Assembly: GCA_964035545.1 (NCBI GenBank)
Contig: OZ037770.1
Location: forward strand, 15,226,642 to 15,290,641
Reading direction: 5' to 3'
DNA length: 64,000 bases
Origin: Bugula neritina
Taxonomy: Eukaryota; Bryozoa; Gymnolaemata; Cheilostomatida; Bugulidae
Both the position numbers and the translations under genes were made by a program. Within the stretch, counting starts at the first letter, position 1; the number at the start of each line of letters is the position of its first letter. The notes beneath the pieces are model-generated. The model did no database searches. It had not been told where the DNA came from and worked only from the letters and a program-made list of their open reading frames with translations. Shown here piece after piece: positions 1 through 64,000 of the stretch.

Positions 1-35
1 GTAGAGGCAGGACAAAAGAGTATAATGCAACTAAC

Positions 36-3000
36 CATTGGCTAAGCACTGGACTACCACCACTTTAGGTTTCTGTGCCATAAGAGGAAATCTATTGGCT
101 GACAGGAGTTCAGTCACATGACTAATCTCCAGCTTGTCACCTGCTGCCCCATAAATGCTGTCGCGGCAGCCTTGACTTATGATGACCAGGAAAAACATCT
201 TGTATACGCCATGAGCTTCAATCTGCGTTTCTTCAGCAATTGCTGTTTTCATTTCCTATATAAGCAATGGATTTCTACCTTTGATAAGCTCATACATGTT
301 AGGTTAGATGCAAAGTGCTTATATATCGTTTCAGTACAAACGCAAATCTTCTCAGTTAGATTCTTAAACAGTAAAAAAATTGCATTTTAACTTAAAACCT
401 ATAATTATAGCCGCATGTTTTATATAGTTTTTTAAGATATTACTTTGTTTTATTCAAGAAATAGACAATTCAACTGTTTAATTTGCTACTTGACTTAACT
501 TAAATATACTAACTTCAGCAGTATAGCTTTTGTGTTCTCCCGTGACGACAAAGTCCAGCTTACTCAACATGTCCTTGACATTACTAAAGTCAACTTCGGA
601 ACCAACTCTGGTGTTGTTGGAACTGTTGGAGATGATTAGTGCCCTCCCTCTCGGTGAAGACATTGGGTATTTCTAAAGTAAACTCACGTGTTCAGCTTAC
701 TTCAAAATACTTTTTTGTGATGATGATTTAGCAGTGAGACTCAAAGATATGTGTAATACGTCAATCATTTGAGAGTTGCATTTAAAACTTGAAATACAGA
801 GCTTCTGGAGACTGCTACTTTTAAGACTGTCATCAGAACGCACACAGGCACATACTATATATTATATTATTGCAAAAAGTAACTGTGATTCTACAGTAAA
901 AGTATATATACTTACTAAAACTCCAGTTAGTGGTTGTCTTCTCATGTTTACATTTACCAGGTCCATTTTCATTTCGTTCTCAAGCTCATGGCTGATGAGC
1001 CAATCAAACATGGCAGATATGGCGTTCTGCTTTCGCTGATAGTCACTGATTTTAGCTAAAAACATTAAAGATACTCACTTAACTTTGCAGCAGTAGGCTA
1101 TACTGAATAATGATGTATATTTCTACCCAATAGCATATTTTGTAACAACTTAATGTATGATGATATTGATTTGATATGATGAAGTTTCATATATTTGTTT
1201 TATTAAAAATCTTTTCTATCTAACTCCATTTTCTGAATTGAAGGAAAACACTTAGCTCTTTACTGACCAGATTCTATCTCAAATAGGGAGTTCTGAAATA
1301 TTTCTTTTTCTGCTTCGTTGAGCTCTTTGCCTGAAACAAAATTTAAGCAGTTTCTAAACTTAATGTTGTGCAACTGTCAAATATGAGTCTTTTTTAAAAA
1401 TGCCTTTATTTTTTGCTCAATCATGAAACTCTTTTAAGTACCACAATCAGCAGGAATAAAGTGTTGTTTTGATATCAAGTGTCATTTAAGTAATATATAA
1501 TCTATATAATTATGTGAAATATACGTTTTATTTGGCAAATAATAAATAATATTATTAACAAGAATAATTGCCAAAATGCCTTACATACTCAACTATTTTT
1601 TAAAATTTGTTTTATCTTTTAGTGGTACACTGACAGAGATGGTGAGAAGTGTTTACAAGAATGAATACAAGAAGTTACATATGCAGATAAAATAATTGGC
1701 AAGGGTTGATGAGGGGAACTTACAGGAGAGGATGAGGAAAACTTATAGGGGTTGAAGAGGGAAGCATACGGGGTTGGGGCAAAGGAGCTTACAGGGGTTG
1801 ATGAAGGAAACCAACAAGAATAGATATACAAGCTTGCAAGGAAGAATGAGAAAAAATAAAGGGGTGAATGAGAAAAACTTACAGGGGTAGAAGAAGAAAA
1901 TTTACAGGGGTGGATGAAGGAAAGCTTACAGGGGTGGATGAAGGAAGCTGGAATCAGATCTGGATTCATAATATTTAAACATTTCCTCTCATCAACCGCT
2001 TCATTAATCCACGTAACACCAGAACTCTCTCCAGATTCAAGCACTTCTTCAATCTCGGCTAGGAAACCACTTTTCTCTAACCTACCAGGATCTGGACAGT
2101 CTTGCAGCAAGCAATGTGGACACAAATACTCACACAAATATTGTAACGCCCGCCATGATTGGTGGAGATATCTCATTATAGTCAATATGGAGTCTATAAG
2201 AACTTCCCAAGAACTGTGTATAGTGTTAGCACACGCTGATACTTTAAGCTGCATTTCGCTTTCCTCAGTCTTGTATTGCAATAAAAACTTTGTTAGAGAA
2301 TTTTGGGCCGCTAGACCATTTGAGCATGAGCTAATATTAAACGCACGCAGCCGATGTAAGTTTAGGAGTAGGATTGACATTTGATGGTACGCGTGGTGTG
2401 GTAACTTCAAACCTTTGAAAGTGAAACTTGTGCACAAAACCAGTGTACTGCCTCTAAGAAAGGAGATGTCAATTTCATGCCTTGCGAATGATGGGATCAG
2501 ATAAAGTTTTAAACCAGTTCTGCCGTCTTTGTGCTCATATAGCAAGTTGAAATGTTGAAGCATTTTGACAGCGTGTGAAAGTGCCAACTTGGATTCTGTT
2601 CTCACCAGATATTTAAACAGATGGTCGAGCAGTAAACTGGTTCTATGAAAAAAAGTCAGCCATTGCTTAAAGTCTTTCCTTTCAACCGTTGGTTCATTAT
2701 AACTTAGATATGGCTGGAAATTGTCTTCTCTAAAACTCCATTTTTTTTCTTCATCGTGGTTAAACACTATCTCAAGTAGCTCGACAATCATGTCCATATT
2801 GTGAAACACGTAGCTAGACAACTCCTCACTGTCTTCAAACCAAAGCACATACCCAGCCATATGAGCATATCGAAGGACATTTTTTATTTTAGCTTCTGTA
2901 ATGCCATCTTTCTTAAACTTAGCGTTTAGATCTCTCAGGGACAGGTGACTCGAAGTGTCAAACCTTTCTTTTTGGAGAAATTTAATAATTTTAAACCAAT

Positions 3001-4621
3001 TAAATGGAATGACTGTACGGCAATCTTTTTCTTGAATTTTATGCAATAACCGAGATGCTATCTTGTCAAATGTGGTGCTGGAGTGATTTCCTACTTCAAA
3101 AATATCTGCTTCAATGAACATCGGTTGATGTCTGTTTGTGAAGGCCTTTATTTCAACGCGACTATTACCACTTTGAAAGACTTTGGACTTCCATTGGTTG
3201 CAGGCTAATAGGAGCCGCTCTCGATAAGCAGTATAATTTGGCTCGCTAAAAGCATCTTGATGCGTGATAACGAGAATAGGGGATGTGAGTTGAGGGTACA
3301 CTAAATAGAAATGAGCAAACCAATTTACGACCAACTCCTTTGCTGCTGCCAGATCTCCGGATGCTGCCGTTAGTTGCTCAAAATGTTTCAGATTTACGAC
3401 AACAACTGGGATAGAGTTGCTGCGCAGGACAAGCTGATAAGTGGTTTGGTAAGCATCATCTCCTCCAAAATCAAATATCTGTACGGGAAGGCCGTCCAGC
3501 TCAATTTCAACAGAGCTAAACACCCGAGTTGTTTCGTCAAAAGGTGCATCTTCTTCTCTGTTTGTTAAAATTCTCATTCTACTTTTCAAGGACTGAACTA
3601 GACTGGTTTTGCCAGCCATTTTGCGTCCTACTACAGCTATGGTACATATCATGATTAGGGCTGAAGTCTCGCCTGTCGCAGCTTGGTCTCGGAAGAACTG
3701 CCTTATCTGCCCACACCCTAGATTAGCGACCCCTTCGTACGGTGGATGCTGGAGGTTAATGCAGCCATCACAGTCCAAATCAGTCAAAGTTTTAATAGCC
3801 ATCAGCTCTGGATCTAAATGCTTCAGCTCAACATTCTTGCTTATAACTAATTTCCGTAGATTTGTGAGCTGCAAAACTACTCTTGGCAATTCTACGTGAA
3901 AGCCGTTTCGTGGAATGTAGAGGCAGGACAGAGTGTCTTTACAGGCTTTCAAACTAAAAAGGAACAAAAACATTTAAATCAAATGAACTTGAAAGCTGAT
4001 TATAATACAATCTATTTGGTAATTTTCCTTTAAAGAAATTTTGGAAATTCAAAAACTTTATCCGCATTCAAAAACTGACGCAACATCAGGAGTGACTTTA
4101 GTTATTTATCAACTACAAGAGAGAAAGTACAGCTTTTATATTTCTTACTGATTTGATAATTATTACAACCTTCCAGGTAATGCTGAAAGCTCACACTTTC
4201 CAACATGAAGTTCTACAAGAGATTTTAGTCCGTAGAATATTTCTTCCGCAAGTTGCATCAGTGGATTGTCACTCAGATACAGAATCTCCAAGCTTTCTAA
4301 TCTGCAAATACTAAAATGACGTTCTGTTTTAGGATGAGCATATAGTTTGTTTCATTACCAATATTCTGTTCACATTCACACATTGTGATAACTTTGGTGA
4401 TAAAATTTCTATATTTAATTTGCAAATGGGAATACTACAAAGTTGATTTGGAAATTGCTAAATTTTAATTCTTGTGGCACAGTGAAAAAAATAACAAATA
4501 AGAAACACTATATCTAGAAAATTATATATAGGTCTATATATAATTATACCAACACATGCACGCATATACACATGCACGCATATACACATGCACGCACATG
4601 CATGCACGCACGCATGCACAT

Positions 4622-4668
<47 letters not shown>

Positions 4669-6984
4669 CACACATGTGCTAATAAAATGAAATGCGTTCG
4701 AGTCTACTTAGTGAGTCGATGATCTAAACTAATAAAACTTAAAGTTTTGAGAGGTCTACCTGGTGCAGGTATCGTACACAGATATTATACAATATCTACA
4801 GATCTACCTGGTGGTTATCATACATGACATATATCATACAGTGTCTTCAGATCTACCTGGAGGGCAGGTGGTTCATATTGTTCTTGCTGAGAGTTAAGTT
4901 TTTCAAAGAGTGTAAACTCTGGAAGATGTCATCTGGTAGCCCTGAGGAGAAGTCATTGTGACTGGTTACCAGCTTCTCTAAAGTGCTTACAAACCCGAGG
5001 CTGTGAAACAAACAATTAATATATCTCTGCTTATATCGGTGACAAATTAACAGTGAACATACAAACAAATAAATAATGTCTTGAAAAGTATATATAAGTT
5101 TAATATATATAGATATAAGTATAGTATATATTATAAATGTGTGCACAACATGTGTTTATATATATGGTATCTATTATATAATATTTACCATATAATATAT
5201 ACTATATATGTATGATATATGTTATGTAACTGACTGTAAGCATATTAACTTACCTGGTTGGTAGTGTAGTTAATTCACATCTGCCTATGTATAGTTTCCT
5301 CAAGGAGATCATGGAGTAAAACATGTCATCTGGAAGGTTGTTGAAGAAATGGTTTCTCCGTAAATCAAGTAGCTGGAGGTTGTATAATGCACACATACTA
5401 AAACATTACACAACTGGTTATACATGTATACAACAAGAAACCTTGTCAATTTACTAAAAATCCGACTACTTTCTGTGATGACTAAAGTTGAAGCAACAAT
5501 TTTACAGAAAATCATAAATTTTTTATTGAAAATTTATTTAGCAATAGAGAAAACACAATCATAGTTAAACTATAATAAAGTTTTTAACTATACATTTGTT
5601 CCATGTAAACTTTTATTCATTAAAACAATTAGACATTTTTCTTAATCTCTTGCATAGGATGCTGTTTGTTGTAGAGAGTTTTATACTGATCAACTCTGTT
5701 TAAATTAACTGTTTTCTAAAGTATTTATAACTTTGTGTTGTCAAGCCTGAAAGCTACTTTTTTACTTTAAAAACCACAAAATCAACTTTTTTATTAGCTA
5801 GGTCAACAGTGCTAAAATAAGACAGAAAATATATAAGTCAATGACAAACATACATGTTTGTAGACTGAGAACCAAGGATAATAGTTAGATTTTGGTCTTA
5901 CAACAACGTACCCACTTGACACTTTAGTCAAGCCACAACCTTGCAGCTTCAATTCTCTCAACTCCTTCATAGACCAAAACATTTTATCAGAGAGAGCATT
6001 TTCCAGCCTGTTGTTGTCTAAATATAGACAGTTTAATTGCTCCAGCCCTGTGATACTAAGAAGATGGAAATAATATGAGTATAACGAGTGTAAGAGAATT
6101 GACACAAGATTACATTTCTTAGCTAAATCAGATTTAAGGTTGCAGAGTTTAGACTATTAGTCTTAAAACTAACTAGCCACACAGCAACTAGCTGGTCTTA
6201 CTTTTTATCTCAATTTTATTTGGTAACCTAAGTTCTGTTCTTGCTACTGACATGCAAATAATGAGTGGTAATATGTAACCCCCAACCTTTCTGGGAGTTC
6301 TCTCAGCTGACAGCTACTCAAGTTGAGATGTCTCAGTGTTTGTTGGCACGACTTGAAAACACTCGGCGAAATACCAGTCGACAAATCATTTCCTTCCAAA
6401 TCTATCTTTTCTAAATACTGCAGTTTCTGTAACCTGTAGAAAAATTGCATATATCAACATTTTTATACTCACAGTAACATTTACAGTACTGCAAGATATT
6501 TGCTGCTTCAAACTTTTAAAGATTTATATAGTCTAAACATGTAGAACTTATTCTTTGAAAACATTAGGTATTTGAATAGCAGACTATTTATATTACATAA
6601 TATAGAGATAAACAATCTTGATGTTTATTAAAATTCAAGAGAGGTTGACTGATAAAACGCAATGTTACAGCATATTATTATTATTATACAAGTTATGATA
6701 AAGGCGTTGACTGTAGACTAGCGAGCTCACCTGTTTAAAGTCAGTTTAGACAGGACAACCTTTCTAATGCACAGCTCCCTTAGATATGGTGCCAGTTTGG
6801 TGAAGTTAGGCGACTCTCCTTTGAATATCATGTGAGTTATGAATGCCTCTTCATATCCTGTCAGCTCTTCCTTTATTTCGTACTTACTCTGTAATGAGCA
6901 CTTCACCTCATAGTTGAATAGAGCTGTGGTTGGTAGAGCTTGTTTAGTGTGTCTGTACCAGATGTTGTATTCTCTTACAGACAT
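36..6984 (-). CDS. Gene A: LRR-ROC-COR-caspase protein (3' end outside window)
   Basis: Eleven exons fit in phase: 6731-6984, 6287-6433, 5912-6055, 5254-5397, 4857-5000, 4170-4310, 1930-3953, 1268-1330, 958-1055, 514-672, 36-255. Order: an 85-residue unknown N-terminal domain, five single-exon LRR pairs, then a giant exon with more LRRs and a ROC GTPase. The ROC part has P-loop GRKMAGKTS, DFGG and THQD, and is followed by a COR-like region. After linkers come caspase p20 exons starting PRGRALIIS and keeping the substrate-binding Arg (NTRVGSEVD). ROCO proteins are GTP-regulated scaffolds, and caspases are Cys proteases of cell death and immunity. Here the catalytic His is Gln (SQG), and the Cys position of the QACxG motif is Leu (QCLANG), so I infer a pseudocaspase with a working GTPase. 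The p10 part lies beyond base 1. The donor choice at 1930 is uncertain because of a donor-like tandem repeat. No expression evidence is visible. Confidence 0.85.
1690..1935 (-). repeat. Tandem repeat carrying several splice-donor-like sites
   Basis: On the minus strand, degenerate units built around CACCCCTGTAAGTTTTC follow the presumed donor of gene A's giant exon. GTAAG sites follow bases 1930, 1883, 1793 and 1724, with near-misses (GTAAAT after 1906, GTATGC near 1770) between them. The reading frame stays open through the array to a stop at 1619. Any of these sites could end the exon, but not all give the same phase. I take the first, because its phase 1 matches the next exon and paralogue B. 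Confidence 0.7.
4553..4672. repeat. (CGCA)/(CACATG) microsatellite
   Basis: This is a run of CACATGCACGCATA and CGCA units in an intron of gene A, between two LRR exons. A Cys/Val-rich open frame on the minus strand is only the translation of this repeat. Confidence 0.9.
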
Positions 6985-8141
6985 GGCTAGCTCAGGTAAA
7001 ATCTTTAGGTGTTTAATCCATTCTCACCTTTGAAATACAATGCATTATTACTTCTTCATATTCCAAGATGCCACAAAGTAGAATAAAGTTATTATAATAT
7101 AATGGAAGACAAACATCTAAGAGTATAAAACATTATAATTTTGCATTTGATATTGCAAATTGTAATTAGTATACTATTGCATTTTGATCATTTGTAATTA
7201 CATAATATGCACAAAAAGACTTGGCAAGTAAAAGTTTTTTAAAAGGTTTAGTCCAGTTATGATAAAAGTATGCAATCAATCAGTAAGTATAACAGCTTGT
7301 AGCTAGCCTTCTTAAAGATGCTGTCATATAAACTACCGAAAAGTATCAAAATGAACTCACTTGCTTACAGGAGTCATTATTGACATCTGTTAGCAGGTTA
7401 CCTGCCAACAGATGTCAATATCAGTCACTATTTTGAATAGTACACATAAGTAGCATGCTACTAATTGAATCCCTCCAAAAAATTTGAATATAACAATGCA
7501 ACTTGAAGCTAAACAATCATTCATAACCAAGTAGACTATATGATTGGCTAAAAAATTGTTGAGACCAGAATAGCTTTTGATAGCAGCAAAAGCTCTCAGT
7601 TTGTTTGCTGAGCTAGCTAAGTATTGTTTAGTAAAATACTCTTTTGTCTTTTGTAAAACACAAACAACATGGCCGTAGATCACTAAACAGCAGTTTTTGT
7701 AGCAATTGCTAGTAGCATGAACAGCTGTTCGTTTGTGTATGAGAGAAAGCAATCACTGCTAAATTTTAACTTACAGAAAATTTGAATCTGTTCACCTGAG
7801 AACAGATCATAAGGATTTCTCAACTTTTTCAATAAAACACAAATATATTTCTTCATAACAGTGGTAGCACATGAGCAAATTTTTTTAAAAGTACAATTAA
7901 GTATACAAAGTGTAAATATTGCAAAATATATGAATTGTAAATCAAAGTATAAAATACAATTTACAACAGCCGTTAAGAATTTGTTTACTAAAATTTGCCT
8001 GGAATACACTTTTTTTCAAGAAATTGAAATGCAAGTAAATATTGTGTTTTAAAGTGTTAAAAACTTGATCACCCCTGCTGTAGTCATGTGATCATTTAGT
8101 TTTGAGCATTTGAAGATTAAGGAATACTAGAAGGCTATTTT
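6985..8141. other. Spacer between genes A and B
   Basis: About 1.16 kb separates the stop of gene B from the start of gene A; both are transcribed leftwards. It should hold A's promoter and B's 3' UTR. I see no further exon. The only notable structure is the 41-nt inverted repeat listed separately. Short open frames at 7390-8052 show no family features. Confidence 0.6.
7379..7419. repeat. Near-perfect 20-bp inverted repeat (hairpin)
   Basis: The two arms, from ATTGACATC to GCAGGT and from ACCTGCC to GATGTCAAT, are complementary over 20 bp with one mismatch and a one-base centre. The loop is too short for a normal pre-miRNA. It may be a palindromic protein-binding site, a cruciform or the remnant of a small palindromic transposon. 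It lies about 400 bp upstream of gene A's ATG. Confidence 0.75.
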
Positions 8142-11100
8142 CTAAAGGACTGCTTCTTCTGGGACCAGGAAGACCTTTCTCATATGAGTCAGACGACATC
8201 TGATCTCAGGTATCTGGCCGTAACCTCCTTCGACCTTTTTCTTTTCATAATTGTAGTTTGCACTGTACCTTGCAACCACCTGCTGAATCTACAAACATTA
8301 GGAGTATGAAAAGTACTGGAGAGCACATTGAAGGTTGCTATTAGTATAATGAATGGCACTAGCAGGTTGTTATTAGTATATTGAATGACACTAGCAGGTT
8401 GTTATTAGTATAATGAATGGCACTAGCAGGTTGTTATTAGTATGATGAATGACACTAGTAGGTTGTTATTAGTATGATGAATGGCACTAGCAGGTTGTTA
8501 TTAGTATGATGAATGGCACTAGCAGGTTGTTATTAGTATGATGAATGACACTAGCAGGTTGTTATTAGTATGATGAATGGCACTAGCAGGTTGTTATTAA
8601 TAATATGATGAATGGCACTAGCAGGTTGTTATTAGTATGATGAATGACACTAGCAGGTTTTTATTAGTATGATGAATGGCACTAGCAGGTTGTTATTAGT
8701 ATGATGAATGGCACTAGCAGGTTGTTATTATTATGATGAATGGCACTAGCAGGTTGTTATTAGTATGATGAATAACACTAGCAGGTTGTAAGCCTAGGGC
8801 CACACTGTGCGTATTTTCGCATGCGAAAATTAAAATCACGAGTAGCAAAGGTGTCCACTGTAGCGTCAGTGATGCGTGATAAATAAAGCTTTCATTTTTA
8901 AATCGCACTCGCTTTCAATAAAACGCAATTTACTGGAATATAGCACTAAATAAAGAAATTGGGCTCGCTGAATAGCTACCAGCCAATTAGGTGACTACGA
9001 CAGAGACGATTCGCACTTGCGTTGAAAATGCAGAGCGACAAGTGCGAAGGTTTTCTCAACGCGCACAGTGGACACCTTTGCTACTTGTGATTTCAATTTT
9101 CGCATGCGAAAATACGCACAGTGTGGCCCTAGGCTTAGTATGATGAATGGTAGTCAGCAATGAGCAATGCAGATGCTTTTACTGTGTTAGCTGTCAGCCA
9201 TAAGACAGAATAGGGGAAGATCAGCTTTAAAATTGAGCCAAAACATAAACAGCAGCCATAACAGTCATATTTTTTGCACGATAATTGTAGGCCTATCACT
9301 ATATTATCTGTATATGCAGCTTAACATGAAAACATAACTCCAACAGCATGGCCTATATATTTTTGCTATGTTTTAGTTACTGCCCAGATAGAAATAATCT
9401 AGCAAGCAATAATGTTACTGTCACAAATTCTGAGTGTACATATACCTATGAATAGACTTACGGGGTTTTTCCTAATGATTATACACGAATGTTCATAAAT
9501 ATTCTAGACTGATCAAAGAAATGGGTCATTGTTCATTGTTACTGTTTTGGTTAGTCATGTTAACTACTGCCCAGCAATGTAAACAAGGTATTGCGCAATA
9601 ATTGCGAAATAACCATGGAAATTCCAATGTTTTGTTTTGTTTTGATTCTCTATAAATAGTATTGGCATGTGGGGAATGTTTCCTACTAGAATCTTCTATA
9701 CTGGAATGCTTGAGAATGTTCTAGAGTTTTTTGTTTACTATAAATACTGAGGCAGTTGTGTTTACGAATCAGTTCATTCTTGGAGTTCATTTTTATTAAT
9801 TCATCTGTGCATATCTTACTAAAGGAATAAAGTCTACTTATATCCACAACTCTATTTACTCACAACTGGATTAGCAAGCTGTATGCTACTTGTCTCTACA
9901 CTTCTGACTACCAGACTTTTCGAACTCGTCACACTGCTACCAACAGTTTTGTGACAATTGGGGGCTGCTCCGGGAAGTCTCAGTCGCACACAGGGAAGTT
10001 ATTAGTTACAACGTGAGTATACACAGGATTAATTAACAGTTGTTGAGACATTATGGCGTTGTTGGAAAGAGTGACACAGATGGGTAAAGATCTTGGACTG
10101 GTGGATGACAAGCTCATAGCTTTTGTTGAAAAGAACCTACCCATTTTTGCTGCACAAGAAGAAAAAGAAAAGGACCGAGAGGAAAAAGAAAAGGACCGAG
10201 AGGAGCGGAGATTAGAGCGTGAGGCGGAAAGGATCAGGCAAGAAAATGAGAAAGCCTTAATGGAGATGAAGATAAAAGCTGACCAGGAGGCAGAAGAGAG
10301 AAGACAACGGCATGAATTAAATATGGAAAAGCTGAAAGCTGACACAAGTTTGGAGCACTCAAGACATGAGAGCACCAGGTTAGAAATAGCTAACAAACCA
10401 AAACCAAAAATACCATTCTTTGATGAGAAGGTGGATGAAATGGATAGCTATTTAGAGCGGTTTGAGTGGGTTGCCGAAGGATGTAACTGGGACAAGGGAG
10501 ATTGGCCCTACCATCTCAGTCAGTACCTAAGGGGTACGGCAACAGAAGCTTACATCCGGTTGTCACCTACCGATCGTAGAGATTATAAAAAAGTCAAAGA
10601 AGCCTTGTTGGAGCGCTTTAACTTGACTCAAGAGGGCTACAGAAAAAAGCTCAGAGAGGCAGAAGCTTACGAGGATGAAACTCCTGCCCAACTATTCACT
10701 AGGATAGAAAGTTATGTGCACAAGTGGGTGGAGCTTTCAGGGGGCATGGACATAGCCAAACTAGTGGCGACTGAACAATTTATATCATCATGCCCAGACG
10801 ACCTAGCTGTGCATTTAAAGCAAAGTTCCTACAACAGCAGTGAGGATATGTGTGATGCAGCGTCGCTGTTCTTGCACGCTCGTGGAAGGAAACTAGCAAA
10901 GACAAAGAAAACTAATACAAAAAGGATGGAAAACACACCTGCCGGTAGCATGAATGCTGAACAAGGAAGTAAAAGCGATGGGGCATGCTTCATCTGCAAA
11001 GATAAGTCACACATTGCTCGTAACTGCCCACGGCGAGGGAAGAAGTACTGTTCACATTGCAAGATGAACAACCACAATACGTCAGACTGCAGAAAGTATG

Positions 11101-14100
11101 GTGGGAGGTCAGTGCATGCTGCTGCTGCAATAGGGACTACTCAGAATAAGACTGTGGTCATAGATCCAGGAATCTCATCTAAAGTGGAAGAACCTACAGA
11201 AATCATAGTTAATGGTAAAAAGTTTGTCAACGCTGCTGTCTGCAAGAATGGACCTAAATTCAAAGATGGGGGCACAGCGATATTTGATGCGGAAGTTAAT
11301 GGCCAACGAGCTACTGTAATGCGCGACACCGGCTGTGGTTGCATTGTAGTCAATGCAAAGTATGTGCAACCTCAACACTTGACTGGAGAATCAGTTTATC
11401 TGAATATGGCTGATGCAAGTGTTAGGGAGGCTCAGTGGGCACTTATCTCAGTGCGCTCACCATTTTACAATGGTGTCGTCAAAGCTGCAGTAATGGACAA
11501 GACGATTTGTGACCTGCTTATTGGGAATGTGGACGGAGCAAGATCAGCTGACCAGCCGCTAGAAAACTGGAAGGACTGCGCCGTAACCACAAGAGCTCAA
11601 GCTGTCAAGGAGAAGTCAGGAGACAAACCACTAATGATTGATTCAAATGCTAACCCATTAAGTATAGGGAAAGATGAGATAGCCAGACTGCAGAGGGATG
11701 ACCCCACATTGGAGCGTTTCTTCGATGCAAAAGAAGTGAAGGAGAAAAAGGGATGCACCACTAGGTTTGTGGTGAGGAATAAGATTCTGTACCGTGAGTA
11801 CACCGACTCCGAGTCTGCCAGTGTAAAACCCGTTAAACAACTCATGGTACCCAGTTCACTGAGGAAGGAAGTTCTACAGAAAGCTCATGACTGCACAATG
11901 AGCGGACACCTAGGAGTAAAGAAAACCACTGATAGAGTGCTTTCCAACTTCTTTTGGCCAGGACTAAACGGAGATGTCGTACGTTTCTGTCAGTCATGTG
12001 ACATTTGCCAGAAGACGGTGAAAAAAGGCTCAATCATGAAAGTTCCAGTACAGGAAACTCCACTAATTGACACCCCATTCAAGAGATGTGCAATAGACCT
12101 AGTCGGACCAATTAACCCTCCAAGTGAGAAAGGACACCGCTACATCCTAACTTTAGTTGACTATGCTACAAGATACCCTGAAGCTACACCATTGAAGAAC
12201 ATTGACTCAGCTACTGTAGCTGAAGCGCTGCTTGACATATACAGTCGTGTTGGGATACCAGAGGAGGTGATAAGCGACCAAGGAACTCAATTCATCTCGG
12301 ACTACATGAAAGAGTTTACCAGATTACTTGACATGCGACAACTTCCTACTTCACCATACCATGCAATGGCCAATGGACTTGTGGAAAAGTTCAACGGAAC
12401 CCTCAAGAGTATGTTAAAAAAGTTGTGTGCTAAAGAGCCAAGACAGTGGCATCGATTCATCAATGCGGCTCTATTTGCATATAGAGAAGTCCCACAGGAA
12501 TCAACAGGCTTCGCCCCATTCGAGTTACTCTATGGAAGAACTGTACGTGGACCAATGTACATCCTGCGACAACTTTGGACAAAGGAAGACACTGCCGATG
12601 AAGTCAAGACCTGCTATCAACATGTTTTTGAATTGAGAGAGCGTTTAGATGACATGATGGAAATGGCACTAGCTTCGCTAAAAGACAGTCAAAAAAGATA
12701 CAAACACTATTTTGACAAGAAAGCTAAGCAGAGAGACTTCAAACCTGGTGACAAAGTGCTCATTCTTCTACCTACGGATGGAAATAAATTGCTGATGCAT
12801 TGGCAAGGACCATTCAATATTGAGGAGAAAGTCAGACTGAATGACTACATTATCAACATTAGAGGCAAGAGGAGAACATACCATGCCAACATGCTGAAGA
12901 AATACTTTGAACGGGAGACGCCTACCGACTCTATGACTGCTGGAGCTGTGAGGACTCTAGATGCTGCTGGTGCTGGAATTATTGATCACGATAAGGAAAG
13001 AGAAGAAAGCCAAGATGATTTGTTGGACCTGTACAGTAAGAAACAGCAGAATGATGAGATGGGCTATGTATTTACAGAACTTCAGAATCAAGGTGGAGTC
13101 AATCAAAGGAAAGGACAATGTTGGAGCCGATTATCTAAGCCGAATTGACTCAGAATTTTAAGTAGTTAGGAGAAATGATCAAGATAATTTCTCTTAGAAT
13201 GGGGGGTTGTCACAAATTCTGAGTGTACATATACCTATGAATAGACTTACGGGGTTTTTCCTAATGATTATACACGAATGTTCATAAATATTCTAGACTG
13301 ATCAAAGAAATGGGTCATTGTTCATTGTTACTGTTTTGGTTAGTCATGTTAACTACTGCCCAGCAATGTAAACAAGGTATTGCGCAATAATTGCGAAATA
13401 ACCATGGAAATTCCAATGTTTTGTTTTGTTTTGATTCTCTATAAATAGTATTGGCATGTGGGGAATGTTTCCTACTAGAATCTTCTATACTGGAATGCTT
13501 GAGAATGTTCTAGAGTTTTTTGTTTACTATAAATACTGAGGCAGTTGTGTTTACGAATCAGTTCATTCTTGGAGTTCATTTTTATTAATTCATCTGTGCA
13601 TATCTTACTAAAGGAATAAAGTCTACTTATATCCACAACTCTATTTACTCACAACTGGATTAGCAAGCTGTATGCTACTTGTCTCTACACTTCTGACTAC
13701 CAGACTTTTCGAACTCGTCACACTGCTACCAACAGTTTTGTGACAGTTACTGAAAATAATAAAAATGATTTTTCAAATAAAGATTTTAATTGTTCAACTG
13801 TTAGAAAAAGAATAAAATCTAGCAAGATATTAAAATAACAAAAAGTTTCAGTTTAAAAATACTTTATTTTTAAACTGAATTTTAGTGAAAATAGACACAT
13901 AGTTTGTTACCATTTTGAAAAGGGTGTGAAGATCAAGTTGATGAGCGTATTGGTAGAAGGCGACCACAGAGGCTCGTATTAACCAGGACCCAACTTTCTT
14001 GTCCCTGAAGGCTACATATCCTGATAGAAATAGGCTATAATTGTTAGTGTTTCAACATTTACTAGAATAAAACTAAAACTAAAAATACATGATACTAGTA

Positions 14101-17100
14101 ACTATTTGAGTAATACTGAATCGGTGTGATTACCACAATTAGTTCTAGCTTGTCGTCTGCTATAACTTAGCAATTGAAAAAAAATAAATGTTTTAAACTA
14201 ACTATTTTTTGATGGTCAAGTTCAAGTGCCATTCTACGCATGCAGTCATTTTACCTAATTTAGTACACATTGGAAATCTCTAGTTTTTAGCTATTTCTTA
14301 CAATTTAGCTGCTAATAAACATGGGTTTTTGCTCAAAACTAGTAAAATGTCAATAAATACACCTAAATAATTTGGTTCGTTTTAATCTTGCTTGATTTCT
14401 CATGTTTTTCCTAATTATTCAGCTACTTTTAATTGCGGACACAATCAAATAGCTGCCTCAAAGTCAGCAGTAGTTTACCTGGCTGACTCGCCTTAATCAT
14501 CAACAAGTCGTCTCCTGCAAGAACTTCATTCTGGTTTGACTTGACAGGTTCAGTGTTGGAGGCCCCAGAGCTTCTAGGAAGAAAGAGAGTGACTTAAGTT
14601 ACCATAGATATAAGGTACAGCTTTATATGTCTAAGTGACTATATTATTTAGTTTAATCAAGTGTTGGCATAAGTAATTTTGACTATAGCATCGTAAAAAC
14701 TACTACCACTCGTGAGTTATACTATACAGTGTATGCTGAAAGTGAATTACACATAAATATGCTAATAAATTTGTTATAGTAGAGTATGTACAGCATGTTT
14801 GACTCATTATCCCAGGTATTCATGGTGTCGCTGAAAGAGATCCACTGCTCTTCTGAAAAGCTTGGGTCCTCATCTACGCTCCCCTCACTACTCTCTTCAA
14901 ACTCATCATGGTCATCAGGCAAATCGACTAGACTGTCCTTGTTAACTAGAATGTTATTTTGAGCATTAAAAAATAATAAACAGCTGGAACAAAACTACAA
15001 TAAAACAAAGCTTAAAGGATTGCTCTATCTTGTCTAATAAATGGCCATTTAGGTAAAACACACATAATATTGTGTTTTTCTAAGCATGCATTGACAAAAA
15101 GCATTTGACCAAAGGTAGAAAAAGTTAGTTGAAGTTGAGGGTGTAGATTGGTAACAGCCAAAACGCCGATTTTGAAATGAGCTGGGAACTGTGACGTAAC
15201 AGCGCCAGCATTCCTGCTGGTCACGTGACTATACAAATGAATAACTATAGAAATATGACTGTGAGATGTAATCTTTTAGCTTGCAATTTGTATATTTATA
15301 GAAGTGCAAATGTGAATTATCTCAATCTATAGTTTTTTGACATTTTAAATAACATGTATGTGAAAACATTAGGCTATATTTTGCTTGTAAACATTAGAAA
15401 AAAGCCTTGCAAAAACATGCATTCTTTAGGATGAATGCCTGCGATCGATCTAAACTAAGTCAGATCGTGCAATATTACGGGCACACCAAAGCTGACCTAT
15501 ATAGCGCACTGTAACTGCTTGAGCGTAATTGGTTGATGTTGTGCCCAGCAACCTTGAATACTAGCGTTATAGTTAGCACGTGCAGCATAGTTACTGGCGT
15601 TCACACGTCACGTATTAGGCTATTCTTTTTCATGGCTGAAAATTTTACCTCCCTCAAAATTGGAATTTTGAAAAGCTGTTTTCTAGGCACATATCCCTTT
15701 GCAAAGCCACAATTGTTTGCATACACATTAGATTATAGTTCATAATTATAATGTGATTGTAATAAACTAAGATAGAGCAATCCTTTAAGGGGGCAATGCA
15801 AATGTAACAGATTGCAGCAATACATATAATCTGTTTGTGGCAAATTGAGTTAAATATGAAGCACAACCTGTATGTATGTTAAAGCATGTCTCACCAAACA
15901 TGTTGCGGTTGTGCTTTTCAATAAATAAATGCAAAACTAAACTCTGTGTAAAGATTTACAATCACCCTAAGAATAAATAAAATATACCTCCAGAGCAACT
16001 TTGTATGATCACAACTTTGGGTTTTCCTGTCATGGCAGGAAAATTCTTCGGGGAGATCAAACTCAACAGATCATCCATGGAAACCTCGTCATCTGGTCCA
16101 CCACATCCGCCAATCTTATCTTTCCTTCCATGACTCATTAAGACCAGAAAGAACATTTTGTATGACTCATGCTCCTGGAGGCGACTCTCTTGAATGATTG
16201 CTTCTTTCATCTCCTGTAAAGATTTAAGTAAGTAGTGTTGGAAACTCAAGCTCATGCACTATATTGGTTTATAAAAACAATGGTCTCAGTCTCAACCTAA
16301 AATAGCATTATACCGTAAAATACAAAATTTTTCACTTTTTTTAGTGTTGAAGGTTTTTAGTGTTTGTGAGTGCAATTACTTTAAGAATACTAAAATAGTA
16401 TTATTGATGATCGTTCTTTCTAATTATCTACCAGACAATTGTTAAAGATCGCAGCAGCTTGTCAACAATGAAATATGCTTTAACCACAAAGAGCATGTGT
16501 GTCATTGATTATATAAATTCCTTACTTATATAGTAATACGTAAAATGATGGTTATATAATAGTTTTGCTAAACAGAAGTGGTGTGGTGGTTCGTGGAACT
16601 ACCAGCAGCACAACATGTAGGGTCGCGTAATTGACCCGGAACAATGGATAGCCAATTAGCGTATTCGATAGTTAGCAGCAATTATAGTTTCCTGCTGCTA
16701 AGTCAGTCGAAGCTAGAGTGTCAAATAGATTAGATGTGTAAATTGTCTGAATATATTGTATCGTTTTTATAATGTATAATTGTGTGTAAAATATACTCGT
16801 TCACTCGACTTATCCTGGTGCAGTTCTATAGCGAATAAGTAGACTCTCTGGATAGCATATCAACCCTAAATCTGGAAAACATAACAGTACTACATAAACA
16901 ACCTTGTGCTCACCTCAGCAGTGTAGTCTTTGTGTTCTCCTGTGACGACAAAGTCCAGCTTACTCAGCATGTTCTTGACATTCTGAAAGTCAACTTCAGA
17001 ACCAACTCTGGTGTTGCTGGAACTATTAGAGATGATTAGTGCCCTCCCTCTGGGTGAAGACATGGGGTAAACTTGAGGCATCTGCAATTTTAGAAAAAGT

Positions 17101-20100
17101 CAAATATTAGTCCTAAAGTCTTTCTCAAGTAGTTCAATTACACAAATTACCTACAACATATGACTTAGATTTACCATTCTAGCATCTACTTCTAAATCAT
17201 CTTCATCTAGTTTTCTCTTTCTTTTCCTAGAATAAAAATCTTTTGGTTCCATGATGATTTCAGCCGTGTTCTCATTCTCAGCCAGCCATCCTGCAATCTT
17301 TTTGATAGCTGTGCCTCGGGCAGTGTACTCGTTAGCTTCATCTACAATTCATAATCGCGATTCAGAAAAGATTTTCTAGCTGCATTTTATATTTTATAGC
17401 TGAAGTATTTGGAATTTAGTGGATTAATACAATTTAACTAGTACTACTACTACTGCTTAAATGTCCATCTTGTATGTCATATCATTACAATAAGAAACTT
17501 TGATATTGAAGAGGTATTAAAATTTGAAAGATATTATATGCATGAGTTGTTCAGCCAGAAACTCACATTTCTCCAGAAACTGGTACAGCTTTTCTTGATC
17601 TTCAAAGCTCAGATCTTGGCCTGAACATAAAGTTATGTATTTGTTATGCTAATGTTTTAATGACATGCCATTTATATATGCTGTTTTGTCATAATAATAG
17701 TATCTAGATGCTAATTCTGCTATACCCAATATAAATTCAAACAGTCTATGACAGGAATTTGATAAAAATACTAACACAATTTTCTATGCAGCTGTAAAGC
17801 TGCTGTTGTTGCACCAATCATGCATTGATTTCAATTCTAGAAAGTTGCACAGCTTCAATGCAAGGAAAACGAATGACAAGGTCTTCTCACGTAGAGAAAA
17901 TCATGACTCATCAAACAGGTCATCAGTAATATTGGTGCAACAAAGTTTAAAAAAGTTCCAAATTTTATGGCAATACTCACAAGGCCACACCAGGACACTC
18001 GGGACATCGCCAACTCCTGAAAAACATGTCACGCTGTAGAGCGGATCTGGGGAGAATGTCACACCTATAGACTCAGACAGAGAAATGTTCTCCATCAGAC
18101 TGTTTAGGAAACAAGCATTGCTGACTTCTTCTAGCTTGTGAGGATGAACCAGGAGACAATGAGGGCAACAGAACCTACATCGGCTGACTACAGAAGGACA
18201 AAGTTTCCGGAGTGTTTGAATCACAACCTTAACTGAGCGAAGAAGCCGTTTCCATGTGTTATGCATACTTTCTACATGAATTGAGCTCAATAATGTTATG
18301 TAATTATGGTTCCAGTCGTAAACAGCTTGAAGCTCCCACAAGTGGCCTTTCCGAATTGTCAGGCCATTGTGAAAAAGATTTAACGAGTTATCTGTATGAT
18401 GAAGCGTTTGTAATATAGATTGACCTAACGAATAATACATGTGTTTCAGCAGAGGGATATTATCAAAGAAGACATCTATGCGGAGTGATGGCTTTTCAGT
18501 AACCCAATCTTTGGAAGTCTTTGAGGGTAGCAAGGAGGGAATCACGTACTGCACTAAATTTTTATCTTTTTCAGCTCGGCTATCTTTCCTAATAATTAGT
18601 TCTAATACTATTTCCAACTCCTTCAAAAGTTCAATAGCCACTTCGGTTGGGAAATCAGATTCAGAGTTGATGATATGCTCAAGAAGCTGAACTGGCATCA
18701 CTCCTGTCTTTTGAAACATTTCAATTGATCTTCTTATCTTCCTGTCAAAAGTAGCTCCTTCATTGTCTGAGTCGCAGTAAATTGCTTCCAACATTTGTTC
18801 TGAATTAGGAGAGAAGAAAAGTTTTATTAACTTATCAACAATCTGCAGCCTATGAAAGACATGAGTAGAGAGCTTTGATCTGTTAGAAAACCACACCAAA
18901 AATCCAGCACGCTGAGCTACTTTTAATGCTTCTTCAACTTTACTCAGGCGAAATTCGGAAAATCTTTTCAGCAGAATTATGAGCTCAATACTAGTTGCAT
19001 GGCTGAAACTTTCATCGGTAACGAAGTTGACTATGTCTTGAGCAAGCAATGGAAGCTGGCAGGAAGCAGCTTGATTCACTCTTTGTTTGATGGCGCATGT
19101 CAATTCCAACGGCGGACTCATTTGCTTATTTAAAAGAAAGACACTGTCATCTGTAAACATGTGCTGCGAAGTGCTAGCACCAATAAAATTTTGCTCTAAG
19201 CTTGTGCAGCACTCTAGCAGTTTGTTTGCGTACATGGTGAATTCATTGTGACAAAATCTTCCTTTATTTGTCATAACCAGAATGGGCGCTATAGTCAGTT
19301 TACTTGATTGCCTCAAGAAAAACCAATATTTCAGCAAAACATGTTTAGCTGCTTCCTCATAACCTACCTGGAGAGATTGTTTATGGTACTGGCCGATGTC
19401 TACTACAAGAAGTGTTAAACATGAGTCATGGTGCCATAACTTTCTGTAGGCAGCATAAATGTCATCCGATATGTTGAACGCTCGAATTGGGCAACCGTTA
19501 ACTTCCCAGCGCTGCTCCTGAAAACATTCTTCTATGCCATCAAACAGCAGCCTGTTTTCACAAGCAAAACTTTGCCTTAGCAAGTTTATTACCTCTATTC
19601 TTTCTGAATTCTCGAGTCCCAATACAAAGATAGATGTGGTTACCGGCCTTTGACTAATGACGAGTCTTTCAAAGTGCTGTCGGATTCTCTCCCAACCATC
19701 AGAAGCTGACTGGTAAGGTGGCTCTTTGAGTTGGGGACACTCTCTGCAGTCCAGCTCTGTTAAACATGTTAGCTGCAGAATTTCTGAGCTTAAAGACTTC
19801 AATTGACTGTTGGCAGTGAGTACTAGTCGCTGTAATCTGGTCAGCTGGTACACAACTGGTGGTAAAACTTGACTGAACAGGTTATTCTGAAGTTGAAGAA
19901 CCTTGAGAGTGCCAGCACTAGCTTGTAAGCTGAAAGCAAACCGCATTTCTAAGTTTTAAAGCAAAATATCAGTTTTTGAAACCAGAAAAATTCATTAAAA
20001 TACCATGTTTTGATCATTGATCTCAAAACATTTTATATACATTCAGATGCACGTACTAATGTACACGCGTATACACGTGTATACTAGTAATTTTCATAAG

Positions 20101-22507
20101 TCTACCTGCTTGGCAATGTTTCAAGCTCGCAATTCTCTAAATACAACTCGGAAACTTGACTGAGCTTTTTGAATGCATGCTCTGGCAGTTCTTTCAGAGG
20201 ATTGCTCCCAAGGTGAAGGATCTTTAGACTTGTCAGATTAAACAAACTACAAATGTTTCAAAGAAATCATAATTAAAATTGCTAAAAGTGAATTGTAAAG
20301 AAGTAACAATGGACTCGGTTTCTGACACTGTCCTCTAGTGATAATGTTTAAATAGTAGGTGTTTTCAACTAGTAATTACTAAGGCTCAAAACTATAGTCA
20401 GATAGAGAAGGGAAAGCTTCAATCGGTTCAGACTGGTTGTAGCTTATAGTTAGAATTTGCTATATACTGTAATTTAGTTGATTATAGCTACTTCAAGCTA
20501 AACAAGATCCTATGTTGATTTTAAACCACAGCATGTGAGTATGCCCACAGTATGAAGGTAAACTTACCTCTCAGGTAGTGTAGTCATCCCGTTAGAAGTC
20601 AATTGCAGACTTTTAAGAGAGTTCAAATTTGAAAAGACTTGATGAGGCAAACCAGATGAGAAGTTATTGTTGCTCAATGAACAAAATTCTAAGAGATGTA
20701 ATGAAGATAAGCTAAAAATAAATTAACAGACACCATGTTTTATAGAGTCCTGCGCACTTCTGTTGTGAATTAAAGTCTTCAATTTTACTAAATTCAATTA
20801 AAAAAGTTTAAATTGAATATTAGATACTATATTATACTGGACAATTTTGTTGCTAGAGTAGTAATAAGAATAATGACCTTGATGGAAGGACACGGAGCTG
20901 GCAGCTATCTAAATATAGTTTCTTCAGCGACTTCATTGAAAGAAATATGTCATCTGGGAGACCAGAAGAGAATGAATTGTGTTTAACATCAAGCACTTCT
21001 AGTTGGCCGAGGGGACTGAAACTAAAACACAAATTGCTCAATTAGAAACGATTAAAACATTTAGTGACTTACTATTCGGGATTTGCATCAGTCATCATAA
21101 CCATAAGGAATTTATTATACAATTCTTTGGAAAAACCAACGCAACTTTTTCGAATTATTGGAACACAGAAGTTAACATGTACCTGTGAGGGAGCTCTGTT
21201 AAAGAGCAACCCTGCATGTTAAGCTTCTTCAACCCCTTTAAACACTGAAAGATTCTCTCCACAGAGTTTACTGACAAAACGTTTTTCTCCAAATTAAGTC
21301 TCTCCAAGAAGGAAAGCTCTAGCAGACTGTAAAGAATACAAAGAAAGGTTGCTATGCAAACAATCATACACAAATGGTAAAATCAGCAAGCTAAAAAAAA
21401 ATCGTAAGTTGTTTTCTGGCATTTGATACTGTGATAATTTAGTAAGCTATTTGATAATTTCTATGGCTAAAATGCAAGCTGGAGATTCAAACCGAAATGG
21501 GAGATGCATTTACGCTGAAGTTTAGGAAACTGTGTAAAGCTACAGACCTTGCCGGAAGCTCCATAAGTCCGCAATCATTCAGGTTAAGAGTTGTCAGACT
21601 TTTCAGACAGGATTTGAAGGTGTTTGGTGGAAGTCCAGCTGACAGATTGTTACTCTCTAAATCAATATTTTCTAAGCTCTTGAACTTCTGGAGTCTGAAA
21701 AGTTTAAAATCGGTAGGATTGTTATTGTCTATGGTCAATGCTAAATAACATAACTACGTTTTCATAGCTGAATTTACAGTGGAATAAAATGCATGCATCT
21801 TAAACGAAGTTTATCTTTCTGGGAATATCTCGCTGAATATATAGGACTGCATTAAATGTATCAACCTTGGTTAATTTCAAACCAACTAATGGTCTTTTCC
21901 TCTTTGAATAAAAAATTGAAATCTATTTAAGAGTAATTACTACACATTGTATGATAGTGATACATCTTTTTACTACTATATATAGCTACTCACAACCATT
22001 CAACATGAAAATAGTATTTGCTTGCAAGCAGGCACGCTCAACCGTTACACCATAGGGCAACTGGACAAACTTAGCACTATACAATATCAATTTACTACAG
22101 CTATAAAAATCTGCAAAAGCAAACTAGTTAATGAAATGATGTACCAAATTAGATCTAATAAATCCTGATTCATGAAAATCAAAAGTATCACAGAGGAGAT
22201 AACTTCAGAATTGAAGGGGAAACTGTTGTCATGTGATTAGAGATGGAGATTACCTTTTAAGGACGCCGACACTGGATATTCCTCTAACACAGATCTCTCT
22301 CACAGTCCTGGTGACGGCAGGAAACACCGGTATGTCACCCATAACCAGTATGTGTGTGATTTCATAGTTCTGTCCGTCTCCTTTCAAACTCTCTTTGACC
22401 TCTGACCTCGTGAGATTGCTGCATTTAGCCAAGTAGTTGGATATGTGAAGCACAGGCTCCGGCTCTCCGGTGTGTATGAACCAGATCTTGTAAACGTCTT
22501 CTTCCAT
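8142..22507 (-). CDS. Gene B: LRR-ROC-COR-caspase protein, complete
   Basis: Fifteen exons keep phase and total 1347 codons: 22254-22507, 21548-21694, 21183-21326, 20878-21021, 20568-20711, 20106-20246, 17981-19929, 17567-17620, 17175-17341, 16914-17081, 15988-16213, 14792-14945, 14479-14573, 13911-14020, 8142-8288. The layout matches gene A exon for exon, with the first six exon lengths identical. The caspase domain is complete: substrate Arg (NTRVGSEVD), catalytic His (MSHGRKD), Cys in IIQSCSGG, an acidic linker, and p10 with GYVAFRDKKVGSWLIRA. I infer an active Cys protease. The ROC part has lost the P-loop (GLENSERIEV), the DxGG and the NKxD-type motif (TNKG), so GTP binding is doubtful. 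Exon 9 has a basic stretch (RKRKRK) that could be a nuclear signal. No CARD or DED is seen, so the LRR-ROCO part replaces the usual prodomain. The last intron (5.6 kb) is swollen by a retrotransposon. Confidence 0.88.
8334..8789. repeat. 32-bp minisatellite, about 14 copies
   Basis: The unit is TTGTTATTAGTATGATGAAT followed by GRCACTAGCAGG, with few substitutions (TATAATGAAT/TATGATGAAT, GGCAC/GACAC). It lies in the last intron of gene B. The array resumes with a partial unit at 9137 after the inserted MITE, so it predates that insertion. Confidence 0.95.
8790..9136. mobile_element. Palindromic MITE with ~70-bp terminal inverted repeats
   Basis: The left end AAGCCTAGGGCCACACTGTG continues through TATTTTCGCATGCGAAAAT and GTAGCAAAGGTGTCCACTGT. 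It is mirrored by the right end, which finishes CACAGTGTGGCCCTAGGCTT. The arms match with few changes over about 70 bp around a ~200-bp centre without coding capacity. It splits the minisatellite. Target duplication cannot be read clearly because the flanks are repetitive. Confidence 0.85.
9419..9956 (+). repeat. 5' LTR
   Basis: TG...CA ends. It contains a TATAAATAG promoter-like box near 9651 and an AATAAA signal near 9825. It matches the 3' LTR at 13208-13745 in length and, as far as read, in every base. Confidence 0.95.
9959..9976 (+). other. Primer-binding site, tRNA-Pro-like
   Basis: TGGGGGCTGCTCCGGGAA starts two bases after the 5' LTR. It resembles the site complementary to the 3' end of tRNA-Pro (TGGGGGCTCGTCCGGGAT in murine gammaretroviruses) with three mismatches, so the exact primer is uncertain. 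Confidence 0.55.
10053..13148 (+). CDS. Gag-protease-integrase polyprotein of the LTR element
   Basis: 1031 residues. Residues ~30-115 are a charged coiled coil. Residues ~120-280 form a capsid with a SCAN-like stretch (FNLTQEGYRKKLREAEAYED); SCAN is known to derive from Gmr1-type Gag. Two CX2CX4HX4C zinc knuckles follow at ~312-346, then a retropepsin motif (MRDTGC, ~424, with DLLIG later). Integrase has an HHCC finger (HDCTMSGHLG...CQSCDICQ, ~611-655) and a DD35E core: D in CAIDLVGP, D in SDQG and E in GLVEKFNG, with exactly 35 residues between the last two. A GPY/F-like tail (WQGPFNIEEKV) follows. No reverse transcriptase motif exists. The last ~35 residues are out of frame with an RNase H end (RWAMYLQNF...GKDNVGADYLSR) readable in the next frame to a stop near 13160. 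Confidence 0.92.
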   Translation: MALLERVTQMGKDLGLVDDKLIAFVEKNLPIFAAQEEKEKDREEKEKDREERRLEREAERIRQENEKALMEMKIKADQEAEERRQRHELNMEKLKADTSLEHSRHESTRLEIANKPKPKIPFFDEKVDEMDSYLERFEWVAEGCNWDKGDWPYHLSQYLRGTATEAYIRLSPTDRRDYKKVKEALLERFNLTQEGYRKKLREAEAYEDETPAQLFTRIESYVHKWVELSGGMDIAKLVATEQFISSCPDDLAVHLKQSSYNSSEDMCDAASLFLHARGRKLAKTKKTNTKRMENTPAGSMNAEQGSKSDGACFICKDKSHIARNCPRRGKKYCSHCKMNNHNTSDCRKYGGRSVHAAAAIGTTQNKTVVIDPGISSKVEEPTEIIVNGKKFVNAAVCKNGPKFKDGGTAIFDAEVNGQRATVMRDTGCGCIVVNAKYVQPQHLTGESVYLNMADASVREAQWALISVRSPFYNGVVKAAVMDKTICDLLIGNVDGARSADQPLENWKDCAVTTRAQAVKEKSGDKPLMIDSNANPLSIGKDEIARLQRDDPTLERFFDAKEVKEKKGCTTRFVVRNKILYREYTDSESASVKPVKQLMVPSSLRKEVLQKAHDCTMSGHLGVKKTTDRVLSNFFWPGLNGDVVRFCQSCDICQKTVKKGSIMKVPVQETPLIDTPFKRCAIDLVGPINPPSEKGHRYILTLVDYATRYPEATPLKNIDSATVAEALLDIYSRVGIPEEVISDQGTQFISDYMKEFTRLLDMRQLPTSPYHAMANGLVEKFNGTLKSMLKKLCAKEPRQWHRFINAALFAYREVPQESTGFAPFELLYGRTVRGPMYILRQLWTKEDTADEVKTCYQHVFELRERLDDMMEMALASLKDSQKRYKHYFDKKAKQRDFKPGDKVLILLPTDGNKLLMHWQGPFNIEEKVRLNDYIINIRGKRRTYHANMLKKYFERETPTDSMTAGAVRTLDAAGAGIIDHDKEREESQDDLLDLYSKKQQNDEMGYVFTELQNQGGVNQRKGQCWSRLSKPN
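13030..13161 (+). pseudogene. RNase H C-terminal remnant
   Basis: In the frame shifted from the main ORF, RWAMYLQNFRIKVESIKGKD and NVGADYLSRI match the conserved end of Ty3/gypsy RNase H. It ends at TAA near 13159-13161. The deletion that removed RT and the rest of RNase H must join somewhere near 13030-13050. Confidence 0.8.
13193..13207 (+). other. Polypurine tract before the 3' LTR
   Basis: TTAGAATGGGGGGT abuts the 3' LTR and is the expected site of plus-strand priming. Confidence 0.7.
13208..13745 (+). repeat. 3' LTR
   Basis: 538 bp, the same length and, by eye, the same sequence as the 5' LTR. It is followed by target duplication GTTAC at 13746-13750. Confidence 0.95.
15011..15789. mobile_element. 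Long MITE-like element, ~20-bp inverted ends
   Basis: CTTAAAGGATTGCTCTATCT at the left is the exact reverse complement of the right end AGATAGAGCAATCCTTTAAG. Weaker pairing extends further inward. The 779-bp interior has no coding domain. It lies between the p20 exon and the following linker exon of gene B. No clear target duplication is visible. Confidence 0.7.
16570..16860. repeat. Possible solo LTR or unclassified repeat
   Basis: This intronic block of gene B differs in composition from its surroundings, with GTGGTGGTTCGTGGAACTAC near 16583 and CTCGTTCACTCGACTTATCC near 16796. That is reminiscent of LTR ends. I find no second copy, no clean TG...CA ends and no target duplication, so the class is open. 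Confidence 0.25.
22018..22062 (-). other. tRNA-like relic
   Basis: On the minus strand, GCCCTATGGTGTAACGGTTG followed by AGCGTGCCTGC resembles a tRNA 5' half with a D-arm/A-box. No convincing T-arm/B-box follows. It is probably a SINE head or tRNA pseudogene in the first intron of gene B. Confidence 0.35.
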
Positions 22508-22682
22508 TTCACAGCTTTCAATATAATGTATTCATAGTTGAACTTCTCTGAAGAATTAGTAAGAGATGCAGAAAAGAGGAGTGCAAACACAGCAAGTAAG
22601 TGATCGCTCTAACTTATAAATATGTACTTTTAAAGCAAAGCATACATCTCTCTTGCAGTCAGTCGATACGACTATGACTGTT

Positions 22683-24113
22683 TTATGGATTAAGCTTAGA
22701 TTTGGTTGCAGCTCTCCACGCAGCTCTGTTGTCAGCTGTTTGCTGCCATGAACTCAAGTTTATTGCTCTCCATTTCATATTCCTCTTAGCAACATCTTTA
22801 AGTCTGAGTCTAGGTCGCCCTGTATTTCTTTTACCCTCTTTCAGCTGAGAGTAGAGCAATTGTCTTGGTAGCCGGCTATGTTCCATCCTGTGCACATGGC
22901 CTAGCCATCTCAAGTTCTTTTCTATAAGGATGTCGGCCATGCTTGGCAAATTGGCACGTCTTAATATTTCTTCATTCGTAACTTTGTCATACCATTTTAC
23001 AGCCATTATGTCTCTCAGTTGTCTCATCATGAAAGCGCTTAGCTTCTTCACCTGTGTCCTGTATATTGTCCATGTTTCTGCTCCATACAGCAGGCTTGAG
23101 AGCACCACCGCTCTGTAGACTTTACACTTTACCCTGATGGATACGTGTCTGTTGTTCCAGAGTCTCTGCTGCAGCTTACCGTAAGCCGCACTTGCTTTGC
23201 CTAATCTGTTCCGTAGCTCTTTATCTATTTTTGCCGTACAGGAAACAGTGCTTCCTAGATAAGTAAAGTCTGAGGCAAGTACAACTGGTTTTTGATCTAT
23301 CATGACAACTTCAGGTTCAGGTGGAGGGTGGATGAGTTTGATTGGCTGGTACATGCATTCTGTCTTTTTTATGTTGATTTTTAAGCTAAACTGAGATGCT
23401 GCTTTTGCAAAGTTGTTCACTGGCACCTGCATATCTGCAGCGCAATGTGCCACCAAAGCACTGTCATCAGCAAACAACATCTCTCTGACTAGGTGTTTGG
23501 TAGTACGGGTCTTAGACTTGAACTGAGCCACATCAAAGAGGTCAGCCCCATGTCGAGTTTGAATATAAATCCCTTCATTTACATTTTGAAATGCCACCTC
23601 AAGCATAGCGGTCAAGTATAATGAAAATAGTGTTGGCGCAAGAACACACCCCTGCTTGACACCATTGGTTACTGCAAACTCATTTGAAGCATCTCTACCT
23701 TGCACTACCTTGGCTTGCATGCCTGCATGAAGAGCTTTTATCAGGTTGGTGACCTTCTCAGTTAAGCCAAACTTCTTCAGTACCCTCCAGAGGCCATCTC
23801 TTGATACTGTATCAAAGGCTTTTGTAAAGTCTATAAATACAGCATACAGCTCCATGTTTTGTTCAGCACATTTTTCTTGAATTTGGCGAAAGCTAAATAT
23901 CATATCAATGGTGCTCCTGCTGTTTCGAAAGCCACACTGTGTTTCTGGAAGTATTCCTGGAGTTATATTTACATTGATTTTGTTGAGGATGATACGGGCC
24001 ATAATCTTTCCAGCTATAGACAAAAGCGAGATTCCTCTATAATTACCACAGTCCTTCCTACTACCCTTTTTAAAAATGGGCACAATGTTCGCATTTTTCC
24101 AGTTCTGTGGCAT
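22683..24113 (-). CDS. Reverse transcriptase part of the LINE
   Basis: The frame from the first Met downstream of the TGA encodes 476 residues. RT motifs in order: NYRGISLLS, AFDTVSRDGLW (catalytic Asp of motif A), VKQGCVLAP and LFADDSALV (motif C, FADD). The C-terminal part has LLYGAETW and RWLGHVHRM...GRPRLR, shared by RTE/CFDP2-type elements. This is the same frame as the upstream endonuclease; the 23 codons between are open. It would normally be translated as one protein. No RNase H domain is visible. Confidence 0.9.
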   Translation of the reverse strand: MPQNWKNANIVPIFKKGSRKDCGNYRGISLLSIAGKIMARIILNKINVNITPGILPETQCGFRNSRSTIDMIFSFRQIQEKCAEQNMELYAVFIDFTKAFDTVSRDGLWRVLKKFGLTEKVTNLIKALHAGMQAKVVQGRDASNEFAVTNGVKQGCVLAPTLFSLYLTAMLEVAFQNVNEGIYIQTRHGADLFDVAQFKSKTRTTKHLVREMLFADDSALVAHCAADMQVPVNNFAKAASQFSLKINIKKTECMYQPIKLIHPPPEPEVVMIDQKPVVLASDFTYLGSTVSCTAKIDKELRNRLGKASAAYGKLQQRLWNNRHVSIRVKCKVYRAVVLSSLLYGAETWTIYRTQVKKLSAFMMRQLRDIMAVKWYDKVTNEEILRRANLPSMADILIEKNLRWLGHVHRMEHSRLPRQLLYSQLKEGKRNTGRPRLRLKDVAKRNMKWRAINLSSWQQTADNRAAWRAATKSKLNP

Positions 24114-24182
24114 CTTCTCATTACTCCATATATAAGCAATCAGATCATATAGTCTCTCTTTAAGCCTGATTCCACCGTACTT

Positions 24183-25832
24183 TCACACCTCAGCTGGAAT
24201 GCCACATTCTCCAGGAGATTTATTCTCCTTGGTTGCATCTATAGCATCCAGAAGCTCATCAAAACTTGGCATATCATCTAGGCTTAAATTGGGTGGCATA
24301 TTTGTGAGACTATTGAGAGCTTCCTGATCCACTTCCCCTGGTACATTCAGCAACAGGTCAAAATGTTGGGCGAACCTTTTTAAGGTATCATTCTTTGCTG
24401 TAAGTACTGTTTTACCACTTTGGTCCAGCAATTGGGCGATTCCCCTGTTCTGTGGCCCATAGACTTCTCTAAGGCCATTGTAAAATGCCTTCATGTTGTT
24501 TTTATCAGCTGCCTGTTGGAGTGATTCTGCTTTTTCCTCCCACCATTGAGACTTTTTCTCTCGAGTGTATTTTTGCAGCTTGCTGCGTGCTTGCGCTAAT
24601 CGGTCAGTGCTACTTCTTGTTCTTCTCTGTAGTGCTTTTGATTTAGCCTTATTTCGTTCATTAAGTAATGCATTCAGCTTTGCATCATTGTCATCAAACC
24701 AATCTTGATGCTTTCTTTCTGCTCTACCTAAGACTTTGGTAGCTGTGTTGAAGGCTGAGATCTTTAACCTTCCCCATCTCTCTTCTAAGGTTACACCATC
24801 ATCATCTCTATAGTCCATTGCCTTATCCATCTGTTTCTGAAACTCCTGTAGCATATCCTGATTTTGTAGTTTCCCCACATTGAGTTTGCATGCGGAGTTC
24901 CCTCTTGTCTTGTTCTTTGCTTTCCTTAATGCAAATGCTAGCTTGGACCTGATCATGGTATGGTCAGTTGAGCAATCAGCACCTCTCATTGCCCTAGTAT
25001 CTAGCACATCATTCTGGTCTTTCCGTCTTGTAATCACATAATCGAGGAGGTGCCAATGCTGAGAACGTGGGTGCATCCAGGTGACTTTATGATGCTGCCT
25101 GTGCTTAAATACTGTGTTCGTGATAACAAGCTGATATTCAGAACAGAATGCCAGTAGCAGCTCTCCATTTGTGTTACATTTTCCAATTCCTTGATTACCA
25201 ATAACGCCTGGCCAATTTTGAGCTTCACACCCTACTCTTGCATTAAAGTCACCGGCTATAATCAGTTTGTCTGTGATGGATATATTCTTTACTGTTTCTC
25301 TCAATTTATTGTAAAACTCCTCCTTCTTTTCTTCCGTATTTGTCATTGTTGGAGCGTAAGCACTCACTATTGTCACATAATGATTCTTTTTCAGTGGAAG
25401 TCTCATGCTTATAATTCTATCACTTATTGCTGTTGGTTCTTGCTCTAGATAAGGCATAATTGTATTCCTGATAGCAAACCCCACCCCTGATTCTCTTCTT
25501 TCTTCCTCGCCTTTTCCACTCCAAAAGAATGTGTACCCATTATCAACAAGGCTATCATTCAGGGCAAGCCGAGTTTCACACAAAGCTGCAATGTCGATAT
25601 CATATCGGCCCAGCTCTTTTGCAACAAGTGCTGTCTGCCTCTCTGGTCTTTTTGAATTATTTCGGTCTAGTAATGTTCTAACATTCCATTCTGCTAGTCT
25701 CAGAACTTTTCTGAACTTTCCATTGCGTCCTAGCTGACTTTTCACTGGCTGCCGGAGCGGGAGCAGACCAGCGCGAACCTTGTTAACCCGGGCGACGTTC
25801 GTGCCGGTATCAAATACTGTTTCCATTGTCAT
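24183..25832 (-). CDS. Endonuclease part of the LINE
   Basis: 549 residues with an EEP fold: LRLAEWNVRTLL (the N-terminal Asn), ALCETRL (metal-binding Glu), IIAGDFNARVG (DFN) and CSTDHTMIRSKL (catalytic Asp-His). This nicks target DNA to prime reverse transcription. It is followed by a charged linker. A TGA at 24183-24185 separates it from the RT part; otherwise no break is visible. The disruption could be a fixed mutation or a read-through stop, which one copy cannot distinguish. Confidence 0.9.
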   Translation of the reverse strand: MTMETVFDTGTNVARVNKVRAGLLPLRQPVKSQLGRNGKFRKVLRLAEWNVRTLLDRNNSKRPERQTALVAKELGRYDIDIAALCETRLALNDSLVDNGYTFFWSGKGEEERRESGVGFAIRNTIMPYLEQEPTAISDRIISMRLPLKKNHYVTIVSAYAPTMTNTEEKKEEFYNKLRETVKNISITDKLIIAGDFNARVGCEAQNWPGVIGNQGIGKCNTNGELLLAFCSEYQLVITNTVFKHRQHHKVTWMHPRSQHWHLLDYVITRRKDQNDVLDTRAMRGADCSTDHTMIRSKLAFALRKAKNKTRGNSACKLNVGKLQNQDMLQEFQKQMDKAMDYRDDDGVTLEERWGRLKISAFNTATKVLGRAERKHQDWFDDNDAKLNALLNERNKAKSKALQRRTRSSTDRLAQARSKLQKYTREKKSQWWEEKAESLQQAADKNNMKAFYNGLREVYGPQNRGIAQLLDQSGKTVLTAKNDTLKRFAQHFDLLLNVPGEVDQEALNSLTNMPPNLSLDDMPSFDELLDAIDATKENKSPGECGIPAEV

Positions 25833-26040
25833 AGTCCATAAAACTGCATGCGAAGTGGTTAAGTGAACTTGGCTTTCGCGTTACCATGTTCTCTCTCTCG
25901 GCAGGGTGTAAATGGGATCTAGCGGCAAGAACAGGTCAAGACATGCTAGCATTTACAACCTGCTGCAGTGGCTGGCCGTTATACACGTTTGTCTGTACAC
26001 GCCCTTGAGGGCATACATATTGGCACAGAATATATTATAT

Positions 26041-27327
26041 CTTTATTATAACTCTGCAACTCAAGGGTTAGTCATTTGCATTTAGAAAGACATTAAAAAA
26101 GGTTTGTGTAACTAGAAAACAGCTTAAGATAAATAGATGAATAAGCAACACAAATACTGAGTAAAAATGTATGTACATTTCCTTAAACTTAAAGTAACCA
26201 GACATGTATTTGAACCTACCACTATGCTAGACTTTGCACTACGTACTGGTATTATAGACTTGAATCAATAGTCGAACTGAGTGTTGACAGTAAATATTTA
26301 GAAACTTTCAAACTGCAGACTTATAGATATGTTGCTACGGCTAAATGTACAGCACTCTAATGTACATCACTTTAACACCCCTTAAAGTTACTATAATATA
26401 ATGTTTAGGCTAACTTCTATGTAAAAATATAGTATTGTGATAAAGTAATGTAGCAACAGTAAGTACTAAAATTAACAAGATTTATTGGTCACTCAACTAA
26501 ACTGATAAACTTAGACTTCATATAGCAGAGTGTCTGACAAATTAAGTCATAAAAACAGAGAAGATTGTCTGTCAGCCAGATATTGAGCTGCTAGATAAAA
26601 TATTCACCTGCAGTGTAATAAGGCTGCCCATAACTCGCTGTAAATCCCGAGTAGTCACTAGTATTGAACCCATTTACTAACTGAATATTCAATTGATTAA
26701 ATATGATAATTCAATATAACTATTGTGCAGGGCTTTTGAACAACAAAGACTGTTTGCATTTCTATACAAAGTTGAAGCCTGCGTTTTAATTAGATATAAC
26801 AGGGTACTATAGTATTTCGACCCACAGCGCTGTTATAATATAAAATAGCACACAGGCACATTTGTATTTAGCTTTATATACTAGCTGTTTGATTTGGCTT
26901 CTTTATTTACTCAAACACCTTTTGAATGCATTTTACTGCTATAAAATATTACTTTCAAATTCTTACAAAGCAAAGAAATACAAAAAATAGCAGTTTACAA
27001 TAACTATAATATAAAATGTTTTACAATAAAGTCTACAAGAAACAATAAAATATATTACATATCATGTTTAATATTATAAATTGCATATTATGTTAAGGAA
27101 TTAGGTTTTACCTTATTTTCTCACCCTTATCATGGAAGTTCACAGTATAGTTGTAAGTATATTTTCTAGTCAATTGAGAACATGGAGAAAGTTTAACACG
27201 ACTTTTAAACAGTAGCTTGAGATCATAAAATAAAAACATAAATTAATATCTTCTTATATGATAATCATTGAGCAGTGTAGCACAGAAAATATAAACAATA
27301 TAATAGTTATATAATGCTATAGAATGG
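26041..27327. other. Spacer between LINE and gene C
   Basis: A+T-rich sequence without a supported exon. It presumably holds the 3' UTR of gene C at its right side. Nothing else recognised. Confidence 0.5.
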
Positions 27328-30300
27328 TCACAATTTTAGTGTTTGCACGATTCCATTTTCTTCATTTTTGACAGGAAGTTCTATCTTTTTGATGACAGGT
27401 TCATACTCTGGCTCCAGTTCAACTGTGGCCAACATGTTATCTAGTCTAATGTCTTCTTCGCTATCCACTAGCTGGTCTTTGGTCAGGTACCACTTGGAGT
27501 CGTGTTCCCTTCTCCTTTTATATACCGTGTCTGCCCTACAACAATACATTCTGCTGCTAATTTAAATAACTCAAACTTTACTTTGAGCGTCTTATGCCTT
27601 TGTGTTTGAGGGATTGTGTACAAAAGTAACTCTAGGAAGTATGAACAAGATAGAATATATGTTTCTATATAAACTGTTGATAGATTATTCATAGACTGTG
27701 TATAGACTGTGAATAGACTGTGTATATACTGTGTATAGACTGAGAATAGACTAAGAATAGACTGTGTATAGACTGAGAGTATAGACTAAGAATAGACTGA
27801 GAGTATGGACTGTGTATAGACTGAGTGTATAGACTGTGTACAGACGGTGCTTAGCGGTTTTGGAGTTATTTTTTTTAAGAAACTGGTATTATGTTTGATG
27901 AAAAGAATTGCATCATTATTTGTATTTAGCATAAAAAATATCTAAAATCTCACCAAAAAACATAAACATTTTTGAACAGTGACATCTCAAAAATGCAATA
28001 ATTATTATATAATCATATCTAACCATCTAATTTTCTAATACTGTTTTTATATTTGCATTGGAAAAGAATTGTAACTTTGAAGTTATCTCCTCCTATGAAT
28101 GACATTTATTGCATGTGCGGGGAAATTTTTTCAAGTTGTAATTAGATAATGTTGTGGCTGTCAAATAAATTTGTTGAGAGAAACTAACTTATTCCTAACA
28201 ATATAATATGCAGACTCATGCTTTTTCTTGCAAATGGCATAAAAGTAAAATCAAGCTTGTGGCATAACCTATATGTATTTTACCTACGCACTAGTATTCG
28301 ACACTGTAGATTTCATTGAACTACAACTATAAATAATGAAATTTTAGTTTATTGGTGGATATATTACAGTGAAAAAATTGTTAATAGCTATAAGAATATA
28401 AAAGTTGGATAGGTGTCATGGTAGGATTTTGCAAACAACCATAAATGATGAAAGTTAAAGAATTTGTATTATGTTAGAACTGCGTGTTGCATGTATAGCA
28501 GCTATATACAATTATGACTTTTACATGAAGAAATTTCATATTTGAACAAAAAAATATATCCTTTCCAATTTCACATGACATCTGGTTACTATAGTTGCTT
28601 ATTATAGAAGTAATCTAAAAGTATGTTGATTTCTAATTTTGTAAAGTTTGCTGAGAAATCAAACTTTTTGTTAAGTATTTAATTTCTTTAGAAAAAAAGA
28701 GATATGGAGTTATTAAGTCAACCCACTTTAAAACAGTTACATAAGTAAAGGCCTTTTAGCATTTGCATGCAGTTGGTTCAAACGTGCAAGACTCACGCAA
28801 ATAACTATAAATCGGAAGTATAATTTGTGTTACCGACATATACTTTACTCTACTACACTTTGCTATACAAATCACTTTTAAGAGGAAACTGACATTTGAA
28901 CCTTAGATATAACTTTAAAACCTCTTCCCATTTATAACAACTTTTATTTTAATTATTTAATTATTGTAATTAGCATTAGATTATAATATTGTGACCAAGG
29001 AGAAGCCTAATATGGAAAAGCTTATTAACCCTAAATATGCATTAAAATATAGCCTTAATATCTATAGACTTCCCTTGTAATTATGTTTTAATGATATTTT
29101 TCTATTTTTAGAACTTCCTTCTAGATTGTGATTGGTCGCTATAAATAGAATATCAATCTGAAATACATTATACAATTAAAACTATATATTGCTACAAAAT
29201 AAGATTAACTAAAGCTGATGCAGAGAATTGCTTTACGCCGTGTAAAATGCTACACAATTTAGCTATTTTTAATTTTAAATAGAGGAGAGATTTGGGTGCT
29301 GTCAGCTGTCTAACAACTTGATTGTGATTGGGTGCTGGAATGTTTCGGTTGAAAGAATTTATTAAAGCTTTTTGTAAGCTATGAAAAATTTAAAAGAATT
29401 ATAAATTAGATGACAAAAGTTTACTGTTTATATACTGAGGTAGTGCTACGCCTAGATGTTAAAATACTATGTTTAGGTGCTATAGACGTATAAATTTTCA
29501 TAAGCAATAAACATAGGGTAACCAAAGCAATAGACATAGACCAGCTAGTATCTCGTCTCTAAACTCACTGGCCGTCTGGTCTAGTTAGCAGCTAAATTTA
29601 GCAGTAGGGGGAAGGTCAAGGGTTCAATAATTGACTTACATAAGAGCTTCAATTGAACACACTGTGTCTCTACTTTTCTCTTGATTGGCTTTCTTCATGG
29701 CCAACCCCATTTCATAAAGTCGGTTTTCACCTTCTAGCATCTGTAAGTATCTCTCAAACTCTATTGCTACAGAAAACAAGTTAATGAGAAACTTAGAAGC
29801 AATGTAATGTAATAGATACACATGTGGGAATATCTATTCACCAAGTAAACTAGTACAGATGTGAGAAGGTTTAATGGTCTCTATTACTGATAATTATTTT
29901 GATGGTGTATAAAATTAAGAAAAGCATGCATGGATCTGGGAAAACAATTGCAATTTTGCAAAGAAATGTAAAGCTCTCAAATTCAAAATAAGTTTTTTGG
30001 ATAAAAATAGGTTGAATTCAAAAATTGTAGTTTTCACCACTTAACCATGTCAAGTATCGTACTAATTATATTAAATATGCATGTTATATATAGTTATAAG
30101 AGAAGAAGGAATGTAAAAGTTTTGCAAGAAAATTATGGAGATGAAGAATTTCAAAGGAGTTATATATAAGCTTGGGAAAAATTGGAAGGAATTAGAAGAT
30201 CCGAGTAATTTATGAGTTTATGTATAAATTTAACTGAATTAGTTAAGCAATTACATATTACATGGGATGGGTGTTACTCCAGCATAAATAATTTTAGGAA

Positions 30301-31004
30301 ATTATTCAACATAGTGCACTAATAAGACCGAATAAATTCCAATTGTTTTCTACATCAACCATCTTTCCACAACTTGTTGTGGTGTAACTGCAATACTATA
30401 TTAGCATATTAACCAATTCCTTACTAGTTTGCACCATAATTAGATATTGAAAACCAAGATTTAGCCCTGTGCCCCTCTCCCTTCTCATATGCACTGCAGC
30501 TCCCACTACTGCTAAACATGACTTCAAAGTGAAATTGTTACTCATTTACCCTCTTTTGACGGGATGTTCTCCTTGTGTATTGTATCGGTAGGCTTTAACG
30601 TCTGCCAGTATTTATAATTCACAACTTCTCCATTGATCTGATGTCCCATCTTCATCAACCTTTGCCTTTACATATAAAAACTTGAATTAGATGAAAATTT
30701 GTATGAAATGTCTTGAGACAGACAGACAGACAGACAGTCTACTGTTGAGATATACAGAGTACATTGATAAGTTTGACTGCATTATTAAACTCAAAAACAC
30801 ATTTTACACTATATCAAATAAAATAAAAATGTTTTAAAACTTACTTCTGCCTTCACAGTTTATATTAAATGACAAATTAAATTTAGGTGCTGAAAAAATT
30901 GTATATTCTTGTGTTATGTTTGATTAAAAACTCAGTTTTACCTGTTTAAGGTGAAGTTATATAAACTCTTCGTGTTTTTTGCTATAGTCTTAGGACTGAC
31001 TAGG
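27328..31004 (-). CDS. Gene C: unrecognised small protein (5' end not found)
   Basis: Four exons join in phase: 30942-31004, 30550-30665, 29640-29766, 27328-27535 (stop TGA 27328-27330). The ~171 visible residues are charged and likely helical, with NRQRLMKMGHQINGEVVNYK, a Glu-rich helix around IEFERYLQMLEGENRLYEMG, and an acidic tail with VELEPEYEPVIKKIELPVK. I see no signal peptide, membrane segment or known motif. The start codon and first exon(s) should lie right of 31004 but could not be identified. The acceptor at 31004 is the weakest call. It is unlikely to be a LINE product or part of gene B. Confidence 0.6.
27675..27850. repeat. Degenerate ~15-bp tandem repeat
   Basis: Units of ATAGACTGTGTATAGACTGA with variants ATAGACTAAGA and GAGAGTATAGACT, in the last intron of gene C. 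Confidence 0.8.
29566..29632 (+). other. tRNA-like relic
   Basis: GGCCGTCTGGTCTAGTTAGC resembles a tRNA/SINE A-box. About 35 bp further, AAGGTCAAGGGTTCAATAAT resembles a degenerate B-box. The arms do not fold well, so it is more likely a SINE remnant than a working tRNA. It sits just outside an exon of gene C. Confidence 0.4.
30715..30738. repeat. (GACA)n microsatellite
   Basis: Six tandem GACA units just upstream (minus-strand sense) of the second visible exon of gene C. Confidence 0.9.
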
Positions 31005-33582
31005 CTACACAACTGATAAGCAACTCATTTGTAATATAATTGTATTTGAATACTTGACCTGAACAATGGCCTATTGATCACTCAGTGTATATTGTCAGGG
31101 CAATATTGACATTCTATGATAAGCCAAATCAAACAAACTATTTACAAAAACTATAATCGTTGAGTAAAAGTTGAAAATGACTCCAGTATTTAGTTAGTAG
31201 GCTGCTGACCTTCTATGGCAGCATTTATTATTTGCATGTTCTAAGTTCATGCTAATGACCAAGTATACTCATAAAGTATTGATATTCTATTACATTGTCA
31301 TATTATAACATAGTACGTTGTATTTTAGTAAATTGTTATATTGTATTTTATTTTCTTTCTCTATATTTCATATCAAACACTATATTACATTGTGATATAT
31401 AATATTGTATTATATTTTGATGTAATACAATAAAATGCATTATATTACATTGTATAATGGTTAAAACAACACCACATTCTAACACAAATGACTTTCATTA
31501 AACATTATTTTTCACTGCCACATCTCTTTGAGTTTTGAAGAAATGTAAGCAGTCTATAATTAGTGGAACGTTGACTTAGGATAGACTAAGCTCTCACTAA
31601 GCCCATGCAGCATGATGGGAAATTAGGGCGAGGCCCCATGCTAAAGTTGGTAGCAAGAGCATGGGAAGGTTTACACCCCACCCTAAACCTAACTAGATTA
31701 ATTTCACATGAGTTGTTACTACAAACAACTGAGTTGTACTCAAGAAAGGGGGGGTAAGGGGGGTGGTAAGGGGTGTGAAGACGGAACTGTTGCATAACAA
31801 TACATTCCAATCTAATAACTTAATTTAGAAATATTGACCTCCTTAAACAGATGGAATGTAATAACACAAAACGCATTATATATGCAAATTATTCGGTGTC
31901 TAATGTGTCAACGTTTACTTTTTAATAGGAATTTGGAAAAGCATGTGTTCTAAATAAAAAATACATTTCCAAACATGCTAGCTTTTAGACACAAGTGAAA
32001 AACTTAGGCTAGTCACTTAATTTTCAATGCACCTGAATGTGTTTGAATTAAAGTCAAGTGAAGCATCTGCATTGCTTTGTGCAATCAGCAAAGTAGAATG
32101 AAAACCGTTAAGTAAGCATAGAAACGAATGATATACCAGAACATTGAGTTATATAACTGTAGACCTCAGTGTTCTACAAAATGAGTCAAAGGCACTTGAC
32201 TGGATATTCCAGATGCTTCTTTTTACATGCAGGTAGCAACATTTAGTCAACCAATCGGGTTAAATAGGAGCTTCTACCCTGCAGCAAGATGTCTCTGTTT
32301 AAAGGCCAAGGTACTTGGAAATGTGGACTTACAAAACATTTTCCAGCCTTTTTCAAACTTAAGCTACTGTTTTTTTTGTTCAAGATCTATATTTCATTAC
32401 TTTGTTAAATATCTATAGCATAAGAATATGAAATAATTCAACCCAAAGCCCTTATCTATAGTGACTATCTAAGCTTTAATCCATGCAGCACCAGCTTTCC
32501 GAGGAAAAACAATTATTTCAGCAGCTAATAAGAATATACTAAATCTCACCGTAAACTCCTGAGCTACTATAACTTAGTTGCCTTGTTGCTAGAAGTCATG
32601 CTAGTAATACTACATCTTAATAGCTGCCTTAGTCTTACACTTAAAGCAAACTGCTTAATCTGATTATAACATATCAAGTTGAGTGGATACTTCAAAACTA
32701 AACTCTATTATCCGAATGCATTTCCTACAAGTTTATGTGTTTGTAAGGTTGACCAGCTGGCTGTATTAACATTTTATTATGTGAAGTAACCGACTGAATG
32801 AACACAACTATTCAAGTATTGCACTTGATTAGCTGTTAAGAAATATAATCTAGTCTATAGGTTATAGCAGCTTGCATGCTTTTACTTTGGTGTATTATTC
32901 AATTTGCTTTGAAGAATAGAGTTAATTAGCCAGTATAAATGGAATGCAAGAATATGCTGCGTTGCTTTTACATGTGATAAATGAAAAAGTCAATTTATGC
33001 GTGCACCTCTATAAATATTGACGGCTGAGCAATCCAATGGGCAAAGGGTGTGTGTACAAAGTAACATATTTTCATGTCATTTTGCCATTTTCCCAATTAG
33101 GTTTCATCCTTTAAAATGATTATCATAAATTAACTTCCTTTGTACGTCTATGCCTGCACCACCATATGAAAGATGTGTAAATACTCAATTGAACAAGCAA
33201 AAATTAGTCAATTACACCTCGTGATTCAAAAGGAGTGGATAAAACTACTTTTTCCTTTACATGAAAATTGCATAAGTCTTTTGAAAAAAAGGGAAAAACA
33301 TTGCTTCAAGGTTCAAATTCACGTTGAGAAAATATTTAGAGATTGAAGGAAGTAAACAATTAAGCATACTACTCTCAACAATGTTGAAAAGTAAATGCAT
33401 TTCATTACATAACTAAAAGGTGCATCCTTAAAATGTCTACACCCCTGGTTGCAGCTGCAATGTATTAATTTTGTTTTAAAGAGTTGTTGGAAATTTATTT
33501 TACACAAGTCTTCACTTCTCAAATCATATTGTGAGAGGAAGAGAAACCGACCACTACATGTACAGTCCCCACCAAGCAAAAT
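31005..33582. other. Spacer between genes C and D
   Basis: It should contain the missing 5' end of gene C (minus strand) and the promoter of gene D (plus strand). A TATAAATA at 33010-33017 is 566 bp before D's ATG, so it would need a 5' UTR intron to serve D. A short G+C-richer stretch at 31600-31780 has runs of G (near 31747) but no coding sign. Confidence 0.4.
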
Positions 33583-36136
33583 ATGAAGTACCAAGTTTTC
33601 CTGCTACTAGCATCGGTAGCTGTCAACCACGGAAATCCTCTGACAACCTCGTAAGTTGGTTTATAAATAATAATTATTTAACTATTAATTATTAATTATG
33701 CTATGTATTGCATATTGTTAGCAATTATCGATAATGATGTACATTAGCTGTCACACTGTCAAGTGAATATATCTCAGTGTACTCTGCAGTTATTCTAGAC
33801 TGTTTAAAATCCTAATATGTTTTTAATATGCATATTTTTGCTATTTGTTGGCTAATTTCTAAATGACTATGTAAGAGTTATGTTGGTGATGCAGCAGTGA
33901 TAGATGCTGTATAGTAGGTTAAAAAATCATTAGTTCAATTAAGTGATAGAATTATATAATAGAACATGTTGCGTATCATAATAATATTATGTATATGGCA
34001 ATGTAATGACAAATGTATTAATCCGATATATGATAGACTTATATATCCTAATATTGGAGTTCATATAATAACATTATGTTAGCATAAAATGATGTTATAG
34101 TCTTTTTATTATCGTTAAGCTATTTATATAACCTCTATCTCAGAAAAATAATTTCTGAAAAATAAAAAAACTCGAAAAAATGATTTTTCGAGAAACAATC
34201 TGTCTTTTAACGATTTATAGTTGGCCATATTTGCACTTCCTTTTGATTGTAGAATTACCAGCCCTCAGCCTACAACGAAATATTGGCAAGAATGTCCACC
34301 TTGGGTGAGAGTTCTGATTAAAGACTCCGGAATTGATATTCAGTGTGCTTCAGCAGCTACCACTCCTCTGACACCTGCAGCTACCACTCCTCTGACACCC
34401 GCAGGTACCACCCCTCTGACACCTGCAGCTACCACACCTCTGACACCTGCAGCTACCACTCCTCTGACACCTGCAGCTACCACCCCTCTGACACCTGCAG
34501 CTACCACTCCTCTGACACCTGCAGCTACCACTCCTGTGACACCTGCAGCTACCACCCCACTGACACCTGCAGCTACCACACCACTGACACCCGGAACAAC
34601 CACACCTCCAGCTGTAGGGGATGTGACGGAAACACCAGCAGCAGTAAAGGAAGTAGAGATGATTGGTACCTCGAAGACGAGAGTAATGGAAACAGAACCT
34701 CCAGCCATACTTCCTCTGCAGTTCCCAGGAACAGACATGGGGATGGCTGCCGAGTCAGTGAATATGCCATCAGTTAGCCAATCAGCATTGGAGCCTGCAT
34801 CAAATCCCCAAATGGTGGCATCAAGTATATCTGATGTTACTTTGACCTTAAGTACGACATTGGCACCCGGACCTCCAAATGCACCAGCTGCACCAGCTGC
34901 ACCAGCTGCACCAGCTGCACCAGCTGCACCAGCTGCACCAGAATTACCATCTGCACCAGTTTCAACATCTGCACCAGGTTCAACATCTGCACCAGTTCCA
35001 ACATCTGCACCAGTTTCAACGTCTGCACCAGGTTCAACATCTGCACCAGTTTCGACATCTGCACCAGAATTATCATCTGCCCCTGAAGTAACATCTGCAT
35101 TAGTTTCAACATCTGCACCAGTTTCAACATCTGCACCAGTTTCAATGTCTGCACCAGGTTCAACATCTGCACCAGTTTCAACATCTGCACCAGTTTCAAC
35201 ATCTGCACCGGTTTCAACATCTGCACCAGAATTACCATCTGCACCAGTTTCAACACCTGCCCCTGAAGTAACATCTGCACCAGGTTTAACATCTGCACCC
35301 GAAGTAACATCTGCACCAGTTTCAACGTCTGCACCAGGTTCAACATCTGCACCAGTTTCATCATCTGCACCAGGTTCAACACCTGCACCAGTTCCAACAT
35401 CTGCACCAGTTTCCACACCTGCACCAGGTTCAACATCTGCACCAGGTTCAACATCTGCACCAGAATTACCATCCGCACCAGGTTCAACATCTGCACCAGG
35501 TTCAACAGCTGCACCAGTTTCAACATCTACACCAGTTTCAACATCTGCACCAGTTTCAACATCTGCACCGGTTTCAACATCTGCACCAGGTTCAACACCT
35601 GCACCAGTTCCAACATCTGCACCAGTTTCAACGTCTGCACCAGGTTCAACATCTGCACCAGTTTCAACATCTGCAACAGTTTCAACATCTGCGCCAGGTT
35701 CAACATCTGCACCAGGTTCAACATCTGCACCTGAAGTAACATCTGCACCAGTTTCAACATCTGCACCAGGTTCAACATCTGCAAACCTGCTATCAAAACC
35801 ATTCATCTTCGGGAAGACACCTCAATTTCTGCAACATCCAAACTGTCCAGGCGTTAAAGGTAAGTTTTGCCTTGCATATCTACACCAAACCACTTGTCCT
35901 TGGGCATCCTAAATAGTTATTTATAAGTTTCCAATGATCTGCTTTCACATTACACATCAGTTGCTTACTTTTATGTTGAACTTGCAGTGCTGCTTGGGTC
36001 AAAGTGTAAAGTCTTCAACCGACAAAGATGTGGTCCCTTCATGCTATACGACCTCTTCTACTGTGTCTGCAACTTTATGAGTCGAGTGAATGCGGCTACG
36101 TGCAGCTCCCAACCTCTGAGTCGTCTACAACCATGA
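33583..36136 (+). CDS. Gene D: secreted mucin-like Cys-domain protein
   Basis: Three exons: 33583-33650, 34253-35859, 35988-36136; 607 residues. Exon 1 encodes a signal peptide ([17 protein letters not shown]) and ends in phase 2. Exon 2 begins with a CP-x15-C motif ([19 protein letters not shown]), then ~11 AATTPLTP units, a unique stretch, five APA units and ~85 SAPVST-type hexamers. It ends NCPGVK in phase 1. Exon 3 is the Cys module with [20 protein letters not shown] and AATCSS. The Ser/Thr/Pro-rich repeats should be heavily O-glycosylated, so a mucus, cuticle or adhesive role is inferred. E, F and G share the plan. No TATA box lies close to this ATG. Confidence 0.85.
34349..35782 (+). 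repeat. Coding minisatellites of gene D
   Basis: The first block (34349-34590) repeats a 24-bp unit encoding AATTPLTP. The second (34879-35782) repeats an 18-bp unit encoding SAPVST, with PGSTSA and EVTSAP variants. Their regularity leaves long open frames on the minus strand and in other plus frames, which are by-products. Confidence 0.95.
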
Positions 36137-36692
36137 CCTTCCAATCGTTGACAACTTTGACCTCTGACCCCTGAATCATTCACAGTTATAATTCAGTCTA
36201 ACTGCCTGAGCTGCAACATTTTTTATGATAGATTTGAAAATTCTTATACTCAATTTTGCTTTAAAAACATCAAGTGTTTGTTACAAAATTTTATCAAACT
36301 TTGTCATGCTTGCGATTGTAAAACTTTTAGTATTTTTTTATTAAACTGATTTTTTAGAAATTTGCTTGTAAATTTGAATTTTATTCAACACGGAGACAAA
36401 TATATGTCACAATTCACACAACTGCATATAACATGCAACTTAGTTTTAAGACCTAATTAATTATTATCCTGTAACTATTTAAAATTGCACCTCATTGAAT
36501 AATGTTATTAAAGCAGTCTTACATACTTCTTGGTAAAGTATTTAGTCTAAACAACGGTAAACATCGAGACTACAATGAAATGCTGAATCGTTACTGTCTT
36601 TTGATTCAAAAGAAATGCAGCTGCATATTACCACATGGAATGTCTAAAAATAGTTTTGATCAAAACACAGTTAAATAATTGGTATGGTAAAT

Positions 36693-36894
36693 AAAACTCA
36701 CGCAAGTCCCTGTGAGAAACCCCTGATAGAAAGGGTTTTTGATAAAGCGGGCTAAGGACTTATTTAAATGAGGCACAGGAGCAATTATGACTGGATGCTC
36801 TTCCTAACATCACCAATGGCCTTTGTCTGGGCTCGAACCCATGACCTCCTGTTTACTAGACAAACGCTCTAACCCCTAGACCACGGCTGCTCCC
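36693..36894 (-). mobile_element. tRNA-headed SINE, copy 1
   Basis: Read on the minus strand, GGAGCAGCCGTGGTCTAGGG contains an A-box, and GGGTTCGAGCCC a B-box. The body includes GGAAGAGCATCCAGTCATAA. A perfect 17-bp target duplication (TAATTGGTATGGTAAAT) flanks it at 36676-36692 and 36895-36911. It matches the copy at 55139-55351 closely. The GGAAG-GCATCC core recalls cephalopod SINE bodies, but that is a resemblance only. Confidence 0.92.
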
Positions 36895-37281
36895 TAATTG
36901 GTATGGTAAATTTTGCCATTATAGTTGGTAATGCTATTGTATACAGTAGCTTGTCTGAATTAGTAAGAAGATAAATCCATATAATATTCAAAAATAAAAT
37001 TGTTGATTTTAGCAAGCAAAAACTTTTGGTTAGGATAATCCATTAAAAGAAAATATTTATGCAACTAGTATGCATCTGTGCATTTTTATTTACAATAAAT
37101 GTAATTAAAATTATCTATTTATATTACAACTCTGTAATCAAAACAGCATTAATTATGATTTAATAAGTATTTTAAAGCCAACTTTCTGAGTAAATAGTTA
37201 TTAACAAGTTAGAATATTTAATAAGACTTTTAGAATCACAATTTTAAATTGTATGAAAAACAACCCAGTTTTGCTAGCCGT

Positions 37282-37320
37282 ACTGTATCAACTGTATCAA
37301 CTGTATCAACTGTATCAACT
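37282..37320. repeat. 9-bp tandem repeat ACTGTATCA
   Basis: Four complete units, plus a partial one, in the spacer between D and E. Confidence 0.9.
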
Positions 37321-40300
37321 ATATAGTTTTGGTATGTTGCCAGATCTTTTATATAAACTCATATGAAATGTTAATTGACACATCTAAGCAGCCTCTGTAG
37401 GTGTTCAGATTCAGAAATGAAAGATACTGCTATGTTAAGCCTCCCTCTAATAAAATGAAACACCCAACACTGATAGAACCCCAGCTGCTTCAATTAAAGT
37501 TTAAATAAAGTTTAAATACCATTAGAGATCATCATTCATAGACTTCTACTGTTAATTATGCAAATATTTATTATTTAGAGATACATGCAATAAATAATTT
37601 GACAAAATTGTTTTTTTAACTGATTTATATTTTGTAAAATCATGAAACTATAAAACAAAACCTATATGCAGTAACAGTGGATAAATTATTTCAGCCTGAT
37701 TAGGGTAGACCTATAGTGAGTGTGTTAAAAGACAGGAGCTTCTTCAGCTGACTGAGAAAGCAATTTGCTGTCAATCAGGTTTCAGCTACTGCTGCTATCA
37801 ACTGCCTAATAAGTAGAATAAAATCTATAGCTGAAAGATTAAAATCTTGCTGTTTGATAAAATATAATAGAGTAGTTTGCCACAGCAGGAGTATATTCAA
37901 ATACAGGAGTTTCTTCTACATATTTCAAAACGAACCAAATATATTAATGACTGGTTTTGTTTTCATAACATTTATAGAACTGCTATAACTGAGCTGCTAA
38001 TAGCTTAGGTCTCTTAAATGTATTTTTGATTGATAATCTATAGTCTAGTTCAATTAATTTACTATTTTCATAACCACTATAGCTAAAAATAAAAACTTTA
38101 TGTAACTTACTAATTAAGAATGTGTCTAACTGAAACAAAACAATAACTTTATTATCAAAAATTGCAAATTCTTGAACGTTTGGGCAGTTGATTATGATTT
38201 TTATAATCTGTTACTTTGAAAATGCAAAAATAATGAGTCATGGGAATAATATGGACCCGACCTTTATACAGCAAGCTGTCCGCCCAAATGAGTGGAACTA
38301 TAGAGGCATGGAAAGCTTCATTAGTCACGTAATTAGTATCATATTTAAATTTCAGATGCTCCATTTGAAGTACACTTAATTAGCATCACTTATATACAAA
38401 TTCAGTTTTAAAGAGCAATGCTACATAATTATTGAGGTCAATTTCAGTTCTTCAGACACTCCTCTCATTTTCTAGCCAAGTAAACTGTTAATATTATGCA
38501 TACCATAACAAGGGCATGAGAAAAGCAGTGCGTCATCAAATTGAAGAAACATAACATAACATTTGGGTGTATTAAACATTACTATGGCTTATATATCAAT
38601 TAGATTAGGAATTAAACAAAGAAATCGTCAATGGTTTTGTAAAAACATATAATATAACATACATTTATCCAAAGTTGTGGTTATTTATAAAGTTATTAGA
38701 TAATGGGAAGGTTTTGGCAGTCGCAAAAATCAATGGTAACGCCCCCAATCATTCTCTTCAGCATACCTTAAGTAAAGAGATATCGCCACGTGAATAATGC
38801 AATGCTAACTGGTTAGACTACGTATGAAGCAGCATAAATCTTACTGTTTAATGTTATAAAGAAACTGATATATACTCAGGTTATGACCTCAAGTAATACT
38901 TTGGTTAAGATATTAACATGAAACTGTTCAGCTTAAACAACCCGGAAACATTTAAACTAATGCTGCATGAAAACATAAACCAAACTTCAAAACAATATAT
39001 AATTAATTCCTATTTGACAAAGTCCATAAAAGCAAAATTGATAAGTAAGAAAGAGCATGACTTTTATCTTAGTCCTAATGCCTTTCCTTTATTAAGAAAA
39101 TTTTAATGATATTTACTTACGTAAAAACTCGGTGCCTTTTCTTTCTCTTTGAAAATTCTGACCAGAATAATTTTTTTGGCTCAAACTATGCTGGCGCTGT
39201 ATAGCGTTATTGTTATAGGAATAATAATCTAATGTTCACCGTAACATCATGTTCACTGCAAGTATTGTATATGTGTGACACTGAGCAAGTGTCTAGTGGT
39301 AGAAGCTAGCCTAATGGAAGTATCTTAGGAACTGTATATATACGCTCTGTTAGCCTGTAAGATGTCACATGGGGCTTCCATTGCATCTTAGTCCTACATA
39401 AGGTTGTCTTATTTTAGACAAAAAATTTAGTAATTTTCATATGAAAATACAACAATAAAAACAATTGAAATGAACTTCTTTTGATTTTAAAAATTAAGCA
39501 CAAATATTATCATTTGTATAAAATCAAATCGGTACAAACATGGCATAAAACTAGTTATTGCGTTAAGGGTTTTACAAAAAAATTATATTGTTACAAATTT
39601 GGGGAACAAATTGCAGAAATAGAATGCAAACTAGTATCTAAGGAAACCAAATGTAATTTAAAAACTATTCAAAAATGTTAAAAATAATGGCAATAAATGT
39701 GTTAGTCTAGACTCTAGTGTGTATTGGATTTGAAATTTCACAGAGCTTGTATTGCCAGCTTCATGTCAAAATAGCCACATACGGCTTGTTTAATGCAATG
39801 AGTTTACTGTTTAGGGAACCCTTAACTTTGACATATTCATGCTTTTTCTTTCCTTGAGCATAGCTAAACATGAGGTAGAACATACGATTAAGCACACTCT
39901 GTGTAAGAAGTTGTCATCTCTTACTCATTTTCACTCTGTTATATCATACTACCTGTTTGTATGTTGTTATATCATACTACTTGTTTTTATGTTGTCATAA
40001 AACTGTAACGTTGATTGAATTTTACATCCTAAGCAAGAAAGTGTTTGAGAGAGACAGGTGTACCCAGGAGGCAGCCTATACCAATCTTCTACTGTAATGT
40101 GATTACATGGCTGACAAGAAGTTGGTTTTCAAGTATATAGAATACATGAGTAAATTAATTTAAACATGATGCTAGGCTGTACATTGCCCTTCTGCTCATT
40201 AATAATTACTTTAGCTCTCAAATGCCTAATCGACTTATTTAAATTCCATGCATAATTTATGTGGTCTTTCATTCATACTAATTTACCAACAAATCATTTA

Positions 40301-41877
40301 AATTATGGTGCCACAAAACCCCAGCATAGAAATTTTTTGCCAACATTTCCGAAGGAAAAGGGCATTTTTGCAATGTGCAAAACCTGCACTGTACAGTGGA
40401 AACCTAAAGAACCAAAATAATTCAACATGAAAATAATTATGGTTACAGATTAGAATAAATCACAATGAACTAAGTTGGGAAATGCATTGTGAATTCTAAT
40501 ATCATTGTTTACTTTGCATAAATAATACGTTTTTATGCTGATCTACCCTCCTCATCATGCCCTGTCCTCCCAGTTCCAATGCCAGCATATGCTCGTGCAT
40601 TCATTGTTTGTGTGCAAAAGAAACTATTTCATTGAGGCGGTGGTTGCATTACATATTTAATTATTATATTACAATAACCAAATAAATAATATATGGGATG
40701 GTAGCATCTCAGATTATGTTAATAGTATGTACAGTGTCAGTTTTTCACAATAGCGCATTTATTAATATAAACTATTACATTTGGGAGTAAAATTAGAAAC
40801 GTTTTATAGAATGAGACACTTTTGAATTTACGTCAGTTTCAGTTTTTTTTAGTAAATTAGGCTTTTGCATTCACCGTTTTTTGCTAATTTAAAAAGTACA
40901 CTTGCAACCACTCCTAGAGGGGTTTAACTACAAACTGCATATCATTTAACACAAAAATAAGCTTTTAAGTGCTTTTGTAAACAGCTGAAACATGTTTAAA
41001 GCTCAAACATTAACTGCAACTAAAAATAACAAATTAAGTTCTCTGATCCTGCTGAAATTTGGCGCACATCCAAAAAGAACGATTTCTCTGCCTAAAACTA
41101 ATATACCAAGTAGTTGCAAAGAACTCAGAGATTTAAACATACTGCATGGTTTATGGCACTTTGCCCACTCGAAGTATGTCATGTCAATTTAGAATACATA
41201 CAATAGTCATGCTGCCACTCTTAGAAAAGTCAGCTAATAGACTTTCAGAGGAGTGGCTGCCACTTCTCAATCTAGAGAGAGTGCTTCTACTAACTAGACA
41301 CTCTCTGATTGGCTGCAACTCTAATATTAGTATTATTGACAGCTTTTGCAATACTCTCACAAGGCATGTTTAACTGTGATTCGAATTGTACTTAAGCAAG
41401 TGTGAAATATTTGATCTACAATTTTATTTGAATTCTTTTAACTAGAATTTGTTTGTTTCTTCTTTGTTTAAAGTAGAATCAATATTGAACGTACCATGTT
41501 ATTCTGCATGGGTTTGACCAATAATACAGGAATATTTAACCCTAATTTAGGTTGATAAATTAGTACAGGCTTAAATTCATTTACAATAAAAACATCTGCT
41601 TGTTTATTAGTACCAGTATTCTACGTTATTTATAACAAAGATTTGTTTATATTATTTACTTTAATTTTCTAATGGAACTGTGCTATGGTGGGTGCTAAAT
41701 GCAGTTGAATACACACATTTGATTGGCCAATTAAAATGATGTTTTAAAAAGCAACCAATCAAAAATCAGATACAATTACTAGTAATTAACAAATGCAACT
41801 AATTTAAATTTCGACTCAAAATAGCACTTAAGCATATTTCTTACCCGCCCAAGAATGGTAGTATCCTTCCTATAAGA

Positions 41878-41885
41878 TATAAATA
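41878..41885 (+). promoter_or_regulatory. TATA box of gene E
   Basis: TATAAATA lies 65 bp upstream of the ATG at 41943. F and G have TATA boxes at similar distances. Confidence 0.7.
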
Positions 41886-41942
41886 TAGCTTACGCTGCCC
41901 TTCTGTCTCAGTGTACGACAGAAAGGCTTACTGGAAACTACC

Positions 41943-44900
41943 ATGGACTCTCTGAAAATACTCATTACGATTTCTGTGCTCTGTACTTGCAGTGGACACC
42001 CTATTACCGGAGGGCAACATGCTCACCAAACGTATGTATTCTAACCTGTATTCACTACTCTCTTGTGGTTAAGTTATTTTTAAAACAATAAAATAATAAA
42101 TTTTGTTCAGTAAAATAATCAGTGAAATAGGTAACAGCTAGTAGCATATTACAAGCATTTTTTGTATAACTAGCTAGCTTTTCATTTCTTTCTTTTATTT
42201 ACTAATTTTTTTTATACTTTCTTAAAGTATGGCAAAATACAAAGGTAGTTGTCAGGATTTAGCATGGGTTAATTATGTTTCACGTGGTCTAGCTGTAAAC
42301 ACCACAATGCACGTTAAATTTATTTTCAAGTTTGCTAAAAGCAACCGCATAAAAACAATTAACATAGATAGTATTATTTTAATTATGTGCAGAAATCATG
42401 TGTAATAATAGAATGTCAGTTAGCACCATATGCAAATTATGTTTTATACAATAGGTATCTAATAATATATTATTTTACTACCAAGATAAGTTGTGAGGTG
42501 TCACAATTTATTTTAAATACATATGCAAAAGTTAACAATTGATGGGTTCAGTTATCAATGTTAAAATTGGTAAAATTTGCTCTTACAGATCGTATATGCA
42601 ATCTTAAATAGAAACAGAAATGAAATAAGCTGCTGTAAAACAGATAGAGATACTTAAAATTGTCTTTTAATTTAGGATAGCATAGAAATTTAAAAGTTAT
42701 GTATTTTAAAATTTAATATGATTGATATTTCTATAAAATTAATTTTGTTTTTATAGCCCCACTGCTACCAACACCCATGTGAATGAAGTTAACAAGGTGG
42801 ACTGCCCGGGTCCAGTAAGACAGCTGTTTACCACGTTGGACATCCTTTACATGTGTAAGCCTGAAGTGGCTATCCAACCACACTCCTTACCTCCATCTCT
42901 ACCAGGTGAACCCACTTCAGTTCAGCTAAACTCTGTCAAACCAGTCAGTGGTGGGTTGGAGCCAGGAGTGGTTGCAGCCACAGCCCCCCAGGAGCCACTT
43001 CCAGGAAATCCAGTAGAACAACCAACACCTGTAGCTGCTAAGGCTGCAACACAGCCAACAACTGTAGCTGCTAAGGCTGCAACACAGCCAACAACTGTAG
43101 CTGCTAATGCTGTAACAGAGCCAACAACTGTAGCTGGTAACGCTCAAACACAACCCACAACTGTAGCTGCTAATGCTGCAATACAGCCAACAACTGTAGC
43201 TGCTAATGCTGCAACAGAGCCAACAACTGTAGCTGCAAATCTACCAACAGAGCCAACAACTGTAGCTGCTAATGCTGCAACAGAGCCAACAACTGTAGCT
43301 GCAAATCTACCAACAGAGCCAACAACTGTAGCTGCTAATGCTCAAACACAACCCACAACTGTAGCTGCAAATCTACCAACAAAGCCAACAACTGTAGTTG
43401 CAAATGTACCAACAGAACCACCAACTGTAGCTGCTAATGTACCAACACAACCCACAACTGTAGCTGCTAATGTACCAACACAACCCACAACTGTAGCTGC
43501 AAATCTACCAACAGAGCCAACAACTGTAGCTGCTAATGCTCAAACACAACCCACAACTGTAGCTGCTAATGTACATGTTCAGTCCACAGCTCATCCTACA
43601 AATATACCAGCTCAACCAACAGTACTGCCAGTTCAACCAGCAGCTAGCCATTTGGATCCAGCTCAGACACATACAGCACCAGGAGATCCAGGAGTTCTTG
43701 CCATAAAGATTATGGAAGGACAGTTTTTTGGTACCACCGCTGCATCTGGCAACCTGCCAAAACCAGTAGACGCACCATCCAAGCCAAACAATAATGCTCC
43801 ATCGCAAAAAGCTAACCAGTCTAACAAGGGAGCATCCGCTAAGTCAGGGCAGACCATGGCAACCCAAGAAACTATCAAAGCTAACAAAGAATGCCCATTT
43901 TACATTTTACCATTGTATCAGCACTTAGGGATTGCTAACTTATGCCCAACAGGCGCTAGTCCAAAAACTACTACCTCTGGTGTCTCAAAATCTGCTACAC
44001 TTACTACAGCTTCTCCAAGTAGTTCAACAACGACGCTATCATCAGCTCCACCTGCGCCAACAACTGGACAAACCACAGCTGTTTCATCCCCAACAGCAAC
44101 TGGACCAACTACAGCTGTTCCATCTCCAACAACAACTGGGCCAACCACAGCTGTTCCATCCCCAACAGCAACTGGACCGACTACAGCTGTTCCATCTCCA
44201 ACAACAACTGGGCCAACCACAGCTGTCCCATCTCCAACAACAACTGGGCCAACCACAGCTGTCCCATCTCCAACAACAACTGGGCCAACCACAGCTGTCC
44301 CATCTCCAACAACAACTGGGCCAACCACAGCTGTTCCATCCCCAACAGCAACTGGACCAACTACAGCTGTTCCATCTCCAACAACAACTGGGCCAACCAC
44401 AGCTGTTTCATCCCCAACAGCAACTGGACCAACTACAGCTGTTCCATCTCCAACAACAACTGGGCCAACTACAGCTGTCCCATCTCCAACAACAACTGGA
44501 CCAACCACAGCTGTTCCATCTCCAACAACAACTGGGCCAACCACAGCCGTACCTTCTTCAACAACAACTGGGCCAACCACAGCTGTTCCATCTCCAACAA
44601 CAACTGGGCCAACCACAACTGTTCCATCTCCAACAACAACTGGGCCAACCACAGCTGTTCCATCTCCAACAACAACTGGGCCAACCACAGCCGTACCTTC
44701 TCCAACAACAACTGGACCAACCACAGCTGTTCCATCTCCAACAACTACTGGGCCAACCACAGCTGTTCCATCTTCAACAACAACAGGACCAACTACAGCT
44801 GTTTCATTTGCACCAACAGATATGACGACCACACCTGAACCATCCACCATGTTCCCAATACTTGCTTTAAAATTTTCGGGCTTGGATCCATCAATGGGAA

Positions 44901-46131
44901 TAACAAAGACTCATTCTAATCCAGTTGCACCTGCTGATCCAACAACAGCAGCAGCTACTACAGCAGCAGCTACTACAGCAGCAGGCACTACAGTAACAGG
45001 CACTACTGCAGCAGCTACTACAGTAACAGCTACAACAGCAGCAGGGACTACCACTACTGCAGCAGCTACTACAGTGACAGGCACTACAGTGGCAGGTACT
45101 ACAGTAACAGGTTCTACAGTAACAGGCACTACAGTCACAGGAACCACAGCAGCTGGAACCACGGCAGCTGGAACCACAGCAGCAGGAACCACGGCAGCTG
45201 GAACCACTGCAGCAGCCACTACTGTAACAGGCACTACAGTAACAGGCACTACAGTAACAGGCACTACCTCCGCAGGAACCACAGCAGCTGGAACCACGGC
45301 AGCTGGAACCACGGCAGCTGGAACCACAGTAGCAGGAACCACAGCAGCTGGAACTACAGCAGCTGGAACCACGGCAGCTGAAACCACGGCAGCTGGAACC
45401 ACAGTAGCTGGAACCACAGCAGCTGGAACCACAGTCACAGGAACCACAGCAGCTGGAACCACGGCAGCTGGAACCACAGCAGCTGGAACCACTGCAGCAG
45501 CCACTACAGTAACAGGCACTACAGTAACAGGCACTACAGTAACAGGCACTACCTCAGCAGGAACCACAGCAGCTGGAACCACAGCAGCTGGAACCACGGC
45601 AGCTGGAACCACCGCAGCTGGAACCACAGCAGCTGGAACCACTGCAGCTGGAACCACAGCAGCTGGAACCACAATAGCTGGAACCACGGCAGCAGGAACC
45701 ACAGTCACAGGAACCACAGCAGCTGGAACCACGGCAGCTGGAACCACGGCAGCTGGAACCACGGCAGCTGGAACAAACAAGGCGTCATTGAAGAAGGCAA
45801 CTCCTCCCATGAAGTTCCACAAGAATGTTTGTAACGTTCAAGGTTAGTTTTACTATAATTTACTATTTTCAATATTCTTACATTTTATTGATGTGCAGCT
45901 TTTGTTACGCAAGGCACTATTTTATTGCAAAATGAAGCAGGTTTTACCTGCTTTTATCTATTCAATCTTCTGTTGACAGTTCCGGCTGGCCATGACTGCA
46001 AGAAGTTCAACAATAAGCGATGTCCACCACGGACTAGGTACGACGTCAGACTTTGCATCTGCAATCACGAACTCAAAGTTGACCCACAAACCTGCACAAG
46101 TTATTCTCATAATAGTAAGTATCACATCTGA
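41943..46131 (+). CDS. Gene E: large secreted mucin-like Cys-domain protein
   Basis: Exons 41943-42031, 42757-45842, 45980-46131; 1108 residues. Exon 1 gives a signal peptide (MDSLKILITISVLCTCSG), phase 2. Exon 2 has a CP-x15-C motif (DCPGPVRQLFTTLDILYMC), a QPTTVAAN repeat, a second such motif (ECPFYILPLYQHLGIANLC), ~23 TTTGPTTAVPSP units, a spacer and ~60 AAGTT-type pentamers. It ends NVCNVQG in phase 1. Exon 3 is the Cys module (DCKKFNNKRCPP, YDVRLCICNH, PQTCTS). It is probably a heavily O-glycosylated extracellular protein. The 3' end has two readings. Reading straight on gives TGA at 46129-46131, overlapping an AATAAA. A strong donor (ATA|GTAAGT, 46115) could instead splice to an acceptor near 46379, giving only two more codons. 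Confidence 0.85.
43018..43575 (+). repeat. Gene E repeat 1 (TTVAAN)
   Basis: About 16 units of ~33 bp encoding variants of QPTTVAANAAT. Neighbouring units alternate between AAT, LPT and VPT types. Confidence 0.9.
44070..44800 (+). repeat. Gene E repeat 2 (TTTGPTTAVPSP)
   Basis: A 36-bp unit in nearly identical tandem copies, suggesting recent homogenisation. Variants are TATG, AVSSP and AVPSS. Confidence 0.95.
44940..45775 (+). repeat. Gene E repeat 3 (AAGTT), with higher-order period
   Basis: 15-bp units encode AAGTT or VTGTT. A longer block beginning GCAGCAGCCACTAC at 45209 recurs at 45494, a 285-bp (19-unit) higher-order repeat. Confidence 0.9.
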
Positions 46132-46136
46132 ATAAA
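46131..46136 (+). terminator. Polyadenylation signal of gene E
   Basis: AATAAA overlaps the last base of the TGA at 46129-46131. It supports the unspliced 3' end, although such a short 3' UTR is unusual. Confidence 0.4.
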
Positions 46137-49100
46137 GGTATTAAGTTTGAAAGTTAGTATTACAATTAAAAGTAATCATTTTGATAATTATTCAATTTTA
46201 ATTTTTTTAATTATATCTGTTATTTTTTCTAGCTTAATTTGAAATAGTAGCACAGTTACCACTTTTTTCATTTACTATTTTTTTAGCATTATTATTTAAA
46301 ACATTTTATTCTTAGAAAAATATGTTAGCCTTTTTTCCACACTTATAAAATTTACCGTACATGCTTTCAACATTTGTAGGAGTGTGAATTTCTCCGAAGT
46401 TACGCTAACGCTTGAGAAGAGGTGGAACAATGTAATTAGGCGTCTTTTATATATTTACATATCCCAGATGTGCTACAGAAACCTCAGTCAACATGCTCTA
46501 GACTTATATTTAAGTATTTTATATGCCATAACTTGCAGACAATTTACTTCCAAGGTTATAAACATAAAGCCTCTCTAGACAATACTCTTTACCAAAACAC
46601 ATCCAGTCACTCACCAAACTACTACCTGACCCAAGGCATCCTGTACTTGGCATCTACTGTTCAAAATGTTCCATATAAACGATTATTATTGATTTTGATT
46701 TTTAGAAAAGATTATTATGCTTAGATATAAAATAATTATTGTGAGTTGTGTCGATTTTCATTAATTACTTCAGTTTGTACATTTTGCTATTGCTGCTGTT
46801 TTTTTACAAAATGACTATGATTTTGGAATTGTAGTTGCTAATTTTAAAACACCATTTTTCTAACTTTTATGTTACCAGTCTTTGTTGTATATTATATCTA
46901 ATTTTTAAAATTTCAACAGTTGGTGCTTCATATGCTGTAATAAACCACTGATACAACACATTTTATGGAGTATGTTTCAATTTTCACTGCCCTAGCTCAT
47001 TGGAAGCTTAATTTTAAAATGCAACAATAATTTATTTAATTAAATGTTTGAACGCCCTTCCGATAGGTTACGCACCCTGTTTACTCTTATTTATAAATAA
47101 TTACCAGCAAAAAAACATTAAACTATTAAACTACTATTAAACTGTGTTAGCAGGAAATGCACTGTCATAGCTTATAATCTAATAGTAATAGCACTATAGG
47201 GTGGGAGCTGTTGCACTCCACCCTTCTATAATTATGTCACAGGAACCCTGGGCAAGATACGCCTAATTTCTGTTAATAACTATTCATTATGCCAACTAAA
47301 TGAATAATGAGATGATTAACCATGCATTATTTTAAGTGAAGTGCAAGAGCAGGCAGTGCAGCTGTTATATGTATATTATAGCTATAGCTAAAAGTATAAC
47401 AGTCGCACATAAAAACAACAACCTGCAAGGACTTACTTCCTAGACACATTTTGCCGAACATAAGATAGTAGCCATTTTCCAAATATCCGAGCTTCGTGTA
47501 CGATGTTGCAGTACGTTAGGATTAAACACTGCTTGATTAAAAAAGTTGCGGCGGGCACCTATTGGACGGGAAGACGTTGGCATCAATTTAGTAGATGTAA
47601 ATGAGCCTTAAAAATAGCTGTCATTTTACGTTACGGCCTTTGGTGTGGCAAAATGTGTCTATATATATAGGGGGTTAACCATTTGACATACACTGATTAG
47701 ATAATACACTGCTTGTGCCTTGTATTACAAGCTGGTACAAGTTCAATGGTTACATAATTAGTTTTTACAAATGCAGCTATTTAGACAGTTGTGTGACAAG
47801 TTTGTTATACAATCTACATAAAATGCAAAGTAACTATTCCAAAGTAATAATTAAAATAATAATGAAACTAAAATGTGTTCAAACATTGCTTGAGCTGGTA
47901 TATATATAAAGATAACATCTCCTGGCAGAAGAAACCTGACTTCTAAATTAGAAACTTTGTGCCTAAATAAATTAAAAAAATTGTATATTTTATATTAGAA
48001 AATAATGATATAAATACTATTCATGCAAAATAATAATACACGTTGACTGGGGTTTGTACTACATATAAGTTGTGCCGACATTAGTTGTAGTTTTTCTCAA
48101 TCTATTTTTAGCATTTGTTAAGTGAAATTTAAGTCTGTACTAGCTGAAGTTAAAAGTTACACCTGACTAAAATTGTGACAAACTGAAACTCAGCTCTGCA
48201 TGTGTGGTTTGCTGTAAATATTTAATTTACTTAGTAAAATTTACAGTCATACGTTTAAATTCAAGTAAGGTCAGTGGTGATGGTTTTAGTTTGCCTAATA
48301 ACCCCTTGGGGTTCTCGCAGCGGTGGAGACGTAGAAAACATAAGTAATAAATATATAAGCATGTGTCCAGTATATGACTATAATATATAGTAAAATATTA
48401 GCAAAGTTTATTATTATAATATGATAGTGTAGCCCATCTATTGAATCTAGTTATTTGAAGGTAGAGTTATCTTCTCACTAAACTTCATTTTATTGTAAGT
48501 ATTGTGTATAGAAGCCAATCATAGCTCTTTTAATTGCTAAGAAATGAAAAATAGAAAAGTATATATTGAGAAACTTGTGGATATTTAAGAAAAAAAACAA
48601 AGTAGATTAAGCAAATTGTGACTTTAACAAGAATTGCAAATAGGTTATTTAAAAAACAAATTAAACTAATATTTGGCTAGAAAGAATAAATGACGGACAC
48701 ACTTACAAACAAAAATTTACCTATTTGATGTATTTGGTAGTCAAGAACTAACATTTGTTTTGTTTTGACAATTACCATTTCACTGTCTCTAATTATTGTT
48801 TGTTTAGTTTAAAATTTTGGCCACAAAGCACTTAGTTTAGTCAACCCTGACTACTTTAGAAAATTTTAAAAGTAAGGCCAAAAGTATGTTTTGGGCTTTC
48901 TTCAGAAATAATGCTAAAATGTTTTTATACCATTATCTTTGCTATTATTTAAACGTAAACTTGTCTAATAGAAATTATAATATACATCAATATAATTGTT
49001 TATAATACAAATGTGATTGAAGTAGCCATGTTAATATATGTTACCATTCAAAACACAGGTAGCTTTCTTGTTCCCATAGCAACCACCAGCTGTTTGTTAT

Positions 49101-50480
49101 TATAATAAGGGAAACATACTTTATATAATGTATAAATAACAACTTGCATACTAATGCGATGTTGGGTGTGAGTGGCATGCAAACAAAGTTTATCTTCCTG
49201 CACTTTAACTTTCAACAGACTGGAAGGGAAGGCACAGAATAACAATATGAGGATAGTCTACAGGGCTTGTCTTTGCTATAACTGGGAGTATAATTCGTAC
49301 AAAAAAATGAATGACGATAGCAATGATATTAAACCCACATCAAATATGCTTGCAGTAGCTCCACAAAATGCTAAACCTAAATTAATGTACCATATTTAGA
49401 TAATTAAATGAAGAAGTATACGATTTAAAATAACATTATAATTATCTTGCTTATTAAAAGTTATGGCATGACTAATTTTAGACTTATCTATGACGTAAAG
49501 AATGTTATGCATGCTGGTACACAATTTTATATTGAACATTCTTAAGTTTAGAGAATTTGGTTCTGTTATAGTTGACACTAGTTATTAATTGTATATAAAA
49601 TCACCATGTGTTTGGGTGACTATAATTCTTAAAATAACTCCTGCAATTCTAATACAGTGAATGTCTTTTATAGTTTTCAAAAACTCACCCAACTCAGAGC
49701 TATGAGATATTAACTCAAATCAGACTTAGAAGTTTCTAGAGTCTGGCTACTGAGGAGATACAACACAAAATGTGTTACACTAAATCAAGTCTTAATCTAA
49801 AAATCCATGATGTGGCCACTTGTTCAGAATCATTTCACAGTTTATTTTTCTTTACTGAAGAAATTCTAGAAAAATATTGTCGGCAGATTTTACCCAGATG
49901 TTTTGGTGGCTGATAGATTTGTGAGGGGAAGGCAATTAGAGTTCTCAATTTCATTAATATTTGACAGCTTTTCTCATGTAGCTTAGAATGAACTCTTCAA
50001 ACTGCTATGGCTGTAGTAGTTTTCTTATAGCTGAATCTTTTGTTAGGTTTTGCTGATGTGCAATTTTATATGTTTATAAAGAATTCAAGTAATTAAATAT
50101 TTTTTAACTTCACATAATTAAAAGAAGATACAACACTGTATATATAGGAACAACACTGCATAAGGAAAACACTGAATAAAAAAATTAGATAGCTACAGTA
50201 TCTGTTCATCTAGTATAATTAGTCTACCTCAATAGTGAAAGAGTTACCATGGCAACAGCTCAGAATATAAATTGTATAAATACAGCTTTTTTTATTTGAA
50301 ATTTATTATTTCAAAATAATTTTCTAAAAGTGGGAAAATATGCATGTACTCGACATTTTTTCACACAACACCTCAAATAAGTGAACTGTGAAATTATATT
50401 TTATAAGAAGAGCAAACGAAACAGTTCTATTAATAGGAAATAAAAACCCCCAGCTGGATCCACCCATCTAGAGTTTTATT
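46137..50480. other. Spacer between genes E and F
   Basis: A+T-rich, with one MITE (47441-47661). The small open frames (46384-46724, 47715-47909, 49048-49399) lack signal peptides or Cys modules and are not supported. Confidence 0.5.
47441..47661. mobile_element. MITE, family 2 variant
   Basis: The 15-bp inverted ends are TAGACACATTTTGCC and GGCAAAATGTGTCTA. The interior contains TACGTTAGGATTAAACACTG, nearly the same as in the element at 62646-62946, and ends with ACGTTACGGCC. The ends differ from the other two copies, so it is either a related subfamily or an internally shared module. Confidence 0.7.
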
Positions 50481-50488
50481 TATATAAG
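50481..50488 (+). promoter_or_regulatory. TATA box of gene F
   Basis: TATATAAG lies 78 bp before the ATG at 50559. TGGATCCACCC at 50455-50465, just upstream, has a near-copy before gene G's TATA box. Confidence 0.7.
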
Positions 50489-50558
50489 ACCCTCTCAAAT
50501 TCCTTCCTTATATTAGTCTCTTTAACTCAGGTCTAGAAAGACTAAAAGTTTCTACAAT

Positions 50559-52119
50559 ATGAAAGAAGTTTGGTTGGCCAACTTCTGCTTGGTTGCAGTG
50601 GTGTATTCACAGATACCACCGTGAGTATTATAATATTATTCTCAAACATATTTACGATTTGCATAATAATGATAATGCAAATTTGTCACTCTTTGATGTA
50701 TTATCAAGAAGCAGGAGGTTGACGTACTACAAACAAGGTCTAACAACTGAAATTATAGCAATTTGCTGTAATTTAAATTACGCATTTACTAATAAATCAA
50801 ACCAATGTTATTTTAGTTTTATTGATAAACTATCAGTAATTTAATTTGTGCTTTTTTAAAGTATTAAAGCATATTAGGCTTAGATTTCGAAACACAAATA
50901 GTTGTTGCTATTGGGAATCATGCAATCATATTTTACTCTATTCTTAATAAACAACTGCACTTTTAAAGGTATATTATTGCCTCTGCACACCACATTGAAA
51001 AGAGCATATAGCTTTCTGAGTTAAATTCTTGCAGTTTTGTTACTTATTCAGCAGCATTGAGTGATTTAACAACAGCTTCTAATATAGCCTACTGATTTTT
51101 AGCATGACCCCAATAATGGTTAGCTTTCTTTGTTGAAGTTGGCCTAGTAGTCCAGCTAGTATAAGAACTTAATCCGAACTCAAAGCTCAAAAGCTTCAGA
51201 TTTCAGCATCAACATTTATTATTTTCTGTAACTATAATTTATTTTCAATTTAGTGATTCAACCAATAGAGCAGCTGCAGCAGCAAGGCAAGCAACTCCAG
51301 CTACAGTAGCAATCCATGCAAAAGTTACAACAGCTAAGGCTGTCCAAAGTCCTACAGCATCAGTTACTACTTCAGTAGTACCACCAGCACTAACTGCTAC
51401 ACATTCACCTGTTGCTACAGGTACACGTGTTGCTACAGGTACACCTGTTGCTACAGGTGTACCTGTAGCAGAAGGTTCATCTGCTGCTACACATTCACCT
51501 GTTGATAAAGTTGGTAGCCGAACAAATTCCAAGGTCATGACACCAACAACCTCTGCTAAGGACTGCAAAGTTTCAGGTAAAAACTTGCTGCAAAGTAACT
51601 TAAATATAATGACCTTCTATTTGAATTATTATACATAATTGCAGTAGAAAAATTCTATGAAACTCATTTGTATTTATATGTTGCATACTATCTTATTCCT
51701 TGCTATAAACTTTGCACCTGGTAAACAGTTGGAGTCGACTGCAAGACCTACGATGGAATGCCGTGTCCTCCAGGCACCAGATATGATGTCAGAACCTGCA
51801 TGTGTAACCACCACAAGTCGGTGGACCTCTCAACTTGCACTAGCTTACCAGAGTTCATTCCAAACTTGTGTGATGTTAAGCGTAAGTCTTATTACTAGAC
51901 CAGGTGTAGCTTCTTTATCTAGTGTGTATATTAGGTTAATAAATTAAACTACGTCGCAGAAAGGATAAAATTTGCTATACTTATTTTTTCACAGTGAGAG
52001 CGAGATCAGGGTGCTTGGAGTTTGGAACTCAGAAATGTGGGAATGGCACAATATATGACATAAAGCTCTGTATCTGCAACCACGCACCACTGGTTAATGA
52101 GACAACTTGTAGCAGCTAA
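50559..52119 (+). CDS. Gene F: short secreted protein with two Cys modules
   Basis: Four exons in phase: 50559-50620, 51254-51576, 51729-51881, 51995-52119; 220 residues. Exon 1 gives a short hydrophobic signal (MKEVWLANFCLVAVVYSQ), phase 2. Exon 2 is a short Ala/Thr/Val/Pro-rich domain with only a few VATGTP units, ending KDCKVS in phase 1. Exon 3 is the first Cys module (DCKTYDGMPCPP, YDVRTCMCNH, STCTS) with an extra Cys (NLCDVK), phase 1. Exon 4 is the second (GCLEFGTQKCGN, YDIKLCICNH, TTCSS). The NGT and NET sites could be N-glycosylated. It is the smallest member of the family and the only one with two modules; each module begins on a phase-1 exon, so duplication of a whole exon is the simplest origin. 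Confidence 0.85.
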
Positions 52120-54749
52120 GTGTCTGGTGGGAGTTGTGCTCTCTACTAGCATTCCTAGCTACAAAGTAGGTATATCATTATACAAAGAAATTCTTGATGT
52201 TTTGTAAAATTAGACTAATTAATTAGCAATTGATTACCACACCTGATTGTTATTATTTGCTACGCCCTGAACTACAAAGGCTTGGTTGATGACATTGTAT
52301 TGAAATCTTAACGTTTCATCTGTATAGGTATAATTAAATACAATGCAACTTCCATATTCTGGTCTCATAGTCAAATTCACTGCGTGAGATCCCTAATGTT
52401 AGCATGACAACAATATAAGCTACTAAAGTATAATTATAATTGAAACATAACTTGACAGTCCATGACTCTTTGTGTCAAATATTCATTAGGATTACATCTC
52501 TTGGGGCATTTGCTGTGTCATTTTACACTCAATTATCATTAAATTAATTTGACAAATTAGTTTTTAATAGCTATATGGGCTGTCTAAATAGCAATATCAA
52601 GCTTAGCAGTTGTAGCACTTGGAAAAATGTAATTTTCTTTTTTGCTAATTATTAATACCTCCAGGGAGAGGAACAGCAACTAAAGATTATGGTTATTGAT
52701 TCTGAGGAAAATTAGATAACGAGAGTTGTAAGAAATGGGCGTGAGCCTGCTTCCTATATCTAGACTCTAGTATGCCGAATGCTTAGTCCAGTTTTTTTGT
52801 TATGTACTCTATTATATTTTATAGACAGATAAATATCTAACAGCAGAAGAAACTGAAATATATGCCAGAGCAAGAGATACTATAACATTATTACATTTAT
52901 TAGTATATCGTCAATTTATCATATATTATATATCATTGTTATCATTTCAGCATTGCAATTTATTTAATTGTTTTGTAAACAAAATCAAGAATTGACCCAT
53001 GCTGAAGCTTTTAATTAGGAGTATTTTTCATGTTATGAAACTACTATATATAGTTGTTTGTTGAATTTATAAGTTATTTAATGTTTGCAAACATTATTAT
53101 ATCTTTTGTAATTTTAATTAAATTCAAAACTATAATTTATCATTTACGTTTAGCATAACATTAGAAAAAGAAAAACAACTATAGTTAATATTAGATTATA
53201 TAGGTATAACTATAAATAGTTCATTAATAAATCTGCAGAGAAATGTTAAATTGGTGTGGTTAGAAACTTTGAGTAAACCCATTTAATTTTTGAAGTCTTT
53301 TTTCAACTAAATGGTTTGTTGACAAAGTTCATGTAGCTTTGGCACCCGTTATGTCTTGTTTTAAGATTTCAAAAATACTCAAAATATTCGATTTTTGTCT
53401 GTTTGTAGAATTGTGTTGCCGTTTGCATTCAAAGTACATGGTGCAGATTATATAATATAATAACGTCTCCATAATTATTTTTATCTTGTACCTACTTTAC
53501 GTTTGATGCTCGTAAATTTCACATTCTATACTATATAGTTTACTTAGCCTATATGTTAAATATATAACATAAACAATAGAATATATACTCCATATCTCGA
53601 GTATAACATATTTGCATATAGTACGACATATATTTTATAATATATAACGTATGTATCATAAATTATACATATATTCGTTATGATGTGCTACATATATATG
53701 AGCTGATGGCTTGCATTTCTTATTTATAAAATATGTTTTAAATTGTTGTAGTATAATTTTACTTATTACATACATATGCTATATATATACCGTACTTAGT
53801 TTATATTTTATATTATATATAGTATACGTTAATTTTTATAAATAATACTAACTTTTATATATATATATATATATAAAACCTGCTATATATTTATACTCTG
53901 TTATATATTTTCACATATAATATAACAAATATGTAATATAAACTATAAAGTATACGCTGAATTTTAAATATAATATATTTTGCATATAATGAGAATTATA
54001 TTCTATATTTAGCATTCATCATAATAATGCCTATATTTTTATGTTGCTACATATTTGAGCTATTTTTGTCACATTAAGATTTTTAAAAAATATTTTTCAT
54101 CTCTTAGTAGTTGATTAAACTTAGCTATCAGATATACTAAATACACATATATTGAAGATAATTTTAATATAACATAAATATAATATAACATAACAATTAT
54201 GTAATATATAACATAAATGTATTATATTATTGTATAATATAAAAAATACCACGTATTACAGAAAACGAATATAATAAAACATAATAAAATATAAATTGAT
54301 ATAATTGAGAATGTTTAATAATAATTTTATTTGAGCTTTGATGGTGGTCCTAATTGTGCTGTTTTTCTGTAATGAAACTCAATCAAGTGATTCATGTAGT
54401 TATATTAAGGTGCAGGTCACAGTTTGTAAGCTAAGCAATTATTGTTGCAATACCGCTCCTAGTCAGTGAACTCAAAGTGGCCTTGTTTGTTTGAACTGAT
54501 CAGAATGTAACGAGTATCAATTGCTATAGCTTAAAAATAGAGCTTCTTATATAAAACATCTTTTGTACAGCAAAAGAATAAAGCAAAGATTTAAGCTTAA
54601 ATAGAACAGTTGGTTGCTAATTATTGTATTTGGCAAAATGCTTTACGTAATGCAGAATAACTTAGAATAATGAATACTATTCTAAGTGATTGAAGGCCAA
54701 TGTAGGACAATGCATGGGTATATAATATGCTTAATATTGTTCGGGCTAG

Positions 54750-54870
54750 CCTACTTGGGTGGTAGAAGAAATGGAAAATGTGTGCCGAAAAATCAATTTA
54801 TCAATTCAAGCTGCAAGTGTTATACATATCAGCAATTGCATGCGATGCTACACTATATACGTTTCCTCTG
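54750..54870 (+). pseudogene. Possible decayed Cys-module exon of the D-G family
   Basis: After an AG at 54748-54749, a phase-1 frame reads YLGGRRNGKCVPKNQFIN then SSCKC. The spacing C-x10-C-x-C equals that of the intact modules, with Pro at position 2 and an aromatic at position 6. The first Cys is Leu, and the final TC is absent. No signal exon or repeat exon is nearby. It may be chance. Confidence 0.25.
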
Positions 54871-55138
54871 ACAGAGTACACATCATTGCCTAATATAGCA
54901 ACTATTTACTGCTGGTTGTGATCCTCATCTAAGAATATCAATTCAGGAAAACTCTGTTTAAATATCTATAGCGGAATATTGAATTTATTGCAATATTATA
55001 ATGCATCCATGCTTAGTTATTTTTACCATCAGTTAGTGAATGCACAAACAAGAGTTTGTTTCTACTAGTATAATATGACTATATGTCTGATTATATATAA
55101 TATAATATAATACAATATAATATATGTTTAAATAGATT

Positions 55139-55351
55139 AGAGAGCAGCCGTGGTCTAGGGGTTAGAGCATCTGCCCAGTAAGCACAAAGTCATGGGTTCG
55201 AGCCCTGACAAAGGCCATTGGTGATGTTAGGAAGAACATCCAGTCATAATTGCTCCTGTGCCTCATTTAGATAGTCCTTAGCCCGATTTAACAAAAACCC
55301 GTTCCATCGTTTCCTTACAGGGATAGTGACTATAAACTTGCGTGAGTTTTA
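55139..55351 (+). mobile_element. tRNA-headed SINE, copy 2
   Basis: The head AGAGCAGCCGTGGTCTAGGG has an A-box; GGGTTCGAGCCC is the B-box. The body and tail end GCGTGAGTTTTA. A perfect 16-bp duplication (TATGTTTAAATAGATT) lies at 55123-55138 and 55352-55367. Same family as 36693-36894. Confidence 0.92.
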
Positions 55352-55615
55352 TATGTTTAAATAGATTGCAGCATCCTTTAAATACTTGCAATTGCTTTTC
55401 TCATGAACTTACAAACTGCCCACGTAAAACTTTTATTTAAAACTCACAAATGAGATGTTCAATTTAAGTAATTTTCAGCCTCTGCTGCCGTGTAAGTTTG
55501 ATAAACGTAAACCTTATATAGTCCTGCGTTTTAGTAGACAATGAGGTTCGTAATATGTACCATATACAACATTAAGGCTAAATAAATTAAATTAAAGTAA
55601 TAATTATAATTAACC

Positions 55616-55618
<3 letters not shown>

Positions 55619-55655
<37 letters not shown>
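55619..55655. repeat. (TA)n microsatellite
   Basis: About 18 uninterrupted TA units. Confidence 0.95.
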
Positions 55656-55658
<3 letters not shown>

Positions 55659-57301
55659 TACATAGCACCATATATAAGTTAGTTAGATTAATTTAGGTAT
55701 GTAATATAATATATTACAATAAAAATAAAAATGTTACAAAATTTTATAGTAGATTTGAATATGCAATGATAATATATTAATATGTTATTATTATAACACA
55801 TAAATAATGGTAACATAAATTATATCAGTGTGCAATGAATGACGGCAATATATATCATGTTATAATTTACTAAACAATAATATATAATTATGATATATGT
55901 GCCACAATAAAAACGTAATATACTAGTACACAAAATTAATGTTGTAACTATTTAAAATGTTTCATGTATAGCCTAATGGGCCTGTGTTTACAACAATAGA
56001 TCTGCAGAATAATTTATATTTTTAAATGCTTCAAAATAATAAAGGCAAAAGAAATTCAGGCTGCTTTTAAAATATTATGTTAAAAAAATTATTTCTTTGT
56101 AAAATACATTATAATAAAAAACAAGCAAATGTTATTGACCCTGTAGCTCAGTTATATAAATATTGTTAAAATTTTAGGCCAAAGGTACACATCCTGGTAC
56201 ACAAATTCTATAAAATAAACCTGTCTGAAAATCATTTGCGGCTTTAATTTGTCTGAGAATAATTTGAACAAATTAAAATAACGCCTACACTGCTTCTTTA
56301 GACAGACGCTGACCACAAGGGTAATGCCTGATCAATGTACTACAGAATTCCAGACTAGTATTTTATTGCAGGGGGCGTAGACAGGTGCACTTCAAGTGCA
56401 TGAGGGGGGTAAAGGCTTCGATACAATAAAAATATCAAAACTTAATGTTTTATGTTTTTTATTTATTATTTATACAGTGCAAACATATTATCGATGTAAA
56501 GATGGATGAGATAAGGATAAGTATATTAGGTTCTCTCAATGCATCTGACACATTTTTTGAGCTAAAAATTTTAAAGAATGGAAAATGAATAACTAATGTT
56601 ACTATATTTTTTATCATAAAGAAAAAGCTGTTGGTATTTATTACTGAAGAACTTATATATGTATTTGTATGCTTTAATGTAGTTAAATTTTGCATTAAGA
56701 TTTAGGTAATTTATATTGACACAAATTAATGAAAACTAAAACAAATTATTAAAATAAATTGCTTAATTAGACAATATGCTACAGCATTATGTTGTGCTCC
56801 ACCCCTTTGCTTATAACCCTTTGATCCCATTCTATTATAAACACCAATTACCCCCTTCTATAAACAATTTTGAATTCCTACTCTGATATTACTTTAAACA
56901 AGGCAGTTCCGGGTTTGCAAACAAACCAACTAACAAATTAAACAGTTTCTTGTACTTCGCCATCAATTTTTTTGGCCCTTAAGGCCATATTGTACTCACT
57001 AGAGAATATTGTTATTGTTTCTATGATAAGCTTTCTTTTTATTAGTAAATTGGTTTTTTATTAGTGGAGCTATAAACTGGTGCAAAATTGTTTTGTTATT
57101 TTATTAATGAGCTTCTTTTTTATTGCAAAATGCCAGTTTAAATATTTGTGAATCATTCACATAAAATTGTATAATTTGATGTGTTACTTAAAACGGGACA
57201 AAGTAATTATTTAAAATACAAAAAATATATGCTGAAATATGAGTTTGTGCTAAAGAAACAGAGCATATTAATTTTATTCAATATTTTGGTGCGTATATAG
57301 A

Positions 57302-57515
57302 TTAATACAGTGTAATATAATATATGATACAACATATTATAATAAATAATACAATATAATATAATATATAATACAACATATTATAATAAATAATACAACA
57401 TATTATAATAAATAATACAATATAATATAATATATAATACAATATAATATAATAAATAATACAATATAATATAATATATAATACAATATAATATAATAAA
57501 TAATATAAGATGTAA
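57302..57515. repeat. AT satellite-like tandem array
   Basis: Units of ATAATACAATATAATATAAT with variants including ATACAACATATTATAATAAA. A long Tyr/Ile/Leu open frame on the minus strand is an artefact of this repeat. Confidence 0.9.
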
Positions 57516-57772
57516 TTTGACATGATTTGGGCTGCGTTTCTAATTTTTTGTTGAAAATAAAAACCTTTAGCAATGTTTTATATTGATTTAACCTCTACTC
57601 ATACAATCTCAAAACTCAAGATTCACAAATCCACAATTTTAATTAGATTTTGTAAAGAAAACTCAGAAGCTTGAGTAAAATAGTTTATTCAAATATATAA
57701 ACTATAATAAATAAGTATAAACCAACATAAACCATATTTTCAGCTCTGCATTTCTTGAAGCGATAGCCCTAC

Positions 57773-58060
57773 CCCCCTATTCACACTTACTGTATCGTGG
57801 GCCGTAAAATATATAGGCCTAAACGCAAAATATCAGCCATTTTTAATGTGTCCAAGCTGAAATTTTCCAAGTTCACTGTTAGGTACGATCTATGACACTT
57901 CATTGGACAGTTATATTCAATGAGTTGACGCAGAAGTTTTTGAATCAAGCAGTGTTTGATCCTACCTCACTGCAACACACCGTACAGGAAGCTTAGACAT
58001 TTGTAAAAATGGCTAATATTTGCTGTTACGGCTTACGATACGGTAAGTGTGAATAGGTGG
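57773..58060. mobile_element. MITE, family 2, copy 2
   Basis: The left end CCCCTATTCACACTTACTGT followed by ATCGTGGGCCGTAA is the inverted copy of the right end TTACGGCTTACGATACGGTA followed by AGTGTGAATAGGTGG. The arms are ~35 bp with a few mismatches. The interior shares AAGCAGTGTTTGATCCTA with the other copies. No coding capacity. Confidence 0.85.
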
Positions 58061-58556
58061 TAAGCTCTTAGATTAAAATCCTGTAAGGTTTGTTGATCTA
58101 TGTTTTGGTCCATATGGAAAGCCTGGGGGCATGCTAGCATACGAAAACATCCTATTTTTGATTATATGAAAATACTCTTAACAATTAAGACATAATTTAA
58201 ATTTACCGCAGGCTTACGTCACACAGTCATGTAAACAGATATTAATAATTTGGGGAACTGAAACATTCAATAAATTTTTCTTAAAGTATGTACTTTAACC
58301 TTGTTAAAAAAGTTACTAACATTTCATAGTACTCAGTGGTCAAGAGAAAGGGGGCTTTTTGAGATTTGTAAGTAAAGAGATGACTCTTTTTTAGAGAAAT
58401 GAAAATTTCTTTTTAGAGCTTTGAACTCTAGTATCTAAATACATTGGTAACAAATAGCGACCTGAACTGAAGTCTGAAAAATAAATTTAAGTTTAACTAG
58501 GGGTTTAGATGGCACTCTGCATCCACCCCTTTATTGATAGCTCAGACTAGGCAAAC

Positions 58557-58565
58557 TATATAAAG
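58557..58565 (+). promoter_or_regulatory. TATA box of gene G
   Basis: TATATAAAG lies 61 bp before the ATG at 58618. TGCATCCACCC at 58518-58528 resembles the box upstream of gene F. Confidence 0.75.
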
Positions 58566-58617
58566 GAGCGCAGCATTCAGAGAAGTGATTTATTTAATAA
58601 CAATTATCAGATGCGAG

Positions 58618-61188
58618 ATGGCACAGTGGCAGGCAGTGATCGTATGCATTCTACTAACCTTGGAGGGGTGAGCAGTCATTTTTTATGTTGATGTTTTGAT
58701 TTTCTTTTCAAATATTTAAAATTTGAGTTAAAAGTTGAAAAAACATAAAATCATTTGCATGCAGCTGAACTAAGCATATAAAGGAATATTTATTATTGCG
58801 ATGTTTATTAATATAGGGGTAGGTGTTTCCCATTTCGAAAATAGTCATATATAGGCAACTGCTTTTTATTGAAAAAAATTTCAAACTGTTATGGGAATTG
58901 CTGAAAAATATCTTTAAAAAACTAAACTAAAATTATTAACTAGACATTTCAACAATCAAATTTATTTATTGCTTAGAATAAAAACACAGAACTCACCAAC
59001 TCCAAACTCTCCTCAGTCATCCAACCATCAGGGAGAGGCTTTAGCAGCAATTTTGAATGCATTTCTAAACTCCAAACCTAATCAGACTCAACCTACGGCA
59101 AACTCACCTCCTCAAAAAGCTGTAGAGAAATCATGGGTAGATGTCCTGCAGGACACCATGGTGTCGGCTTTGAGACAGCCCCCCAGCCCTGCTGCTCAAC
59201 CTTTACTACCAGGAGATCCACCTGCACCAACTTCTTCCACAGCGCCAGGAAGTCCAACTGCATCAGCTGCTCCCACAACTCTAGCCAATCCAACTGCACC
59301 AGCTGCTCCCACTGCTCCAGGAAATCCAACTGCACCAGCTGCTCCCACAGCTCCAGCAGATCCAACTGCACCAGCCGCTCCCACAACTCCAGGAAATCCA
59401 ACTGCACCAGCTGCTCCCACAACTCCAGCAGATCCAACTGCACCAGCTGCTCCCACAACTCCAGGAAATCCAACTGCACCAGCTGCTCCCACAACTCCAG
59501 CAGATCCAACTGCACCAGCTGCTCCCACAACTCCAGGAAATCCAACTGCACCAGCTGCTCCCACAGCTCCAGCAGATCCAACTGCACCAGCCGCTCCCAC
59601 AACTCCAGGAAATCCAACTGCACCAGCTGCTCCCACAACTCCAGCAGATCCAACTGCACCAGCTGCTCCCACAGTACCAAGAGATCTAACTGCACCAGCT
59701 GCTCCCACAACTCCAGCAGATCCAACTGCACCAGCTGCTCTCACAACTCCAGCAGATCCAGCTGCACCAGCTTCCACAGCAGTCTCAAAAGATCCGACAC
59801 TGAAGTCTAGCACAGCAGCACCAGTAAATTCAGCAACTCCAGTTGCACCCTCTGTGTCTCCTACCGTTACAACAAACCTTAATAATCCACAGACTTCTGC
59901 ATCTGGTGCAAAACCCCCAGCTTCAACATCAACTACACCACTGGTGACGTCAGACTCTGTACCCCAACTTCTGCACACTACAACAGCTGCTGCCAGTCAA
60001 GGCACAACGTTTCAACCTTTACCTTCTAGCCCAGCCTCTCCAACATCTCAATCTCCAGCAACACCACTAACAGTCTCTCCCAGCACAAGCAATAGACAAT
60101 TACGTCAACATTTGCAAAACATCCTTCAAGCTCATGGAATAAACTTACCAAAAGTATCATCAATAATGCAAGTGCCGCCAGCGCAGAGTGTTACTCCAAT
60201 CTCTAACCCAGTGTCAAAGAAAGCCACGACAGTAGCGGCTTTAGAAGGAGTAAACGTACCAACAACAGCACACACTCCAACTACTGTTCACAGTTCACCT
60301 CAAGTAACTGTGATTACTGGTACAGTAGTGGGGACAAAAGCATTGCCTGCAGCAACTACTGCGTCCCAACCTGTAGCTGTAGCAGCAACTTTAAGTTCCA
60401 CACAACCTACTGCTGGAATGACTACAGAGTCACAAGCTGCAGCAAAGATGAAACCGGCAGTTACAAATGCTCCCACACTGGCAGGACTGTCTGAACTTGC
60501 CAACCGTGTTCCAACTCAAAGTGCAAAGACCACAGCGTCAGCAACAGCTGCACAAGTTCATTCTACTGTAGCAGTAGCAACTTTGAGACTAACAACCCCT
60601 GCTGCTCCCTCAGGCACTGCACCTTCAGTGCCAGTCAACCAGCCAACACAGTCCTCTGTGGCATCTCTGCTCAGCATCCCTTCCAAACCTTCTGTGAAGT
60701 TCTCAGTGCAGAACAGATGTGGTGTGATAGGTAAACAGTATTATAATATACTAGTATTATGATAATTTTTTGTGAGCAAAATTTGCCAGCAATTTAAAAT
60801 AAAGATGATAGAATATTACTTTATGTAAATTAAGCATTACTATTTAAAATTAATTGCTAAAGAAACATAAAAAATAAATAAATAATAATTCATAAAGATA
60901 TAAATTATTGAATTAATGATGAAGATGAAAGGTAATGCAAATGAAAATTATAGACAATTGGAACTACTGAATTCTTTCTCAAGTGCTCTTTGTATTTCAG
61001 CGCTATGTATTATGTAATATGCATTATTGCTTATACACTAAAACTTCCATAATTTATTTTCAGTTACTCCTGTAAACAAATGTGCAACCTTTAATGAACA
61101 ACTTTGCCCACCCGACACAGCATATGACCTGACGTTTTGTGTGTGTAATCACATATCTAAGGTGAACACGCAGACTTGCACAAGTTAA
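58618..61188 (+). CDS. Gene G: secreted Ala/Pro/Thr-rich mucin-like protein
   Basis: Exons 58618-58667, 58977-60730, 61064-61188; 642 residues. I chose the second of two ATGs (58611, 58618), because only it gives a signal peptide (MAQWQAVIVCILLTLEG) and the family's phase-2 donor. Exon 2 has an Asn/Gln/Pro-rich start, about 20 TAPAAPTTPADP or NP units, then a long non-repetitive Thr/Ser/Pro/Val-rich part. It ends QNRCGVIG in phase 1. Exon 3 is the Cys module (KCATFNEQLCPP, YDLTFCVCNH, TQTCTS*). Its 41 codons after the split one equal the last exon of F. The stretch RQHLQNILQAHGINLP recalls the CP-x15-C motifs of D and E but lacks the cysteines. An AATAAA at 61465-61470 could end the transcript. 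Confidence 0.85.
59220..59780 (+). repeat. Gene G coding minisatellite
   Basis: A ~27-36-bp unit encodes APAAPTTPADPT and APAAPTTPGNPT in alternation, a two-unit (66-bp) higher-order pattern. Open frames on the other strand here are by-products. Confidence 0.9.
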
Positions 61189-64000
61189 TTGGTAAGTTTC
61201 TTCCTTTTGACATAAACCTTATTGTTTCTAGCTACATGTGGTTGGTGTTTTATACTGAGCTGCACGGTTTTATCTCAAATCCTTAAAATGCTGTATTGCA
61301 ACTATTATATAATTATTTCTTTTTTACATTTTAGTAGAACTGCCAACTACAGTGACGGGCTTCATGGCGAACTAATTCCTTAAAAGTATTTTGTGTCAAA
61401 GTCAAATAACTTTTGCTTTCAAATATATTTTATGAGTTTCACATAATTATGTATTTATTTTTTAAATAAAATAATGATTAAAATAAAATTTTACTTTATC
61501 GAGTCAAATCCTTCTACCTACATACAAACACAATTGCAGTTATATTTCTAGCTATTTTATCGGCTTGGATACATGCAACATATGTCTGCAGGCAAAGTTT
61601 CCGCATGGATAAAAGATATGCAATATTACTGAATAATAATATTTGAATAGATTATCTTGAGTTTAAATTAAAAAGCATTTCTTAAAATATGTAAGCTTCA
61701 AGAAAAACAGAAAATCAAAGTCAAGAGCTAAAAACATCTGTAACATTGCTACATTTAAATAGAGTGATTGAAGACATAACTATAGTCTTAGCCTCTCAAT
61801 AGATGCTTGCAATTTTCAAACTGACATTGCAAAGTTGTCTGCACATGTGGCTGCTGCTAATAGGAGCCGATATTATTTTGATGCTGCAGTATAATTGAAG
61901 ATATAGTTAATGCTTTCAACTGTCCCAGTTGTTTGTCTAACAGATAAATTATATATAGTATATCACTAAATGCTAGTTTACAGGCTTTACATGAGAGCAC
62001 AACGATACCTGTGACGTAATTAAATCAAGAGAAAAGGATCTCAATAAACACATTTTGCGTTATCTATAATGCAACGTGGGAATGACTATATTGCTCAGAT
62101 CTGTTAACAATTTAATGAGGAGTTTATCAGGACAAAAGGAGTTCATAATTTCAAAATAAAGAAATTAGTAACACCTAAATAAGTTATGTGAGAAAAACCC
62201 ATAATTTTTATTGTTACAAATCTTATGTTTATAAGCATTTAAATTGGGGTTGAAAATTGTTAAACAGAATCATTGTGACTCTAATGGCCTTCAGATAGCT
62301 ATCATCATTCTACTGGAATAAAATAACGGAATTACGTTAACTGAATTATAATGATCATAATATAATGATTAGAATTTTACACCAAATCCGGCTTCCTATA
62401 GTATAAGCATATAGGCATTCCCTTAGCACCACCCTACAGCATTACGTAAATTGGGATGATAGTTATTGGGAGTGTAATGTAAATTCCATTGTGTCAATTT
62501 AATAAAGTAGTATTTAAATGTTGTTTTATCAGTTTAATTAGTGCTTTGGATGTTAGTGCTTTTTATGCCATTATTGTAGCAATTCACATGATAGATAAAA
62601 GCATTGTAAAGCTGGTATAGAAGGATATGGAAAGCATTCCATATACCCCCTCATTCACACTTATCGTACCGTAGGCCGTAACACCAAATATCATCCATTT
62701 TTACAAATGTCTGAGCTTCCTGTATGGCGATATGGTACGTTAGGATCAAACACTGCTTAATTCAAAAATGTTGCAGAGGGCTCCTATCTGACAGAAAACT
62801 TTTGCATCAACTCATTGGATATAATTGTCCAATGAAGTGTCGTAGATCTTACCTAATAGCAGACTTTAAAAGCTTCAGCCCGGACACATTAAAAATAGCT
62901 GATGCTTTACATTAGGCTAATGGTACAATAAGTGTGAATGAGAGGTACAGCTCATAGCTGTTACTACTAAGTATGCATCAGCAATATACTGTAATTGATC
63001 TCAAGTCATGATATATACCACAATTCAAATAGTTCTCTTTCCTATTTTACAAGAGACTGATTTCACACTTATAAGAACGCAAGGATTGTTGTTTGTAGCC
63101 CTAATTACCACCCCCTGTGAGACACCCTGGGACTGAAGGCATTGTATTAATTGTGGGTGATGTAATAAATTCTTAGTTTGAGGCAACAGAGCACCTGGAA
63201 ACTTGTTTATCATGGGTAATAATTTATTGCCAAACTGATTATAAATTATTAAAACATACAATCTAGCTACAACTACCTTTGAGTTAAAATATTATATTAC
63301 TTATTAAGGCTTGTGCTGTTTAAGAAGTAATACCTGTTCACAGTGAAGTCTTGAAATGGCATTACAATTTAGAACTATTGACCCAATGCCCTTAAATCAT
63401 GAAATTAACACATGAAATAAGTTTAGATTTTTCAATAGAAGAGGAGTTTTCTTTCCTTAACTAAACTCATAGAAGCTTGAAATTAGTAGTTCATATTCAA
63501 GTAAATGAGTTTTGGTGATCTACAAACCATCTAGAACTTTCTTTAGAACTTATATTATACATACATACTATTAGCTTGGTTTATATATATTGTCAGCTAA
63601 AATTGTTAGTATTTTTACTACAAGCATTACAAAATTTCGAACATTTATAGTGATATTATAATTATTACAATTTATTATTATAAAAAAATTCATTTACGTA
63701 AAATCTTAGTTTGTTGTCTGCTTAGAAAAGATTTTTACGCAAAGCATTGGGAGCAAACCAGCATTTATTATGGTTGTCTTCTCTTGCACTATTAGAGCAA
63801 GAGTAGACAACTTTAGCTCTTTATCTCAATTTCTTTACAAAATGACTAGAAAAAATTAACAGATTTAATTACAAAAAGAAACTCTATCTTGAGTAAATGT
63901 AAATATTAAATAAGTAAAATTTGTTCAGCTTCATATGATAGCATATCAAGGAGCTTTTTATACAACTAATATATAATATATATAATATATATATATATAT
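61189..64000. other. Region right of gene G
   Basis: Gene G's 3' UTR, then A+T-rich sequence with one MITE (62646-62946) and a terminal AT run (63969-64000). No coding exon supported. Confidence 0.5.
62646..62946. mobile_element. MITE, family 2, copy 3
   Basis: The left end CCCCCTCATTCACACTTATC followed by GTACCGTAGGCCGTAAC pairs with the right end ATTAGGCTAATGGTACAATA followed by AGTGTGAATGAGAGG, with several mismatches, so it is older than copy 2. The interior has TACGTTAGGATCAAACACTG. Confidence 0.8.

Follow-up and report, generated by a model that had tools for sequence, protein, structure and literature searches.

Tandem predicted LRR-ROC-COR-caspase genes in the bryozoan Bugula neritina, with GTPase and caspase motif losses split between the two copies

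Two neighbouring genes on the minus strand of Bugula neritina chromosome 6 (C6:15226642-15290641) raise the question of whether an animal caspase can sit on the same chain as an LRR-ROC-COR region and, if so, what such a protein would do. A first-pass annotation of the window, the whole 64,000-nucleotide stretch analysed here, had read both genes continuously from LRRs through a ROCO GTPase region into a caspase domain. Our spliced models bear out this in-phase, stop-free reading for both genes, and the outer limits hold as well: position 22507 is the ATG of the first modelled exon of gene B, and position 36 is the last base of the second p20 exon of gene A. The two genes share a layout comprising an N-terminal exon, five LRR exons, one giant LRR-ROC-COR exon, linkers and the caspase domain.

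The gene A model has 15 exons encoding 1482 aa with no stops and extends past the left edge of the window, taking in about 2.3 kb of the adjoining sequence (L014), where linkers, p10 and a last p10 exon are found. The caspase assignment for this gene stood in part: its p20 exons lie in the window and its p10 exons 1.5-2.3 kb to the left of it, but the catalytic residues are absent. The gene A exons in the window are as follows.

6731..6984, minus strand: N-terminal exon (exon N); start codon uncertain, upstream exon possible; no Pfam match
6287..6433, minus strand: LRR exon 1; splice model, phase 2 boundaries
5912..6055, minus strand: LRR exon 2; splice model
5254..5397, minus strand: LRR exon 3; splice model
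4857..5000, minus strand: LRR exon 4; splice model
4167..4301, minus strand: LRR exon 5; splice model
1930..3953, minus strand: giant exon with the LRR end, ROC (G1 GRKMAGKT, G3 DFGG, G4 THQD), COR and a CPHC motif; 3' end set by hand from homology
1268..1330, minus strand: linker exon x1; start set by hand
958..1055, minus strand: linker exon x2; splice model
514..672, minus strand: caspase p20 exon a; 89% DNA identity to that of gene B over 161 bp
36..255, minus strand: caspase p20 exon b, with His replaced by Gln (SQG) and Leu at the Cys position (QCLAN); splice model and PDB alignment

The gene B model also has 15 exons, running from 22507 to 8145 on the minus strand, and its spliced product is 1343 aa long. 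A p10 subunit had already been recognised here and is indeed present, but its last exon, at 8288 (or 8282)-8145 on the far side of an LTR element, had been missed. The gene B exons are as follows.

22254..22507, minus strand: N-terminal exon (exon N); start codon uncertain; 36% identity to that of gene A over 72 aa
21548..21694, minus strand: LRR exon 1; splice model
21183..21326, minus strand: LRR exon 2; splice model
20878..21015, minus strand: LRR exon 3; splice model
20568..20711, minus strand: LRR exon 4; splice model
20106..20246, minus strand: LRR exon 5; splice model
17981..19929, minus strand: giant exon with the LRR end, ROC-COR without G1, G3 and G4 (pseudo-GTPase) and a CPHC motif
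17567..17620, minus strand: linker exon x1; splice model
17175..17341, minus strand: linker exon x2; 3' end set by hand
16914..17081, minus strand: caspase p20 exon a; splice model and PDB caspase match
15988..16213, minus strand: caspase p20 exon b, with SHG and QSCSG; 3' end set by hand
14792..14945, minus strand: acidic p20-p10 linker exon x3; both ends set by hand
14479..14573, minus strand: linker exon x4 and start of p10; splice model
13911..14020, minus strand: p10 exon (GSWLIRA); splice model and PDB caspase match
8145..8288, minus strand: last p10 exon; start at 8288 or 8282; beyond the LTR element

All five LRR exons of gene B are 138-147 bp long with phase 2 boundaries. The element in its last intron, between the two p10 exons, is an LTR retrotransposon whose LTRs (9419-9956 and 13208-13745) are both 538 bp long and 100% identical, indicating that it is young. 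A LINE lies just upstream of gene B. One simple pattern search for a leader exon with an MG...S start, as found in proteins of another bryozoan, Watersipora, gave no convincing candidate at the locus.

How much the open frames say about fusion depends on how the splice sites were chosen. Most were picked by a home-made automatic scorer on blocks that we selected, and some we reset by hand where the automatic choice either hit stops or departed from the homologous site: the ends of x2, p20b and x3 in gene B, and in gene A the start of x1 together with the 3' end of the giant exon. The scorer's own best path for gene B gave stops in the product. With the hand-set sites, the frame is open through every modelled junction of both genes. 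Given that the scorer picks sites that keep the frame, the evidential weight lies not in the existence of a path but in equal phases at homologous places. We ran the same analysis on 17 of 19 paralogous loci fetched from the genome (L031 and L032 were left out). Across the giant, x1, x2, p20a and p20b exons, the phases 1,1,0,0 recurred in 13 of the 17, that is, in every locus that gave a model, although x1 was in places matched only weakly (E as high as 0.77, in L027). The other four yielded no model, two because an exon match was missing and two because there was no path. The p20b exon is left in phase 1 in 12 of the 13 modelled paralogues. One paralogue, L019, could be modelled from the giant exon to the last exon with phases 1,1,0,0,1,1,0; gene B has the same series, with an additional phase 2 intron between p20 and p10.

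Proteins from a second bryozoan point the same way. Using the L019 model (1066 aa, from the start of the giant exon to the end of p10) as query, we found three annotated Watersipora subatra proteins: P0036 (1386 aa; 37% identity over 99% of the model), P0037 (1337 aa; 35% over 86%) and P0043 (917 aa; 34% over 79%). Peptidase_C14 scores above its cut-off in all three, and GK[ST], HG and QACSG are readable in each. Roc stays under its 27-bit cut-off in all of them (22.8, 20.4 and 14.7 bits, respectively), and among the three, LRR models pass their cut-offs in P0036 only. An MG... leader opens both P0036 and P0037; the public source names P0036 MFHAS1-like. The same query also matched 26 metagenome proteins of 620-735 aa that contain no caspase; each has the look of one giant exon predicted without introns, and they are no proof of a ROCO-caspase joint. 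A protein search with residues 323-1297 of gene B returned nothing at E <= 0.001 among 7998 scored candidates; relatives did appear in searches with the family alignment and with the L019 model. The proposal that LRR-ROCO and caspase are fused in one gene is thus well supported, by equal phases in 13 of 17 paralogues and by single annotated proteins of W. subatra.

Domain searches of the joined proteins recovered part of the architecture that the first-pass annotation had expected. Peptidase_C14 matches gene A over positions 1-213 of 233 (E 9.3e-24) and gene B over 1-229 of 233 (E 2.1e-35), the latter match extending into the last p10 exon, and the gene B protein also matches LRR_8 (E 3.3e-23). 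The ROC-COR region proved harder to recognise. The gene A giant exon scores 25 bits for Roc and 29.7 bits for COR-A, both below the curated cut-offs of 27 and 35.3, and that of gene B has no Pfam Roc or COR match. Across 21 giant exons, Roc matches 20 at E <= 0.01, gene B being the exception, and COR-A matches nine. In L037, one of the further loci fetched, COR-A passes the Pfam cut-off. A profile of the family aligned at E 2.3e-42 with four known ROCO proteins (one from amphioxus and three others, two of them bacterial by name) over LRR, ROC, COR and the CxHC motif. Against PDB chains, the family profile matched LRRK1, LRRK2 and a 'Rab family protein', which we take to be bacterial Roco, ranked after several LRR-only proteins. 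Gene B could be placed by profile alignment: together with P0001, a metagenome protein, it aligns to the family profile over 644 columns, nearly end to end (E 2.5e-49). Its ROCO assignment is thereby kept, without a ROC that Pfam recognises. A structure model of the gene B giant exon was useless (pLDDT 36.6). Neither gene B nor the N exons and linkers of the two genes gave a Pfam match to a CARD, DED or Death prodomain. A Death-domain remnant suspected by eye in the linkers was dropped, there being no such Pfam match.

We next asked how widespread this arrangement is in the genome. The sequence searched comprises 215.8 Mb in 295 contigs; the published assembly tzBugNeri2.1 is given as 216.0 Mb in 320 scaffolds in the part of its description available to us (PMC11480708), so a few small pieces are absent. 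All genome-wide counts of Roc and caspase loci are lower bounds. A Roc survey, in which 150 of 338 candidates were scored, gave at least 39 matches in open frames of at least 450 aa, the set being all scored matches in such frames. Among the caspase matches listed by a survey that found 176, one lies 2.16-4.16 kb downstream on the same strand behind 30 of these 39 frames. Nine Roc loci have no listed caspase match within 6 kb; we fetched five and found caspase exons in four (L016, L018, L020 and L030). The fifth, L031, has no caspase exon in its 10 kb and contains retroelement-like frames. Downstream caspase exons are present in 18 of the 19 fetched Roc loci, 14 belonging to the 30 and four being additional. 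Adding L012, L034, L036, L037 and both window genes to the 30 and the four extra loci gives ROCO plus caspase evidence at no fewer than 40 loci, 16 of them by coordinates alone. Because the 19 fetched paralogues were selected for a good Roc match, Roc-dead members like gene B are under-sampled.

The listed caspase matches form at least 120 clusters in the 216-Mb genome, a rough count obtained by merging matches within 5 kb; on that count, the caspase repertoire of B. neritina would be very large. Upstream of five fetched caspase clusters without a listed Roc match, we found a ROCO giant exon in three and an ankyrin-repeat exon in two.

Genes A and B lie in tandem and are probably sisters within a bryozoan family whose members are predicted to carry LRRs, ROC-COR and a caspase on a single chain. 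In a tree, A and B plus P0001 are joined as sisters (100/98), with the warning that both branches are long (gene A 1.58 and the stem of B and P0001 4.35 changes per column) and that such joins may be false. The tree left out five of the 19 paralogues, L034, P0043 and P0018-P0035, and used one long-branched outgroup. P0001, a 681-aa open frame that is 87% identical to the gene B giant exon over 648 aa, is probably the gene B ortholog in another Bugula.

What sets the pair apart is the distribution of motifs. By motif alignment, gene A keeps G1 GRKMAGKT, G3 DFGG and G4 THQD, while the corresponding positions of gene B read GLENSERI, NISDD and TNKG, so that its GTP-binding motifs are lost. GK[ST] is kept in 31 of 33 aligned sequences and is absent only in gene B (GLENSERI) and P0001 (GFENLERM), which likewise lack DxxG and the G4 Asp. 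The caspase domains present the reverse picture. The nearest PDB chain to gene B is caspase-9 (E 1.2e-18), with SHG and QSCSG aligned to SHG and QACGG, and its PDB matches include the animal caspases caspase-9, caspase-3 and CED-3. Gene A has lost the catalytic His and Cys: in place of the SHG and QACxG of active caspases it reads SQG and QCLAN, the latter aligning with an active-site segment that is itself QAARG in the caspase-4/-11 chains matched. In both genes the p20 and p10 fold region is covered by Peptidase_C14 and PDB matches, at the level of sequence only. At the level of motifs, the losses are split: A has kept its GTPase motifs and lost its caspase catalytic residues, and B the reverse. 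The idea of a GTP-switched protease would thus apply, by motif, to many members of the family; neither A (His and Cys lost) nor B (G1, G3 and G4 lost) has both halves. The second p20 exon is readable in 17 paralogues: the catalytic His and Cys are intact in 13 of them, and the other four have lost the Cys in an exon whose frame is open there (Tyr in L016; Ser in L030, L032 and L033).

The p20a exons of A and B, with their 89% DNA identity, contrast with the p20b exons, which have 43% protein identity, and the introns flanking p20a are not alike. Over 156 bp, p20a has a dN/dS of 0.17, which argues that the gene A caspase is not simply decaying in that exon. The likeness may reflect exon homogenisation followed by selection.

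Caspases are activated by dimerisation, COR domains dimerise, and ROC senses GTP. On this background, the explanation that we favour, with moderate confidence, is that these genes encode one-chain LRR-ROC-COR-caspase death or immune receptors dimerised by their ROC-COR switch. The LRRs would recognise a ligand or partner; the caspase domains would be brought together in one step by GTP binding to ROC and dimerisation through COR; and the animal-type caspase, activated by proximity, would cut its targets and trigger a death or immune response. No CARD, DED or adaptor would be needed for caspase activation. A and B are perhaps paired, the sole grounds being their complementarity and tandem order: A might then serve as switch plus FLIP-like activator or brake and B as the enzyme, the two acting together, a step of which we are less sure. 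A stronger version, which we think unlikely, would make A and B an obligate pair, with A switching B in trans through COR and caspase heterodimers. The pair would then be part of a recognition system in bryozoans, built from dozens of caspase receptors of one chain each with exchangeable LRR-ROCO or ankyrin sensors, and this system would do what NLR-adaptor-caspase relays do in other animals.

Several other readings of the locus have to be weighed. One is that a ROCO gene is followed by a separate caspase gene, the two kept together but separately transcribed. Fusion is read here from sequence alone, and in principle a different start could lead into the caspase exons. However, strand, order, spacing and phases are alike at many loci, the Watersipora proteins are annotated as one chain, and none of the listed caspase matches falls within 8 kb of any of the 39 Roc loci on the opposite strand or on the upstream side, all of which makes separate genes highly improbable. 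Scarcely credible is an origin by transfer to bryozoans of a bacterial LRR-ROC-COR-caspase: the same architecture has been reported in bacteria, but introns run throughout the Bugula genes, their caspase matches caspase-9, caspase-3 and CED-3 of animals, and the best named non-bryozoan match is the amphioxus MFHAS1 homolog.

More serious is the possibility that A and B are decaying, half-dead pseudogene copies of an otherwise working family: each has lost key activity motifs, the gene A branch and the gene B stem are long, and a young LTR element sits in the last intron of gene B and a LINE just upstream of it. Yet both frames are open over 15 modelled exons, P0001 is an open frame with the same motif losses at 87% identity (its origin in a protein set favours open frames), p20a shows the low dN/dS given above, and other members are Cys-less with an open frame there (4 of 17); we therefore consider decay improbable. 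A slightly better case, though still a doubtful one, can be made for regulators of development or signalling, acting for instance in larval settlement or in polypide degeneration and renewal, with the caspase used for limited cutting, given that caspases have non-death roles and MFHAS1-type ROCO proteins signal without killing. Against this, the clustered expansion with two kinds of sensor exon (LRR-ROCO and ankyrin) resembles a recognition repertoire, a likeness that is suggestive only. An immune or death role for the family is what we infer, and one-chain receptors dimerised by ROC-COR remain our preferred reading.

If this reading is true, an animal would have a Ras-like switch attached directly to a protease of cell death, with no intervening adaptor. 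The family would offer a simple system for asking whether ROC-COR dimerisation gates a non-kinase enzyme, which is relevant to LRRK2-type proteins, and the A/B pair would be a natural test of a dead caspase complementing a dead GTPase.

A functional parallel to the putative pair is c-FLIP, a dead caspase able to activate caspase-8. As proposed for A and B, a catalytically dead caspase is there paired with an active one; the prodomains are DEDs in that system and LRR-ROC-COR in ours. In architecture, the best named non-bryozoan match to the L019 model is the Branchiostoma belcheri MFHAS1 homolog (27% identity over 38%). MFHAS1 (MASL1)-type ROCO proteins likewise have LRR-ROC-COR without a kinase and a CxHC motif after COR, but they carry no caspase, and the amphioxus homolog ends in a Death domain.

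The first-pass annotation knew of no described family with a ROCO prodomain on a caspase. For metazoans, none was named in the literature that we surveyed either (best-ranked titles and abstract starts, and passages), but the statement is too broad in general, given the bacterial LRR-ROC-COR-caspase and amphioxus LRRs-caspase proteins already known from sections of two papers (PMC8195603; PMC2575513). The words caspase, LRR and immun occur nowhere in the main text of the genome paper on the bryozoan Flustra (PMC13326412). The kind is thus known from bacteria; the animal form, with this expansion and a split A/B pair, is not described as far as we could see. Combinations of ROC/COR with TIR appear in passages on sea anemones and Aplysia (PMC5094078, PMC9334734). 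Amphioxus has LRRs-caspase and TNFR-caspase shortcut proteins (Zhang et al. 2008, PMC2575513), which resemble the Bugula proteins in joining receptor repeats directly to a caspase that keeps QACXG and differ, by their description in the excerpted text, in that no ROC-COR switch is named. Brown-algal LRR-ROCO candidate immune receptors (Teng et al. 2024, PMC11378527) similarly place LRR exons with phase 2 boundaries before ROC-COR. Their excerpted description reports a 72-bp exon per LRR and exon shuffling and does not mention a caspase; the LRR exons of A and B measure 135-147 bp. The same domain order is reported for the bacterial LRR-AP-GTPase-COR conflict proteins, in which, according to the relevant passages of Kaur et al. 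2021 (PMC8195603), N-terminal LRRs, a ROC-type GTPase and COR precede a C-terminal effector, caspase being among at least 24 such domains. Those proteins are bacterial and predicted, whereas the Bugula genes are intron-rich animal genes with an animal-type caspase and a large copy number and, if read correctly here, would represent the use by an animal of an architecture so far predicted for bacterial defence.

Between the tandem LRR-ROC-COR-caspase genes A and B, the first caspase p20 exons (window 514-672 in A and 16914-17081 in B) share 89% DNA identity, whereas neither the introns nor the other exons of the two genes show comparable identity. This pattern looks like homogenisation confined to the exon. 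Separately, directly 3' of gene A's giant exon, which encodes the LRR end, ROC and COR, the intron (window 1724-1930) carries repeated copies of a CCCCTGTAAG-like motif, which by sequence form a series of donor-like sites.

Transposable elements lie within and beside gene B, the LINE-like element and its frames being delimited by eye:
9419-13745, antisense to gene B, LTR retrotransposon with two identical 538-bp LTRs
10047-13148, plus, its gag-pol-like frame
22686-25880, minus, LINE-like element
25880-24183, minus, its endonuclease-like frame
24182-22686, minus, its reverse transcriptase frame
The retrotransposon is housed in the last intron of gene B, and the LINE-like element stops approximately 180 bp upstream of the gene's modelled ATG.

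Also delimited by eye were plus-strand Thr/Pro/Ala-rich repeat frames, mucin-like in part, at window 34221-35912, 42743-45847, 51165-51638 and 58918-60762. The adjoining stretch (L014) carries, roughly 4.0-4.5 kb beyond the window's left edge, minus-strand exons that we take to resemble a RABL6-type GTPase; they are perhaps the next gene past A.

Elsewhere in the Bugula neritina assembly, strong Roc/Rab-like matches fell on small contigs (C58, C90, C99, C210, C144 and C36; loci L001-L003 and L005-L008). Seven of the eight loci fetched have TAA or TAG codons within the reading frame, with TGA absent; a contaminant with reassigned stop codons is the probable source. In two caspase clusters, an ankyrin-repeat giant exon is followed by caspase exons on the same strand:
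L035:3535-6480
L038:3426-5210
These loci perhaps represent a second receptor-like fusion within this genome.

Two annotated Watersipora subatra proteins matching the LRR-ROCO-caspase family, P0036 and P0037, begin with MGAKSSKD and MGCSLSRR, respectively. These N-termini resemble myristoylation/palmitoylation signals, a hint of membrane anchoring.
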